A stretch of DNA of 64,000 bases from Scenedesmus sp. ARA3 (lineage: Eukaryota > Chlorophyta > Chlorophyceae > Sphaeropleales > Scenedesmaceae), in NCBI GenBank assembly GCA_004335835.1, contig RWJK01001664.1, forward strand, positions 17,308-81,307, read 5' to 3'. Position 1 is the stretch's first letter; every line of letters begins with the position of its first letter. The notes beneath the pieces are model-generated. The model worked only from the letters and a program-made list of their open reading frames with translations, was not told where the DNA came from and made no database searches. A program made the translations under genes and the position numbers. Positions 1 through 64,000 of this stretch are shown here, piece by piece.

Positions 1-58
1 AAGATATGTTACTAACAGGTTTTTAATGTTCAATTTTATATTACTGTTATTTCTGCAG

Positions 59-844
59 GCTTGCTGGAGGAGGCATTCATCCACAACAGCCAGGAGGGGC
101 TCACTGAGGCGTGGCTGGCTGAGGAGTTTGGCTGGGACAAGCCCGCGCCCCCACCACCCGGAAGGGGCCAGCAGCGCGAGACAGTGGCGTGGTTCATGGA
201 CCGGCAGGTGCGGCGAACACAGAATAATCGGCTGCTTCTGTATACTTTGTACCATATATACTTAGTGGAGGCCTCGCAGCTTGTGTGGGTGTGCATTTGG
301 CGGTTACACAGTGGCCTGGTCCATGGACCGGCAGGTGCGGCTCCCTGTTGCTGGGCAAAAAAGATTTTGAGGTTGCTTTCCGTACCTGCAGGAGGCGTCA
401 TAGCTTGTGTGGGTGGGTGGGTGTGCATCTGTGTTTTACACATGTGTGCGCACAGCTACCGACAGTATGAACTTCTTATTGTCTGACAATGATGTTCTTG
501 CGCTGCACTGCTCTGGCACCGTATTGCAACCGCAGAGTGAGCTGCAGCGCAAGCTGGCAGCGCGGCAAGCCAAGCTGGTGGGCGATGTGCGCAAGACAAT
601 CCGCGGCGTGGCCCGCAAGCTTGGAAGCTCCCCGAGCCCAAGCAGCAGCAGGCCAGGCACTCCCAAGATCAAAGGCGCTGCTGCTGCTGCCAACGCCGCA
701 AACGGCAACGGCAGGGCGTCACCCGCTGACTCTGCTGCTGCTGCTGAGGGGAATGGGAATGGGCGGGTGAGGCCTGCTGCTGCTGCTGCTGGCGGTGCTG
801 TTGATAGGGTCAAGGAGCTGATGAATGTGCTGCGCTCCAAGTGA
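59..844 (+). CDS. 3' end of an unrecognised gene (two exons seen)
   Basis: I do not recognise this protein. The window opens inside an intron; an acceptor AG at 57–58 starts an exon 59–207 that ends GACCGGCAG followed by a GT donor at 208. The last exon runs 536–844, starting after CAACCGCAG, in the same phase, and stops with TGA. The first exon reads LTEAWLAEEFGWDKP and ends WFMDRQ. The last exon is basic and helical (ELQRKLAARQAKLVGDVRK), then low-complexity Ala/Gly/Asn/Pro, and ends KELMNVLRSK. The lysine/arginine-rich stretch may be an amphipathic helix. Exon phase across the 328-base intron is consistent. A second copy of the exon end and its donor sits in the intron near 308–333. The upstream part of the gene lies outside the window. 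Confidence 0.6.
308..335 (+). repeat. Donor-side copy of exon 59–207
   Basis: The text around ATGGACCGGCAG|GTGCGG (194–212) recurs at about 311–338 within the following intron, with CAGTGGCCTGGTCC in place of CAGTGGCGTGGTTC. It contains the last codons of the exon plus the GT donor. It lies downstream of the intact exon, the polarity seen throughout the window. Confidence 0.75.
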
Positions 845-3800
845 ATCTGATTGTGAAGTTTTTCAACTTTAAATAATAGTTTGGAAGTAAGGAGTAGTAT
901 TGGTGTGAAGTTCTGCGTGTGCGAGGGGCATGGGGCGTGAAGTTTGGTGTGAAGCAGGGAAGTTCACGGTGCGAGAAGTGTGAGGTGTGTCGCGTGGCGA
1001 GTTACGTGATGCAGGCAAGGTGTGAGAAGTGTGAGGGGAGGGCGCGGCGGGGTTACACCTGCGCGGGGTTACACCTGCGCTTACGGTGGGAGGGATGTAT
1101 GCTACTCTAGCTGTCTTTTGCCTGTTGCACCATCAGCTGCTGGTGTTGCGAGGGCTATGGGAAGCTCCTGGTTTCTACCACAGCCTGCAGCACACCTGCC
1201 ATTCTCTATCGCTGCTCTAGGCGTCCTTTTAAGTGCCGTAGCTGCAGTGAATGTCGTTTGCTGTTGACTAGAATGTTTGAAGCGTCAATATGGTGCAGCG
1301 CGCAGCAAGAGGGTGGTAGTCGCTGCGTCCAGAGGTGCGGCGTCGCCACAGCTGCTGCTGCTGCTAAGTTGCCCGTGCGTGGGGCACGCCGCGCGCGCCC
1401 GCGTTCGCGCAGTTTTGTGCTCGGTGTTTCGTTGTGTGGCATTGTGTGTGGTGGTGGTGGTGGTGGTGGTGTGGTGTCTGCGTCAGGGCATGGCTGTGGA
1501 GCGTGTGCTGCGCGCAGGCAGCTGCAACGGATTCAGGTGTGGGTTTTGGGCATGGGTTTGGGGAATCGGCTGTGGCCGCAGTAGCCGAGGCAACAGCAGC
1601 GCACCGCGTGTTGTTATGCTGTGTCAGCTGTGCTGGCTGAAGCATGCGCTGTGCTTGCTCAAGCATCAGCTGGTGTTGCTGAAATGCCAGCTGCTTTTGC
1701 GGCCAGGTCACTGGTCACAAGGACAGTGTACATGCGTCAGTGCTTGGGTCTAGTACTATCATGCTGCGTGCAGTTCAAACCTTCCAGCTCGTTTGCTGTA
1801 AAAAAACCACAGCAGAAGAGCAACAGAGAGCGAGCGGCGAGTTGTCCGTGGTGTGCCTAGTTGCAGGAGTGTGTCAAGGCACATATACGCTGTGTGGCAT
1901 AGTCAGAGACACACATGCTGTCTGTGCCAATCGTTGAACTGTTTGGAACAGCTTTGACTGAGAGGCAGTAAGAGCTGGCATGCATAGCTGTTGTGCTTGG
2001 GTCTGCGCTGCGTTAGGTCATGTTGCAGTTCTTTTGCGGCCAGAAGGTAATGGCGTGACAACCTGCACAGCACAGCAGGCGTGCGCGCTGGTTTACTGGC
2101 AGTGCAGTGGGTGTTGGTGTTGTTGGGTGGCGCTGCTGGTGTCTGGCCCTTGTAAGCGCTGCTGTTGCACCTATTTCAATGCTGCGTGAGTGCTGCCTGT
2201 ATCTGCTGTGTTTGCTGCAGCGCTGCGCTGCTTTCCGTGCAGGGAGCGACAGGCGGTGCTGCTGATAGGACATCAGCGCACCAGCCAATTTTGGCTTGCA
2301 GTGGCGTTGGAGTGTGTGCGATGTTGACTGTTGTCAGCACCCAGCAATTATAGCCTGCTTGCAGCAGTGGCATGCTAGTGATGAAAGCAGAGTAGTGAGG
2401 TGTTTGGAGCAGAGTTGCAGGAGGCACTGAGGACACGGTCTGAGCAAGTAGTACACATTTCATATGAGTGGAAGGGGTGCGGCGTGGCCTGTGTTGCGGC
2501 AAGCGTTCCGATGTCCTTTGTGCGTCTTCAGGTTTCTTTCTTTGCCCTGATCAGGGTTTATCGTGATACCAGGCAGCGTTCAGTCATCCTGCGGGTGTAT
2601 ATTGGCGCTTTGCGCTCCTTGGTTGCGGCTCATCATCATGTTACCCATCAAGCCATAGCATCAACGCCATCGGCCCCGCGCTCCTTGGTTGCGGCTGTTT
2701 GGTTGCCCTGTTGGTTTTGGAATGGTGTTCATTTTGGCTGACATCCGTATGACTGCGCATCCTGCGGAGCAAAAACAGTCCCGTGTATGTGTGGTTTGCC
2801 AGCTTGATCCATAAGTATGGTGTGACTGTACGCAAGCACCATGTTTTGCGCGGTACTCTGTAACTTACAGTACTGAGTACATGTACGTCTTGTCTTGTCC
2901 TGTGCATACTCAGCATGCCGCAAGCTGGCATATCTGGCTAGCCATTTAGCGATGCTGCGATACTCAGCTCTTGTACAGGCGACGCAGACCTACGCGGCAG
3001 CAGTGGCAGGATTCACACATTACCCGCCCCCTTGAATGCTTGAGTTCAACACAAAGTGACCAACAAAACGTTGCCAATATAAGCCCTGCACAAGCACACA
3101 ACGGATGCAAGGGACTTCCACTGACTTCTGTGCTGCCGATATAAAGCCCGCATGCTACCCGCTTCCGCTGCGCTGTTGGTGTGCGTCCAAGGTTTTTGAT
3201 ATCAGTGCCTCTGCTCGGACTGCAAACAGGCTGCTGATGCCCAAAACACACCGCTAGCTTGCTTGCTGTCTAACCACAAGTAGATACATGCACTGCTTGG
3301 CTTGCTGAATGCGGCTGCTGCTGTGCATGGCGGCAAAAGCCGAAACCACTGTGCACAAAACAAAGAAAGAAAGAGAATACCTGGACACGGCACGACGTGC
3401 CCGCGCCTGTGCCTGCACAAACCACCCGCGCCCAACACAGCACGCATGTGCCTGCCTGCCTGGCGACGCTGACGCAGCAACGCTATACACCAAACTTGAA
3501 CCGCACACCAAGCTGAAGCGTCTTGCCCCTCGCACGACAGAAGAGAGAGAGGGAGCATGCAACAAGGACAGCCCGGCACATGAAAGAACCACGCAAAACC
3601 TGGCCGCCTGCAGCCGGACTGTGCTACGGCGTTGCAAGCAACTGCACCTCTGCACCACCCCACTCTGCCTCAGCCGCAAAGTGAACTTCAGCAGAGAAAC
3701 GATGCTTCCAAGATAGCTGAAACCAGCTTGACCCGCACAAAAAGGAACACAGCCAATGCCACGGCGACGCCCTGAAGCAATGCTGCTGCAGCTGCCATCA

Positions 3801-4296
3801 AAACCAGTGCCACCTGCAGAGGCGCCGATCAGAGGCAAAAAGCGCAGCCTCCAGCTGTCAGCCAAAAAAAAGCCTTGTTCTTTGCTGCGAGCCAGCTGCA
3901 CAGCTAGCTCGTCCGCAGTACGCACACCACCACATCCCCACGGCGACACAACACAACACAGCACGCGCAGCTGCAGCAGAAGCACCAGCGGACTTCCGCC
4001 GCTGCACTCCGCACACTGTGCTGCCTTGCTCTGGCCATCCCTCAGCTGTGCAACCAGAGCCCAACTGGACGACCAACCAGCCACAAATTGGGATCGGAGG
4101 TTGCGCGACCCCAACTGCTGCACACTTGACATTGTGATCCATCTGACAGCCTAGCCTATCCATCTTGGAAGCCTACGCCACACGAATGCCAAGATGTTGC
4201 ACTGCCAAAACCGTCAGCGCCAGCCGTCCGCCGCCACCACCACCACCACCACCACCACCGCCGCTGCCTTCATCAACAGCCAACACATCACAATAC

Positions 4297-4337
<41 letters not shown>

Positions 4338-4371
4338 AGACTTCAGCACAACAACTCCAGCATACAACCCC
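845..4371. other. Intergenic space between convergent genes, no gene supported
   Basis: The stretch separates the stop of the first gene from the stop of the G3BP-like gene. It is T/G-rich up to about 2.9 kb and A/C-rich on the + strand afterwards, consistent with 3' UTRs of the two flanking genes. Open frames here, including a 292-codon one on the − strand at 3254–4132, have no domain, no codon pattern and no splice logic. Visible repeats are a 17-base direct repeat GGGGTTACACCTGCGC at about 1051–1078, a (GGT)n run near 1448–1474, and an 18-base repeat CGCTCCTTGGTTGCGGCT near 2616 and 2680. Confidence 0.6.
4241..4336. repeat. CCA and CTG trinucleotide runs
   Basis: A (CCA)n run at about 4233–4260 and a (CTG)n run at about 4300–4336 lie just beyond the stop of the G3BP-like gene. 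They are probably in its 3' UTR. Confidence 0.7.
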
Positions 4372-7300
4372 TCATGCCCGGCCATCAGACTCGCCCCTGC
4401 CCCCTGACCTACCACCACCCCTGGGGCCACCCCTGCCTCCCCTGCCACCCTCTCCAAGCCTAGATGGTCCCCCTCCCATGCCTCCAGATGGGCCGCTGCT
4501 GCTGCCACCGCCGCCGCTGCCGCTCCTGCTGCCGTCCATGCCTCTACCCTCACCGCGGCCCTCGCCACGCGGCTTGCCCCTGCCGCCTTCTGCGTAGCCA
4601 CCTGTTTTCGCAGACAGCAGCACAACAAGAAGCAAAGCTTCGGACAAACAGTTTTGAGTTGACACATGTATCGGCCGAGCGGCCCTCGCCACACGGCTTG
4701 CCCCTGGCACCCTTCGCAGGCAACCGCCTGCACAAAAGATTACGCAAATGGATCACATCAGCATCAGCATCAGCATCCGAAGTGCCAGCCCCTGCCTCCC
4801 TCAGCGTAGCCACCTGCACAACAAATGGGCCAAATGAATGACATCAGCAATAGAATTAGCATCCGAAGTGCCAGCCCCTGCCTCCCTCAGTGTAGCCGCC
4901 TGCATAACAGACGAGGCAAAACGAAACATCATCAGCAATAGAATCAGCGTCCGCAGTGGCAGCCCCTGCCTTCCTCAGCGTAGCCGCCTGCTGCCGCATT
5001 CACAGCACAGCAGCACAATCGCACGTGTCAGCAAAGCTTCAGACATACAGTTAGGGTTTGATCAAGTAGCAGCCGTGCAGCATGCCAGGGCGGCAGCACC
5101 AACCACAGAGCAGCAAGCCAAGCTGACGCCACGGGCCCTTGCAACAACCCATCCAGCCGCCGCCAAAGGTCCGCCGCTTCTCACTGCCTCGCCTACTCCA
5201 TATGCAGAAAACTAGGAACTCCCTGCCGCCCCTGCCGCTGCCAGGCGTGATCATAAACGCGACACCACTCAAACAATAAGACATATCTCACCTGGCCTGC
5301 CGCCGAATGCGCCGGTGGATCCCGAGCGCCGGAACTCCCCACCCCCTGCCGCACGCCGCCCCTGCCGCCGCCAAACGAGGTCACTATATGCAAACACTAA
5401 AGGGAAAAAAGTACAACCCACATGGCCTGCCGCCGAACGTGCCCGTGGACCCCGAGCGCCGGGGTCTCTCGGCCGCCCCTGCCGCAACTAAACATTGTCA
5501 CAAATGCAACACAACCAAAACAGACAAACTATAGCCCACCTGGCCTGCCGCCGAATGCGCCGGTGGACCCCGAGCGCCGGAACACCCCGCCGCCCCTGCC
5601 GCCACCACACGTGATTCAGCACCAGAAACAAAACAGTTTCAATAGCACGCACCTGGCCTGCCGCCGAATGCCCCCGTGGACCCTGAGCGCCGGTACTCTC
5701 AACCCCTCCGTCACCAAATGTGAATCAGCACCAAAAACCAAACAGGTACTACACCCCTGGCCTGCCGCCAGATGCGCCGGTGGACCCCAAGCGCTGTAAC
5801 TCCCCGCCCCCCTGCCACACGCCGCCCCTGCCGCCGCCAAACAAGGTCACTAAATGCGGACACAACAACGAAATACAAGAAAGTAATACCCACCTGGCCT
5901 GCCGCCGAACGCGCCGGTGGACCCCGAGCGCCGGGACTCCCCGCCGCCCCTGCCGCCGCCACACGTGATTCAGCACCAGAAACAAAACAGTTTCAAAAGC
6001 ACGCACCTGGCCTGCCGCCGAATGCGCCGGTGGACCCAGAGCGCCGGAACTCTCCGCCGCCCCTGCCGCCGCCGCGGCCGTCGCCGCGGCCGCCCATGCC
6101 AGCCGCCAGGCGCTGCACCTTGGGGATCTTTGGCAGCACAGATGCGGGCGTACCACCTAGGATCAAGCTGCGCTTCTGGTAGTCCGCTAAAGCCTGCGTG
6201 GAAGCAGCAATGCAGCACGGCAGCAAGGTTGAATTTGGGGCAGCATGGAAGCACCTTGGGGATCTTGGGCAGCACAGATGCGGGCGTACCGCCCAAGATC
6301 AGGCTGCGCTTCTGGTAGTCCGCCAGGGCCTGCACGACAACAAGGAAGAAGTGCAGCAGCGAGGTTTAGAGCAGGTTTAGAGCAGGTATCATAATTGCTG
6401 AGGCAGCACGCCCCACAGGATCACACTGCACTTCCAGTAGTCAGCGAGCGCCTGCAGTCAAGCACAAAAGAGTAACACGGCCGCCCATGCCAGCCGCCAG
6501 GCGCTGCACCTTGCGGATACACTGCCGCCCATGCCAGCAGGTGTTGCTGCTGGCACCTTGGGCAGCATCGCGGCAGGCACGCCACCAAGAATGAGGCTGT
6601 GCAAGGCGCCATGCACGCCGTGAGCAGCAGCCATGCACGCCGTGAGCAGCAGCCTCCAACCATAAGTTCAAGCGAGCCGTGTTGCATGTTATGTGTACTT
6701 GTTACTTGCCAAATATAACATGTCATATGCCCGGCCTCACCTTCTGAGCAGCAACCTCTGACTCAAAGTCAACATATGCCGTGTTGGTGTCATGTGTGCG
6801 GCTGGGGATCACCAGGATGTGTGCAATGGGCCCATACACCCCAAACACTGACTGCAGCTCGTCACGTGTTGTGCTGTTGGGAATGCCACGCAGGTAAATG
6901 CCCGCAGCTTCACTGCCTGCTGACTCCCCAGAATCCTGCTGCCGCTGCTGCTGGGGCTGCTGCTGCTGCTGCTCGCGCGCGCCAGCGGCAGCGGCAGCAG
7001 CAGCAGCGGCGGCGACTGCAGCTGTGACTGATGCCTTCTCGCTAGCAGCAGCTGCTGCTGCAGAAGAAGGCTCCGGCCAGCCAGCAGCAGCAGGCTCATC
7101 AGCAGCAGGTGCTGCTGCTGCTGCTGTTTCTGCTGCAGCCGGGGCTGCTCCTGCTGCTGCTGCTGGCGCAGGACTGCTGCTGGTGGTGCTGCTAGCTGCA
7201 GCCGGCGCAGCGGCAGCAGCGCCTGCTGCTGCTGGTGCTGTGCGTGCTGTGCTGCTGCTTGCTGCTCCTAGGCGGCCTAACTTGACACGCTCGGCATATG

Positions 7301-8635
7301 ACAGCGGCTGAGGCGGTGATGTGTTTGCTGGCTCTGCTGCTGCTGCTGGTTGCGGCTGCTGTTGCTGCGGCTGCTGTTGCTGCTTTGGTTGCTGCTGCAC
7401 AGGCTGCTGCTGCTGCGGTGGCTGCTGGGGTTCTGCTGCTGGGGGAGTTCCCGGCCCTTGATCGCCTGGTGCTGTCGCTGCTGCTGCTGGTGCTGCTGCT
7501 GCTGCTGCTGCTGGCTGCTCAGCAGGGGGTGCTAATGCTGCTGGAGCTGCTGCTGGCTGTGCTACTGCTGGTGCTGCTGCTGCAACCTCTACTGCTGGCT
7601 GGTATGCAGCAGGCTGCACAGTCGGCTGCTGCTGCACAGGTGCTGCTACTGCTGCTGCAGGATACAGCGCGCCTGCTGCAGCTGCAGCTGCTGCTGCTGC
7701 TGACTGTGGTTGCACCAGCGGCTGCTGCTGCTGCTGCTGCTGCTGCACAGGCGCTGCTGGCACAGCTGCTGCCAGAGCTGCTGCGTCTTCTGCTGCTAGG
7801 AAGCCGTTTTCACCTGCTGCTTTGGCTGGTGCTGCTGCTGCTGCTGCTGCTGCTCCTGCTTCTATGGTTTGGTGCAGGCACAGAATGTCGTTGAGCACGA
7901 AGAATCCCTTATCCTGAGGGGCTAGGAAGAAGATCTGCGTGTAGCGGCGCTCAGCAGCCTGCAGGAGATGTCAACAACAGCAGCATCACACATTAGCGCC
8001 ATCGGTTACACCAGCTGCTATTCAGCAACAGCATCCCCCCAGTGCCACGGGCAGCTAGCCAGCAGAGATAAATTATGATCGAACATGCCAGCTGTGATGC
8101 TTGTGCAAGCAAAGCCAGCAAGACATGCATGGCAAGCCGCAACAACAGCGCACCCGTCCCGCCTGCTGCTGCTGTTGGGCTAGAAACTGCTAGAGCTGCT
8201 GTGCAGCGTGGCTCACCTCGTTGGGCAGCACCAAGCGGCCGTCAACCTGAAGCAGCACGCCAGACTGCAGCGAATACTGCGCCTCTGAGTGCTCTATAGT
8301 GATCTTGGCGCCCTGCACTGTGCTGTTCACCTTCTCCTGAATGTCCTGCAGGACGCATCGCAGCGGGCTTAGGGCGTCAGCTTGCTAGTCGGGTAAAGTA
8401 TTTCAGACGTTCGAGAGCGATCACACACCTGTGTGGTGGACACAGTCGTTCTAGTCTCTACCCCGCCGTGGTTGCGGAGGACAAGCGTGAACTGGCTCTC
8501 CTCCTTGTAGAAGCGGTTCAGATACTTAGGATGCTTGGCAAGGACTTCATAATAGCGTTTCACAAACTCATTTGCGACCCATGCTGCGTCTGGTTTCGGC
8601 CCAGGCCCAGTGCTGCTGCCGCCGACGTTTGCCAT
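4372..8635 (-). CDS. G3BP-like RNA-binding protein: NTF2 domain, RRM, C-terminal RGG box
   Basis: Five exons give an in-frame chain of 656 residues: 8635–8429, 8345–8217, 7958–6741, 6193–6007 and 4601–4372. Residues 1–130 are an NTF2-like fold: AWVANEFVKRYYEVLAKHP, then FFLAPQDKGFFVLNDI, the plant G3BP signature. A long Ala/Gln/Pro low-complexity linker follows to about residue 460. An RRM comes next, with GIYLRGIPNSTT (RNP2 side) and NTAYVDFES (RNP1 side), split by the intron at 6741. The tail is Gly/Arg-rich (GGRGDGRGGGRGGGEFRRSG) and ends in GESDGRA. Family knowledge: NTF2+RRM+RGG proteins bind mRNA in the cytoplasm and nucleate stress granules. The tail exons sit among many tandem exon copies, so several C-termini are possible. 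Domain assignment is firm; the exact splice form of the tail is inferred. Confidence 0.9.
4770..4987 (-). repeat. Three tandem copies of the G3BP last-exon start, each with its own stop
   Basis: Acceptor-side copies of the last exon begin at 4987, 4899 and 4813 (− strand), each after a CAG, and encode G-Y-(A/T)-E-(G/E)-G-R-G. After 13 codons each reaches a stop in frame (TGA, TAA, TGA). All have the same entry phase as the real last exon at 4601. A fourth, frame-damaged copy starts at 4727. If used, they would replace the 76-residue RGG tail by a short end. Confidence 0.75.
5292..5949 (-). repeat. Array of six copies of a 56-base RGG mini-exon
   Basis: Copies lie at about 5292–5345, 5422–5478, 5540–5595, 5653–5708, 5757–5811 and 5894–5949, spaced 100–140 bases. 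Each matches the 3' part of the functional exon 6007–6193. Read on the − strand most have an AG at the start and GGCCAG|GTG at the end. The best copies are 56 bases, not a multiple of three, so one inserted copy shifts the frame while three or six restore it. No copy contains a stop in the frame of the parent exon (G-G-E-x-R-R-S-G-S-T-G-A-F). Confidence 0.85.
6255..6600 (-). repeat. Upstream copies of the RRM-closing exon
   Basis: The exon start ALADYQKRSLILGG at 6193 is repeated at 6329–6255 as a clean 75-base exon (25 codons, phase 0 at both ends, ends CCCAAG|GTG). It recurs more decayed at about 6451–6405 (ALADYWKCSVI) and 6600–6533 (SLILGGVPAAMLPKVP). A copy of the following QRLAAGMGGR segment is at about 6480–6511. 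The 6255–6329 copy could be an alternative or extra exon without breaking the frame. Confidence 0.75.
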
Positions 8636-9757
8636 GGGTAGAGGGTCTCAGCAAGCAAAAAGCGATTGATGTAAGTCAGATCAAAAGACGTGCAGAGCCT
8701 GAGACAGCCAGTCTGCCTAGATCAGAGACACAGATGCTGCAACAGGACTCGTGCGCGCTGTGAAGGCGTGGAAGACCAATGCGGCTGTTGTGTCTTTAAC
8801 ACACGGTGCGAGAGCGTGATCAAACCTGAGTTCACGCGACCAAGCCAGCAGCAAGCGTGTTTAACAGTGGGGTACAGCACGAGCAGCTGCGTCTATGCGT
8901 GCCCTGAATATTTGCTGTGAAAAGACGTTATAATCAATAACAAACGGGATAAACGATGTGCACAGCTCCAAAATCATGGCGAGTACTGTAGTGCCTACTT
9001 TCCAGGGCGCTGACAGCCTGTAGTGCACGACCTTTTCACCAACCCAAAGGATGGAGGTGCTGAGCAGTGACACCATGCTGTATGATCAATCCTTCAGGAC
9101 GATCCCAACGATTTCATGACTGATTTGCTGCAAGCTGAGCAACCGCAGGTACAGCACCAGCAGATGACGCAGTCAACAGCCTTCAAGGCTTTGTCAGGCT
9201 GTTGCACCAGACTATGGCTGGCAGTAAAAACTGCCAGAACGCCCAGCGCAAACATAAAACCTCAACAACGGCAATTACACTGCGCACAGTGCATGGTGCA
9301 GCAGCGCACACGCATGCCTGTGCCAACCATGTCTTGCCCAGCCTGGGCCGCCCAAGCTGAGCGGCTGCCCAGCAGATCACAAATCCAAATAAAGTTTACT
9401 GCGCACAGTGCATGGTGCAGCAGATGCAAAATGCGTTCAATTTGCTGATTCTCGGGCCATGCTGTGCAACGCCAATTAGGTAACGCATCAGGTATGCCAG
9501 CATGGCGTTGCTGAGGACTGGTACAGCCACTCCCCGTCATGCCCGCCCTCAGCGCTCTGTACAGCTCTTGCGCCTCACTGCATGGCCGGTACCTCTTCGT
9601 CAGCATGCACCGCACTTCTCCCGCAGCTTCATGCAACTGTGTAATACCAGAAAACGACGAATGCTTTTTCCAATGCACAAGATGCGCCGGCGCACTCAAT
9701 GGCCTGTCTTGCACTTGGCACCAAGGCCCTCCACGCTGTTTCTCCTTTCCACAACTG
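8636..9757. other. G3BP promoter and ClpF downstream region, no gene seen
   Basis: The stretch lies between the start of the G3BP-like gene and the stop of the ClpF-like gene, both on the − strand, so it should hold the ClpF 3' UTR and the G3BP promoter. A 23-base near-repeat built on GCGCACAGTGCATGGTGCAGCAG occurs at about 9281–9304 and 9400–9423. I see no convincing coding segment or RNA gene. Confidence 0.5.
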
Positions 9758-12700
9758 TCACTCCTCGTTGTCCCCGCCCTCCTGCTCCTCGCTGCCGGGC
9801 CGGTACACATCCCGCCTCCGCGCGCTGTACTTGTCCCGAAGCTGCCTGCAGGGCAGCATCATCACCATCACGCTGACATGACAATCTCTGGAAGCAACGG
9901 CACCGTTGGCCATGCAACCCAGTGAAATGGCGCGATCAAAGACCAACAATTCACTGTGTTGCAGGCATTGCAGATTTTGAAGGCAAAAACAAATCAGGCA
10001 GCAAGTGTCTTGACTGGTGCTTTGAAAATCATGAGGTACGTTGATGATCATGAGGCAGCAACCGCCATAGCAGCTCACCTGCAGGGCAGCATGTCGCCTC
10101 GTGCATCCTGGCCCAGGAACAGAACGTAGCTGTAAGGGTGCTGCAGCGGGTCGGGGCCGTACACCTGCGGGGAAAGAACAACAGTGAAGATAGAGTTATG
10201 CAGTTTGCATGAAGCGTAAGGCCAAAACAGGCATCGAAATGGGCGTCAAACTTACTCATCCTGAGTCTAGTACATTTGTAATAAGCAGAAGTTCTACAGT
10301 TGTAACATACATCATGACAGCTTGTGAAAACTACTACTCACCCTTCACACAGCACTCTCATCATCATCAACACCAGTAGGATGTTGGATTGACAGACTAG
10401 AATGCTCTTGTTTTCTGTTGTATTTCCTGTTGTTTGTAGCTTCTTGTTGCTCAGCAGCCGCTGACGGCAACATTTGTTATGTTTAATGTGCAGACCTAAC
10501 CCCTCCCTCCCGTTAGCTGCATTGTTGCTCACCAGCTGCTGTCTGCACAGGAGTGTGTGGGTCGGCATGTCGCGTTCACCTTTCCTGCAAGATGAAGCTA
10601 GCAAGCATAAAGAGGCCGCAGTACAGTTTGAACAATGCAAAGTGCCACACAAGCACCTACCTGGCCCCAGCTGGCCCCTTCATCCTCCAGCTCTGGTGCA
10701 GCCAGCAGCTCCTGCGCCACGTAGGCCACCGGCGGCTGCGCTGAGTCGTAGCTCCAGTCTGACACCTCCACCAGCAGGTGGTAGAAGGGCTGGCTGCATT
10801 GTTCATAAGTGTGCAGGCGCAAAAGTTGTGAAGCAGATGCAAGCATGAACTGAGGGAGCACAGTAGGAGGCAGGAGCATGTGCAGGTGTCGTAGCGCCAG
10901 TCTGACACCTCCACCAGCAAGTGGTGGAAGGGCTGGCTACAGTTTCATAGTTGGGGTGCCAAGTGCAACAGTGTTGGACAGCAAGAACCACAACACAGAG
11001 CAGATGCTTTAGCAAGGAGATTGTGCCAGTGTATTGCAGACCCTGGCAAGCGCCTGCTGGACAGCTGAATTGAGTGTGCAACTGTAGCATCAATTCTGCT
11101 GAGCTGAACACTGACAACCAAGCAGAATGCAGCCAAACACCGCCTTTGAATGCCCACCTGAGGCCTTTCTTGAGCTCCCCTGCGTGTGCTGCCGCCTGCC
11201 ATGCCTCGTCCTCGCAGCAGCCCACATCCCAGCCCACCACCACCCCCCGGTAGCCGTGCTGCCTGCAAGCCAGCAGCAGCAGCAGCAGCAGCAGCAAGGC
11301 TTGTTGCATGTGAGGATGACAAGATACAGATCAGACGATGCATAACACATACTAGCAGTCAAATTCACCACCACTGAGCCAATCAGCGCACGTGTGCATC
11401 GCGCGCTGCCTCAGGCACAGCACCACCACCTGTGCAGCTGGCACTACTACACTCCCCCATAACAAAACATCGTATTCAAAACATCGCCAGCCATCGCACC
11501 TGTGCACCACGCGCTGTCCCAGGCGCAGCGCCACCACCTGAGGTGCAAGCACTACTGCACTCACGCATAAGTTATGCGGCATAACACATGTTGCTCTCGC
11601 AAACTTGCCCACACAACCGCTACTCAGGTCACCTGTGCACCACGCGCAGCCCAAGGCGCAGCGCCACCACCTGCAGAGCAGGCAGCTGCTCCGCAGCCAA
11701 AGCTGCTGCCTGCTTGGCCTGGCGGTCCAGCGCAGCAAGCATGTCGCGCACCTTGGCTGCATCAGCGTACCTGCAGGGACAAGACCGAGGCCAGACCGCG
11801 TTAAAAGGCTGCAGGGATGGACCCGGCTATGCAGGATTACTGTGCGGCACGCTTGGGCGTGTTGTGATGATCGTTGGCACTGAGGCGCAAGATGTGCTTG
11901 CTGTAGCAACATTGCAACCTGCCTTGCCGATTTATGCATCTGCCGACGCTGCGCTTATCAATTGCCATGTGGCAGGCTGTGCATGGCAGTTGAGTGGCTC
12001 ACATGCACACATAACCAGAACATCGTTGATGAATTGAATTGGCATGCACCCACCACTCCTCCTACACCGCGCGCTGCATCTCGCTGCGCAGCCTTAAGCC
12101 CTCGCTCATGGTGTCGCGCAGGTCACGCAGGTCCAGGCTGGCCTGTGCTGCGCCTAGTTGCACTTCACATGCAGCTAAACCACCAAACCACATACCGCAC
12201 GCTGCATCTCGCTGGCGCAAGTTGAACAAGCACAGAAAACAACAGGCTTTTCGCTCAGCTCAGCCACCAGGCCAGGAACTTGCCGCTCCTCTTGCACCGC
12301 GCGCTCCATCTCGCTGCGCAGCCGCAGCCCCTCGCTCATGGTGTCCCTGAGGTCCAGGCTGGCCTGTGCTGCGCCTGCTTGCACTCCACACGCAGCCAAG
12401 CCACCAAACCACACACCGCGCGCTGCACCTCGCTGGCGCAATTTCGACAAGCACACCAAACGATAGGCTTCTCGCTCGAGTACGCCGGCAGAAAAGGAAC
12501 TTACCGCTCCTCCTGCACCGCACGCTGCAACTTGCTACGAAGCCGCAGCCCCTCGCTCAAGGTGTCCCTCAAGTCCAGGCTGGCCTGTGCTGCGCCTGCT
12601 TGCACTCCACATGCAGCTAAACCTCCAAACAACACACCGCGCGCTGCATCTTGCTGCCGCAAGTTGGAAAGCACAGCGAACGACAGGGCTTCTTGCTTAT

Positions 12701-14338
12701 GTACGCCAACACAAAAGGAACTTACCGCTCCTCCTGCACTGCACGCTGCATCTCGCTGCGCAGCCTCAAGCCCTCGCTCATGGTGTCCCTCAAGTCCAGG
12801 CTGGCCTGTGCTGCGCCTAGTTGCACTCAAGATGCAGCTAGACCCCCAAACCACATACCACGCGCTGCATCTCGCTGGCGCAAGTTGAACAAGCACAGAA
12901 AACAACAGGCTTCTCGCGCAGCTAAGCGACCAGAAAACGGACTTACCGCTCCTCCTGCACAGCGCGCTGCATCTCGCTGCGCAGCCGCAGGCCCTCGCTC
13001 ATGGTGTCCCTCAAATCCAGGCTGGCCTGCGCTGCGCCTGCCCCAAGAGCATCTTCTTCGCTCATGCTGGACTGCACGGACACGGCCTTGCGCTCCTGCA
13101 TGTCGCGCAGCGCAAGGTCGACCTGCGCTTGCAGGAAAGGGCGGGAAAGCGGCAGCAGTGATCAGCGCTGAATACAAAGGATGCTGCGTGCGTCCTGCAG
13201 CCGCACCACACCTGCCGCAGATCAGCATGTAAACAAAAGGAAGATGCACCTGATGGTATAATACAGTTGAACCTGCTGCTCCCTCAGCTCCGGCACTGCT
13301 GCCCGGCCCACACCACACCTGATGCTCTGCCAGTCAAACAAACTCGCCGCACAAGTTTGACCGCTGCTCACCGTTTCCCGCTTTGCCCTGATCTGCTGCG
13401 CTGCCTCATATGCTTCATAGTTGAGCGCCCGCTGCAGTTGAGCGTCCAGCTCCAGTTGGAAGATGAAGTACACGATTTCCTCGTTGACAAGCGCGGAGCG
13501 CTCACACTCGCGCTCGCCTGCACGATCAAATGTACACATCCATGCATGTGATTGTTGTGGTGTCACGATCTCCAGATGTCCAAACTTCAAGTTGGATGGA
13601 GGGCAGCTGCATGGCACAGTGATGGGTGCAAGGCAGGCAGCCGCACCGCTTGCGGTTGCACTGCTGTGCATGATGTGGGTTGGTGTTGATGCAGATGAAT
13701 TGACAGGTAGCAGACAGGCAGGGCACTGCAGGCGCGTGTGCATGTGAAAAAACCATGCAACTGGAACACAGTTCAACTGCGCATGCCACGACCACCAGCA
13801 TTCTGGCTGCGATACTTCCGGCCACGCCGTGTCATACAATGCATGGCTTATGCCCATGCTACTACTGCTGTTCTGCTGCTGCTGCTGCTGCTGCTGCCCC
13901 CTGTTTTGAATAATACAGAAGAAGCCCCACCTGCGGATGTCCCCTGCCTACGCAGAGCCTTCCAGTTAGGACTTTTCCATGGCCATGCTTCGGTGCTGCT
14001 GCTGCTGCCGCCACTGCTGCTGCTACTGCTGTTGACTGCAACACGTCGATGGCGTTGGTTACGCCACCGGTTCTTTGCTGCTACTGTCAGCGGCTGACTG
14101 CCTGCGGCTGTTGTAGCGTTTCTGGGCAGGGCTGCTGCTGCTGCTGTTGTTGAACGCAGGCATCCTGCAGATGCTATGCTGCAGTTTCTATGTAAAGGTA
14201 GCTGCTGTGGGTTCTGCTGACGACCGTGAATGCCCACGTGCCCTGCAGGATGGTGCAGAGCAGCAGCACAGCAGCAGGCACACTGTAGCGGATGCGAAAT
14301 GATGTATGAGGACAGGATCGCCGTCCGTGTAAGCTCAT
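9758..14338 (-). CDS. ClpF: ClpF-like chloroplast Clp protease adaptor (UVR + YccV domains)
   Basis: Nine exons chain to 406 residues: 14338–14238, 14178–13931, 13517–13372, 13122–12947, 11770–11633, 11262–11158, 10793–10661, 10164–10079, 9845–9758. The core reads ERECERSALVNEEIVYFIF then QLELDAQLQRALNYEAYEAA, a UVR-like helical pair, followed by AVQEERYADAAKVRDML (second UVR). A YccV/HspQ-like domain follows: HGYRGVVVGWDVGC, QPFYHLLVEVSDW, VAYVAQELLAAPE, HPYSYVLFLGQDARGDM, QLRDKY. The order matches the plant UVR/YccV protein ClpF, which with ClpS1 delivers substrates to the stromal Clp protease. The first two exons are Ser/Arg/Ala-rich, as for a transit peptide, but their junction is inferred and the start at 14338 is uncertain. 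Introns hold copies of several junctions. Confidence 0.85.
10894..10940 (-). repeat. Acceptor-side copy of ClpF exon 10661–10793
   Basis: The reverse complement of about 10894–10938 repeats QPFYHLLVEVSDW-coding sequence, including GCCAGTCTGACACCTCCACC on the + strand. It sits upstream of the intact exon in transcription order. Confidence 0.8.
11385..11545 (-). repeat. Two donor-side copies of ClpF exon 11633–11770
   Basis: Segments at about 11385–11435 and 11491–11545 repeat the end of the exon (LRLG-RVVHR) and part of the donor. Both are downstream of the intact exon on the − strand and are diverged by several substitutions. Confidence 0.75.
12045..12840 (-). repeat. Four donor-side copies of ClpF UVR exon, unit about 220 bases
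   Basis: The 3' part of exon 12947–13122 (GAAQASLDLRDTMSEGLRLR and the end of the exon) recurs at about 12725–12830, 12505–12610, 12283–12390 and 12045–12165. Three copies keep a GTAAGT-like donor context (CTTACCGCTCC on the + strand at 12503, 12723 and 12943); the 12283 copy has lost the GT. The intervening intron is duplicated as well. Divergence increases with distance from the intact exon. Confidence 0.85.
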
Positions 14339-15593
14339 GGTATAACAATGTCGATTGAGCATTGGTTTTTCACCTGTATGACCTCGCAGCATCATCACTA
14401 TCGCGGTGCGCCTTGCTGTTCACAGATCACCTGCTGCTTACGCCACGCAAAAGTCTTTGCGTGTCGATCGTCCAGTTCACAGAAATTCGCGAAGGTTCGC
14501 TTAATCTGTGTATGGCGTGCATTGGCGTACGCTTCACACTGGACAGTGGTAAGCCCTGAACACAGCTACCAACCAGCTGCAAACTGGCACCAACTGGGCT
14601 GACGTGGTTGTTCGTCAAAGGTTTCCTTGACGCTGTGTTTTGCACTTTCAATTTATGACAATATAATGTCACTGGCACACTACCAAGTTTTTGAATCACG
14701 GGCCTTGCACAGACTGATGTTCTTGCAGCACTGGCAGCCCATGTGATCGTGCCAGTGTGTTGGCCACGCGGAAAATGTGGCTGGTGTCCTGTGCTCAATT
14801 TTGCATGTGCACAGGCGCTTGATGATGTAGGCTGCTGCTTTCAGCGGCAAACGTGCAATGTGTGAAGGCAGTGACAAAATGCACCGTGGCAGTGCCTGAA
14901 GTGCAGGCTGTACTGCTGGCAGTGGCGTGCCACGAAGCCGGCACCTGTGAATAACAACTCATTGTCGAGCCCAAACTGCTTACTACAGGCTGACGCAGAA
15001 TACTCCTTAATCCCTCGTGCAAAGCACAAGCGTGCACATCAGACCACTGCAGCGCTGTGCTGCAAACTGGCTAGCTGTCATTCTGTGAACAATCTGACAA
15101 TTGCACAGTACTGCTTGTGCTCTTGAGCAATACATTGTAGCCGGTCCCTCTAGTTCGACAAACCAGGTAGGCTACATCTGTAACCACAGTGCAGGACAAG
15201 AAGAAGGAAGGCACTCCAGAAAGCAGTTGTTGACACCTTGACTGCAATGCACGTGCAGTCTCCTGCCTTGCTACAGCCAGTACATGTACTGCTGCGCAGG
15301 ATCAACGTTTGCACGGCTCGCACGCACGTGTTAGGTTCAGAATAAACCAATATGATTATTGTCGTAACATATGACACCATTCTACCGACCTGTAAATGTA
15401 AATACGTACGTCTGTCACGATGATGGGGGTGAAGTCATGCTTCGGCCACTGCCTTGACGTGACGTCTCGTCAGCATAAAACGGCCTGACCTGAACGCTCA
15501 TTGGCATTCGCAGTTGCATCTATCGTTTTTCAGCCTCGATCAGTACACAATCCGTCTACAAACAGCCGTTCAACAGCAAAACCGACTTGCAAG
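14339..15593. promoter_or_regulatory. Divergent promoter region of ClpF and ELIP genes
   Basis: The two genes are transcribed away from this 1.25-kb region. On the ELIP side, a G-box CACGTG lies at 15325–15330, a double TGACG motif (TGACGTGACGTC) at 15455–15466 and a TATA-like CATAAAAC at about 15474–15481, some 115 bases before the ELIP start. G-box and TGACG elements are bZIP-type sites known from light-responsive plant promoters. Their use here is inference. Confidence 0.5.
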
Positions 15594-18500
15594 ATGTTGA
15601 CCCAGCGCACAGCAGTTGTTTCCGGCCGTGCAGCGGCCCGCTTCGCTCCAGCGCTGCCCAGTCGTCCTGCACTGCGCTCTGTCGTGCGCCGCTTCAAGTG
15701 CGTGCGGCTAATCAGCTTGTCTTGGCTGCTGCTATTCTGCTGTACAGCAGTGCACCTCATTTCTGGTGGCAGCTGCCACGTGAAAATGCAGCCAAACCAA
15801 GTGCATTGAGCTGTTTACAGAGCAGCAACTACTATTCAAAGATCCTTCCTTCTGACTTTGCTGTTTGACTGTGTCCTGCAGGGAGGAAGACAACCTGCAT
15901 GAGGCTATTGAGGAGGCTGCCTCCCACAAGCAGGGCAAGGTCACTGACACCAAGCTCAGCCCAGAGCAGCTCGAGGAGGTGAGGTTTCAACATTACTCAT
16001 TAGTAACCGATAATAGCTGCCCAGCTAGTGGCTTATAGTAGTGCATTCTAGGGTCCCAACATGCAAGGTAAGGTCACTGACACCAAGCTCAGCCCAGAGC
16101 AGCTCGAGGAGGTGAGACAAGGCAACTGACACCAACAGCTAGCTTATGGCTGCAGCCACAGCCAGTAGCCATAGGCAGTGCTGTATCTGGCGCCTGTAGC
16201 AATGCTTCTGACAGCCGAGATCAAGCTGAAACATCCCAAGGTGCAAGCTGGTGGGGATGCGGGTATCATCTCTTGCTGTGCTCCCGCCAGCTTTATTGTT
16301 GCAATGTTGGCACATCCTCTCACGGTTCTGGCCTGTGCCGGCTTTAGGTGGTGCCAGGACGCACATGCAACTGCCTTCTCTGTCTTTCAGTCATTGGCAA
16401 CGGTCTGAGTTTGGTGAAGCAGCTTCTGTTGTTGGTGCTGCGGGCATCCAGCCTGTCGCTCAAGCCTGTGCAATGTTGAAAGCGCGGCCTGATCGACAAG
16501 CTGAATGCCGGAACTGGGCTTCATCTGTGGCTGCTGCCCACTGCATGGTGCTGGTACCAGCTGCAGTGCAACCACAGAGAAGTGTAGCAGCAGCCGTGCT
16601 CGCATACTGTCTTTGCATGTAATGCCAAGGACAGGATACTGGTGGGCTGGGCATCACAAACAAAGCAACAATTATGCTGCCCTAGTTTCCATTCAGTAGT
16701 AGCTCTTGCAATCTCAGCGAGGTGTCAAGGATAATGCTGGGTTTTTGGCGATGGTGCTGACTGCTGTTGCCTGCTGCTGCCCTGCGCGCTGTGCACCACC
16801 CTTTTACCCTGTCCCCTGCAGGTGTACCGTGCTCCTGCAGGCAAGATCAGTCCCAGGATGGCTGAGATGAGGGCAGACCTGGGCAGCGGTGAGTGTGGAT
16901 GTCACAGCACAGCATTACGGTCTTGCCCGTTCCAGACTATGGGTGTGCGTGGTGTGTGCTGCACATTCAGGGCTGACCGTGTGGCTGTTCCACTGCACAG
17001 CTGCTCTCACACTGGCTCTCCTGTCGCTGCACCCTCCTTGCAGCTGCCTCCGACCCTGCAGTGGCAGAGTATGCCGGCCCCCTGCAGACGCTGCAGGCCT
17101 TTGATGGCCCCATCCCTGAGACCTTCAACGGGCGGCTGTGCATGCTGGCGGTGCCTATTGCCCTGCTGGAGGAGTGGGCACACGCCAACACCATGGCGCA
17201 GCAGGTACGCCGTTATGGGATCTTTTCTGTTCTGGTTTTGTGTAGATCAGGACTGTGATGTTGGGCGCTCGCACTGCTGGAGGAGTGGTTACATGCCAAC
17301 ACCATGGCACAGCAGGTACGTCATAATCCACATGATGCTAACCAAATGTTTACAGGTTTATGTAGGCTGTGCATGCTGGCCGTGCCCATTGCACTGCTGG
17401 AGGAGTGGGCACACGCAAACACCATGGCACAGCAGGTACATTGTGTGTGAACATATATCAGACTGTAGTATCGGCTGCTTGCACTGTTGGAGGAGTGGGC
17501 GGACGCTAACACCATGGCGCAGCAGGTACGTTGTGTGTAATTGGAGTGTACAGATGATAAAGTTTTGTGTTTAGGGTTGACTATGAGCGCGATGTGGAGT
17601 GGAGAGGAATGAGATGTCAATTGATCTTCGCATTTTACAACGTCAGGTGCACGGCAGTGTTGCGGTAGCATTATGCAACAGCAATATCATTGTTGACATT
17701 TGTGTGTCTGCAAGTCAAGGTTACGGCATTTGCTTTCAGCCGTGGACAAAAGCTTTTCAGGTTGCTACCACCCATTTCAGCAAAGACACTGGGCGGCCAG
17801 GTGCCACTGCACTCCAGAGATGCTGACGCACAGGGTCTCAGGATAGCAGTGGCATGTGGCAACCAGCCTCTTGCAGCAGTGCCCACAATTGCAGCCAGTA
17901 GTTGCTGTTACAAAGAGGTTGATAGATGAGTAGGACGAGTGTGATGCTTCCAGCTGCTGTGAGGTACGCTCCTCCCCCTATCAACAGACATTAGTTAAGA
18001 TTTTCCAGCAAATAGGCTGGCGGCAGTTGAGGCTGCAGCTGCTGAAGGGCATACGCCTGTGTAACACTGGTGCAACCTATGCTCACCAGGCGGTTGAAGT
18101 TCATTTGCTGCTAACAGCGCCCAGTAAGTTGCAGCATAGCAGCTTGCTGCTAGTGCCAGAAGCGAATATGGGTGCTTACCATTGTGCTGTGTCCTGTTTT
18201 GCATTGCAGGTGCAGGCGCACCCGGAGCGCGTGATCGGCATCTCGCTGCTGATCCTCGTCGCCACATGCGTGCCAGTGTTTAAGTAAGTTATTATGGGGG
18301 ATGGTCGATTGTAGTGTGCTGTGTGCAGCATCTTCCTACTCATCCTCATTGCTACATGCATGCCCGTCTGTGCGATTGTGGGGTGCAATTTGCCCGTCTG
18401 TGTGATTGTGTAAGTGCGATTGAGGGGTGCAAAGCTGGAAGCAGTATGCACCTGGCATGCCTGATGCATCAAAGGAGTGCAGTACCATGATGGAGCAGCT

Positions 18501-18997
18501 GCTGCACGATGATGTCAATGCTGTATTTGCACAGCAAGCGCGACAGCCGTTGTGAGCAACACCTGAAGCTGCTGCTGCTGCTGTTGCTGCTGCTCAGGGG
18601 CTACACACGCAAGGAGCCGTTTGCCAACAGCATTTGGTCGCCCATGGCTGAGAACTGGAACGGCAGGTGGGTCACTTGTAATTATCAGTGTCAGATGATT
18701 TGCTCGAGACATTTGTGGGCTGTAGGCTTGCTTTGCTGAGTTATGCTGGCATAATGGCCATGATCATCCTAAACGTACCGGCTGGTGCTCATTTCATATC
18801 TGTACACGTGACTTCTGACAAAGTTGCTGCTGCTCTGCATTGCTGTTGTGTTTCTCAATTTGTACAGGCTGGCCATGCTGGGCTTTGCCGGCATGGTGGC
18901 AACTGAGATGATCACTGGAGTCAACGTGCTGCAGGCGTGGGGGCTGCAGCCCCTGGCCACCCTGGCATCCACTGTCAACCCCGTCACAGGCCTGTGA
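15594..18997 (+). CDS. ELIP: Early light-inducible protein (three-helix LHC-like, plastid)
   Basis: Seven exons, 15594–15697, 15882–15978, 16822–16888, 17044–17204, 18210–18283, 18598–18666 and 18868–18997, give 233 residues in frame. Residues 1–35 (MLTQRTAVVSGRAAARFA) are a Ser/Arg/Ala plastid transit peptide. Helix I carries ETFNGRLCMLAVPIALLEEW, helix II ERVIGISLLILVATCVPVF, helix III ENWNGRLAMLGFAGMVATEM. The E-x-x-N-G-R motifs in helices I and III are the chlorophyll-binding signature of the family. ELIPs accumulate in thylakoids under high light and are thought to bind free pigments. A light-type promoter lies upstream. Introns contain copies of exon 2, 4 and 5 ends. Confidence 0.93.
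16053..16115 (+). repeat. Donor-side copy of ELIP exon 2
   Basis: AAGGTCACTGACACCAAGCT and the rest of the exon end to CTCGAGGAG|GTGAG recur unchanged over about 45 bases, in the intron just downstream of exon 15882–15978. The near identity points to a recent duplication. Confidence 0.9.
17268..17530 (+). repeat. Three donor-side copies of ELIP exon 4
   Basis: The exon end (ALLEEWAHANTMAQQ plus GTAC) recurs at about 17268–17314, 17362–17436 and 17478–17526. The middle copy is longest and starts at GGCTGTGCATGCTGGC. Each copy retains CAGCAG|GTAC. None has an acceptor directly in front, so they are decoy donors rather than extra exons. Confidence 0.9.
18328..18368 (+). repeat. Decayed copy of ELIP exon 5
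   Basis: The bases at about 18328–18368 translate as S-I-F-L-L-I-L-I-A-T-C-M-P-V, close to the exon 5 sequence GISLLILVATCVPV. It lies downstream of exon 18210–18283 and has lost the donor. Confidence 0.7.
18578..18597 (+). repeat. CTG run ending in an ELIP 3' splice site
   Basis: (CTG)n with one interruption runs into CTCAG|G at exon 6 of the ELIP gene, standing where a polypyrimidine tract is expected. Confidence 0.7.
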
Positions 18998-20263
18998 TTT
19001 GCGTGTTTGAATCCTTGCAAAACAGTGTGAAAGAAGTTGGTAGGATTGATCCAGCATTGCCATCTTGGGCTGTCCATGAGGGTATAGCCCACGGAGGCTT
19101 TGCTCTGTTGGACGTTCCATGATAATCATGCACGGACCGTGTGCACACGTGTGTGCATACTGTTTCTCGGGCCAGACAAGGTGATCTGAAGGGTAGTCCG
19201 GATGAAAACAGTGTATTGTGAAGTGCAGTTGGTTCTTGCGCGGGGGTATGCGAGTTGTGAAGTTGCTGTGGAGCAGTACTTTGTTTTGGTTGGTGGTGAC
19301 GCATGTCACATATGGTGCTGATGGTACAGCAATGCTAAGATCGGTTGGTGAATTGTGCGATCAATTTTGGCGCAGTGATGCGAAAGAGGAGCGACAGCGA
19401 GTGTGGCAGTGCATGGCCGGCACAGCACGAAGTATATGCAAGGCAGGAAGATGAGGAAGGGAGAGGATGGTGCACGTTGGTGACAGAGAGCAGGAATGCT
19501 CAGAGGAGGACTCTGATTACGGTTGTGATTAGGGTTTGCACCAGTGCTGCCAGGCTTGGATTCTGATAGCATGATGTTGGTCAGCAGCAGCACCTCCCTC
19601 AATGGATAGGGGATGGTGACGTGAAGCTTTGAACAAGTTACCAAGTCCGAGATGGCAATTTTTGATCCATTTGCATACGATGAGAAAAATATGTGTACAC
19701 GTGGCTGGCACTGTCAGTGCAGCAGAAAAGGCCAGAAAATGGTCCTAACTGTCACCCTGATGCCTTCACATCCCGCATGACGGCACCACAGCACCACATA
19801 ACCAGTGGACAGATGACCCAGAACAGCAGCAAACAAGTAGCACAAGCGTTATCAACCACATTGAAGGTACTAGTACAACTGGCGCACAGTCACTGTGCAG
19901 TAGTACTGCTGTTTGTTTGTTGCTCTCCGGCATTGCCACATAATGCCTAAACAACAGCCAAGGGCACTCTTCAAATAGCAGCACACAACCAATTTCAACA
20001 TGCCCTGCGCCAACAAAGGGTAACATTATAATGATGATGGCATGCCGTTGCTCTCCGGCATTGCCACATAATGCCTAACCACCTTTGCATCCGTGCTGCG
20101 CCACACAGCTGCAAAACAGCCTGCTGAGTTATCACACTGCAACTGCTTGCACCTGCTGCATTGCAGCAGGCCAACCTGTATAACAGGCAACAAAGGACAC
20201 TCGCCAAACAGCAAGCAGCAGAAACAGTCCCAAGGCCACCTGCGCCAGCTGCTGAACCGCTGA
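18998..20263. other. Convergent intergenic space, ELIP to LRR gene
   Basis: No gene supported. A 31-base repeat centred on CTCCGGCATTGCCACATAAT occurs at about 19923–19950 and 20051–20079, in a stretch that also duplicates neighbouring sequence. It probably belongs to the repeated 3' end of the LRR gene. Confidence 0.5.
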
Positions 20264-20961
20264 TTACATCCGAACCCGCGCTGTGTGACGCAGCACAGCT
20301 GCGACTGCCTGCGCAGACACCCCGTGCAGGTCTGGCGGACACAGTTGCCTCAACTGCCCCAGCCGGCTCAGGTGCTGCACACAAAACAGGCAACAGCACT
20401 CACAAATCAATGCAGTGCAACCCAGCTTCAAGGCTGCTTGGCATGCGCACAGAACAATTGCGCAGCCTGAGCCAGCTGCCATAACACAATATACAATTAC
20501 CTCCCAATATGTGCTGTGTGCTGCAGCACAGCTGCGACAGCCTGCGAAGGCATGCCCTCAACGTCTGGCGGCCACAGCGACCGCAATTGCCGTAGCTGGT
20601 GGCTCAGCTCCCCCACTCCCCTGTCAGTCAGGCCGTGGCAGAAATCAATCTCCAGCCCTACAAGGTATCTGCACAACAAACAAACAACAACACTCCGATA
20701 TCATGCTTTGCATTTTTCATGCTAGGCTGTCCATCTCTACAATGCAGCGCGAAACCCGTTCCAAGGCGACCTGGGCCAGCTGCCAAACCCCCTCAACACC
20801 GCATCCCTGACGTGCGGCGCAGCACAGGTGCGACAGCCTGCGGAGATATGCCCTCAACGTCTGGCGGCCACAGGTGCCTCAACTGCCGCAGCCTGCTCAG
20901 CTGCCCCAATCCCCTGTCAGTCAGTCCGTGGCAGAAACCAACCTCCAGCTCTTTAAGGTAT
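20264..20961 (-). repeat. Three copies of the LRR gene 3' end
   Basis: Units ending at about 20793, 20497 and 20264 repeat the terminal coding sequence of the LRR gene: FCHGLTDRG, QLRHLWPPDVEG, QAVAAVLR, then a stop. Two have a clean acceptor (TTGTGCAG at 20962 and 20669) before the repeat. The spacer between units, including AATGCAGCGCGAAACCCG, is also repeated. The farthest copy keeps only the last third. They could be alternative terminal exons or dead copies. Confidence 0.85.
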
Positions 20962-21042
20962 CTGCACAACAAACAACAACACTCCAAAACAATGCAGCGC
21001 GAAACCCGCTCCAAGGCGACCCGGGCCAGCTGCCGACTCCCC

Positions 21043-23187
21043 TCAACACCGCAACCCTGACGTGCGGCGCAGCACAGCTCTGACAGCCTGCGAAGAGATC
21101 CCCTCAACATCTGGCGGCCACAGGTGCCTCAACTGCCGCAGCCGACTCAGCTGCTGCACTCCCCTGTCAGTTAGGCCGTGGCAGAAGTCCAGCTCTAGCT
21201 TTGTCAGCTGCGGCAGTGCCCTGGACACTGCAACCAAGCTTGCATCACTGATGGTGTGGTTGTCACTCAAACTGAGCTGCTGCAGGCCTGTCAGGGCCAT
21301 CACTAAGTTGAAACAAGCAGCGTCATCAAAGTCGCAGCTTGACAGGGCTAAGTTTGTCAGCTGCGTCAGCACTGTCAGCGGCTCAAGTGACTCGAGGCTC
21401 AGCCCTTTGCACTTCAGAGCCAAGCTCCGTAAGTGGCGCAGGCTGGCAATGGCAGCGGTGACAGGCAGCATCTTCAGCGACGCGATATGATTCGGCTGCG
21501 TCAGCTGCTCCCATGTTTGCTCAAGCTCTGCAGGCAGCTGCCCTGGCAGCAGCAGCACCTCCTGCTGCTCTGCTGCACCCTGCTGCTGCTGCTGCATGCC
21601 TGGCTGCAAAGCAGCCGCGGCCGCGGCCGCTGCTGCTGCTGCTGGCTCCTGCAGCAGCAGGCGGTCTGTTGGCTCTGTGCACTGCAGCTCTAGCTCTTGC
21701 AGCTCACACAGCGACGCCAGCACACCAGCCAAGTCAGTAGGCGTCACAGGCAGTGCGCTCACCTCCGGCGATGGGTGGAAGTATAGGAATTGCATGCTCA
21801 AGCACGTCAGCCGCGACAGCTGCCTGATGTGCTGCATCGTCGCTGCCTGCATGCACCCTGGCTGCAACCCGTCGATGCGCAGCGAGCGCAGCTGCCCCGC
21901 TAGCAGCGGCCACACAGCTGCTACTGCGTCTACTGCGGCTGCTGTTGCCACTGCGTCTGCTTCGCCTACCTCGTCTGCGAGGTGCCCAAACATGTAGTCG
22001 AGCCCTAGATGTGTCAGGCCTGGCAAGCTTGACAGCTGGCTCAGCTCTGCTGCATTGGCAACAGCTGCTGCGCTGCGGCACCAGGTGAGGTCTAGGTGCT
22101 GCAGCTGCTTGCAGCCCAACACTGCTGCTAAGCTTCCGCCAGCGTCTAGCTCTAGCTCCAATAGCTGCTGTGGAAGCTGCGATGCAGTGTTTGCTTGAGC
22201 GTTGTACGCGCCCAGCTTTGTCAGTGCTGTCAAGTGCATAAGCTGCAGCTGTGGCAGCGCATCATGCTCAAAATACATGTGCATCTCTAATGCCTTGAGC
22301 TGTGTCGGCAACTGCAGTTGCAGCTGCTCAAACTGCGCTGTGCTGAAACAGGATCTTGACTGCAGCTCCAGGTGTGTTAGTGCTGTCAGTGCTGGCAGCA
22401 CATGCTGCAGCTGCTCTGCTGACAGCACTGGCGCAAGCACCAGCGACTGCAGCTGGCTGAATGCTGCTATACATGCCATGCCTGCAGTTTTGAGGCTGCG
22501 GGACAGGCTGCATGGCCCCTTCAAGTGCAGGCTCAGCAGCTTGCTGCTGGGCACTGCTTGCAGCAATGCATCAGCTGAATCTTCAGCAGGCAGCAGCTGC
22601 AGTGCCCGCAGCTGCATGCTACCCTGGTCACGCTGCTGCTGCTGCTTCTGCTGCTTCTGCTGCAGCTGCACCAGTGCTGCTGCAATGCAGAGCTGCGCCT
22701 CTTCCAGCTGGTTTTCTGCAGTCTCACCATAAAAGCCGTACATGGATGGCTCCTGATGATGGTATCCAGGCAGGATGCTTAGGCACCCCATCAGCTGCCC
22801 ATACTTTAAAATCCATGCCGCGAAGCACTGCGTGTGCTGGCTGCTGCTGGTGGTAAAGCTGACATCGAGTAGGCCCCGAACTTGCTGCAGTACTGCTGCT
22901 CGCATGGCCTTGCTGGTGCAGCAGAGCTGGAGCACTGCCCGCAGGTCTGTGTGCACGCTGCTGTGTTGTAGCACCAGGGGCAGCACTGGTGATTGGAGCA
23001 GGACTGCTTGCTGATCTACTGCAAGGGTTAACATAACAGCAACAGCAACATAGCAGCTATTATAAGATAGTCTGCTGCAACCAGCCTCGTCTAATACGTA
23101 TGTCAGGTGGGTGTGCTTGTAATGGGAGTGAGTTGCTGCTGCTCTGCTGCTAACAGCTGCTGCTGTTGTCACCAGAAGCTCAAGCAC
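21043..23187 (-). CDS. Leucine-rich repeat protein, F-box-like N-terminus
   Basis: A single long frame of up to 714 codons. The N-terminal 51 codons look like upstream sequence, and the better start may be the Met at 23034 (MLTLAVDQQAVLLQSPVL), giving about 663 residues. The start region (LPLVLQHSSVHTDLRAVLQL then CCTSKAMRAAVLQQV) resembles a degenerate F-box. The rest is cysteine-containing LRRs, for example LQHLDLTWCRS, LTNLALSSCDFDD, LQQLSLSDNHTIS and LTKLELDFCHGLTDRG, with Gln/Ala insertions. LRR proteins of this kind usually bind other proteins, often as substrate selectors of SCF ubiquitin ligases; that role is inference. The 3' end is duplicated three times downstream. Confidence 0.8.
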   Translation of the reverse strand: MLELLVTTAAAVSSRAAATHSHYKHTHLTYVLDEAGCSRLSYNSCYVAVAVMLTLAVDQQAVLLQSPVLPLVLQHSSVHTDLRAVLQLCCTSKAMRAAVLQQVRGLLDVSFTTSSSQHTQCFAAWILKYGQLMGCLSILPGYHHQEPSMYGFYGETAENQLEEAQLCIAAALVQLQQKQQKQQQQRDQGSMQLRALQLLPAEDSADALLQAVPSSKLLSLHLKGPCSLSRSLKTAGMACIAAFSQLQSLVLAPVLSAEQLQHVLPALTALTHLELQSRSCFSTAQFEQLQLQLPTQLKALEMHMYFEHDALPQLQLMHLTALTKLGAYNAQANTASQLPQQLLELELDAGGSLAAVLGCKQLQHLDLTWCRSAAAVANAAELSQLSSLPGLTHLGLDYMFGHLADEVGEADAVATAAAVDAVAAVWPLLAGQLRSLRIDGLQPGCMQAATMQHIRQLSRLTCLSMQFLYFHPSPEVSALPVTPTDLAGVLASLCELQELELQCTEPTDRLLLQEPAAAAAAAAAAALQPGMQQQQQGAAEQQEVLLLPGQLPAELEQTWEQLTQPNHIASLKMLPVTAAIASLRHLRSLALKCKGLSLESLEPLTVLTQLTNLALSSCDFDDAACFNLVMALTGLQQLSLSDNHTISDASLVAVSRALPQLTKLELDFCHGLTDRGVQQLSRLRQLRHLWPPDVEGISSQAVRAVLRRTSGLRC

Positions 23188-23726
23188 GGCTTTCAGCTGC
23201 AGTGGGTTACAGCAGACTTAGGCAACCCAACGGTGTGTGATCCAACGGCTGCTGCTTGCTCTGACAGCGCTTATGGCTTACCTGGAGGCATGCTCGACTG
23301 CTGCTCCTGCACACCCAACTGCAGTTGGAAGAGGCAACCAGGAACTATACTATCGTTCAAGCCAGCTGAAAACCGCTTTACGTGCCACTCAAGTGAACGT
23401 GACTCCCTGTTCCGAAATTTGAAAAGCGTGCTCTCAAACTGCCGATGAATTGCAGTGATGCTGTGCAGATCCAGCCGATTAACACCTTCTCACGGCCAGT
23501 ATCAAGTATGGCGTGTCGCACACTCAACCAAGCCCTGAACAACGCCCTCAGGGCAACACCCCTGCCAGTGTCATGACACTTTCAATTTACACTTCCTCCC
23601 AACTGCTCCAAACTGCAAGGATGGAAGAGGGCATGAAGGGGACGTGCAGGCATGCACTTACATAATTCAAACGCCGCCTGGTTTACTCGTTTCACCGTAA
23701 ACCGTCGGTGCCAAGGTTCTAGAGGC
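23188..23726. other. Spacer between LRR and HEATR6-like genes
   Basis: The two − strand genes are separated by 540 bases that must contain the HEATR6 3' end and the LRR promoter. No gene is visible. A − strand TGTAA (TTACA at 23658–23662), the usual green-algal polyadenylation signal, lies about 65 bases after the HEATR6 stop. Confidence 0.45.
23658..23662 (-). terminator. Possible TGTAA polyadenylation signal of HEATR6-like gene
   Basis: Chlorophycean mRNAs commonly carry UGUAA shortly before the poly(A) site. This one is 65 bases downstream of the stop codon. A five-base motif is weak on its own. Confidence 0.35.
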
Positions 23727-24816
23727 CTATGCGCTCAGCACGCTATTCCCTGCAGAACCCCACAGCAAACTCAACCCACGCAGTGCTGCTGCAGCTGAGG
23801 AGTGCAGCCCTCCATCTGCCGCACTTTCAACTGCTACTGGCGCGGCTGCAGCTGCAGCTGCACCTGCTGGCTGCTGTGCTCCCTTGACTTCCTGACTGCT
23901 AGTCAGAGGCCTTGGTCCGCTGCTGCTGTTGCTGTTGCAGCCTTCCTGCTGCCCAAAAGGATCATTTGGCAGCTGGCCGTGTGCACCATCAGCTGATGCT
24001 GTATCCTGCACTTGACCTGGCAGTCCCCTCTGCTGCTGCTGCCTGGGTTTATCGCTGGTGTGGCTGATAGTCAACCCCTTCACAGCTCCCTGCAGCTGCC
24101 CTGCTCCCTCAACTGCCTCAGCATCAGCATCCGCAGCAGGCACGCCTGCCCGTGCCACCAGCTGCAGCAGCTGCTGCTTGCGGCGCTGCAGGGGCTGCTT
24201 CAGGCGTGGCACGTCTGACTGCTGCAGCAGGCTCAGCAGGTGCAGCAGGCTGGTCTGCAGCTGCGCAGCCAGGCCAGGAATGTACCTGTGCAGTGCGGCA
24301 GTGCGGCAGGCAACAGGACGTCAACAACAGCAGGACACCATGTTGCAGGAAGGGCAAGAAAGAAATACGCTGCCAGCCCAAGCCGCAGGCTCAGCAGGTG
24401 CAGCAGGCTGGCCTGCAGCTGGGCAGACAGCCCAGGAATATACCTACGCAATGCAGCAGCATGGGGCATCATAGCAGGCAGCCAACTGTCAAGCGCAGCT
24501 CAAAAGCACAATACCACAGCAGCATAGTTGGGTTATGCTGCCAGCCAGCGCATTCCCCCGGTCACCAGCAAAATGACCCAATGAAGCAATGGGTGCACAA
24601 ACAGCGTACCTGAAATTAGGAAAGGAGCCGCCCTCCTCAGCACCAGCACCAGCACCAGCAGCCTGCACTGCTGCTGCTGCTGCTGTTGCCTTCCAAGGCA
24701 TCCAGCGCTGCCAGCAGCACTACCCATAGCCCCCAGTGACAAGAAAACCCAAATCAATCACTGAATGCACAAACCACACGAAAGCGCACCTGAAGTTGGG
24801 GAAGGAGCCATCATCG

Positions 24817-24848
<32 letters not shown>

Positions 24849-27323
24849 TGCAGGACCACCACTGCTCGCCTCAGCACTGCTGCTGCTGCTGCTGCTGCTG
24901 TTGCCTTCCAGAGCATCTAGTGCTGCCAGCAGCACCAGCACAGCATCAGCAAAGCACTCCCCATAGCCCTGCCTGCTACCGACGGCCGCCAGCGCTGCTG
25001 CTGCGTGCGTTTTGATCTTGAGGTTGCTGCTGTCGCGCACCAGCACGATGAGTACTAGCAGCAGCGAAGGGATGGCAGCGGTCACCTGAGCGGCAGCAGC
25101 AGCAGCAGCAAACAGCGCATACGGCAGCATGCACGGCGATTCAGGCTAGACCGAGAGACCAAGAGGTTTGATGTCACCAAGCAGAGCCAAATCATGCAGG
25201 CAGTGGTCCGGCATCAGCAGCATCACTGCAGCAGGGATGCGTAAGCACACACATGACCACAATTATATAGTTTCACATCAAGAGGCACATAACAGCGTCA
25301 CTGCTCACCTCAGGACGTGGGTGTAGGCAGCTGTTCTGCAGCAGCCCCGCTGCAGCATACGCCGCATTCCACACCACCTTGGGGCTGCGGGACGCCAAAC
25401 AGGACTGCAGCTGACCCACTGCGCTGCGCAGCCAGCCGGGTAGCCACGCCAAGCCAACGTCTGCTCTGCAACTGTCTCCGCCTGCTTCTGCAGCAGCAAC
25501 TGCTGTACTGGCGGTACCATCAGCGCTGGCTGCAATACTGCTGCTGCTGCTGCTACTGCTTGCGAGACCCCAGTCGGGTTGCCAGCCAGCCAGCAGCGCG
25601 CCGACCGCGCGGATGCCATTTGCCCGCACCTTTTCACTGTCAGCAGCAGCAGCGAGTGACGCCTCGCACAGCACCTGCAGCGCTGGCGCAGAAACAGCAA
25701 CAGCGCCGTCACGCGCGTCCCTTACTGCTGCTGCTGAAGTGCTGCTGCTGCCACCGCTAGCTTTCAGAGCATCGCATGCATTGGCTAACGCCCATGACGC
25801 ACTGAGCCGCACCGATACAGTACTGTCCCTCACGCACTTTCCCAGCGGCAGCAGCAGGGACTCCTGCAGCTGCTGCTGCCGCTCCACATTCAGCATCCCA
25901 GGCAGCAGCACGAGGCTGCCCAGCACTTTACATGCTGCTGCTCTGGCAGCCGCAGCGCTGTCTCCCTGTGCAGCTTTGGCTGTAGCGGCCAGCAGCTGCT
26001 GCTGCAGCGCTCCTGGCAGTGCCAGCCACACTGCAGGCGGAATGTCTGCAGTGACAGCAGCTGCTGCGGAGCGGATCATGTAAGAAGGGTGCTGCTGCAG
26101 CTGATCTGACAGCAGCAGCTGCAGCGCCTCAACCCACAGCTGCACAAGGGCGTGCGCTGTGCTCTGCTGGCGAGCTGAGGCATTGCTGTCGACGATGGCG
26201 CTGCTGCTAGCACTTGCACTTGCGTGACTAGTTGCTGCTGCTGCGGTGTCCTGCAAGCCAGCCAGCTTGGCTGCTGCTGCCAGCCAGTCACCTACAAGCT
26301 TTACTGCATGCTGCGCTGCTTTATCTTCAGGGCTGGTGCTAGCAGAGACCTCATCAGTGCCGTTAATGCTGCTGCTGCCACCCCTGCTGCTGCTGCTGCC
26401 GCCGTTGGCCACAGGCGTGCCCCTAGGCGTCCTAGGCACCTGCTGCGTTGCTGCTAGGCTGCACTGGACAGCAGCCAGCACTGCTGCCCAGCTAGGATAG
26501 GCCACATTGCTGCTGCTGCTGCTGCTGCTGCTGCTAGGAGTTGATGCACTGCCCGGCAGTGCTGCTGGGTAGTTGATGCAGCAGCCTCGCAGGGCAGCAA
26601 GGGCTTCAATGCGCAGCAGCGGCTTTGGCGAGACAGCAGCAGCCAGCAAGCCTGCCACCAGGCTGGAAGCTTCGCTGCTGCTGCTGCTGCTGCTATATGG
26701 CGCGTCTGCTGACATGCCAGCACAGTGATGTGCACTGCTGCAGCTGTTGCTCGGCAGCATGAGCCGCGGCACTGCAGCCTCACTACTGCTGCTACCCGCC
26801 CGCTGTTGCGGTTGTGGTTGCGACGCGCTCCCTGCCGCTGCTGCTGCTGCTGCTGCTGCAGCTTTGTTTTGTTTCAGCCATGCTGCAAGTGCAGCACTAG
26901 GCTTCTTGGTAGATAGAGCTTGTGCTAGCACCGCCACTGCTGCTGCAGTAGCTGCAGACACCTCTTCTGGTGCCAGAGCGCTGCTGCTGCTGCTGCTGCT
27001 GCTGGTACCAGCAGCAGCGCCTGCTGCTGCAACTGTGTCATGCTGCTGCAGGTGTTGCCACAGCCCCCATGTCGCCCCCACTACATCTACCAAAAGGTGA
27101 CCTGGTAGCCTGTCATATGGCGCTACAGCTACCAGCACGGATAGCACGCGCAGCAGCGAGCATAGCAGCGCACCTGAAGGCACCAGGATCTCCTGCTGCT
27201 GCTGCTGCTGCCCTTGCTGCTGCTGCTGTGCTGGTCTGGCTCCCTGCACTGCTGCCAGCAAGCCTGCGTGCAGCGCTAGCAGCATGTGTCCCAGCGATGT
27301 GGACACTGTCGTGAAGCCTCTGC

Positions 27324-27357
<34 letters not shown>

Positions 27358-30300
27358 CAGCAACAAGAGGAGGCAGGTGACATGGCAACTTGGCTTGGGC
27401 CACATATTAACCCTTCCTGCAGCTAACAGTGTGCTGTTGGCACACAGCAGCCCATCCATCCTGAAATGAGGCAGTGCCTGAAAAGGGATAGGACACATGA
27501 GCTCTTCACTGCGATGGAAAACTTCGGCAAGTCGCTTGGTGGCCAACCTGATGTGGCCTAGGAGTTCCCACATGGTGTGATACACTGGCCTGCTGCATGC
27601 AGCTGCTGCCGCGCAGCCCACTGCATTCGGTGCCGCGTTGTGCCTTCTGCCGCAGCACAACCAACGCCTAGTGCACATGTGCTGCACACAGCAGGGCCAA
27701 GCCGTCACTGCCCCTGTATCTTGGAGGGTGACAAGCAGATGACAATGCCATGCTGCGCTCACACACGCTGCCACAAAGCCCACCTGACTGCTGCTTTGGG
27801 TGCAGATCGCGCCTCCGCCACTGCCAGCAGCGCCCTGGCTGCAGGACCCTCCAGCAGCGCCACAAGCAGCGCAGCAGCCAGCAGCCGCACCTGCAACAGT
27901 GCGGAAAGCACAGCGGATCATGAGATGTAACAAAATGTTGTGACTGCAGGACCCTCCAGTAGACCCGCCAGCGGTGCAGCAGCCAGCAGCCGCACCTGTA
28001 ACAGTGTGTAAAGCACAGCAGTTTGGCATAATGAGAAGTAACAAGATGTGGCCGCTGGGCCTTTTAGCAGCGCCACCAGCAGCACAGCAGCCAGCAGCCG
28101 CACCTGCAACAGTGCAAGTGGGGTGCAGAGTTTGGCAAGTTGTGATGTAACATGTGGCTGCAGGACCCTCCAGAAGTGCTGCAAGCAGCGCAGCAGCCAG
28201 CAGCCGCACAAGCCTGCAGAGGCAAATGCCAGTGCGCGCCCCACCTTGTTGCAAGGATCGTTCATCAGCAGCGTCAGCAGGTGTGGCACATGCTGTGCAG
28301 ATCATCTTGTTGCAAAAATACAGAACACCGTCGGCAGGTGTGGCGCATGTCCTCAGTTTAGGATAACTCATCAAGGATAACTCATCAGCTTCGTCGGCAT
28401 GGTAAAGCTTATGTTGCGCAGCTCACCTTGACGCATGGGTCATACAGCAGCACCGTCAGCAGGTGTGGCATAACATTGAATTGTGCAGCTCACCTTGATG
28501 CAGGGGTCATACAGCAGCACCGTCAGCAGGTGTGGTGACAGCGGCCGGGCCTGCAGCGGCTGCTGGCTCGGCAGCAGCGCAGACAGGTACGGGTGCAGCA
28601 GCTTGGCATCTGCTTGCGCAAGCGCCTGCAGCAGCTGCAGCAGCGCCACACGCACACAATACGCCCTGATAGGGTCCTGCTGCAGCAGCAATGCCTGCTG
28701 CTGCTGCTGCTGTTGAAGGCGCAGCCTCGCGCTGCTGCTGTCGCGGCTGCTGCGGCGGCTGGGGCCCTGTTCACTGTCACTTGTGTCACTCCACTCGCTG
28801 CAAGACTCTACGTCACTGAACAGCTCTTGCTGCTGCTGCTGCTGCTGCGGTTGTGCTGCATTGCCTGCAGGCGCTGCGTCTGATGCTGCTGCAGCTGCAC
28901 CACGCGCATGGGGTGGCCTATAGCGAGACGGACTGCTGGTTGGGGTGCCACTGTTGCTGCTGCCGCCGCCCACACCACTCACTGCTGCTGCTGCTGCTGC
29001 CGCTAGGGGCACTGGAGGTGCTGCTGCGCCCTGCGATGATGACAGCGTACTGCTGCCAACAGAGCTGCTGTTGCTGTTTGCAACGCCTGACAGTCGTTGC
29101 TGCACTAAGCTTGCACGATCTGCTGCCACTTCTTGCTGTTGCTGCTGCGGCTGCGGCTGCTGGTGTGTGCCATATGTGAACAGCTTGCGCGCTGCTTCTG
29201 TGATGGGTGCTGCATAGCTCTGCAGACCCTGCTTGTCCTCTGCAACTGCATACTGCAGTGCCGCCAGCAGCGCTGCGTAGTACTTTGCATGCTGCGCATC
29301 TTCCTGCAAGCGGTTGCTGCTGCCGCTGCTGCTGCCACCGCTGCTGTTACCCCTGCTAGTTGTGCCGCCGCCGCTGCTGATGCTGCTACTGCTGCTGCTG
29401 CTGCTGCATGCAGCAGTCAGCGCATCCACAAGTGTGCGCGTGATGTGGCTGACCTCCTCTGAAGACAGGCCGCAGCTGCTAGCCCTCCTGCACAGCTGAC
29501 CCAACACATGCACAGCTGCGTGTGCTACATCACAACTGTGGTCCCGCTGCTGCTGCTGCTGCTGCTGGAGCTCCTGCTGGTCAAGGCCGACACTTAAACA
29601 GCCACCGCTGCTCCACAGGCTGCTGCCTGCAGCAGGCCGTAGCTGTGCCAGTGACTGCAGCAGTGTCAGCACTGCTGCACGCTCATGCACAACCAAAGCA
29701 GGCAGCTGCTGCGGCAGCAGGGCACCTATTGCATTGATGGCTGCAACCTGTAGCCGCGCCTGCAGCTCACCTACTTCTGCAGCACTGCCGCTGCTGCTAT
29801 AGCTGATGCTGACCGTTCGTCCATGATGCATGTCTGCCCATTGCCGCAAGCAGCTGCACACAGCAGTCGCAGCTTGCGATGGCAGCAGCTGCAGCTGCGG
29901 CTGCGGCTGCTGGAGTTGCTGCTGTTGCTGCGCATGCTTAAGGTGTCTGCTGGACTGCTGCTGCTGCTCTGCAGCTGACAGCACAGTGCTTGCTAGCTCA
30001 CAGTAGCTGCAGCAGGCCTGCAACAGCACCAGCAGTTGCCGCTCTTGCTGTTGGTCCTGCGTGCCTGTTGCCTGCTCGTGTTGGCTGCTGAGCATGCTGC
30101 TGGTGTGGTGTGTCAGCTGCTGCCCTAGCACCACTAGGCCATTGGCCACCTGTTGCAGCAGCACACCACATGGAAAAACACATCATCAGTTGTGCCTGTG
30201 GAGTGAACCTGCTGGGTGCACGTCTTGTGAGTATGAAGACGACCGTCAATCACCAGCTGTGCACCAGCCTCCCATCTGTCTGCAAGCCTACATGCAGCAA

Positions 30301-30849
30301 GAAAGCCACAGGTGCTGGAAGCCTCACCCCTGCCGTGGCTGCTTCCATGCAGCTGACATGAAGCAAGAAAGCCACAGGTGCCAAACAGCCTTACCCCTGC
30401 CGTAGCTGCTGTGTATGATGCGGGGTTGGCTGCTGCTGCTGCAGCCAGGGTGCTGGTTGCTGCTGTGATGGACTGCAGGCTGGCTGCCCCTTGCAGCAGC
30501 ACTTCCTGCAAGCACAAGGACAGTTCCGGCAGCAAAGCTTGAGGAATTGATGCTTTGCACAAAGAACAGTGCATGAAACCTCGTGTACCAGTGCGTGTGC
30601 ACCCACAGACTGTTTGCCAGCTGCTGCCTGGCCAATGATAAAGCAACGCACAGGGGACTGCACTCTTGCAGGCAGTCATGCTCAGATGACCAAAGTCATA
30701 CGTCCCATTTGCACAGATCTAGGTGATGAGGAGGGGTGCTGGGCTGCTCCGCTGGCAGGACCATGCGGTCTTGCCTAGGGCTTGCTGACCTGCTGTAGGG
30801 GACCCATGCACTCCCGCCATTCCACAGCAGATCCAGACCGTCTCCACAT
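23727..30849 (-). CDS. HEATR6: HEATR6-like HEAT-repeat protein
   Basis: Seven exons, 30849–30790, 30505–30395, 30149–28494, 27890–27784, 27319–25309, 25085–24790 and 24285–23727, form a 1599-residue frame. Near residue 501 the acidic serine motif SDVESCSEWSDTSDSE is followed by IRAYCVRVALLQLLQALA, LLTVLLYDPCIKV, VRLLAAALLVALLEGPAA and RALLAVAEARSAPK. Then come GFTTVSTSLGHMLLALHAGL and VAVAPYDRLPG. This series matches the DUF4042/HEAT core of animal HEATR6 in order. HEAT repeats continue (LPLGKCVRDSTVSVRLSASW, VRANGIRAVGALLAGW, VWNAAYAAAGLL), with Ala/Ser/Gln insertions from CTG runs. The molecular role of HEATR6 is poorly known. The first 20-codon exon (MWRRSGSAVEWREC) is plausible but least certain. 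Divergent from the DNAJC9-like gene. Confidence 0.88.
24390..24456 (-). repeat. Acceptor-side copy of HEATR6 last exon
   Basis: The reverse complement reads Y-I-P-G-L-S-A-Q-L-Q-A-S-L-L-H-L-L-S-L after a TAG acceptor, nearly the start of the exon at 24285 (YIPGLAAQLQTSLLHLLSL). It lies upstream of the intact exon. Confidence 0.85.
24608..24725 (-). repeat. Donor-side copy of HEATR6 exon 6
   Basis: The end of exon 24790–25085 (GSFPNFR with its donor, the alanine/CTG stretch and LEGN-coding sequence) is repeated at about 24611–24718 with EEGG in place of DDDG. It lies downstream in transcription order. Confidence 0.85.
27320..27360 (-). repeat. CTG run ending at the HEATR6 exon 5 acceptor
   Basis: On the − strand a (CTG)n run of about nine units precedes TGTGCAG|A at 27320, the acceptor of exon 27319–25309. 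Confidence 0.75.
27950..28213 (-). repeat. Three acceptor-side copies of HEATR6 exon 4
   Basis: The exon start VRLLAAALLVALLEGPAA, with its CTGCAACAG-type acceptor, recurs at about 27950–27997, 28049–28102 and 28154–28205 (+ coordinates). All lie upstream of the intact exon 27784–27890. The spacing is about 105 bases. Confidence 0.88.
28243..28475 (-). repeat. Donor-side copies of HEATR6 exon 3
   Basis: The exon end HLLTVLLYDPCIK plus GTGAG recurs at about 28434–28475 (almost exact), 28308–28352 (degenerate) and 28243–28285 (HLLTLLMNDPCNK). All lie downstream of the intact exon end at 28494. Confidence 0.85.
30318..30360 (-). repeat. Donor-side copy of HEATR6 exon 2
   Basis: On the + strand, CCTCACCCCTGCCGTGGCTGC at about 30325–30345, with AAGAAAGCCACAGGTG before it, repeats CCTTACCCCTGCCGTAGCTGC at 30390–30410. 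It duplicates the end of exon 30395–30505 and the start of the intron. Confidence 0.75.
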
Positions 30850-31259
30850 GGCTTGATTCGTGTAACAAACAACTTCTAATACGCTGGCATTGCTTCTACT
30901 CTAGCATGCTGCCTTCTGAGACCAAGGGGTCCCCAAGGGTGGATGAAAAGAACAGTACACTGTGCGCGCCACAGCTGCTGCTGGCTGCGATGAACCAAAC
31001 CACAAACACGCACACCGTCACACAAGTCATTTGGTAGCCGTTTACCTGCGCCAGCAGCACATGCTGACGACTTGAGCCCTTTGTGCCAGAACACTCGTTG
31101 CTCGTTTGTCCCACGCCGTTAGTATGATCCACAGTAGCCTCTGAAGGTTTGAAAGTATTGAGAAGAAAGTGTATCAAAGGCCACTCGGCGACAGAGCGTA
31201 CGGATCATAGCTTTGCATTTTCAAACTCTGGGCCAGCCAGCAAAAGGCATCAACTCGAC
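30850..31259. promoter_or_regulatory. Short divergent promoter, HEATR6-like / DNAJC9-like
   Basis: About 410 bases separate the two proposed start codons, so the two genes probably share a bidirectional promoter. No clear TATA box is visible. If the short HEATR6 first exon is wrong, the region is shorter or shifted. Confidence 0.5.
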
Positions 31260-34200
31260 ATGCCAAAACAGGAGAGCCTTTACGAGGTAAATGTATGGCA
31301 CGGCCTCCATGTGGCTTCGGCACTCGCTGCCTACATGTTTTGACACCATGTGCCTCTCTGCTGCAGATGCTGGGTCTGGAAAAGGAGGCCAGCCAGGTAA
31401 CAGCAGCAGCCTGCACCTATGGCGATGTGCCTCGTTGCATTTTGGTTACATTGCAACCGCTTGTCCTTTCCAGCAGCAGCAGCGGGCAACCTCTGCCGGT
31501 TGCCAGCAAGAGTGAGCAGTGTTGTGCTGTGCCATGCTGTGTGCTGCAGGCAGACATCAAGAAGGCGTACTACAAGCTAGCGCTGCAATGGCACCCAGAC
31601 CGTAACCCTGACCCAGTGAGTAACATAGGCAGTACACTTTGGCAGTCTTTGGATCAATCTGTGAAGGACCGTTGCTCTGCAGCCTCGAAACAGCTTGCCG
31701 GATGCACCAGCTGCCATGACAGCACCCCACCAGCTCCGTAGCTGCGCTAGGCACGCCTTGGAGCCTGGTGTCAAGCCTGCATTGCATACAGATGAGCAAC
31801 AAGATCTGCTAACGGACGCGTGTGGTTGCTGGTCATGCCTTGCAGGAGGCCACCGCCAAGTTCCAGGCCCTGCAGCGCATCTACGAAGTGCTCAGCGACC
31901 CTGTCAAGTGAGCTGCAGGCGGCGCTGTGTGCAATCTAGTCTGCTCAAATACATTTGCAACCTTCAACATGTTGTGACTCAAGTTTTGGTTTAGATGGTT
32001 GTGATAGGTGTTGCAGGGGTTTGAGTTTGCAGCCAGCAATAAATACTGCAGTTGACATGGCAGCTGCTCCCAACCCTTGCTCGCACATCACCAGTAGCAG
32101 CTGCTGCATCTGAAAAGGAGGCAGTTGCAGTGACAATCAGTTACGCTTGTGTGCTGTGCATTGCTGCCACGTTGCAGGCGCAAGCTGTACGACAACACAG
32201 GCAGCTTGCAGGAGTGTGAGGACATGGTGCAGGTGCGGCAGCTGCCTTTTGTGTCAATGCTGCACTGTACTCCACCTTGAGAGTGAAGAGTTTGAGTCAG
32301 TGATCTTTCCGCGCGCCAGTGCAGCCTTGTTGATTGTGCATGAGTGTGAGGACATGTTGCAGGTGCTGCTTGCCAACGCGCATTGCTTGGTGTCTCTGAA
32401 CTCACACGCAGTGCATGTGTGTGGCACTGCCCCTTTGAATCCATACACAGCACACATGCTCAACAGTGTGGTCAACAAAGCAGCCACACCCATTGCATGC
32501 CCACCGCGGTGTCCCACATGTGCGCCGCGCTGCCCCTGCAGGGTGACAACTTCTCAGAGCTGTACGCCGCCTTCCGCGAGGCCACCAAAGTGACAGAAGA
32601 GGACGTAGACTCCTTTGCGGTGAGTGGAGTAGCGGCTCGCTGGGCAAGAGCCGGGTCGGGTCGTAGTCGCGAAGTGTGTTGCAGCATGTTTAGTAATTGA
32701 GGCACGGCAGCAGCGCTGGCCAGCTGACAAAGCACAAGGGCGCAACATGATTCCTGTTGTTGACCTATTCCCTTTAGGGCAGCAATGTGTTTTGACCTGC
32801 ATGCAATCATGCTTGCGGGTCAAGTACCGCGCTCAGCAGAGGAGCGCAGTAGGGCGGCGCGCCGACCTGCAGCGTCTGGTCAACGTGTACAAACGCATCT
32901 GAGCACGCATCACTTCTCACTATGTGTGTGCTGCACGCCAATTTGCCTGCAGGTCAAGTACCGCGGCTCTGCGGAGGAGCGTGCAGACCTGCTGCAGCTG
33001 GTCAACAGGTTCAGGGGCGATATGCGCGCCGTGTTTGACTGGCTGATGCTGTCGCGGACTGACCTGGACAGCCACAGGTTCAGGGACACACTGGAGCAGG
33101 CAGTGGCGGCAGGTAGGTCAAAACTCTGCAGGTGCTAGGGTGGAATGGGTTCAGTGATGGTTGTCACGTTTGCAGTTTAATGCCAGCTGATCGTGCTTGC
33201 AGCTAGGCAGCCACAGCTCCAGGGACACATTGGAGCAGGCAGTGGCGGCAGGTAGGGTGGCAGTCATTTGGACGCACCTTGGCATTCTGCGGTGAACTGC
33301 TTGCTGCTGATGCGGCTGCCCGCCACATGGGTGCACCATCTTGTTTCTCACCACCTGCCTGCCTTGCCTGCCTGCCTACCTTGTCTTTCCGCACCCAAAC
33401 ACACTGCATCAGCTGCTGGGTGAGCACTGACTGCTGTGCAGGCGAGCGCAAGGCAAAAATGGACTGTTACACCCAAAACATCTGTCACTCACACCTGCAC
33501 ACCAATTCTTCTTACACCTCATCAAACCTGGTCTTGCTTCACCCGATCACACCCCAACACAACTGCTTGCAGGCGAGGTCAAAGCCTACAAGGCGTACAA
33601 GGCCTGGTCAGCTTCTGTTGCAGCCACGCCACGCCCCACTGCTGACCCACTCGCACCCCCAAAGCCCAGCAAGAAAAAGAAGGGCAGCAGGCAAGGAGAA
33701 GGGGATGACAGCATGGCCCTGGTGGCAGCCATCAGGGGCAAGGTGAGTGGCTGCGGGTCAGGCGGAAGTTACGACAGCGTGCGTCGCTTGTGTGGTCAAC
33801 GGCTATTATCAAGCTTAGGGAAGGCAGTGTTCTGCGTATTGTCCGTATACGCCAAAGGGGTTAATCGTTGTGTATGCGGCAGATGCGGCGAAGTTGTATC
33901 AGCGCCTAAGCCTTCTGGGAGGGCCTTTCAGCCATGTAATGCTGTGACTGATGGTACGCCTGCTTGTAACATGCCTGCAGGGTGGTGCTGCCTTCAACGG
34001 CGTGCTTGCCTCGCTTGAGGCAAAGTATGCCGGCAAAAGCAAGGGCAGCAGCAGCAAAGCCAAAGCAGCAGCAGGCGGCAGCAGCAAGAACAAGCAGGGC
34101 GGCGGCAAGAAGCAGCAGAAGCGGCAGGCAACGCCAAGCAGTGAAGACGAGGATGATGAGGAAGAGGCAGCAGCAGCAGGCAGTGATAGTGACGGTGGCA

Positions 34201-34493
34201 GCAGCATAATCGCTGATGATGATGACGGCGATGATGTGGCGGCTGCAGCGGAGCCGACTGACGAGGAGTTTGCCGCTGCGCGCGCACGCCTGGAGCAGCG
34301 GATGAAAGGGCAGCAGGGGCCAGGCACAGCAGCAGCTGGCAAGAGAAAAGGGCAGCAGCAGCAGCAGCAGCAGCAGAAGACAAAGACAAAGACAAAGAAG
34401 AAGCAGGCAGCCGGGGACCAGATGGCAGCAGCAGGTGCTAAGCAGAAGAAAGCAGCTGCTGGGGCCACTGCCAAGCGGCTGAAGAAAGCCTGA
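31260..34493 (+). CDS. DNAJC9: DNAJC9-like J-domain protein
   Basis: Nine exons, 31260–31286, 31367–31396, 31550–31615, 31846–31907, 32178–32232, 32542–32619, 32953–33112, 33573–33742 and 33981–34493, give 386 residues. The J domain is at residues 6–70: SLYEMLGLEKEASQADIKKA, the catalytic WHPDRNPDP (HPD), FQALQRIYEVLSDP and RKLYDN. The middle VKYRGSAEERADLLQLVNRF with FRGDMRAVFDWLM matches the conserved DNAJC9 region, and MALVAAIRGK...ASLEAKYAGK matches its C-terminal histone-binding part. DNAJC9 is a histone H3–H4 co-chaperone that recruits HSP70. A Lys-rich, then acidic, then Gln/Lys-rich tail follows, longer than in animals (about 260 residues there). Assignment is strong on domain order. 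Confidence 0.92.
32328..32364 (+). repeat. Donor-side copy of DNAJC9 exon 5
   Basis: GAGTGTGAGGACATG-TGCAG|GTG at about 32341–32364 repeats the exon end at 32212–32235 (QECEDMVQ), with one substitution. Confidence 0.85.
32818..32895 (+). repeat. Acceptor-side copy of DNAJC9 exon 7
   Basis: GGTCAAGTACCGC, GAGGAGCGCAG and GACCTGCAGC..CTGGTCAAC at about 32818–32887 repeat the start of exon 32953–33112, with indels that break the frame. It sits about 70 bases upstream of the intact exon. Confidence 0.85.
33205..33256 (+). repeat. Donor-side copy of DNAJC9 exon 7
   Basis: The end of the exon (SHRFRDTLEQAVAAG) and GTAGG donor recur at about 33207–33256 with three substitutions. The same exon thus has an acceptor copy upstream and a donor copy downstream. 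Confidence 0.88.
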
Positions 34494-35475
34494 TGCAGTT
34501 CAAGGGTGGGTTGAATCATTTTTGTGTGTCATCGATTCACCCGTTGTGGCGCAGCCTGCTGGCTAGCGGCAGGCATGGTGTTTTCAGCGCACGTGTTGTG
34601 CATTGAGGCTCTGCCTCTTCAGCGGCTGCAGCCAGCTGGCGCGGTCTACTTCTGACGCATACGCTCTACACACAGTTATCAATGAGATTATCATTGGCTC
34701 CCCAAACTGGCGAGGTTATCTGTGTGTAAGTGCCAGAAAGTGAGTCTGTGTCGGAGATTTTGGGGGTCGGGGCGCACGGCAGTGCGCTGTGAGCAATTCA
34801 CATTTCTGCATGCCTGTGGGCTGATGTTTGCCTCCAAATCCCTGGGCTGTAGCTGCTGCATCACGTACTTCCTGCTGGTGAGGTAAGCTCTGCCGCAGCC
34901 ACTGGTCAATCTATTGCCTGCTTGGCATGCAAGTAGTCACTTGCACTTGAGATGTGCTGCTGCGGTGCAGCAGCCCACAGACAGTCATGGCTCCAGCAAT
35001 GGGTTCGTGCAGGACTCCATGAAAGTCTCTTGCGACTGCACTGCTGCTCCAAGACCTTCAGGTGCGAGTAACTGGCACCAATACACTCCGCCCTGCCAGC
35101 TACGTGACGTGACAGTTGCAGAACCCTAGCCAGCACCAAGTTCGCAGGCGTTCCTTGACTGTTCACACGTAGTTTCGTCTTTCTGTTTTAGTGCTGATCG
35201 ACAACACACCATCACGCAGGATACGTGTTCAAAAAGATGCGACACCGTTTGTGCCAGGATGTTCGCGGCTCTGGCTGCCTGTGAGCCAGCCTTGGCTTTA
35301 AACAGTACTTCGTTAGTCTGGGGAAGTTCTAGTTGGTGAGTTCTGAGGCAAGCTTGAGCGTCTTGCACGTCAACACTGTTGCTGTCAACTCCGAAAGACG
35401 AGCACTGCCGCTGCCTCTGCGTGCAGTTTGAGGCTCGTGACAAGAGCAGTCGGCTTTTACAGCTGTAGGCGCTTC
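34494..35475. other. Intergenic space between co-oriented genes
   Basis: It should hold the DNAJC9 3' UTR (TGTAA at about 34723–34727) and the promoter of the octad-repeat gene. I see no further gene and no clear repeat. Confidence 0.5.
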
Positions 35476-38400
35476 ATGGCTTACAGCAGCAGCAGCCAGC
35501 ATGCTGCTTACTCAGCAGCAAAGCAGCAGCACCACCTCTTGGCACTGCAAGGCGTGCATGCACCCCTTCTGAGCAGCCGTAGACGGTCTCCCTTACCGGC
35601 AGCTGCTGCTAGTCCTTTTCGGTGTCAGCCTAGCATATGTTCCCGGCGTTCGCATCGCTCTTCTGGGCTGATCCACAGCCACAGCGGCCAGCTATGGCAA
35701 CAACAGCAGCTACCCCACCAGCAGCTGCTGCCGCTGGATCCTAGGGCCGTGCTTGTTAGCCGCATCCTCAATAGCAGAGCATATTCGTCTTTCAAAGAGA
35801 GCAGCGGCAGTGGCCAGCCAGCAGTGGCCAGCCAGCAGTGGCCAGCCAGCAGTGGCCAGCCAGCAGAAGCTGCCAGTCACCAGGATACACTTGCAGGACA
35901 AAGCGCAAGCAAACAGCCGCAGCCTGGTGCTCCCTCCGGACACCACCAGCACCACCACCACCAGCAGCAGGAGCTTGCAGGAACTTCCACTGATGGCACA
36001 ACAAGCAGCAGCAGCAGCAGTAGCATCAGCCGACCGCCAGCTGCTCCTGGCAACAGCTCAGCAGCTCCTGAACACAGCGCAGCAGAGCACAGCCACCAGC
36101 AGCAGCATGCAGTACAAGGTCACGGGGCCGAGCATGGGCACGGACACGGAGAGCACGGCGGGGCGCATGGCGCTGCTCACCAGCTGCAGCACAGAGCCAC
36201 TGAAAAGATGACCTTCCAGTTTCTGGAGAAGGTGAGTGCACAGCAAAATGGCTGGTACGAGATTGTGCAGCAGCGGCAGCAGTACGCGCAACGTAACAGG
36301 CGACGATCTGGGCTGTGGGGCAGAATAGCAGCAGCAGCAGCAGCAGGGATGGCACAGGTGGTGGAACGAGCAGATGCTCAAGTGTGCAAGTGAAGCAAGC
36401 TGTGTTGCAGCTATAGAGATAGTAAAATCAACTGTGGCTAGGAGTACTATAGACTTGGGCTGGGGCTGTCTTGTGGTAACTGGGTGTTGTGCTGTCCCTT
36501 TCTTGCAGGTGGCTGAAAGGATGACAGAGCGCTTTGGAGAGCGGGTGAGATTTGCGCCGCCTTGCTGCTGCACTGCTGCTGTCTTGCTGCTGCACACTCT
36601 ACTGCACCCTCAGCCAGCGCTGCTGCTGCACTGATGTGCACTGAGAGAGGATAGGACATGTGGGCCCTGCCCCCACCTTGGATAGTATGAGCCACTGCAC
36701 TGCTGCGCTGCACTGCTGCACCCCCTGGCCTGTTTAGCAGTTTTGACAGCAGCAGTGGTGTATGGGCAATGTTGCTGTTCTCCTCACCCCGATGCTGGAG
36801 CGCTTTGAAGTTTGTTGTGTTCTGTTTGTTCTGAGCAGAGCTAATCTGCAGAGCGGACCTTTGCTTTTTCCCCTGAACCTTGCTTGGTTGTCGCCCTTTT
36901 CATTGCAGGTCACCGAGCGCATTGCGGAGCGCGCAGGAGAGCGGGTGCGCTGTGACAGCTGGAATGGTTGAAGGGCTGCAATATCTACTGCACTGTACAC
37001 CTTAGCCGTGCAGCAGCAGCAGCAGCAAAACAAGAGTCAGCAGCCCTGGATGCATTTACAAAGCAGCGGCTGTGTCAGCGGCTGCTGTTGTGGCTCACAT
37101 CACGCGTCCCCTGTCAAGCCATGTTTCATACTGTGTTTTCATTCTTAGCAGACCTTGCCCGACACATGCCTTCGCTGCAGGTGGCTGAAAGGGCGGGAGA
37201 ACGCCTGCTGGAACGGGCGGGTGAGCTGTTGCGCTGCTGCGCTTGCTGCACGACGTTCTGTGCGTGCTGCCATCTGTGCATCATCCATGATACAGCTACA
37301 TGCGTGGCTGATGCAAAAGCAGCAGCTAGCGCTGCGTTGCATGCATATATGTCCTGAGCTGCAGATTTAAGTCCTTCGACTCCTGCTTGACAAATTCTTT
37401 GGTCCCATCACTTGCTTGTTGCTTCAGGTGAACGTGCGCTGGAGCGCGCAGGCGAGCGTGCACTGGAGCGTGCAGGTGGGCAGGGTTGCAGCATGACTCA
37501 TGAGGGTTGCGGGATGACTAATGATATATGATCATTGATAACGGCTGCTGTGCTTCAGCATACTCATCACATCACTCCTGTCAGCGTGTGTCAAGCTGCC
37601 AGACCGCTAGATGGTGGCGTCAAATCGCGTGCCCGTGCAGGTGTGATATATCCGCACTACCTGATGTGTGTTGCTCCTGCACCGTACCTTCCTGTAGGCG
37701 AGCGCGCGCTGGAGCGTGCTGGCGAACGCGCTGTGGAGCGCGTCGGAGAGCGCGCACTAGAAAGGGCAGGCGAGCGCGCACTGGAGCGCGCAGGTGAGCA
37801 GAGAAGGTTTATAAGCATGACTGATTTGCATGTGTTGTGTAGGCCAAGCAGCTGACTTGCTGAGCCTGGGCAGCTTGCAGGAACTGCACAAGTGGGCTGC
37901 AGAAGTACCTGTTTCTTGCCAGGGTTTGTTGCGGCGCAGGAGTTTTGCAGCAGGACTGAGGTATGCCAGCAGCACATGCTTCATGCAGAATACATGCCTG
38001 CACGCTGCCTGCCCGTGCCGCGTGGGTCACTCAAATGACTGCCTACCTGCAACACCTGCAGGCGAGCGTGCACTGGAGCGTGCCGGGGAGCGCGCGCTGG
38101 AAAGGGCCGGCGAGCGCGCACTGGAGCGCGCAGGTGAGCAGGCATCACATGTACGGGGCCTGCCAGCAGTTGGGGAGTGGCGGGCGAGCTTTGCAGTGCA
38201 GGGCCTTCAGACCTGCTGATGCTAAGACGTGGTAACATAGTCAGACTGATAGGGACTCAATTGTGTCGACATCGCAAACTGGTCTTGAGACGGCGGTGGC
38301 TGCTGGTGTTCCTGCAGGCGAGCGCGCGCTGGAGCGCGGCGCAGAGCGTGCACTTGAACGGGCGGGAGAGCGTGCACTGGAGCGCGGCGCAGAGCGTGCA

Positions 38401-41400
38401 ATTGAGAGGGCCGGCGAGCGCGCGTTGGAACGTGCAGGGGAGCGCGCACTAGAACGCGGCGCAGAGCGCGCCATGGAAAGGGCAGGCGAGCGCGCGCTGG
38501 AGCGCGGCGCAGAGCGTGCACTGGAGCGCGCAGGGGAACGGGCACTGGAGCGCGGCGCAGAGCGTGCATTGGAGCGTGGTGCAGAGCGCGCACTGGAGCG
38601 TGCAGGTGATCAATTGCTGTCCTGCTGCAGCGTGCATGACATTTTAAGTCTGAAGTTACGGCAAAACTGTACAGCACCTGGGCATAGCAGCAGCGGGTGG
38701 CTGTAGCCCAAAGCACACCAGCTGCATGCCATGGCTTGCGATGCCAGCAGTTGCTTGCTGCATCTTGCAGTTCAGTATTTACGGACGTCAATGTTGGTCC
38801 TTGCTGGCTTCGCATGTCCTGCTGCAGGCGAGCGTGCATTGGAGCGTGCCGGGGAGCGTGCAGTCGAGCGCGGCAGCGAGCGAGCCCTGGAACGTGCCGG
38901 TGAGCATGCTTGCCTTTTGGTGAGCGCAGTGCTGCACTTTTGATGGGCGTTGGGGCATGTACATCAAAGCAGTAAACGTGCTGACTCAGGATGAGCCATG
39001 ACCTGGTTTTGTGGTTTAGGAAAACACACATGCACATGCACCGGAAGCTGCATGCGTGCATTCTCTTGCATGCTGTACAGCACAGCGCTGTGGCCGCTTC
39101 TGCAATTATAGGCAGGCGCAAGTGCCCGCTGGCCACATCTATTGCTGTATGATTTGATTGAGATTGTGCTGCACAGCGTGACGCATCCTGCCTGCCTTGT
39201 GCGTTGTGCTGCAGGTGAACGCGCCTTGGAGCGTGCAGGCGAGCGTGCGCTGGAGCGTGCAGGCGAGCGCGCAGTCGAGCGTGCGGGCGAGCGCGCGCTA
39301 GAAAGGGCTGGCGAGCGCGCGCTGGAGCGTGCAGGCGAAGTGGCATTGGAGAGGGCTGGGGAGCGGGCAGTGGAGCGGGCTGGCGAGCGAGTGCTGGAGC
39401 GAGCAGGTGAGCTGTGTTATTTGTGTTGTGGTATATTTGTATTCAATGCCGGCCTTGCAGCTGGTCCTGCAGGCCTTGCTGATTATTGAAGGGTCAGGAG
39501 TGGGGGTAGTAGCGTGGACGCCACTGCCTTGCTGTAGTAAGCAAGAGCTTGATTAAATCGAGATTTGCGCGAGATTTAAGCGAGACCTTGAGACTCATGT
39601 GGCACATCAGTTGGTTGCTTGCTATGCTTCACATGATGTTTCAATTGAGTTTTGATTATCTTTGGTGCATTGCAGGCGAGCGGGCTCTGGAGCGTGCCGG
39701 GGAGCGCGCTGCGGAGCGCGTAGGCGAGCGCGCTATCACTCCCCTGGCAAGGGCCGGTGAGCAGCAGCAGCAGCGGAAGCAGCCGTGCCAGATCATCAGC
39801 TGTGCGACTTGCATGTTTTACACAGCAACTGGACTCACGTGCGTATTGCCAGCTGTTTATGGATGCCCTAATCATCTCACCCAATGCAGAGTTCTGCTTA
39901 GCTTGTCCCGGCGTACACATGGTTTGCACATGCTGCGCTAGCGGGAAATCAGGCAGGTTGAACATGTGAGGATGCGCTCATGTGTGTGCTGTGTTTGCCC
40001 TGCCAACTATGATGCATGTTGCTCTGGATTTGCTGTGTCTGGCTTTTGTTTGCAGGTGAACGCGCGCTGGAGCGTGCTGGGGAGCGCGCAGGTGCGCCAG
40101 CTGCATGCTGTGCTGTCAATGGCCATGGGATCATGTTGTTTACTGTGGCGCTTTCCCTGCTGCAGCTTTGGGTGCTTGTGTATCAACTCTGCCTGTAGCC
40201 CGAGCTTTTCCAGCCACGCGATTGCCAGAGCTCTGCTCAACAACACCGACGCACTGTGCTTGTCTTTGTTCGGCCGCACGTTCTACTTCTGTTTTCACAG
40301 CAGCGCAGCTGTCACTGTTTCATCGAAACCTGTGCTCTGAAACGCACTGTTTTGACTGCACTGCAGCCGAGCGCGGCATCGCCAAGGCTGGCGTGAGGGC
40401 TGGCGAGCATGCAGCTGAGAGAGCAGCGGAGCGCGTGGCTGCACATGCGGGAGAGGCGGTTGCAGCGCATGTGGGTGATGTGGCAGTGTCTGCTGGGGTG
40501 CACGCAGGTGGGTTGCGGTCAAGCAAAGGACGTGGCTCAGCAGTGTGAACAGCGCATCGGATGTTGGTTGTTTTGTTTCAAGTGCAAGCAGGAGGAGTTG
40601 TTGTTGCTGCAAGTCTGCACAAACTTGTGTAACATGTGTTGTTGGGCAAGCCACGGCAGCGAAGTCAGCTGCTTGTGTTTGCAGTGCTCCGCTTATGCAG
40701 CTTGTACTGTAAGGGTTGATGCATCAACGGTGACGCATTCTGCACTGCACCGTCGTTGCGCAGGCGCTGCTGCTGGTCATAACAGCACCCTGCGCAGGGG
40801 CATGGGTAATCTTGTGGAATAGATGTAAGTGTAGTGTAAAGCTTGTTACGAGTGCCCCGCCTGCCTTGTTGCTGTTTGGTGTGCAGGTGCTGCTGCTGCC
40901 GGCCATGGCAGCAGCAGGGGCATGGGTACTCTTGAATAGATGTAAGTATAGTGTAAAGCTTGTTATGACGAATGCCCCACCTGCTTTGTTGCTGTTTGGT
41001 GTGCAGGTGCTGCTGCTGCCGGCCATGGCAGCAGCAGGGGCATCGGCGCCTTCCTGGATAAGCTGGTGGACAGGGCGCTGGGCAGCAGCGTGCTGCGCCG
41101 CTTCATGTCGCCGGCGGTGAGCGATGTGATGATGTATTGTGTGATATGTCACATAATGGGATGTTCAGGGAGGCGCGTCACGTGTGTACACTGCTGCTGC
41201 TGCTGCAGGCGATGAGCTGCGTTGGGCGTGGCGCGCTGGTGGGCCTGCCTGCCACGTTTTGCTGTTGTGTGTGTTATGATCAAGTTGCCTGCTCGCTCAC
41301 TTCAACTCCTGCTGCTGCTCCTTCTGCTGTTGCTGCTGCTGCTGCTGCTGCTGCAGGTGATGAGCCGTGTGGGGCGTGGCGCGCTGGTGGGCCTGCCTGC

Positions 41401-41734
41401 CATTGGTGCGCTGTTTGTGGCGCACCTGGCACACCAGGACTGGGACAGGCTGACAGAGGAGCGCGCAGCAGGTAGATGGCTGCTGCAGGCCGTGTATACA
41501 TGGGTTGGGAGGATGCTGCTGCATGCCGTCTGACAGATTGCATTGGGAAGCATGCAAGCATATATCCCATGTGCACGCGTCGTTTTGTGAAAAACACGCT
41601 TTGTATGAGAGGGGAAGTTGCATGTGGGTTCTTTCACTCTGTGAGAGTGGTGACGGGCATCTGTGTTTGAACAGCACTTCAAAAGCCAATGCCACCATGC
41701 TTGATGCTAAGCCTCGTGCTAAACGGCGTGCACA

Positions 41735-41768
<34 letters not shown>

Positions 41769-42033
41769 AGGCAACCGGGTGTCTGCTGGCGCCTTTGCTG
41801 TTGCGCTGCTGGGTGACCTGCTGGACGTGGCTGCACATGTTGTGGTGGTGGTGGGGCTGCTGCACACACACTTCCAGGTGCGGCTCTGATGGTCTCATTT
41901 CGTGGATTGAGCTACCCTTGACGGTGATTATGTCATTATCAGCCTGCAGTATTTGCTGGTTACGACAAGATCAGCCTGCAGTATGGGTGGCAGTACCTGC
42001 TGCACATGGTTGAAAAGGGCGGCCTGCTCAACG

Positions 42034-42072
<39 letters not shown>

Positions 42073-42911
42073 AGGTGGGTCCCCCGGTTGACCACCACCT
42101 GCTGCACATGCTGGAGCACGCCAACTATCACGGCTGCTGCTGCTGCTGCTGTTGCTGTTGCAGGTGGGCATCCCAGTTGACCACCACCTGCTGCTGCTGC
42201 TGGAGCACGCTACCTGTTTGCTGCTGCTGCCGCTGCTGCTGCCGCCGCTGCTGCTGCTGCTGCTGCTGCTGCTGCAGATGGGCATCCCATTAGACCACCA
42301 CCTGCTGCACATGCTTGAGCACGCTAAACTATTTGCTGCTGTTGCTGCTGCTGCTGCTGCAGGTTGGCATCCCAGTCGACCACCACCTGCTGCACATGGT
42401 CGAAAAAGGCGGCCTCATCGTTGCAGCAGTAGGCACAGTGGCAGCCACGCTCGGGGAGATCCTGGCGGTGCGTGCGCTGATGCGCAAGGAGCAGCACAGC
42501 ACGCGGCTCAAGGTGGAGGCTGCTGCAGCAGCAGCAGTGGAGGCACTGGAGAGGGCGGAGCGGAGTGGGGCAGCAGCAGCAACAGAAGTGCGGGAGGATG
42601 CAGTAGCGGCTGGTGTGCAACTAGTCGTCACTGAGGCGGATGTAGCAGCTGCAGATGGGTTACAGCCGCTTGCACAGGAGCACGTTGCGGTTAGTGCAGG
42701 GCTACACAACACTACTGCAGCCAATGCTGGTGAGGCGGATGCAGCAGCTGCTGCTGCTGCTGCTGCAGCCCAAGAGGAGGCTGGCAGCTGCGGGTGGCGG
42801 TGGGATGATGGAGGGGAGGGGCGGCAGCAGCTGGAGGGTGAAGGAAGCATTGCAGCAGAGCAGATGGAGGAGTGGGTCAGCAACGCTGCCAGCAGTACCA
42901 AGCAGCAGTGA
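35476..42911 (+). CDS. Octad-repeat (GERALERA) membrane protein, probably mitochondrial, unknown family
   Basis: I do not recognise this family. Seventeen exons close in frame at 924 residues: 35476–36231, 36509–36544, 36909–36944, 37181–37220, 37428–37475, 37698–37793, 38062–38133, 38318–38605, 38828–38899, 39214–39405, 39676–39756, 40056–40091, 40367–40507, 41007–41116, 41357–41471, 41771–41877, 42363–42911. The first 110 residues are Arg/Ser/Gln-rich with few acids and end near NSRAYSSFK, like a mitochondrial presequence. A His-rich, low-complexity stretch follows ([15 protein letters not shown]). Residues about 253–590 are a continuous charged helix built of the octad G-E-R-A-L-E-R-A. The C-terminal part has three hydrophobic segments (about 673–695, 712–735, 757–785), for example [20 protein letters not shown], then an Ala/Glu tail. 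A membrane-anchored long helix is inferred. Confidence 0.8.
35809..35870 (+). repeat. 14–15 base tandem repeat in coding exon
   Basis: AGTGGCCAGCCAGC recurs four times, encoding [18 protein letters not shown] in the linker of the octad-repeat protein. The unit is not a multiple of three, so successive copies are read in different frames. Confidence 0.8.
37428..39405 (+). repeat. 24-base coding repeat spread over six exons
   Basis: Exons of 48, 96, 72, 288, 72 and 192 bases carry 2, 4, 3, 12, 3 and 8 units of a 24-base repeat (GGCGAGCGCGCGCTGGAGCGTGCA consensus, varying). All begin and end in phase 1 inside the Gly codon. Exon 8 alternates a G-A-E-R variant with A-G-E-R. Flanking exons 36509, 36909, 37181, 39676 and 40056 hold diverged units. 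Confidence 0.92.
40763..41006 (+). repeat. Acceptor-side copies of octad-gene exon 14
   Basis: GTGTGCAGGTGCTGCTGCTG and CCGGCCATGGCAGCAGCAGG at 41001–41042 recur at 40881–40922, and the whole unit of about 117 bases including intron is nearly identical. A shorter, older copy starts at 40763 (GCGCAGGCGCTGCTGCTGG). All lie upstream of the intact exon. Confidence 0.9.
41208..41256 (+). repeat. Acceptor-side copy of octad-gene exon 15
   Basis: CTGCAG|GCGATGAGCTGCGTTGGGCGTGG and on to GGCCTGCCTGCC repeats the start of exon 41357–41471 ([15 protein letters not shown]). It is followed by unrelated sequence. Confidence 0.9.
41939..42360 (+). repeat. Array of acceptor-side copies before octad-gene last exon
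   Basis: Starts of the final exon ([17 protein letters not shown]) recur after CTGCAG at about 42075, 42163 and 42278, each ending in a variant of HMLEHAN. A more distant unit at 41982–42032 encodes [17 protein letters not shown] and is itself open, in phase and followed by GTGCTG, so it could be a real 17-codon exon. TCAGCCTGCAGTAT is duplicated at 41940 and 41971. Confidence 0.85.
42034..42362 (+). repeat. CTG runs, each ending in a 3' splice site copy
   Basis: Four separate (CTG)n runs (about 42039–42074, 42134–42162, 42214–42276, 42335–42362) end in GCAG directly before the exon copies. The same arrangement is seen at 41318–41356 and 41731–41770. Confidence 0.85.
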
Positions 42912-43718
42912 GCTGCTGCATATTTTGCGGCAGACACCTGCTGGTAGCTAGTGTGAGGCCCGTAACGTGATCGAAATGCTCCTGTGATGTGTGCACAGCT
43001 GGTTGCAGCCTTTGGGTAGTTGCATTTGCAAGCGCAGCTGCGGTTGCGGCAGCAGGCTATAATGCCTGCTCCGCTTGCCATGTCTAGAGGGGAGGCAGCA
43101 AGCACCAGCATATCCCCAGTGATCCCTGTGCATCCATGTATGTGTAAGAACATTGATGTTGCTCACAGAGGGTCAACTGCGACCTGGCTCCTGACTTGGG
43201 TTCCTACCTCCCGGAGTCGTGACTACTGGCAGTGATTATATGACAGATGTAACATGTGTCATGTCAGGCAGCCCACAGCCGACAAAGCAGTAATTCTTAG
43301 TACAGAGATGTGTATGGTGCAACACCTGAATCCTGCTATTCAATAAAAGGAGTCCTTTTGTGCATTACTTCATGATTCACCCGGGTTGGAGGTTCGAACC
43401 TCAAAGCAAGGCGCACGACAGCACTCCTGGCCATACTGCCAGTTACATCGCAAGCTGCCTGCTTGATTGATCCCGCCACCATGTGACCCACATCCAATGT
43501 TGTTACAACCCCTTGCATTCACAAGCTGTTGGGCGCTGCAGCAAATGAAAGCAGGGTCTTCTATTGCCAATAGCGGCTCAGCGCCCAGGTTCATTCAAGT
43601 ATATGCACGCCTGCTTACACTTCACGCACTGCTGCAAGCACTCAAAGCTGCGCCCTCCAGTTCAACTGGATCACAGCACCCACAACCATCGCTTAAGCAG
43701 TGAAGAGTGTGCACCACG
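42912..43718. other. Convergent intergenic space
   Basis: It holds the 3' ends of the octad-repeat gene (TGTAA motifs at 43143–43147 and 43248–43252) and of the − strand gene. A perfect 14-base palindrome GAGGTTCGAACCTC lies at 43390–43403. No gene seen. Confidence 0.5.
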
Positions 43719-45815
43719 TCACATGCCACCTGCTGTGCCTGCTTTCCCCTGGCTGCCAACCAGCTGCGCAGCAGCTGCATCATCCCGCGCATCTGCGGCA
43801 GCCGTTATCTGGCGTGCCGCACGCAGGCTGTGCTTAAGCTGGCTGGCAAGCCACGCTTTGACTGTACGCCCGCCTGGCAGCCGTTTGTTACGGTAAACCT
43901 GCGCAGCAGCTGCTGCTGACGGGCCGTGCAGCAGCGACAGCAGCGCCTGCGATTGCGCAGCGGTCAACTCCCTGCCACCCAGCAGCCGCAGCAACGGGGC
44001 GGCAAGCTCCGTTTTGATAGGTCCCTGGCTCATGTATTGCACTGCCTGCTGTGCTAGCTCCACCACAGTTGCTGTTGGCAGACGTGCAGCTGCTGGCAGC
44101 TTGCAGAACTGGCTGATGAGCTTCAGCCAGTCATAATTGTACATCGGCTGGTATGCATTCCTGTGCCGCAGCTGCATCACCAGCCGCAGCAGTGCCTCCG
44201 CTGCTGCTGCTGGCAGCTGCGCTGTTGCTGGCTGTCTGAACAGCGTTGAGACGTTGAGGAATGTCATGAAGCGTTCGCCGGGGGCATGTCTTTGGTGATC
44301 AGAGCCAACAACGTTGAGGGCGACAGCAATCAGGTCCGCTGCGCGGGCTGGTGTCAGGCCTTTCAGCAGCTGCAGCAGCAGGTGAGGCAGCAGCAGCGGC
44401 AGCAGCAGCAGCAGCAGCAGCGCTGAAGCAGGCGCAATGGCACACTTGTGCATTGGCACACTTGCGCATTGCACGTGTTGAATGTATGTCACAGGCACAA
44501 GTTCTGACACATCATGCAAGGTGAAAGGGGCAGTTCTTGTAGTACAGCGTGAAAGTTTCCTGCAAACTCACATGCTCGTTTCCTGGTCCTTCCAAGCGAT
44601 CGCAGCAGCACACGCGCCGCAGCTCTGCAGGCAGGTCAGCAGCCCACCCCTCCAGCGGCACTCTAGCATCGCTGAGAGCTTGCACCCACACATCAAGCCC
44701 CTCAAAGCCTTCAAAAGCTCGAACCAACAGCTGCTGGCCTGTGATCTGCACATGCAGCCCTGCCCACACAAGAGCGTATGCAGCAGCCAGCGGCACGCCA
44801 GGAATCGCCAGCAGCTGCTGGCTGCAATGGTTGACCATAGCTACTGTCACTGATGGCTGGCGCAGCAGCCACTGCAGTGCCTGTATGCTGTTACGTTTGT
44901 CTGCTGCTGCCGGCGCCGCTGCTGCTGGCGCTGCTGCTGGCGCTGCTGCTGCCTGCGCTGCTGCAGCCACGCTGCGCACCAGCAGAGCACTGCTCAGCCG
45001 TGAGCTGCACAGCTGCTGCAGGGCCAGGCTGCTGGCCCGCAGGCGCACAACATCCTCTGCAGTCAGATGGTGCTGTATGCAAATGTCCAGCACTGCCGCT
45101 GCACGTACTTGCTGCTGCTCCTCAACTGCTACACCTGGCTGCTCCTCAACCGCTGCACCAGCTGCTCCCCAAGCACTGCACCTGGCTGCTCTTCAACCAC
45201 TGCACCTGGCTGCTGCTCCCCAAGCCTTGCACGTACTTGCTGCTGCTCCTCAACCGCTGCACCTGGCTGCTGCTCCCCAACCGCTGCACCTGGCTGCTCC
45301 TCAACCCCTGCACCTGGCTGCTCCTCAACCCCTGCACCTGGCTGCTCCCTGTTGCTGTTGCTGAGCCGCAGCACCTGCAGGATGTGCTGACACCAGGCTG
45401 CGAGTCGCAGCATCCATCTGCGCACTGCAGCATTGTTCATGTGACGACCTGTAGTACAACACAAGGTGCTCCTCAGGGTTTTGTGTTGTGACTATTGTGC
45501 GGCTTAACATCTGCGCCAGCACTGGCTGTATCATCCAGCATTAGTAGCACTGTAAGCAGCAGCAGGCTATGACTCATCAGCATGCATCATGCACCGTGCA
45601 TGGGCAAAGCAGCAGCAGCAGTAGCAGCAGCACAACCACGTCCTGCCGTGTTGTGCAGGCGCTCAGACTGCAGCCAGGTGACACTGTATGCTGATCTCGA
45701 TTGCTGTTGCTATCCATGCTTGCTGCTGCTCACCTTCCGCATATTGCTGCTCCTTGGTGCTCTTGCTGCTCAGCACCTGCAGGATGCACTGCCACCAGGC
45801 TGCTAGCTGCAGCAT
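43719..45815 (-). CDS. Unrecognised helical protein of 419 residues
   Basis: I do not recognise it. Three exons, 45815–45734, 45098–44572 and 44369–43719, join in phase (1, then 0). The N-terminus MLQLAAWWQCILQVLSS is followed by LDICIQHHLTAEDVVRLRAS and SLALQQLCSSRL, which resembles an F-box-like helical start. Then come an Ala-rich insertion and the conserved-looking QALQWLLRQPSVTVAMVNHC and AFEGFEGLDVWVQALSDARV. The last exon, GLTPARAADLIAVALNVVGS to SQLKHSLRAARQITAAADAR, is predicted helical. It has no transmembrane segment and no transit peptide. The stop at 43719 is convergent with the octad-repeat gene. The first exon has a decayed donor-side copy near 45370–45440. It may be a lineage-specific family; a protein search would settle it. 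Confidence 0.65.
45105..45440 (-). repeat. Intronic minisatellite and exon 1 copy
   Basis: Ten or so units of a 20–30 base motif (CACCTGGCTGCTCCTCAACC on the + strand, variants with GCTGCTCCCC) fill 45123–45345. At 45370–45440 lies a copy of exon 1: WMLRLAAWCQHILQVL against WMLQLAAWWQCILQVL. Both fall in the intron between exons 45734 and 45098. Confidence 0.85.
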
Positions 45816-46901
45816 CCAACCGCCTGTTCACAACAGTGCCAGGCGTGAACAGGTGGTTATGTTCAACAGCTGCGCAGCTGCTGGGGAAAGCCAAAGGGGC
45901 GCAGTGCTTGCCATGTGAGCCATAGACTCTGACAGCAGCACTAGTTTCACCTGCAAGACGTTGTGCAGCCCGTTTCATGCTGTGTTTGAATATGCTGCCC
46001 TTGCTGTTAAGCACGCAGTCTTAACGCATTATATGTTCAACAAGGCCAAATACACCAAGCCGAGAGTTTTGATCCGAGTGTTGCTGATAGCTTTTAGCAG
46101 GTGCCTCGGTAACCTCGCCGGAAACATTTGAAGCAACTTGCATAGAACCATGTGCAACAATCAAGGCAAGGGTTCGATTCAGTCGGCAACCCTCGTAAGA
46201 TGACGAGTCACACACACCGTTCCCGCGCGATCCAAGGTTGCTCAAAAATCAAGGGTTACACGAAGCCTGCGATACAAAGTGCATTCGACTTGCAGGCTGG
46301 GAAACCATCAGAGCCGTTTGGAGCAAGAACTCAGGCACTGCATGGCAATTTGCATGGCATACCAAGCCGAGCCTATGCACGCACAACTGCTGCAGAGCAG
46401 TTGGTACTGTGCCAATACACTCGCAGCAGCATGCTGTAACACTTGGCAGAACAACGCCTGGAGCGTGATAGACTTACAGCAGCTGCAGACAGCCCTGCAG
46501 CACAAGCCACATGGCAGCAGACCTGCTGCTGCAGCTGCCTGCACACGCACCATGACGCCCACATGTGCGACAATAGCAGGTGGTGCCAGCCACTACCTAC
46601 TGTAGATGTGCCCTGTAAACCTTCTTTGCGCCTACAGGTATGTCTGTCGGAAGAACCTGTGCTTCTGGACTGCTGTGCCTGCATGCTCAGCCCACTCGGA
46701 GCGCCAGGAGCCCTAGGGCGGGGGGCTTCTGGACCAGCATTGCTTGAAGGTGCGCAGTTATGCTTTTACTATGCCTAGAATCGTCCTATTTAAATGTGAC
46801 CAACATGCCTAAGCTGTGTAACTTTGGATGCGATACAAAGCTGAGGGCCAGGTTCTATGGTCACACTACAGAGCCAACCAGCAGCGCGTCACCGCAGGCA
46901 A
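45816..46901. other. Spacer between two − strand genes, no gene seen
   Basis: It should carry the BRX1 3' UTR and the promoter of the unrecognised gene. No coding segment, RNA gene or clear repeat is supported. A short tRNA-like GGGTTCGATTC at 46166–46176 has no matching stem. Confidence 0.5.
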
Positions 46902-48922
46902 TCAGCTACTCCTGAACACATCGTCGATCTCTGAGCGCGGCATCACGTTTGCTGCCTCGTGGTCGCGCCGCTTCGCCTTCTGCTGCACCTGCGGGCGGCA
47001 CGCACAGCAGCAGCAGCAGCAGCAGCAGCAGCATCAAGTCAGGAATAAAGCAGTGACTGCTTGCATGCTGCTGCAACTGGCAGGCTGCTGCAAACCTATA
47101 CCAGCGCAGCAGTTTGGGCACTCATGCCCATCAACATTTCAAGCACCTGATCGCAGTTCATGTATCGAACCAACAAACAGCGTTGATAAACACATACCTT
47201 TTGCCTTGTACTTGCCGGCGGCCTGCTGCTTCTGCAGCCGCCGCATCATTATGGGCGCCACAAACTCCGGGTTGTCAGATAACACGGGGCCGCAAGAGCT
47301 GCCCTCAAAGATGCAAACATACAGGCCAAGCTCAACACCAGCAGCAGCCGGGCAAGCCTGCAGCAAGGCCAAGTGGCCGCGCTCCAGCTTCAACCACCAA
47401 GGAACTAATCACTAACATACTTGCAGCATGTTATCTTCTCGACCTACCTTTGCCTTGTACTTGCCGGCGGCCTGCTGCTTCTGCAGCCGCCGCATCACAT
47501 TCGGTGCCACAAACTCGGGGTTGTCATATAACACGGGGCCGCCAAAGCTGCCCTCAAAGATGCAGACACACATGCCAACCACATAACCAGCAGCAGCTGA
47601 GCAAACATGCGGCAAGGCCCACTGGCCTTGCTCCGGCTTTAACCACCAAGAACATGACAAACCACACACTTCAAATGCATTTTCAGTTGTTTCTCGACCT
47701 ACCTTTGCCTTGTACTTGCCGGCCGCCTGCTGCTTCTGCAGCCGCCGCATCACATTCGGCGCCACAAACTCCGGGTTGTCATATAACACGGGGCCGCCAA
47801 AGCTGCCCTCGAAGATGCGGATGGGGCGCAGCGCTGCGCGCGGGCCCACCTCCACGAGCGTTACGTTGGAGGGGTCTGCCTTCTTCTTGTCCAGCGGCAT
47901 CACCACCTGCGCATTAATGCAGCCACACAAAACACACTCAGTAAGTGCGAGTGTTACATTGAATTGGTCTGCTTTTGCTTTGTCCAGCGGAATCACCACC
48001 TGCACAGTGTCGTGTGAGTAGAAATGCAGCAATCAGTACACAACGCTAGCGTTGCATTAGAAAAGGCGCGCGGGCCAACCTCCACCAGCGTTACATTGGA
48101 GGGGTCTGCCTTCTTTTTGTCCAGCGGCATCACCACCTGGCACAAGAAACACAAAGAAAACAACACAAACAGCTTTGGTAAGTGGAAGTGTCACGTTGGT
48201 ACACCAGTACACCATTGCTGATGTCAACTTGTTTGTTGTAGTCATCAACACATCAAATTCGTTCTTAATACATCATTGTCAGGGGTGTGTGGTTCGTGCA
48301 GCAGGACCCGCAGCATGCACAGCAATGCTGGTCGTTGCGCAGAGACACGCATCCACCCAACCAGTCTACGTATGAACCCTTTTTATTAGCATACTTTTTG
48401 AGTTTAATATGACACCGCGTGTGCCGCACCTGGTAGTTGCGCAGCCACACGCAGCCGTCTGCCAGGGTGAAGCTGAGCACGTGGTCGAAGAAGGGCTTCA
48501 CGCGGTGGTGCCCGCGCGGCGTGCCAAACACCTGCAGATACAACACAGCATCACCGCAGCCAATGCATTGTTGGAGCATGAAAATACACTTTGCAGACTC
48601 TTTGATCACAGCAGTGCCAGCGCACACGATGCGCATGAGACCATGTGTTAGTGCTCAGCTGCCTAGCAGCTGCTGACTCCGCAGATGGCTTCCAGGCTCG
48701 AGCATCCTGCACATGCTGCATGCCCTGGCTGCCATGAAATTAACATTTTTTTTAGGCATAACAAGCTAGCGTGAAGCCTCCAGCAGCATAATCATGACCT
48801 TGAAATGTGTGAGAAAGACAAGCAACCGTGTGCTGTGTCGCTCTCACCTGAGCCAGCTGCTCCTTCAGCAGCTGCGTGTGCGGCTGCGCATCAAAGGCTG
48901 CATCAAAGCTCAGCACAGGCCT

Positions 48923-48957
<35 letters not shown>

Positions 48958-49460
48958 GTCACTGCCGAATCAATTGAGTTGCAGGAGGAGTCCACCACCA
49001 TCACCACACAGAGATGCTGTGCAGCCAGCCAACCACCCAAACATAAACATCAGCCTCTGGCAAGTCACTTGGAGCAAAGTTACGATTTCTTGAACACTGT
49101 TGGCAAGTGCCTTGTGAAAGTAAAACATGTGACATATGGCATGCGCCCAGTTGGTCAGCTGCTCACCGTGAGCCCTTGAGGTGGTTCCCTGTGAGCTTCA
49201 GCTCGTCCATGGTGTGAACATTGAGCACCAGGAACTTCACGGTGGGGCCGTCAGGGCTCTTGGCCTGCGTAACCAGGAAACAAGATCACAACCGGTGACA
49301 CTGTGTGAACAGGCGGTGCAGTGAGATCCGGCGGTATGGCGCGGCAAAAGCATTTTGCTGCTGGCAATGCTGTTTCAATTTCCGCAGCTGCTTTCACTTT
49401 GCATTGCAAGTGCTGCGGCGACGGCCGCCAACAGGGGGCAGTAATTCAGCTGCTGCTGTC

Positions 49461-49518
<58 letters not shown>

Positions 49519-49758
49519 TGCTGTTGATTTGCAGCACACGCTGCAAACGCTGCAACTGCCCCTTCTGCTCGGCATCCACACGCACCGGTCCTGCTGTGCA
49601 GCAGCCCTCATCCCAGTCACCAACACCTGCTGCTACTGCTACTGCTGCTACTGCTGCTGCCTCACCATCCACAGGTACAGGTCCTGCCGCTTGCGCGCCT
49701 CAAAGAACAGCACGCTGCTGCAGCCCTTCTCCTCAGCCACCTCGTTGATGACGCCCCT

Positions 49759-49813
<55 letters not shown>

Positions 49814-49863
49814 NNNNNNNNNNNNNNNNNNNNNNNNNNNNNNNNNNNNNNNNNNNNNNNNNN

Positions 49864-49923
<60 letters not shown>

Positions 49924-50760
49924 GCTTAATCAGCTGGCAGACACAAGCTCCAGCAGTCAGAGCTGTGGTGGCACCTGACTTGCAGCTGCCGTGTCATATC
50001 TGCCGGCAGCTGCAGCCGATTCCGGCATCGTTTTGCCGCCGCTCAACGCTGACGAGCCTGCTGGCTGCCTATTACAAGTGACAGAGAGTGCAATCAGCTG
50101 CCCACCTGTCGCTCTTTGTGTCCAGCTTCACATCCTTCTTGCTGTGCGGCAGCAAGCTGATGAAGTCTGACATGAGGTGCCGGGACCTGCGGGCAGGCAA
50201 ACAGGCAAACAGGAGGTTGTTGTTGTTACAGTGGTGGCAACTCACTCAGGGCGCCAGGTTTGTTTATCAGGGTCTCAGGCGCAGCGAAATCAAGGGCTGG
50301 TGACGGTGCTGTGGTGTGATGCTGATGTCGAACGTTTATGGGCTCCGTGAACAAGTAGATGCACAAGTAGATGTACAGGTTTGTGTGTAATAGAGTTGCA
50401 ATGCAGACACGGAACAGGTACCACTGGAGTGCAGTGCCCGGCCACCCCTGCTATGAAGCTGCACTTTCGCTGCCGGCACATTGCCTGCTGCTGTGCTGTC
50501 CTGTTGTGTAGCATAAAGGAATCTGACTCTGTATGACCAGCACATAAGCTTCAGAGTTTGCATGCCTGTGTCCCCGACACTGCTGCATACCTGTAAGTAA
50601 TGCCACGTGTTCCCAGCACCAACACTTTCTCTTTGTTCTTGAAGCTGCGCTTCTGCTTGGCTGCAGCTACGTCTGGTGCTGCATCTACCTTTTGCTGTTT
50701 TCCAGGCTGCTGCACTGCTGCTCCAGCATCACCTGCTGCTGCTGCTTTGCGCTTGGCCAT
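46902..50760 (-). CDS. BRX1: Ribosome biogenesis protein BRX1 (Brix domain)
   Basis: Eight exons, 50760–50591, 50186–50106, 49756–49666, 49264–49167, 48920–48848, 48531–48430, 47906–47703 and 46988–46902, give 301 residues, close to yeast Brx1 (291). It starts MAKRKAAAAG. The Brix domain begins KVLVLGTRGITYR and continues RHLMSDFISLLPHSKKDVKL, INEVAEEKGCSSVLFFEARK, DLYLWM, KFLVLNVHTMDELKLTGN, LKGSRPVLSFD, FGTPRGHHRVKPFFDHVLSF, IRIFEGSFGGPVLYDNPEFV and VMRRLQKQQAAGKYK. BRX1 is a nucleolar factor of 60S pre-ribosome assembly. The last exon is short and basic (AKRRDHEAANVMPRSEIDD). The intron between exons 2 and 3 contains an unsequenced gap in a CAG run. Divergent from DGD1. Confidence 0.95.
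47200..47565 (-). repeat. Two donor-side copies of BRX1 exon 7
   Basis: The exon 3' half (FEGSFGGPVLYDNPEFVAPN to GKYKAK plus GT) recurs at about 47450–47560, nearly exact, and 47203–47310, diverged (FEGSSCGPVLSDNPEFV). Both also repeat intron sequence. They lie downstream of exon 47703–47906, with divergence growing with distance. Confidence 0.92.
47940..48140 (-). repeat. Two acceptor-side copies of BRX1 exon 7
   Basis: The exon start VVMPLDKKKADPSNVTLVEV recurs at about 48066–48138 (nearly exact, through VEVGPRA) and 47943–48001 (VVIPLDKAKADQFNVTL). Both lie upstream of the intact exon in transcription order. This exon thus has two copies on each side. Confidence 0.92.
49441..49522 (+). 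repeat. CTG run in BRX1 intron
   Basis: (CTG)n with TTG interruptions, about 80 bases, in the intron between exons 3 and 4. On the gene's sense strand it reads CAG, so it does not form a 3' splice site here. Confidence 0.75.
49757..49920 (-). repeat. Long CAG/CTG run with sequence gap
   Basis: (CAG)n on the + strand from 49758 is interrupted by 50 N at 49814–49863 and resumes to 49920. The N run marks an assembly gap inside the triplet repeat, so the true length is unknown. On the BRX1 sense strand this is (CTG)n ending CTGCAG at the acceptor of exon 49756–49666. Confidence 0.95.
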
Positions 50761-51163
50761 TTGGTATGCTGCAGCAGGGGCAGCAGCAGCCAGGAGGTGT
50801 ACGGTCTAACCCTAGGGTGGCAAGGGCAGCTCGAATTTATAATCGTTTCAATTAGGCACTGATAATGTTATGAACGTTGATTGAAAACACGATCGCAACT
50901 CAGCAGCCGAAGTGAATCAGACAACACACACAGCTGACGCAGCAGCACGCGGCCTGTTGATGGGGAGATACGCCTTGTCTTTTAGTTTGCATTCTTCACA
51001 ACGATCGTGCCGGAGGTTATGTTATAGGTAACAGTTAAAGACATTTCCTAGTACCTGACCTGGCATCACCCCTCCTCTCCTCGCTACATGCATGCCCGTG
51101 CGCCCCACTGAAGGTTACATTCGACACGGAAACTGCTGAATGCTCTAGCCATGTGATGCACGC
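50761..51163. promoter_or_regulatory. Divergent promoter of BRX1 and DGD1
   Basis: About 400 bases separate the two start codons. The segment is more A/T-rich than its surroundings (AATTTATAATCGTTTC near 50834). No definite TATA box is assigned. Confidence 0.5.
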
Positions 51164-54100
51164 ATGGCAGAGACAGCTCCCCCACCCCAATCAGGGCCTT
51201 TTTGGCCAACACAGCGGCCTGTGCTTGCCCTCACTGACTCTGCATTTCCACCTTTAAAAAGCCTAAGTCTTGCGCAGACGTTGAAAAGCGCTTACAGCCA
51301 GCACCCTTCGGTGCAAAAGTTGCTAGGGCAGTATGAAGCTTGGGAGGATTCCTTCAGGCGAGAGGCAGAAACACGCTTGGGTGGCTTTAAACCCATCCAG
51401 CAGCTGCTGGATACGCACCTGGCCGAGGAGTTCCAGCAGAGCTTGCGCAAGGTGAAGACGCAGCAGAGTCTGTTCGAGAATGCGGGCATGAAGCGCTGTG
51501 CTTCAGAAGGCAGCCTCACCAACGCAGCGTCAGAACCAGGCAGCAGCCGTGCCAGGGGTCAACGCGTGCATCTGCGGCAAGACTGGGATGTGCTGTCTAG
51601 CTTCAACCCAGAGGCCAACGTGGGCAGGCACAGCAGCTACGCAGACAGCCCCAGCGAGATGCAGGAAGCCGAGTCAGCAGGCCTGGGTCGCTTCCCACGC
51701 GGCAGCACAGCCCCTGCCCTGCGGGACAAGGGCCCTGTGGCAGCAACAGCAGCGGCGGCGGCAGCAGCAGCAGGTTCTACTATGCTAGGAACAGTCATCG
51801 ACGAGGACAGCGATAGCGCAAGCAGCAGCAGCAGCTGGGCAGCAGCTGATGAGGGCTCACGGCAGCTAGAGGCAGTAGCAGCGCGGCTGCTGGCGCAGAG
51901 CAGAGCGGCCATCCAGAACGCGCAGCAGACCTTGCAGGAAACTGCCACCAACTGCCAGGCCAACCTGCAGAGCCTTGGCGCTCTCCTGCAGCAGGTCAGC
52001 ATGGCCACAGCAAATGAGTATGGCATGCCACGCAGCGGCAGCACCGGCAGCATGCAGGTCGTGCCGTGGCAGCGCAACAGCAGCGGCCAGCCCGACTCGC
52101 CCTCAGCAGCAAACTGGGATTTGGTGCCGAGGTTTTTCGGGGAGGAGCTGCCGCACCCCACAAACGGCACCAACATGGGCAGCAGCAGCAGCCTTGCGGT
52201 GTTTGCGCGGGAGGCGAATGGGCAGGAGCTGGCAGCGGCTGATGGCGCAGACGCAGATGCACAGGTGGGTGCTGCTGCGGTGCGGATGCATGGTGTCCTG
52301 CGTTGGTGTGCAACATCTGGTTCTGTAGCAGAGGTTGGGGTGTGCGGGCGGCCTTGCAACCAGCATGGCAGTAGTAGTAGTAGTAGCACACCAGCGTGGC
52401 GTAATGAGCTGTAGGCAGGCAGGCAGGGGCATGCTGGGCCACCGGACTCGCCAGTCATGCCGAGCACCAGCCTGCTGTTTGCAGCTGCACAGCGGTTAAC
52501 CACCAGGCTTCGGCAACACTCAGCAGTTGTGCATCAGCAGCAGCTTGGGGTCTCAGTGGACACAGCAGCAGCAGCTGGCCAAAGCCACTTGGTGGAACCG
52601 AATGCTGCGTATGAGCGACCACCTGGCCCTGCTTCGCAAGCTGGCCTCACTTCCTGCAAGGTGGGCTCTCCCAGTGTGCCATTCTCGTTCACCACCAGTC
52701 ATGTAATTTGTGTATCCTGCAGGCCAATGGCTACCAGCAGATGAGCGACTATTTGGACCTGCTGCACAGCCGCAAGCGCGCACAGCAGAAGAGCCTGCGG
52801 GACCCGGGGCGCAGCGTGGCCATTGTTACAACTGCCAGCCTGCCCTGGATGACCGGGACAGCAGTCAATCCGCTGCTGCGCGCAGCATACCTGGCCAACA
52901 ACGAGGACCGACAGGTCACACTGCTGCTGCCGTGGTGAGTGTAGTGTTTTTTTTGTTGGTTTATGCAGCAGCAGCTTGTTGTGCCCCGCTAGCGGCGGCG
53001 GCTGCGCGCATTCACTGCTCATGTGTGCTGACGCAGCAGCAGTGGTGCCAGTGGTGCCTCAACGTTGCACCTGCATCATTTCCCCGCACATCCGTCTGAT
53101 GTGTCCCTGTGCTTGAACACTTGTGTTTCATGTATGTTCCCTCGCACGCTGACCAAGCCGGACCAGGAGCATGGTCCGCAACAGTGTGACCAACAACCAA
53201 ACAGTGACTTGCATCGACCTTCGTTGACCTGCATTGTCTCCATGTTTCAATGTCTATTTCCCCGCAGGCTGTCCAAGCCGGACCAGGAGCGCGTGTTCCC
53301 CAACAGCGTCACCTTTGACTCGCCCGCGGATCAGGAGGCGTTTGTGCGCGAGTGGGCGCAGAAGCGCACCGGGCTGGCCTGCAGCTTCAAGGTCAGGTTC
53401 TACCCGGGCCGCTACGCGCCGGAGAAAGGTGGGTGGCAGCCGCCCGTGTGCACATGGCTTGATGATGAGTCAACGCAGCGGAGGCGTTATTTACCTGCAG
53501 CCTCCACATGGCGCAGTACAGCCATAATCGATTATAATGCACGGGCCAAGTGCTGCTACTTCTGTTTCTGTGCGTGGCGCGTGTTGCACCGAGCATCCTG
53601 CCTGTGGCCGACATCAAGTAGTACATCTGAAAGTCACACCTCGGCTTCCTTACATCAAGTAGTGTAGAGTGTCCCTCTCATGTGTTGAGTGTGCCTTTCG
53701 CGTGTTGTTTGCTGCGCGCATACATCCGCCTATGTTTGGATGCAGGCAGCATCCTGCCGGTGGGCGACATCACGCAGTACATCCCTGACGCGGAGGCTGA
53801 CGTGGCGGTGCTGGAGGAGCCCGAGCACCTCAACTGGTGAGGCAGCATCAGGACGCGCATGGAGTGTTTGAGGCTTGACGTCAGCAGCTGCTGCCTCTGC
53901 TGCCCTGCGACATTGTTATATTCGATATACAATTGTGTGTATGCTGTTAATGCAGATGTTTTGCTTCTCGGCGCTACAGCTTGAACTGTTACAGCCTCAG
54001 TACTCTGCATCACCCTCTTGACGCTGCACCTGCTGAGCCGTTTGTTTGCCGTGCCGTCATCGCGTGCTGGCTGCAGGTACCACCACGGCCGCCGCTGGAC

Positions 54101-57100
54101 GGACAAGTTTGCGCACGTGGTGGGCGTGATGCACACCAACTACCTGGACTACGCGCGGCGCGAGGAGCGGGGTGCGATCAAGGAGGCGCTGCTGCGGTGA
54201 GCGCTAGTGTTGTTACTGATGTTGCGCATGCATGCGTGTGCAGATTTTGGCGCGAGGAGCGCTGCGCGATGAAGGAAGCACTGCTGCGACAAGATGCGTC
54301 GTGCGTTGCATGCATGCATTGTCTGTGTGGGGTGCTGTGACACTGCGGTGACTGCGGTGACACTGCGGCGACTGTGGCTGTGTGTGAATGCGTGGCATTG
54401 CTTGCGTGCCTTCTGTGAGTGGTGACTCACCTGCTGCTGCTGCTGCTGCTGCTGGCGCTGCTGCAGGCACATCAACGCCTGGGTGTGCCGCATCTACTGT
54501 CACAAGGTAATCAAGCTCAGCGACGCGGTGCAGCCGCTGCCGCGCCAGGAGACCATGTTTGTGCACGGCGTGTCGCCCAACTTCCTGCGCGTAGGCCAGG
54601 AGAAGGCGGCAGCAGCAGCGGAGGGGCAGCACACCTGGGGCAAGGTGCGACACTGCCGTGACAAGCACCCAGCAGTCATTCCAGCTGATGTGGCTGCTTC
54701 ATGCAAGCTAATGTAGGCTGTTGCATGGTGGCGTGGCTGTGCTGCTAGGCGCATGTATCTTCACTCTGCTGCGTTCTGCCATCATCGCTGCCACACCGCA
54801 GGGCGCGTACTTCCTGGGCAAGGCGCTGTGGGCCAAGGGCTACACCGAGCTGCTCTTTACTGTACATATGTTTTAGCTGGAATATGTTTGTCACTTCTTT
54901 TGCTGCTGCTGCTGTACAGGGCGCGTACTTCCTGGGCAAGGTGCTGTGGGCCAAGGGCTACACCGAGCTGCTGCAGCGCCTGCAGGAGCACAGCAGCGCC
55001 ACGGGGCAGCACGTGCCTGTGGACGTGTATGGGGCAGGGCCTGATCTGCAGGAGGTGCAGCAGGAGGCGGCCAGCCGGCGGTTGAATCTGCAGTTCAACG
55101 GGCCGCGCGACCACGCGGACGCCTCGCTGCAGGTGCGAGCGGGGGTATAGGGGTAGCCCTGGATAGTTGCAAACAGCCAGCTGGAGTTTGCACTACAGAG
55201 GCTGGATGGCGAGGACGGCCTGCAGGGTTGTCAGCTGATCGCACAAGCTGACATGGCACAAAGCAGCGACGCTGCAACCGCAGCGGCGCCGTGGCCACCG
55301 TTATTCTGGTATGATTATTGCAGACACTCCTCTGACCAACGCCGGTGCTGACCAGCCCCGGGTTTTACACACCCTGTTTTGGACACGCCCTGCAGGACTA
55401 CAAGGTGTTCATCAACCCCAGTCAGAGTGACGTGGTAGCCACCACAGCCGCGGAGGCGCTGGCTATGGGCAAGTTTGCTCACAACCACGCAGACTGTGCT
55501 GCACTGAACACCTAACCCCCTGAACCCTGCTGCTCTTGCGCTCCTAAACCGCAGGACTACAAGGTGTTCATAAACCCAAGCCTGAGCGACGTTGTGGCCA
55601 CCACCACAGCAGAGGCGCTGGCCATGGGCAAGTTTGTGGTGTGCGCGGAGCACCCCAGCAACAAGTTCTTCGCGCAGTTCCCCAACTGCCTGGTGTACAG
55701 GTGCGAAGGGATTATGTGGTAATGCCGGTGTGTGTGGCGCTGCGTGCGCGTGTGCTGGAAGCGGCTGGGATAGGGTGTGCAGTTTACCGCAGCCTTTCAA
55801 GCTGTGTGCTGTGCAGTTGGCTCCAGGCTGCTGTCAGGTGCCGAGACCAACTTGTGCCGACACCACTTCAGCGTGGTAGTTGGTGCAATGCAGCACCAAG
55901 CGTGCGCTGGCTAGCCTGCTCACCATGTGCTGCTGCTGCCGCTGCTGCTGCTGCTGCTGCGGCAGGACGCCCGAGGAGTTCAGCCGCTGCCTGCAGCACG
56001 CCATGCAGCACGAGCCGCAGCCGCTCAGCCCGGAGCAGCTGCGCAAGCTCACCTGGGAGGACGCCACCGAGCGCTTCCTGCAGGTGCGTGTCGTGCTTAT
56101 GTACTTGCTTGTTTAGTTGCTTATGTACATGATGAAGAAGCACACAGCGTTGTTTGGTTTGGTGTAGAAGGATGTGGTTGCACTTTGGGGTGTGGACGTG
56201 TGCAAGCTCACCTGGGAGGACGCCACGGAGCGCTTCCCGCAGGTGAACAGGCTGCTCTTTGTTTGGTTGCTCAGCTAGTGGTGCATGTCTGTGTCGTTTA
56301 CGCACGCCAGTGTGAGGCAGCAGAGGTTCAAGGCAGGCAGAAATGTACTTGCAGAAGTGTACTTGCAACGTTGGCAGTCTTGTGTTGCGTGTTGCCTTGT
56401 CATGCTTGTTGCTGGGCACATGCCTCAGCATATTCTGCATGGGAGCGATGCGTAGCAAGAGCTTCTGCACCAGAGCAGCTTGCATTGGTGCAACGTTGGC
56501 AGTCTTGTGTTGCGTGTTGCCTTGTCATGCTTGTTGCTGGGCACATGCCTCAGCATATTCTGCATGGGAGCGATGCGTAGCAAGAGCTTCTGCGCCAGAG
56601 CAGCTTGCATTGGTTCAAAACTGAAGCGAACGCTGATACAAAAACGTGGCGTCTTGACACTCTTCCACACTTCCTCCACAACCTTTGTGCGCAGGTCGCT
56701 GAGCTGAAGCAGACGCCGCCGCTGCATGAGCAGCTGCTGGACTCCTTCCTGGCAGCAGCGCACCACAGCCTGACCAGCATGGAGGGCCTGCGCGTGATCG
56801 CAGGTGCGTGGGTTTACAGCTGATGCCATGTGCTTGCCATGCATATGTTTGCTGGGTGGGCTGATGCACAGGCTTGACCAGCATGGAGGGCCTGCTCATG
56901 ATTGTGTGGCGTATGTGTATGGTTGCGTGCCTGCTGCTTGTGTGTTGGTGCGCTGTGTAGGCTGTGTTGTGGGACGAATCGTGTTCCGTGCTTGTGCTCT
57001 GTGTTGTTTGGCCTGCTACTGGCACTTGGCACCCTGTTTGCGTCGCTGCGTTCACAGTGCCGGTGCAACTACTAATGTAATGTGTTGCTTCGCGTATGTG

Positions 57101-57257
57101 TTTGCGCAGGTGCTGGCGCCAACACGCGCGACTCGCCCGCCAGTGTGACAGATTACATGCCCAGCGAGTCAGACATTGGTGGTCTGTTTGATGACCACAG
57201 CAGGGCCAAGCAGACTTACAGCAGGACCAAGGCAGCCAAAGCAGCAGCGCCGCAAGC

Positions 57258-57295
<38 letters not shown>

Positions 57296-57414
57296 TGGTG
57301 CTGGCTCGCGGCGGGTCGGCGGCTTCTGTTGCGGCGGCTGTGGCTGCAGCAGCAGAGGAGGAGGCAGCAGCAGCAGCAGCAACCGCAGGCGGCCGCGCAG
57401 CGCGGCAGCAGTAG
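51164..57414 (+). CDS. DGD1: Digalactosyldiacylglycerol synthase, DGD1 type
   Basis: Eleven exons, 51164–52264, 52723–52934, 53268–53428, 53746–53836, 54077–54196, 54467–54644, 54920–55132, 55555–55700, 55966–56083, 56695–56803 and 57110–57414, give 917 residues. The first 367 residues form a long, weakly conserved N-terminal part, as in plant DGD1. The GT-B catalytic domain starts near residue 398: [122 protein letters not shown] and [17 protein letters not shown]. It transfers galactose from UDP-galactose to MGDG at the outer plastid envelope, making the thylakoid lipid DGDG. The C-terminus is a Gln/Ala low-complexity tail. The segment 52574–52661 could hold an extra exon. Confidence 0.95.
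53128..53200 (+). repeat. Acceptor-side copy of DGD1 exon 3
   Basis: TTCCCTCGCACGCTGACCAA and GCCGGACCAGGAGC..CAACAGTGTGACC repeat the region around 53255–53313. The original AG acceptor has become CAC. Confidence 0.85.
53586..53630 (+). repeat. Acceptor-side copy of DGD1 exon 4
   Basis: GAGCATCCTGCCTGTGGCCG and ACATCAAGTAGTACATC repeat GCAGCATCCTGCCGGTGGGCG..ACATCACGCAGTACATC at 53745–53783. The copy contains an in-frame TAG. Confidence 0.8.
54243..54295 (+). repeat. Donor-side copy of DGD1 exon 5
   Basis: GGCGCGAGGAGCGCTGCGCG and ATGAAGGAAGCACTGCTGCG repeat the exon end at 54156–54196 but have lost the GT donor (now ACAAG). Confidence 0.8.
54802..54856 (+). repeat. Acceptor-side copy of DGD1 exon 7
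   Basis: GCAG|GGCGCGTACTTCCTGG through ACCGAGCTGCT repeats exon start 54920–54974 with one base changed. Both copies have a good acceptor. Confidence 0.92.
55390..55475 (+). repeat. Acceptor-side copy of DGD1 exon 8
   Basis: CTGCAG|GACTACAAGGTGTTCATC to GCTATGGGCAAGTTTG repeats about 75 bases of exon 55555–55700, with several silent changes and SQ for SL. Confidence 0.92.
56190..56245 (+). repeat. Donor-side copy of DGD1 exon 9
   Basis: CAAGCTCACCTGGGAGGACG and GAGCGCTTCCCGCAG|GTG repeat the exon end 56044–56086 ([13 protein letters not shown]). Confidence 0.9.
56370..56612 (+). repeat. Tandem 120-base intronic direct repeat
   Basis: A unit beginning CGTTGGCAGTCTTGTGTTGC and ending CAGAGCAGCTTGCATTGGT is present twice head to tail (about 56370–56491 and 56492–56613) with one or two differences. 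It is in the intron before DGD1 exon 10 and does not touch an exon, so it is a plain recent tandem duplication. Confidence 0.92.
56862..56905 (+). repeat. Donor-side copy of DGD1 exon 10
   Basis: CTTGACCAGCATGGAGGGCC and TGCTCATGATTG repeat 56770–56801 ([10 protein letters not shown]). The donor is altered. Confidence 0.8.
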
Positions 57415-59873
57415 GCTGGCTGCAGGGCTGTGGTGTCTTACTTTGTTGTTACTTCTTGCACAGCAGCACCGAGGGCTTGCTGCGGCTCAGGGCTGCTATT
57501 TGAGGTGTGTGCAGTGCCGGCCGTTGAGATTGTAGTGCCGGCTGGGCGCTGGGATGATCATAAGTGACGGGTGCAAGCAGCAACTGATGTGCGAGTGTGT
57601 GCGGTGCTGTTGCACGCCGGCACCGGCTGGCTGTCAACCGGGGTGAACCAAAAGCAGCAGATGCATGTCTCTCTGCATGTGGAGGCATGTATCTCTCTGC
57701 GTGTAGATGTGCACGAGACGTCGTGTGGTGTGCTGCTGGTGTGGTGTGTCTGCATGTGGCAGTAGCCTCGCTGTTATGCTGGGTATGTGTTGTGAGCACG
57801 TATGGCTGTTCCTGTACCAAAACATCTGCATCACATCTAGTTCGTCATGTTGTCCTGTGACAATGTTTCCCAGCAGGCAGTAAACACTTATTATCAGTTG
57901 ATTAGGCGCGCAGTGGCAGCGGCGACAGCTGCCACGGCCGCTGCTTTTTGCCATCATACCTCTGGCTTGGCTACCAGAGGTGGCACAGCAGCAGGGCTGT
58001 CTGGGTGTGTGTTACTGTCTTGTGGTTTGGTGTTGCGCATCAGACATATGCATCACCCTGTGTGTGCCGTGTGTGCGTCAGCGGCGCTGGTGCGGTTGGC
58101 TGGCTGGCTGGCTGGCCATTTCTCCTAGAATGAGAAGGGTGCTGCTGCAGCTAACGTCACGACCCTGGCAGCAGCAGCAGCAGCAGCAGCAGAGTGCGCG
58201 CTGTCAGGTCGTAGGTTCGCAGGTGGGATGGGAGGATTGGGCATCTGTTTGGCTCGGTGTGTTCGATCTGATGTGGGCTGGGTGTTGAGAGGTATGCTGT
58301 GTTGACTGTATGCTGCGCGCATGACAGCAAGCCTTCAGGCGGCTGCCATGCCGTGTGGCGCATGGCAGTTTGTGAGTGAGGCTTGTGTGTGTCCGTCTTT
58401 CTATCTGACATGAGGGTGTTGTGTGGCCTGGTTACAGGGAAAGCAGGGATAGAGAGAAGAGCGAGTTTGTTTGATTGATGAGGCTGCAGCTGGCGCCATG
58501 CTGCTGCTGCTGCAACAGGGCTTTGCAGCGCGCCTGGTGGCTGTGATAGGCCAGAGTGCTGCTGCTGCCGGGTTGCGCTGTGCGCGGCTTTGCTCCATGT
58601 TGTATATTACAGCGGTGCTTTGAGTGCGTTTGTGGTGACTGGGGTATACTGCGCACATGAGGCTGCATGCGCTTAGCTTGTGGCCAACAGCAAGTTGTGT
58701 TGCGCCTGCGTCGAGACATCAGTGGTGCATGTACAGGCGAAGAAGCAGGCGGCTGGTATGGCCGGCGCGCATGTATGATAGGGCGAGAACCTGAGGCGCC
58801 CTCCGGTGATTCGTATCCATTGATCATCTTGCATTTCCCGTGAAAGCTGCGGATGATGACGGCGGTTGTGTGCATGCAGCAGTTGCGTGAGCATGTGCGT
58901 CAGGGGTATGGCTGTCTAGTGTGTTAGGTCGCCACATGACGTAATGGGGTCATCCTTGTTAGATTGATTGTTACTGACGTCACTGCTGCAGGAAGGTGAC
59001 CTTTGCGCGAAGCGCAGCATTCGTGGCGCATTTCATACCACAAGAACTCACCGAAGCAACAATGCGCATGTAGGCGTCCTTTTTGCGCGTGCCACATAGC
59101 TAGTAGCCTTGCTGCCATCACCTGACTGTGCAGGTTGCTTGCATTGACGTGCTGTGCGTGTATTGATTGGGGTGTTCATGGTGTAGGCGGTTGTCATTGT
59201 CCTAGTGATGCATGAGACAAGTTGCTCTGCATGCACACAGCTTCTGCAGCTCTATCGTGCTGGCGGTGAGTCCTGCGTGACTGTGGCACGTACACAGCTG
59301 CCGACCATTGGCGTTCGCTGCATATGTAGCGCCGGTTTGGAGGCTGCTGTTGCTGTAGTGGCAAGATTGAGGTTGTATGTTACATGTGATGGCCTTGGAG
59401 GCACTGTGTGGGGTAACAACATGACGCTCCCGGCTCTGGTGTCTCACCTGGTGGCGCACAAGAGTGCAGCCTCTGGCGGCCCTGACGCCAGTGGCAGAGT
59501 CGCAGTGTTTGTTTCCTGATCTTCTAAAGGCATCCAGAATCCACATGCTGATCAGCATGGAGGCATGACTCCATGTCAAGGCATGCAATGATTGTAGGTG
59601 GGCAGCACTGGAGTTTCCACTTGAACCCTCTCTCCTCAAGAACTTCACACAGCGGGCGCGTAGCTACATCATGGGCCATAACCGCTGCTGATGTAAGGGA
59701 TCAAGGCTGATAACAGTCCTGCCTTTGCACTGGATTGCAGAATGCCGATGGTCAGGTGACAGTGTCAGAACAAAGCAACCGACACCGCTTGCTCAGCAGC
59801 GTTTGGAGCGATCCCTCGCCAACTGCAGGCAGTGAACCGATTAGTGGGTGCATAATTTGTAAAATTGGCAACC
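57415..59873. other. 2.4 kb intergenic, no gene seen
   Basis: It separates DGD1 from the protease gene on the same strand. No frame longer than about 110 codons makes sense, and I see no conserved motif. A CAG run is present near 58169–58190. The protease promoter should lie in the last few hundred bases, but no clear TATA element is visible. Confidence 0.5.
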
Positions 59874-62800
59874 ATGCGGGCTCTACTACTCGTATGCATG
59901 CTGGGCTTGGCGGGTCTGGTAGCAGCAGACCGTCAGCTGCGACAGGTGCACGAGCAGGAGCTTTTGGGAGCCAAGGTGAGTGTATGTAGGGCCCGTGCAT
60001 GCCCTCCAAGGCACCGCATGGGCCTCTGCTGACGCTTCACTTTTCTGCTGTTCCAGGCAAATCCCCGCCAGGCGTTCTGGCAGTGGATGGCAAAGCACAA
60101 GAAGGTGTATGCTAACGATCTCAAGGTATGTGTTGCTGGCCAGGGCATACCTTGCATGTCTCGCGCCTCGGGGAGCCTTGTGCTCACGGCTGTTTGCGCT
60201 CTTTTGTGCAGGTGGTGGAGGACCGCTTCCGCATCTGGCTGGACAACCTGCAGTTTATTGAGGAGTACAACAGCAAGTCAACCTCGCATTGGGTAAGTGT
60301 TGAAATGACCGGTCCAGGCTGGAGGAGGTTGGCCTCGAGTCAGCTTGTGTGTTGACGAACCTTCGCTCTGCTGTTGCAGCTGGGCCTCAATTCGCTGGCC
60401 GATCTCAGCCATGAGGAGTACAAGCAGAAGTACGCCCTGGGCTACCGCAAGTTCACCCGCACCCCTGAGAACAGGCTCAAGGGCTTTTCTCATGGCAACC
60501 TTGACGAGGCTACGCTGCCTGTCGAGATCGACTGGCGCAAGCAGAACGCAGTGGCCGAGGTCAAGAACCAGCAGCAGGTGCGCTGCAGGCCAATCCCTTG
60601 CTGTCCTGCAAGCCCTCTGCCTTGGCGTGTCCATGTCAGCATGCCTTGCTGTCCTCTCTTCCCACACTCCCCAGTAGCAATTGCATCAGTCATCCTACTG
60701 CCTGTCAACTGGAACTGCCTTCATAATATTCCATCCCAGCTCTTGCTGCAAGCACCTGCTGAGATTGCTGCAGTGCTTTCAACCGTTATCAATTGCTGCT
60801 GTCTGTGTCCTCCTTCTCGCAATTCCTGCAGTGTGGCTCCTGCTGGGCGTTCAGCACCACAGGCGCGATTGAGGGCATCAACGCGGTCGTGACAGGCGAG
60901 CTGGTCTCGCTCAGCGAGCAGGAGCTGGTGGACTGCGACACCAAGAAGGACCACGGCTGCGGCGGCGGCCTGGTGAGCAATAGTTGAATTCATCAAGCAG
61001 ACAGGCATGCACTGTGCCCCCGAATATGCATGGTTGGGAGTGTCGGCTGCAGCTTGTTTGTCGGCTGTAGGCGCACAAGTCAGCCGCCACATCTGCTGCG
61101 GCGGCCTGTTGAGCAAGGGTTCATCAAATAGCAGCAAGCAATCGACCTGTACTGTGCCCCGCGCACGTCACTGGTTATGCATGGTTGGAATGGTGGCTGC
61201 AGTTTGTGGTTTGCTGGTGACTCGCGAAGCAGCCGGACATGGTGCAGCCACTCCAAGGCTGTTGACAGAGAGTTTGCATTTGGCATGTCAGCATGGAAGC
61301 ATCCTGAGCAGCTGTGTGCCTGGCGAGCGAGCAAGCAAGCAAGCTGAGCGGTTACTGTGTCACATGCACAGAGCGGGCTGTGCCTGTACGTATGAATGTT
61401 GCACATGGCCGCATTGCGTGTAGCCGTGCTTGGCAAGTTGTTTCTTCAGCACACTCAAGTTTATGTGCTGCTGCTGCTGCTGCTGCTGTGCAGATGGACT
61501 TTGCGTTTGAGTATGTCACCAAGGAGCGCGGCATCCACGCAGAGCAGGACTATCCTTACACAGGTGGGGGCTTCAAATCACATCCTTTGCTTCTAGGCAT
61601 ATTTTACACGCAGAGTTAGTCTGCACACAGGATGGGCGCGCTGCGGTCAAAGGGGTAGAGCCATGGGCTGTTGTGGTGCTTGCGTGGAACACGTGCTTGT
61701 GTGTGGAACACGTGATTCCTGTTCACATAGCACCCCCCCCGCGCGCGTGGTGGCCATTGGCGGCTGCTCACTGACACACAGCTGCTGCTGCTGCTGCTTC
61801 GAATGCACCCCTGCCACCTGTTTTCCCGCAGCTACTGATGGCGAGTGCCGCCGCGACGAGCTGCAGCTCAACGCCCGCCCTGTTGTTACAATCGACGGCT
61901 ATGAGGATGTGCCTCAATACGATGAGGTGGCGTTGAAGAAGGCAGTTTCAAAGCAGCCAGTGTCTGTTGCCATTGAGGCGGACCAACGCTCCTTCCAGCT
62001 GTACATGGGCGGCGTGTTTGATGACGAGGGCTGCGGAGAGCAGCTGGACCACGGCGTGCTGGTGAGTTTCTTTGACTTGTTGCATGTTGTTAGGCTTGTT
62101 ATTTTGACAACGTGTGATACGGTGCGACGCTGGTCCTCCCAGCTGTACATAGAATTTCGCTCAGACATGGTGATGTTGTTGCTGAGTGAATGTGCATGAT
62201 GTCAGCTTATCTGCTCTGTCACCCCACCCTGGTAGTACCAACCATCTGTTGCTGCAGTCCCTGTTGTGTGACATTTTGTCCTGCCCTGCGCATCTGGTGT
62301 GCTGCTGCAGGCTGTCGGTTACGGTGTGGAGACCCACCCCGCAGAGGATGACTCTGGCGATGCAGCAGGCCGCCGGCGCAACTACTGGTGGGCGCCTTTT
62401 GCTGGGCTGCAAGCCAGGGCTGCTGCAATTGATCCTGCTGCTGTACTCTTTCGTGAAGCCAGCGTGAAGCCAGCGTGGTGGTGCAGCAGTACTAGCACCC
62501 AGTAGCTGCGGCAGGTTGACGGTACATATGCTCTGTGAAATTGAAAACGAAATACACGCTGCACTTCACTCTTGCAGGATCATCAAGAACAGCTGGGGCG
62601 GCGAGTGGGGCGACCACGGCTACATCAAGATCCGCATGGGCCGCGGCAAGGCAGGGCTGTGCGGTATTGCCATGCAGCCCAGCTACCCCCTCAAGAAGGG
62701 CCCCAACCCGCCCACACCCCCGCCAGGCCCCAAGCCTGGGCCCGGTCCTAAGCCCCCTACCCCGCCCCCGGCACCCAAGCCTGATGAGCCTGTGGCGTGC

Positions 62801-63284
62801 GATGCGGCGAGCGAGTGCCCTCCTGCAACCACCTGCTGCTGCCTGAGGTGGGTGTAGAAGGGGTTTTGGGTTCAGGGTTGGTGTGTGTTGAGTGTGTGTT
62901 GAGCATGGGCAGCGTAGCGTGTGCACCCAAGCCTGATGAGCCGGTTGCGTGTGATGCAGCGAGCGAGTGCCCTCCGGCAACCACCTGCTGCTGCCTGAGG
63001 TGAGCCCGGTATTCAAGGAAGAGAGTGAGAATCACATGCCTGAATTAACAGTCACTGCTGCCCCATGCAGTACCGCACAGACACCTTCAACATGTTCCAG
63101 CATCAAACCGTCCTGATGTCCTGGCTTCTGCTGCTGCTGCCATCACAGGGACATTGCCGGCTTCTGCTTCTCCTGGGGCTGCTGCCCCATGGAGGGCGCC
63201 ACCTGCTGCGAGGACAAGGAGCACTGCTGCCCCAGCGACCTGCCCATCTGCGACACGGATGAGGGACGCTGCCTGCCCAAGCCG
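59874..63284 (+). CDS. Papain-family cysteine protease with granulin domain (RD21-like)
   Basis: Ten exons in the window, 59874–59975, 60057–60125, 60212–60292, 60380–60577, 60832–60972, 61494–61563, 61832–62061, 62311–62387, 62578–62847 and 63149–63284, encode 458 residues; the stop is not found and the gene may run on. Residues 1–19 ([19 protein letters not shown]) are a signal peptide. The I29 inhibitor prodomain follows ([34 protein letters not shown]). The mature enzyme starts near VEIDWRKQ, with catalytic Cys154 in CGSCWAFS, His in LDHGVLAVGYG and Asn in [16 protein letters not shown] Pro-rich linker ([16 protein letters not shown]) and a granulin module ([29 protein letters not shown]) follow. 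Such enzymes act in the vacuole or are secreted. The usual GCNGG is GCGGG here. Confidence 0.93.
61083..61195 (+). repeat. Donor-side copy of protease exon 5 with intron start
   Basis: CTGCGGCGGCCTG, TTGAGCAAGGGTTCATCAAA and ATGCATGGTTGGAATG repeat the exon end and 110 bases of intron from 60957. The copy is diverged by several indels and its GT is TT. Confidence 0.8.
62920..63004 (+). repeat. Donor-side copy of protease exon 9
   Basis: GCACCCAAGCCTGATGAGCC through TGCTGCCTGAG|GTGAG repeats about 75 bases of exon end 62770–62850 with only synonymous-type changes. Both copies keep an intact donor. Confidence 0.93.
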
Positions 63285-63334
63285 GTGAGTGACAGGATTT
63301 CATGGTTTGGTGGTTTGGTAGCGTTCATTTCAGT

Positions 63335-63635
63335 GGAAATGCCCATCTGCGACACAGACGAGGGACGCTTTCTGCCCAAGCCGGTGAGTGCTGATCAGGA
63401 CAGACAATGGCTGTTTGTTTGGGAGCGTGTGTTAGGCAAATCAGCGGAGCAGCAAGCAGGGTACTGGCCTAATCTGTGACACAGACGAGGGACGCTGCCT
63501 GCCCAAGCCGGTGAGCAAATCCCGTTTTGAGGCTGTCTGTTGTGTTGATCATCACAGCAGCAAGTCAGCAGCAGGCAGGGGACCTTGTCGTGTGGCAACA
63601 CAGATGACAGGCGCTGCCTGCCCAAGCCGGTGAGG
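63335..63635 (+). repeat. Three donor-side copies of protease exon 10
   Basis: The exon end [13 protein letters not shown] plus GTGAG recurs at about 63341–63388, 63475–63516 and 63596–63636. The copies get shorter, and the last reads NTDDRRCLPKP. All keep the CCCAAGCCG|GTGAG donor. Confidence 0.93.
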
Positions 63636-63785
63636 CGCTGTGGCTTCGCTGCTGTTGGCTGTGGCTTCGCTGCTGTTGGCTGTGGCTTCGCTGCTGTTGG
63701 CTGTGGCTTCGCTGCTGTTAGCTGTGGCTTCGCTGCTGTTAGCTGTGGCTTCGCTGCTGTTTGCTGTGGCTTGGCTGCTGTTGGC
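63636..63785 (+). repeat. 21-base tandem repeat
   Basis: Seven units of GCTGTGGCTTCGCTGCTGTT plus one base (last unit TTGGCTG) run from about 63645 to 63783. It starts directly after the last donor copy of the protease exon. Confidence 0.95.
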
Positions 63786-63822
63786 ACCAGCATACACTTC
63801 ATTCCTCTGCCTTTTGTACCTA

Positions 63823-63889
63823 CACGGTCAACTTGTACAAAACATTCTCAAGCCCGAGAACGTCTTGTACAAGTCGACCGTGAATGAAC
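63823..63889. repeat. Imperfect inverted repeat
   Basis: ACGGTCAACTTGTACAAAAC at 63823–63842 and GTCTTGTACAAGTCGACCGT at 63861–63880 are near-perfect reverse complements with an 18-base loop. It could form a hairpin in DNA or RNA. Confidence 0.8.
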
Positions 63890-64000
63890 ACAAGGCAGCA
63901 AAACATTTTGAATGTGCATGTTTGTGGTTTCGGGAACCGGCACGGCACCAGCAGCGTTGCTGAGTCTGTGCCCTGGGCCACATACAGCATGCCCATATGT

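Follow-up and report, generated by a model that had tools for sequence, protein, structure and literature searches.

Introners are dispersed families of similar introns. Intron gain by tandem genomic duplication is described, in the available part of PMC3443670, as the duplication of an exon segment with AGGT from which a new intron arises, and this text cites Hellsten 2011 and Gao and Lynch 2009 for the process. In Drosophila, tandem duplication of proto-splice sites was reported for 5 of 31 selected cases, as new intron positions, in the portion of PMC2891723 at hand. Repair-mediated duplication uses arbitrary templates, usually ~1 kb distant, according to the available text of PMC2671141. 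Among the papers listed in literature searches, none was found to describe a genome in which exon borders already present are duplicated again and again.

Copies of exon edges

In the window, i.e. the whole 64-kb stretch of DNA that was analysed, eight genes and one partial gene were investigated, compared with twelve genes and about 30 junctions counted in the first-pass annotation, and the eight genes yielded 120 curated splice junctions. The DNA is that of a green alga, Tetradesmus obliquus or a near relative. DGD1 (11 exons) and BRX1 (8 exons) were modelled by spliced alignment; the six other genes were modelled with a home-made gene finder and then curated by eye. The gene finder recovered 15-16 of 19 known exons exactly. 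Unsupervised training of the gene finder without true exons led to over-split genes and was discarded.

A junction scan revealed a nearby copy at 24 of the 120 curated junctions, in all eight genes (7 of 20 junctions in DGD1). Copying of exon edges into adjacent introns is real, and the anatomy, orientation and anchoring of the copies were observed directly. The first-pass annotation had stated a fixed polarity, with donor copies downstream and acceptor copies upstream of the intact exon, and had named random polarity as a ground for refutation; all 24 rows agreed with the stated polarity and lay in the adjacent intron. Three rows were weak, with 66-70% identity (PROT D60972 and two HEAT rows at 24.6-24.9 kb). 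The examples put forward in that annotation were also recovered, namely two copies on either side of BRX1 exon 7, three copies of the ELIP donor 17204, three copies of the HEATR6-like donor 28494, and copies at 63349, 63472 and 63595 of a protease donor near 63289 (exact base approximate). Geometry together with a conserved protein already accounts for the polarity, which gives no independent sign of a special system.

Each exon, together with 12 flanking bases, was also searched for in the introns of the gene it belongs to, and the introns of the seven other genes served as control. Among the 37 own-gene matches, 31 crossed a splice junction or stopped no more than 5 bases short of it, in the adjacent intron and on the expected side. 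The exceptions were two matches of HEAT exon 12 in a far-off intron, one 31-base match from the interior of HEAT exon 11 and three short UVR matches ending 11-16 bases from the donor. The control gave 34 matches, which were confined to two query genes (HEAT 32, UVR 2). Exon-to-own-intron matches were direct in 30 cases and inverted in none. The claim that introns can grow by such copies was in agreement with the median lengths of introns with copies (400 bases, n=20) and of other introns (239 bases, n=40), although long introns also offer more space for copies. The list behind the counts of intron length and splice-site retention comprised 29 hand-supplied copies, without the protease copies near 63289 and the third of the HEAT copies.

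Table 1. Genes, exon-edge copies and related repeats, with positions in the window (those of L008 refer to a sampled locus)
Feature	Position	Strand	Remarks
Partial gene, donor 207 (gene-finder junction), copy	308..341	+	spacer homologous
NTF2-domain (G3BP-like) gene, acceptor 6193, copy	6251..6333	-	8 synonymous, 0 non-synonymous; donor-like sequence distally
ClpF/UVR-like, acceptor 10793, copy	10888..10949	-	
ClpF/UVR-like, donor 11641, two copies	11378..11543	-	
ClpF/UVR-like, copy	11494-11543	-	conserved Q in copy, L in exon
ClpF/UVR-like, donor 12947, four copies	12056..12818	-	period ~221; spacers alignable
ELIP-like, donor 15978, copy	16056..16116	+	
ELIP-like, donor 17204, three copies	17271..17530	+	spacers almost unalignable
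HEATR6-like (Pfam DUF4042), donor 28494, three copies	28242..28468	-	
DNAJC9-like, donor 32232, copy	32337..32369	+	
DNAJC9-like, acceptor 32953, copy	32797..32846	+	AG lost
DNAJC9-like, donor 33112, copy	33208..33256	+	
BRX1 gene	46905..50760	-	8 exons
BRX1 exon 7 donor (47703), copy 3	47192..47314	-	matches extra exon of OEZ86 protein model
BRX1 exon 7 donor (47703), copy 2	47442..47566	-	spacer homologous
BRX1 exon 7 acceptor (47906), copy 2	47948..48006	-	80%
BRX1 exon 7 acceptor (47906), copy 1	48066..48139	-	4 synonymous, 0 non-synonymous
DGD1 (digalactosyldiacylglycerol synthase) gene	52052..57411	+	11 exons by alignment with T. obliquus OEZ86_008941
DGD1 acceptor border, exon start 53268, copy	53124..53191	+	AG lost
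DGD1 exon start 53746, copy	53592..53627	+	in-frame stop; AG lost
DGD1 donor border, exon end 54196, copy	54249..54288	+	GT lost
DGD1 acceptor border, exon start 54920, copy	54799..54854	+	98% identical; begins CAG; spacer homology undetectable
DGD1 acceptor border, exon start 55555, copy	55392..55477	+	10 synonymous, 2 non-synonymous
DGD1 donor border, exon end 56083, copy	56199..56245	+	
DGD1 intron-only tandem duplication	56364..56618	+	period 125, 98%; contrast case with complete unit
DGD1 donor border, exon end 56803, copy	56867..56902	+	GT lost
Papain-like protease, donor 62847, copy	62923..63002	+	5 synonymous, 0 non-synonymous
Papain-like protease, donor near 63289 (base approximate), three copies	63349..63634	+	
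Sampled locus L008	715-788 / 858-931		74 identical bases ending at GTGAGT; flanks unrelated

In 291 kb, 134 direct and no inverted local repeat pairs were found, which makes chance unlikely; the exclusively direct orientation indicates tandem duplication as the likely origin. The distribution of copies across the sampled loci is patchy: the statement that almost every gene is affected held for the window, where none of the eight curated genes is free of copies. It did not hold for the sample, in which 7 of 23 loci had no exon-involving pair and others had as many as 17. Among the contigs, C745 had no copies in 30 kb, and C1268 and C585 were rich in them. Reading frames of the sampled loci were output of the home-made gene finder, and some are possibly wrong. 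Exon-involving pairs outnumbered intron-only pairs by 129 to 17 in the 23 loci, a count inflated because copies called exons and coding repeats were both scored as exon-involving. In a simulation, geometry alone gave border-crossing and intron-only placements in about equal numbers (1.08 to 1), and the excess of exon-involving pairs may reflect a longer survival of exon halves. Searches of the own genome with four gene regions showed no dispersed family at the copies among the matches listed. A second DGD1 gene was rejected as the source of copies; no second close DGD1 was present in the assembly among the matches listed, where the best relatives reached 74-83% over single exons (40 of 152 candidates scored).

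Intron halves and substitutions in the copies

The origin proposed in the first-pass annotation, a tandem duplication crossing an exon-intron border, agrees with the direct orientation, adjacency, junction anchoring and polarity of the copies. It was also said to leave exactly this pattern, which could not be upheld, since the intron half ought to be repeated too and was undetectable in most close pairs. In the window, 8 of 10 blocks with at least 90% identity ended within 8 bases of the junction, compared with 1 of 77 such blocks in a neutral simulation that models donor borders only. Some window blocks continued into the intron for 13-25 bases or further. In the sampled loci, 23 of 31 blocks with at least 90% identity ended within 8 bases of a junction, a proportion biased upward because the nearest predicted junction was taken and some of these lie on copies. 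Exon-end copies are closer to the real exon than plain duplication and decay permits.

Spacer homology was tested with 33 pairs hand-picked from the known ones. In the preferred version, with shifts within the same intron as null, 30 of the 33 pairs were scored (median p 0.39); tandem-type homology on the expected diagonal was found at p<0.1 in 10 pairs and not in the other 20 (KS p=0.016). When the null was drawn from other genes' introns instead, the median p was 0.14 and 8 of 33 pairs were below 0.05. Both the BRX1 and the ClpF array showed clear spacer homology. Outside the BRX1, ClpF, ELIP-17204 and HEAT arrays, it was detected at p<0.05 in only 2 of 16 close pairs (identity at least 0.90). 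Exon-end identity and spacer homology were uncoupled (rho 0.10, p=0.59, 33 pairs, with p-values from the other-gene null). A recent ELIP paralog pair (L035) was uninformative for calibrating intron divergence, its intron stretch being largely CTG repeat.

Synonymous and non-synonymous differences were tallied for 41 of 43 copies, several of them from the same arrays. Seven copies, picked post hoc from the 41, together showed 41 synonymous and 2 non-synonymous differences; non-synonymous changes exceeded synonymous ones in 18 of the 41, and eight stops were found overall. The copies were more unequal than expected by chance (permutation p 0.00005, with array members non-independent). Differences per codon position amounted to 46, 20 and 73 (31 of 33 pairs counted) and GT/AG was retained in 25 of 32 copies, values compatible with copies not far from neutral decay. 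Splice-equivalent AG/GT sites were present in only 8 of 43 pairs, and the copies were rejected as general equivalent splice alternatives. Exceptions, with splice sites of the new-intron type, may be ClpF exon 5 and the NTF2-domain gene. ClpF exon 5 has L where 35 of 36 pattern-matched homologs have Q; its intron copy has Q and is flanked by CAG on the upstream and GTGCG on the downstream side.

The BRX1 model of strain OEZ86 includes one copy (47192..47314 in the window) as an exon. The copy in OEZ86 has the same 15-residue spacer end as that in the window, but its exon end is identical to the exon, whereas the window copy shows five changed residues (read by eye). This difference is suggestive of an exchange between copy and exon. 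Few residues are involved, and array turnover is an alternative. Copies also mislead gene prediction, as the home-made gene finder and apparently also the public OEZ86 annotation called copies exons. No copies were found in P0122 and P0208, which are apparently transcript-derived proteins of a relative.

Origin and maintenance of the copies

The explanation we favour, with a chance put somewhat below even, is that tandem duplications crossed exon borders and that the exon half was later kept near the exon by recombination or use. Short direct tandem duplications, with units mostly of ~70-260 bases, would recur in gene bodies, and one spanning an exon/intron border in either direction would place an extra exon end and splice site within the intron. 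Presumably the original border is still spliced and the copy bypassed, which would leave the protein unchanged and the intron longer by one unit. Intron halves would diverge freely and soon become unalignable, while exon halves might be refreshed from the constrained exon through local recombination, by gene conversion or by unequal exchange, and some might be held by present or past use of the copy in splicing. The remnant expected in most close pairs would be the exon end with 3-8 bases of splice site. A conversion tract was not seen directly in any copy. Refreshing by conversion alone does not yield the class of copies with only synonymous differences.

Copies such as that in L008 stop sharply 3 to 8 bases past the junction even where they are 98-100% identical. 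This would also arise if the border itself set one breakpoint, so that the unit comprised the exon end and a few splice-site bases, with new filler between. The scarcity of spacer homology in close non-array pairs speaks against border-crossing duplication, and a splice-bounded unit is simpler there. It does not fit, however, the pairs that retain tandem-type spacer homology or the blocks that run well into the intron, and we know of no DNA-cutting enzyme acting at splice sites; this alternative is considered unlikely, if worth keeping in mind. The seven copies with almost exclusively synonymous differences, the inequality among copies, the conserved Q in the ClpF copy and the BRX1 copy annotated as an exon in OEZ86 would be expected if, as with intron gain by tandem genomic duplication, a duplication had produced a new or alternative intron, splicing could use either copy without altering the protein, and purifying selection preserved both. 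Such use is rather improbable, given the few splice-equivalent sites, the lack of copies in P0122 and P0208, the eight stops and the 18 copies with a non-synonymous excess. Neutral decay after ordinary, random tandem duplication, in which geometry and selection on exons would create the pattern, is disfavoured and was judged distinctly improbable. It accounts for the forced polarity, the simulated ratio of placements, the codon-position counts and the GT/AG retention, but not for blocks ending at the junction so much more often than in the simulation, the excess, albeit inflated, of exon-involving pairs, or exon-end identity uncoupled from spacer homology.

Two further explanations have very little probability. 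Similar exon ends beside unalignable introns look like two diverged alleles, and the window contains a 50-N gap, as might be expected of an assembly artefact in which diverged haplotype or repeat pieces were joined. The first-pass annotation had named such artefacts as a possible refutation, which is made unlikely by the BRX1 copy and spacer end encoded in the independent strain OEZ86. Four-copy arrays flanking an exon, the stops and many non-synonymous changes in copies, and the lack of a second close DGD1 among the matches listed also speak against an artefact. Capture of nearby DNA fragments during repair of intron breaks, which is likewise disfavoured, would leave short copies of local DNA between unrelated flanks, much as vertebrate repair-mediated duplication does. 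It should also produce inverted copies, of which none was found, and copies in other introns or from exon interiors, of which there were none but the three HEAT matches.

Comparison with known systems

A broader proposal, speculative and on balance doubtful, is that in this lineage borders are repeatedly duplicated and that the exon ends in introns keep pace with their exons of origin, sometimes exchanging variants with them or substituting for them. Introns would then serve as nearby reserves of spare exon ends, and their growth would be driven by this. ClpF exon 5, with the conserved residue in the intron copy and lost from the contiguous exon, would then represent such an exchange or substitution. 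If copies and exons exchange sequence, introns would add to protein variation. The copies form a dense natural record of intron lengthening without harm to the protein, and at least two other annotated strains of T. obliquus (OEZ85 and OEZ86) exist for comparison.

Like introners, the copies represent a mass change in the intron content of a lineage; unlike introners, they are local to each gene, with no dispersed family among the matches listed. With repair-mediated duplication, as far as described in the available text of PMC2671141, they share short local duplicates that include splice sites, but they are direct, adjacent and junction-anchored. Arbitrary templates and orientations were not observed here, as there were no inverted copies and the HEAT exceptions amounted to one 31-base exon-interior match and two distant ones. 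In the Drosophila cases, according to the portion of PMC2891723 at hand, exonic sequence around splice sites was likewise duplicated and one copy intronised, whereas here the intron positions are constant and copies accompany 24 of 120 junctions. Intron gain as outlined in the available part of PMC3443670 has in common with the present loci a tandem duplication within a gene and splicing that preserves the protein. A duplicated AGGT that supplies both splice sites, donor and acceptor, for a new intron was generally not found, with splice-equivalent sites in 8 of 43 pairs; in contrast to that system, old borders are copied here and old introns lengthen.

Gene content and border copies in the window

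The assembly containing the window comprises 1567 contigs (87.3 Mb), and the window spans positions 17308-81307 of contig C1268. Genes for DGD1, BRX1 and a ClpF/UVR-domain protein were identified, and Pfam assigned a papain-type protease, a chlorophyll-binding (ELIP-like) protein, a DNAJC9-like protein, an NTF2-domain (G3BP-like) protein and a DUF4042 protein, DUF4042 being a mark of HEATR6. A DGD1 query assembled from the window's exons matched Tetradesmus obliquus OEZ86_008941 at 95%, in near residue-for-residue agreement, and BRX1 matched OEZ85_000511 of the same species at 100% as rounded, with one differing residue seen. Judged from these protein matches, the organism is T. obliquus or a very close relative.

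Comparing the window with itself yielded 139 pairs, mostly at most 4 kb apart, many of which represent one coding repeat at 37-40 kb. Exact DGD1 and BRX1 exons were obtained by spliced protein alignment and the remaining genes with a small gene finder seeded with those exons, yielding a curated set of eight genes and 120 junctions. A gene-oriented scan revealed a local copy at 24 junctions, three of them weak. The fixed polarity claimed in the first-pass annotation held throughout: in all 24 rows a donor copy lay downstream or an acceptor copy upstream. When exons were searched against their own introns, 31 of 37 matches reached the junction and lay in the adjoining intron; three short UVR matches stopped 11-16 bases from the donor, and the three odd matches (one exon-interior, two in a distant intron) all belonged to the HEATR6-like gene. 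With an analyst-supplied list of 29 copies, 20 of the 60 curated introns contained at least one; their median length was 400 vs 239 in the other 40, a gap of about one duplication unit.

Features located in the window and in sampled loci
Feature	Position	Observation
NTF2-gene copy	6193 (junction)	near-synonymous-only
ClpF copy, first	12947 (junction)	near-synonymous-only
BRX1 copy	47906 (junction)	near-synonymous-only
DGD1 copy	55555 (junction)	near-synonymous-only
Protease copy	62847 (junction)	near-synonymous-only
Protease copy	63289 (junction)	near-synonymous-only
L008 copy	L008 1676 (junction)	near-synonymous-only
L008 sharp-ended pair	L008 715-788 / 858-931	74 identical bases, end GTGAGT, flanks unrelated
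BRX1 exon 7 donor copy 3 (-)	47192..47314	
ClpF-like exon 5	11600-11700	L in window
ClpF intron copy	11470-11570	resembles a complete mini-exon, splice-like sites on both sides
Predicted gene	36500-40500	many short exons encoding 24-base repeats, introns in between; perhaps an intron-interrupted coding minisatellite
BRX1 intron	49814-49863	50-N gap within a CAG repeat
Protease intron	61257-61320	dispersed repeat of about 53 bases; source of 38 of the 40 matches listed, on other contigs, 83-94% identity
L035, two tandem ELIP-like genes	C1124:53000-57600	last exon 95% identical in common; local copies at two junctions

Spread across the genome and other strains

Sampling covered 227 kb of this genome in 23 stretches, three of them on contig C745 and one on the contig of the window itself, with 4292 N bases in L014 and 5523 in L017. 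At least one exon-involving local pair was found in 16 stretches and none in seven, the maximum being 17 per 10 kb. Window and sample together gave 129 exon-involving, 17 intron-only and four intergenic pairs, classes that are rough because the gene finder fuses adjacent genes and labels certain copies as exons. The density of local duplications varied sharply between regions, from zero pairs in 30 kb of C745 (positions 1-30000; L010, L022, L023) to 17 in 10 kb, the contrast being with the window's contig and C585.

Evidence from other strains concerns two loci and derives from annotated models, which do not equal transcripts. In OEZ86 the BRX1 model includes an additional exon whose first 15 residues are those of the window spacer before copy 3, followed by an exon-identical end; an independent assembly thus carries this copy too, which makes the assembly artefact envisaged beforehand unlikely. 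The copy's end differs between strains, with five changed residues in the window. This public BRX1 model, P0206 (OEZ86_008940), probably misannotates an intronic copy as an exon, so that 38 residues are repeated. The copies were absent from P0122 and P0208, which appear from their record names to be transcript assemblies from a relative. At the ClpF-like exon 5 residue the OEZ85 model has Q, which is kept in the window's intron copy, as in 35 of 36 pattern-matched homologs.

Probable origin and proposed maintenance of the copies

All 134 non-redundant local pairs (separation up to 600 bases, score 48 bits or more) were direct and none inverted. Direct orientation, adjacency and junction anchoring favour tandem duplication and count against capture of fragments. 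The origin proposed in the first-pass annotation is supported, but not the exact pattern stated there, since the intron half of a border-crossing unit should also be repeated. Tandem-type spacer homology was present in 10 of 30 pairs, and the ClpF and BRX1 arrays retain alignable spacers. The main rival is splice-bounded duplication, in which the unit itself would comprise only the exon end and a few splice-site bases. Among blocks of at least 90% identity, eight of 10 in the window and 23 of 31 in sampled loci (a count biased upward) ended within 8 bases of the junction, vs one of 77 under simulated neutral decay; the L008 pair was the clearest case. Exon-end identity showed no relation to spacer homology. 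GT or AG was retained in 25 of 32 copies, roughly the share expected to survive slow neutral loss; this retention and the spacer homology count against the reading that plain duplication falls short.

Across 31 pairs the differences numbered 75 synonymous against 64 non-synonymous (46, 20 and 73 by codon position), with seven stops; the synonymous share was 0.54 vs 0.39 expected for a neutral copy (p 0.0002), an excess that may partly reflect mutation bias. Heterogeneity among 41 pairs (39 with differences) exceeded chance (p 0.00005), so that more than one kind of copy is probably involved: non-synonymous changes outnumbered synonymous ones in 18, and the seven near-synonymous-only copies, picked after the list was seen, combined 41 synonymous with two non-synonymous changes. 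The best single account is well-supported tandem duplication across exon-intron borders, after which intron halves would decay freely, as fits the alignments, while exon halves may be maintained by recombination with the constrained exon, and copies would occasionally be used.

No description of such border duplication was found in the literature searched. The mode of origin is like that of tandem genomic duplication. Intron gain by that route bears an AGGT signature; here only eight of 43 pairs had it and existing introns lengthen, which sets the present case apart from intron gain as usually understood.
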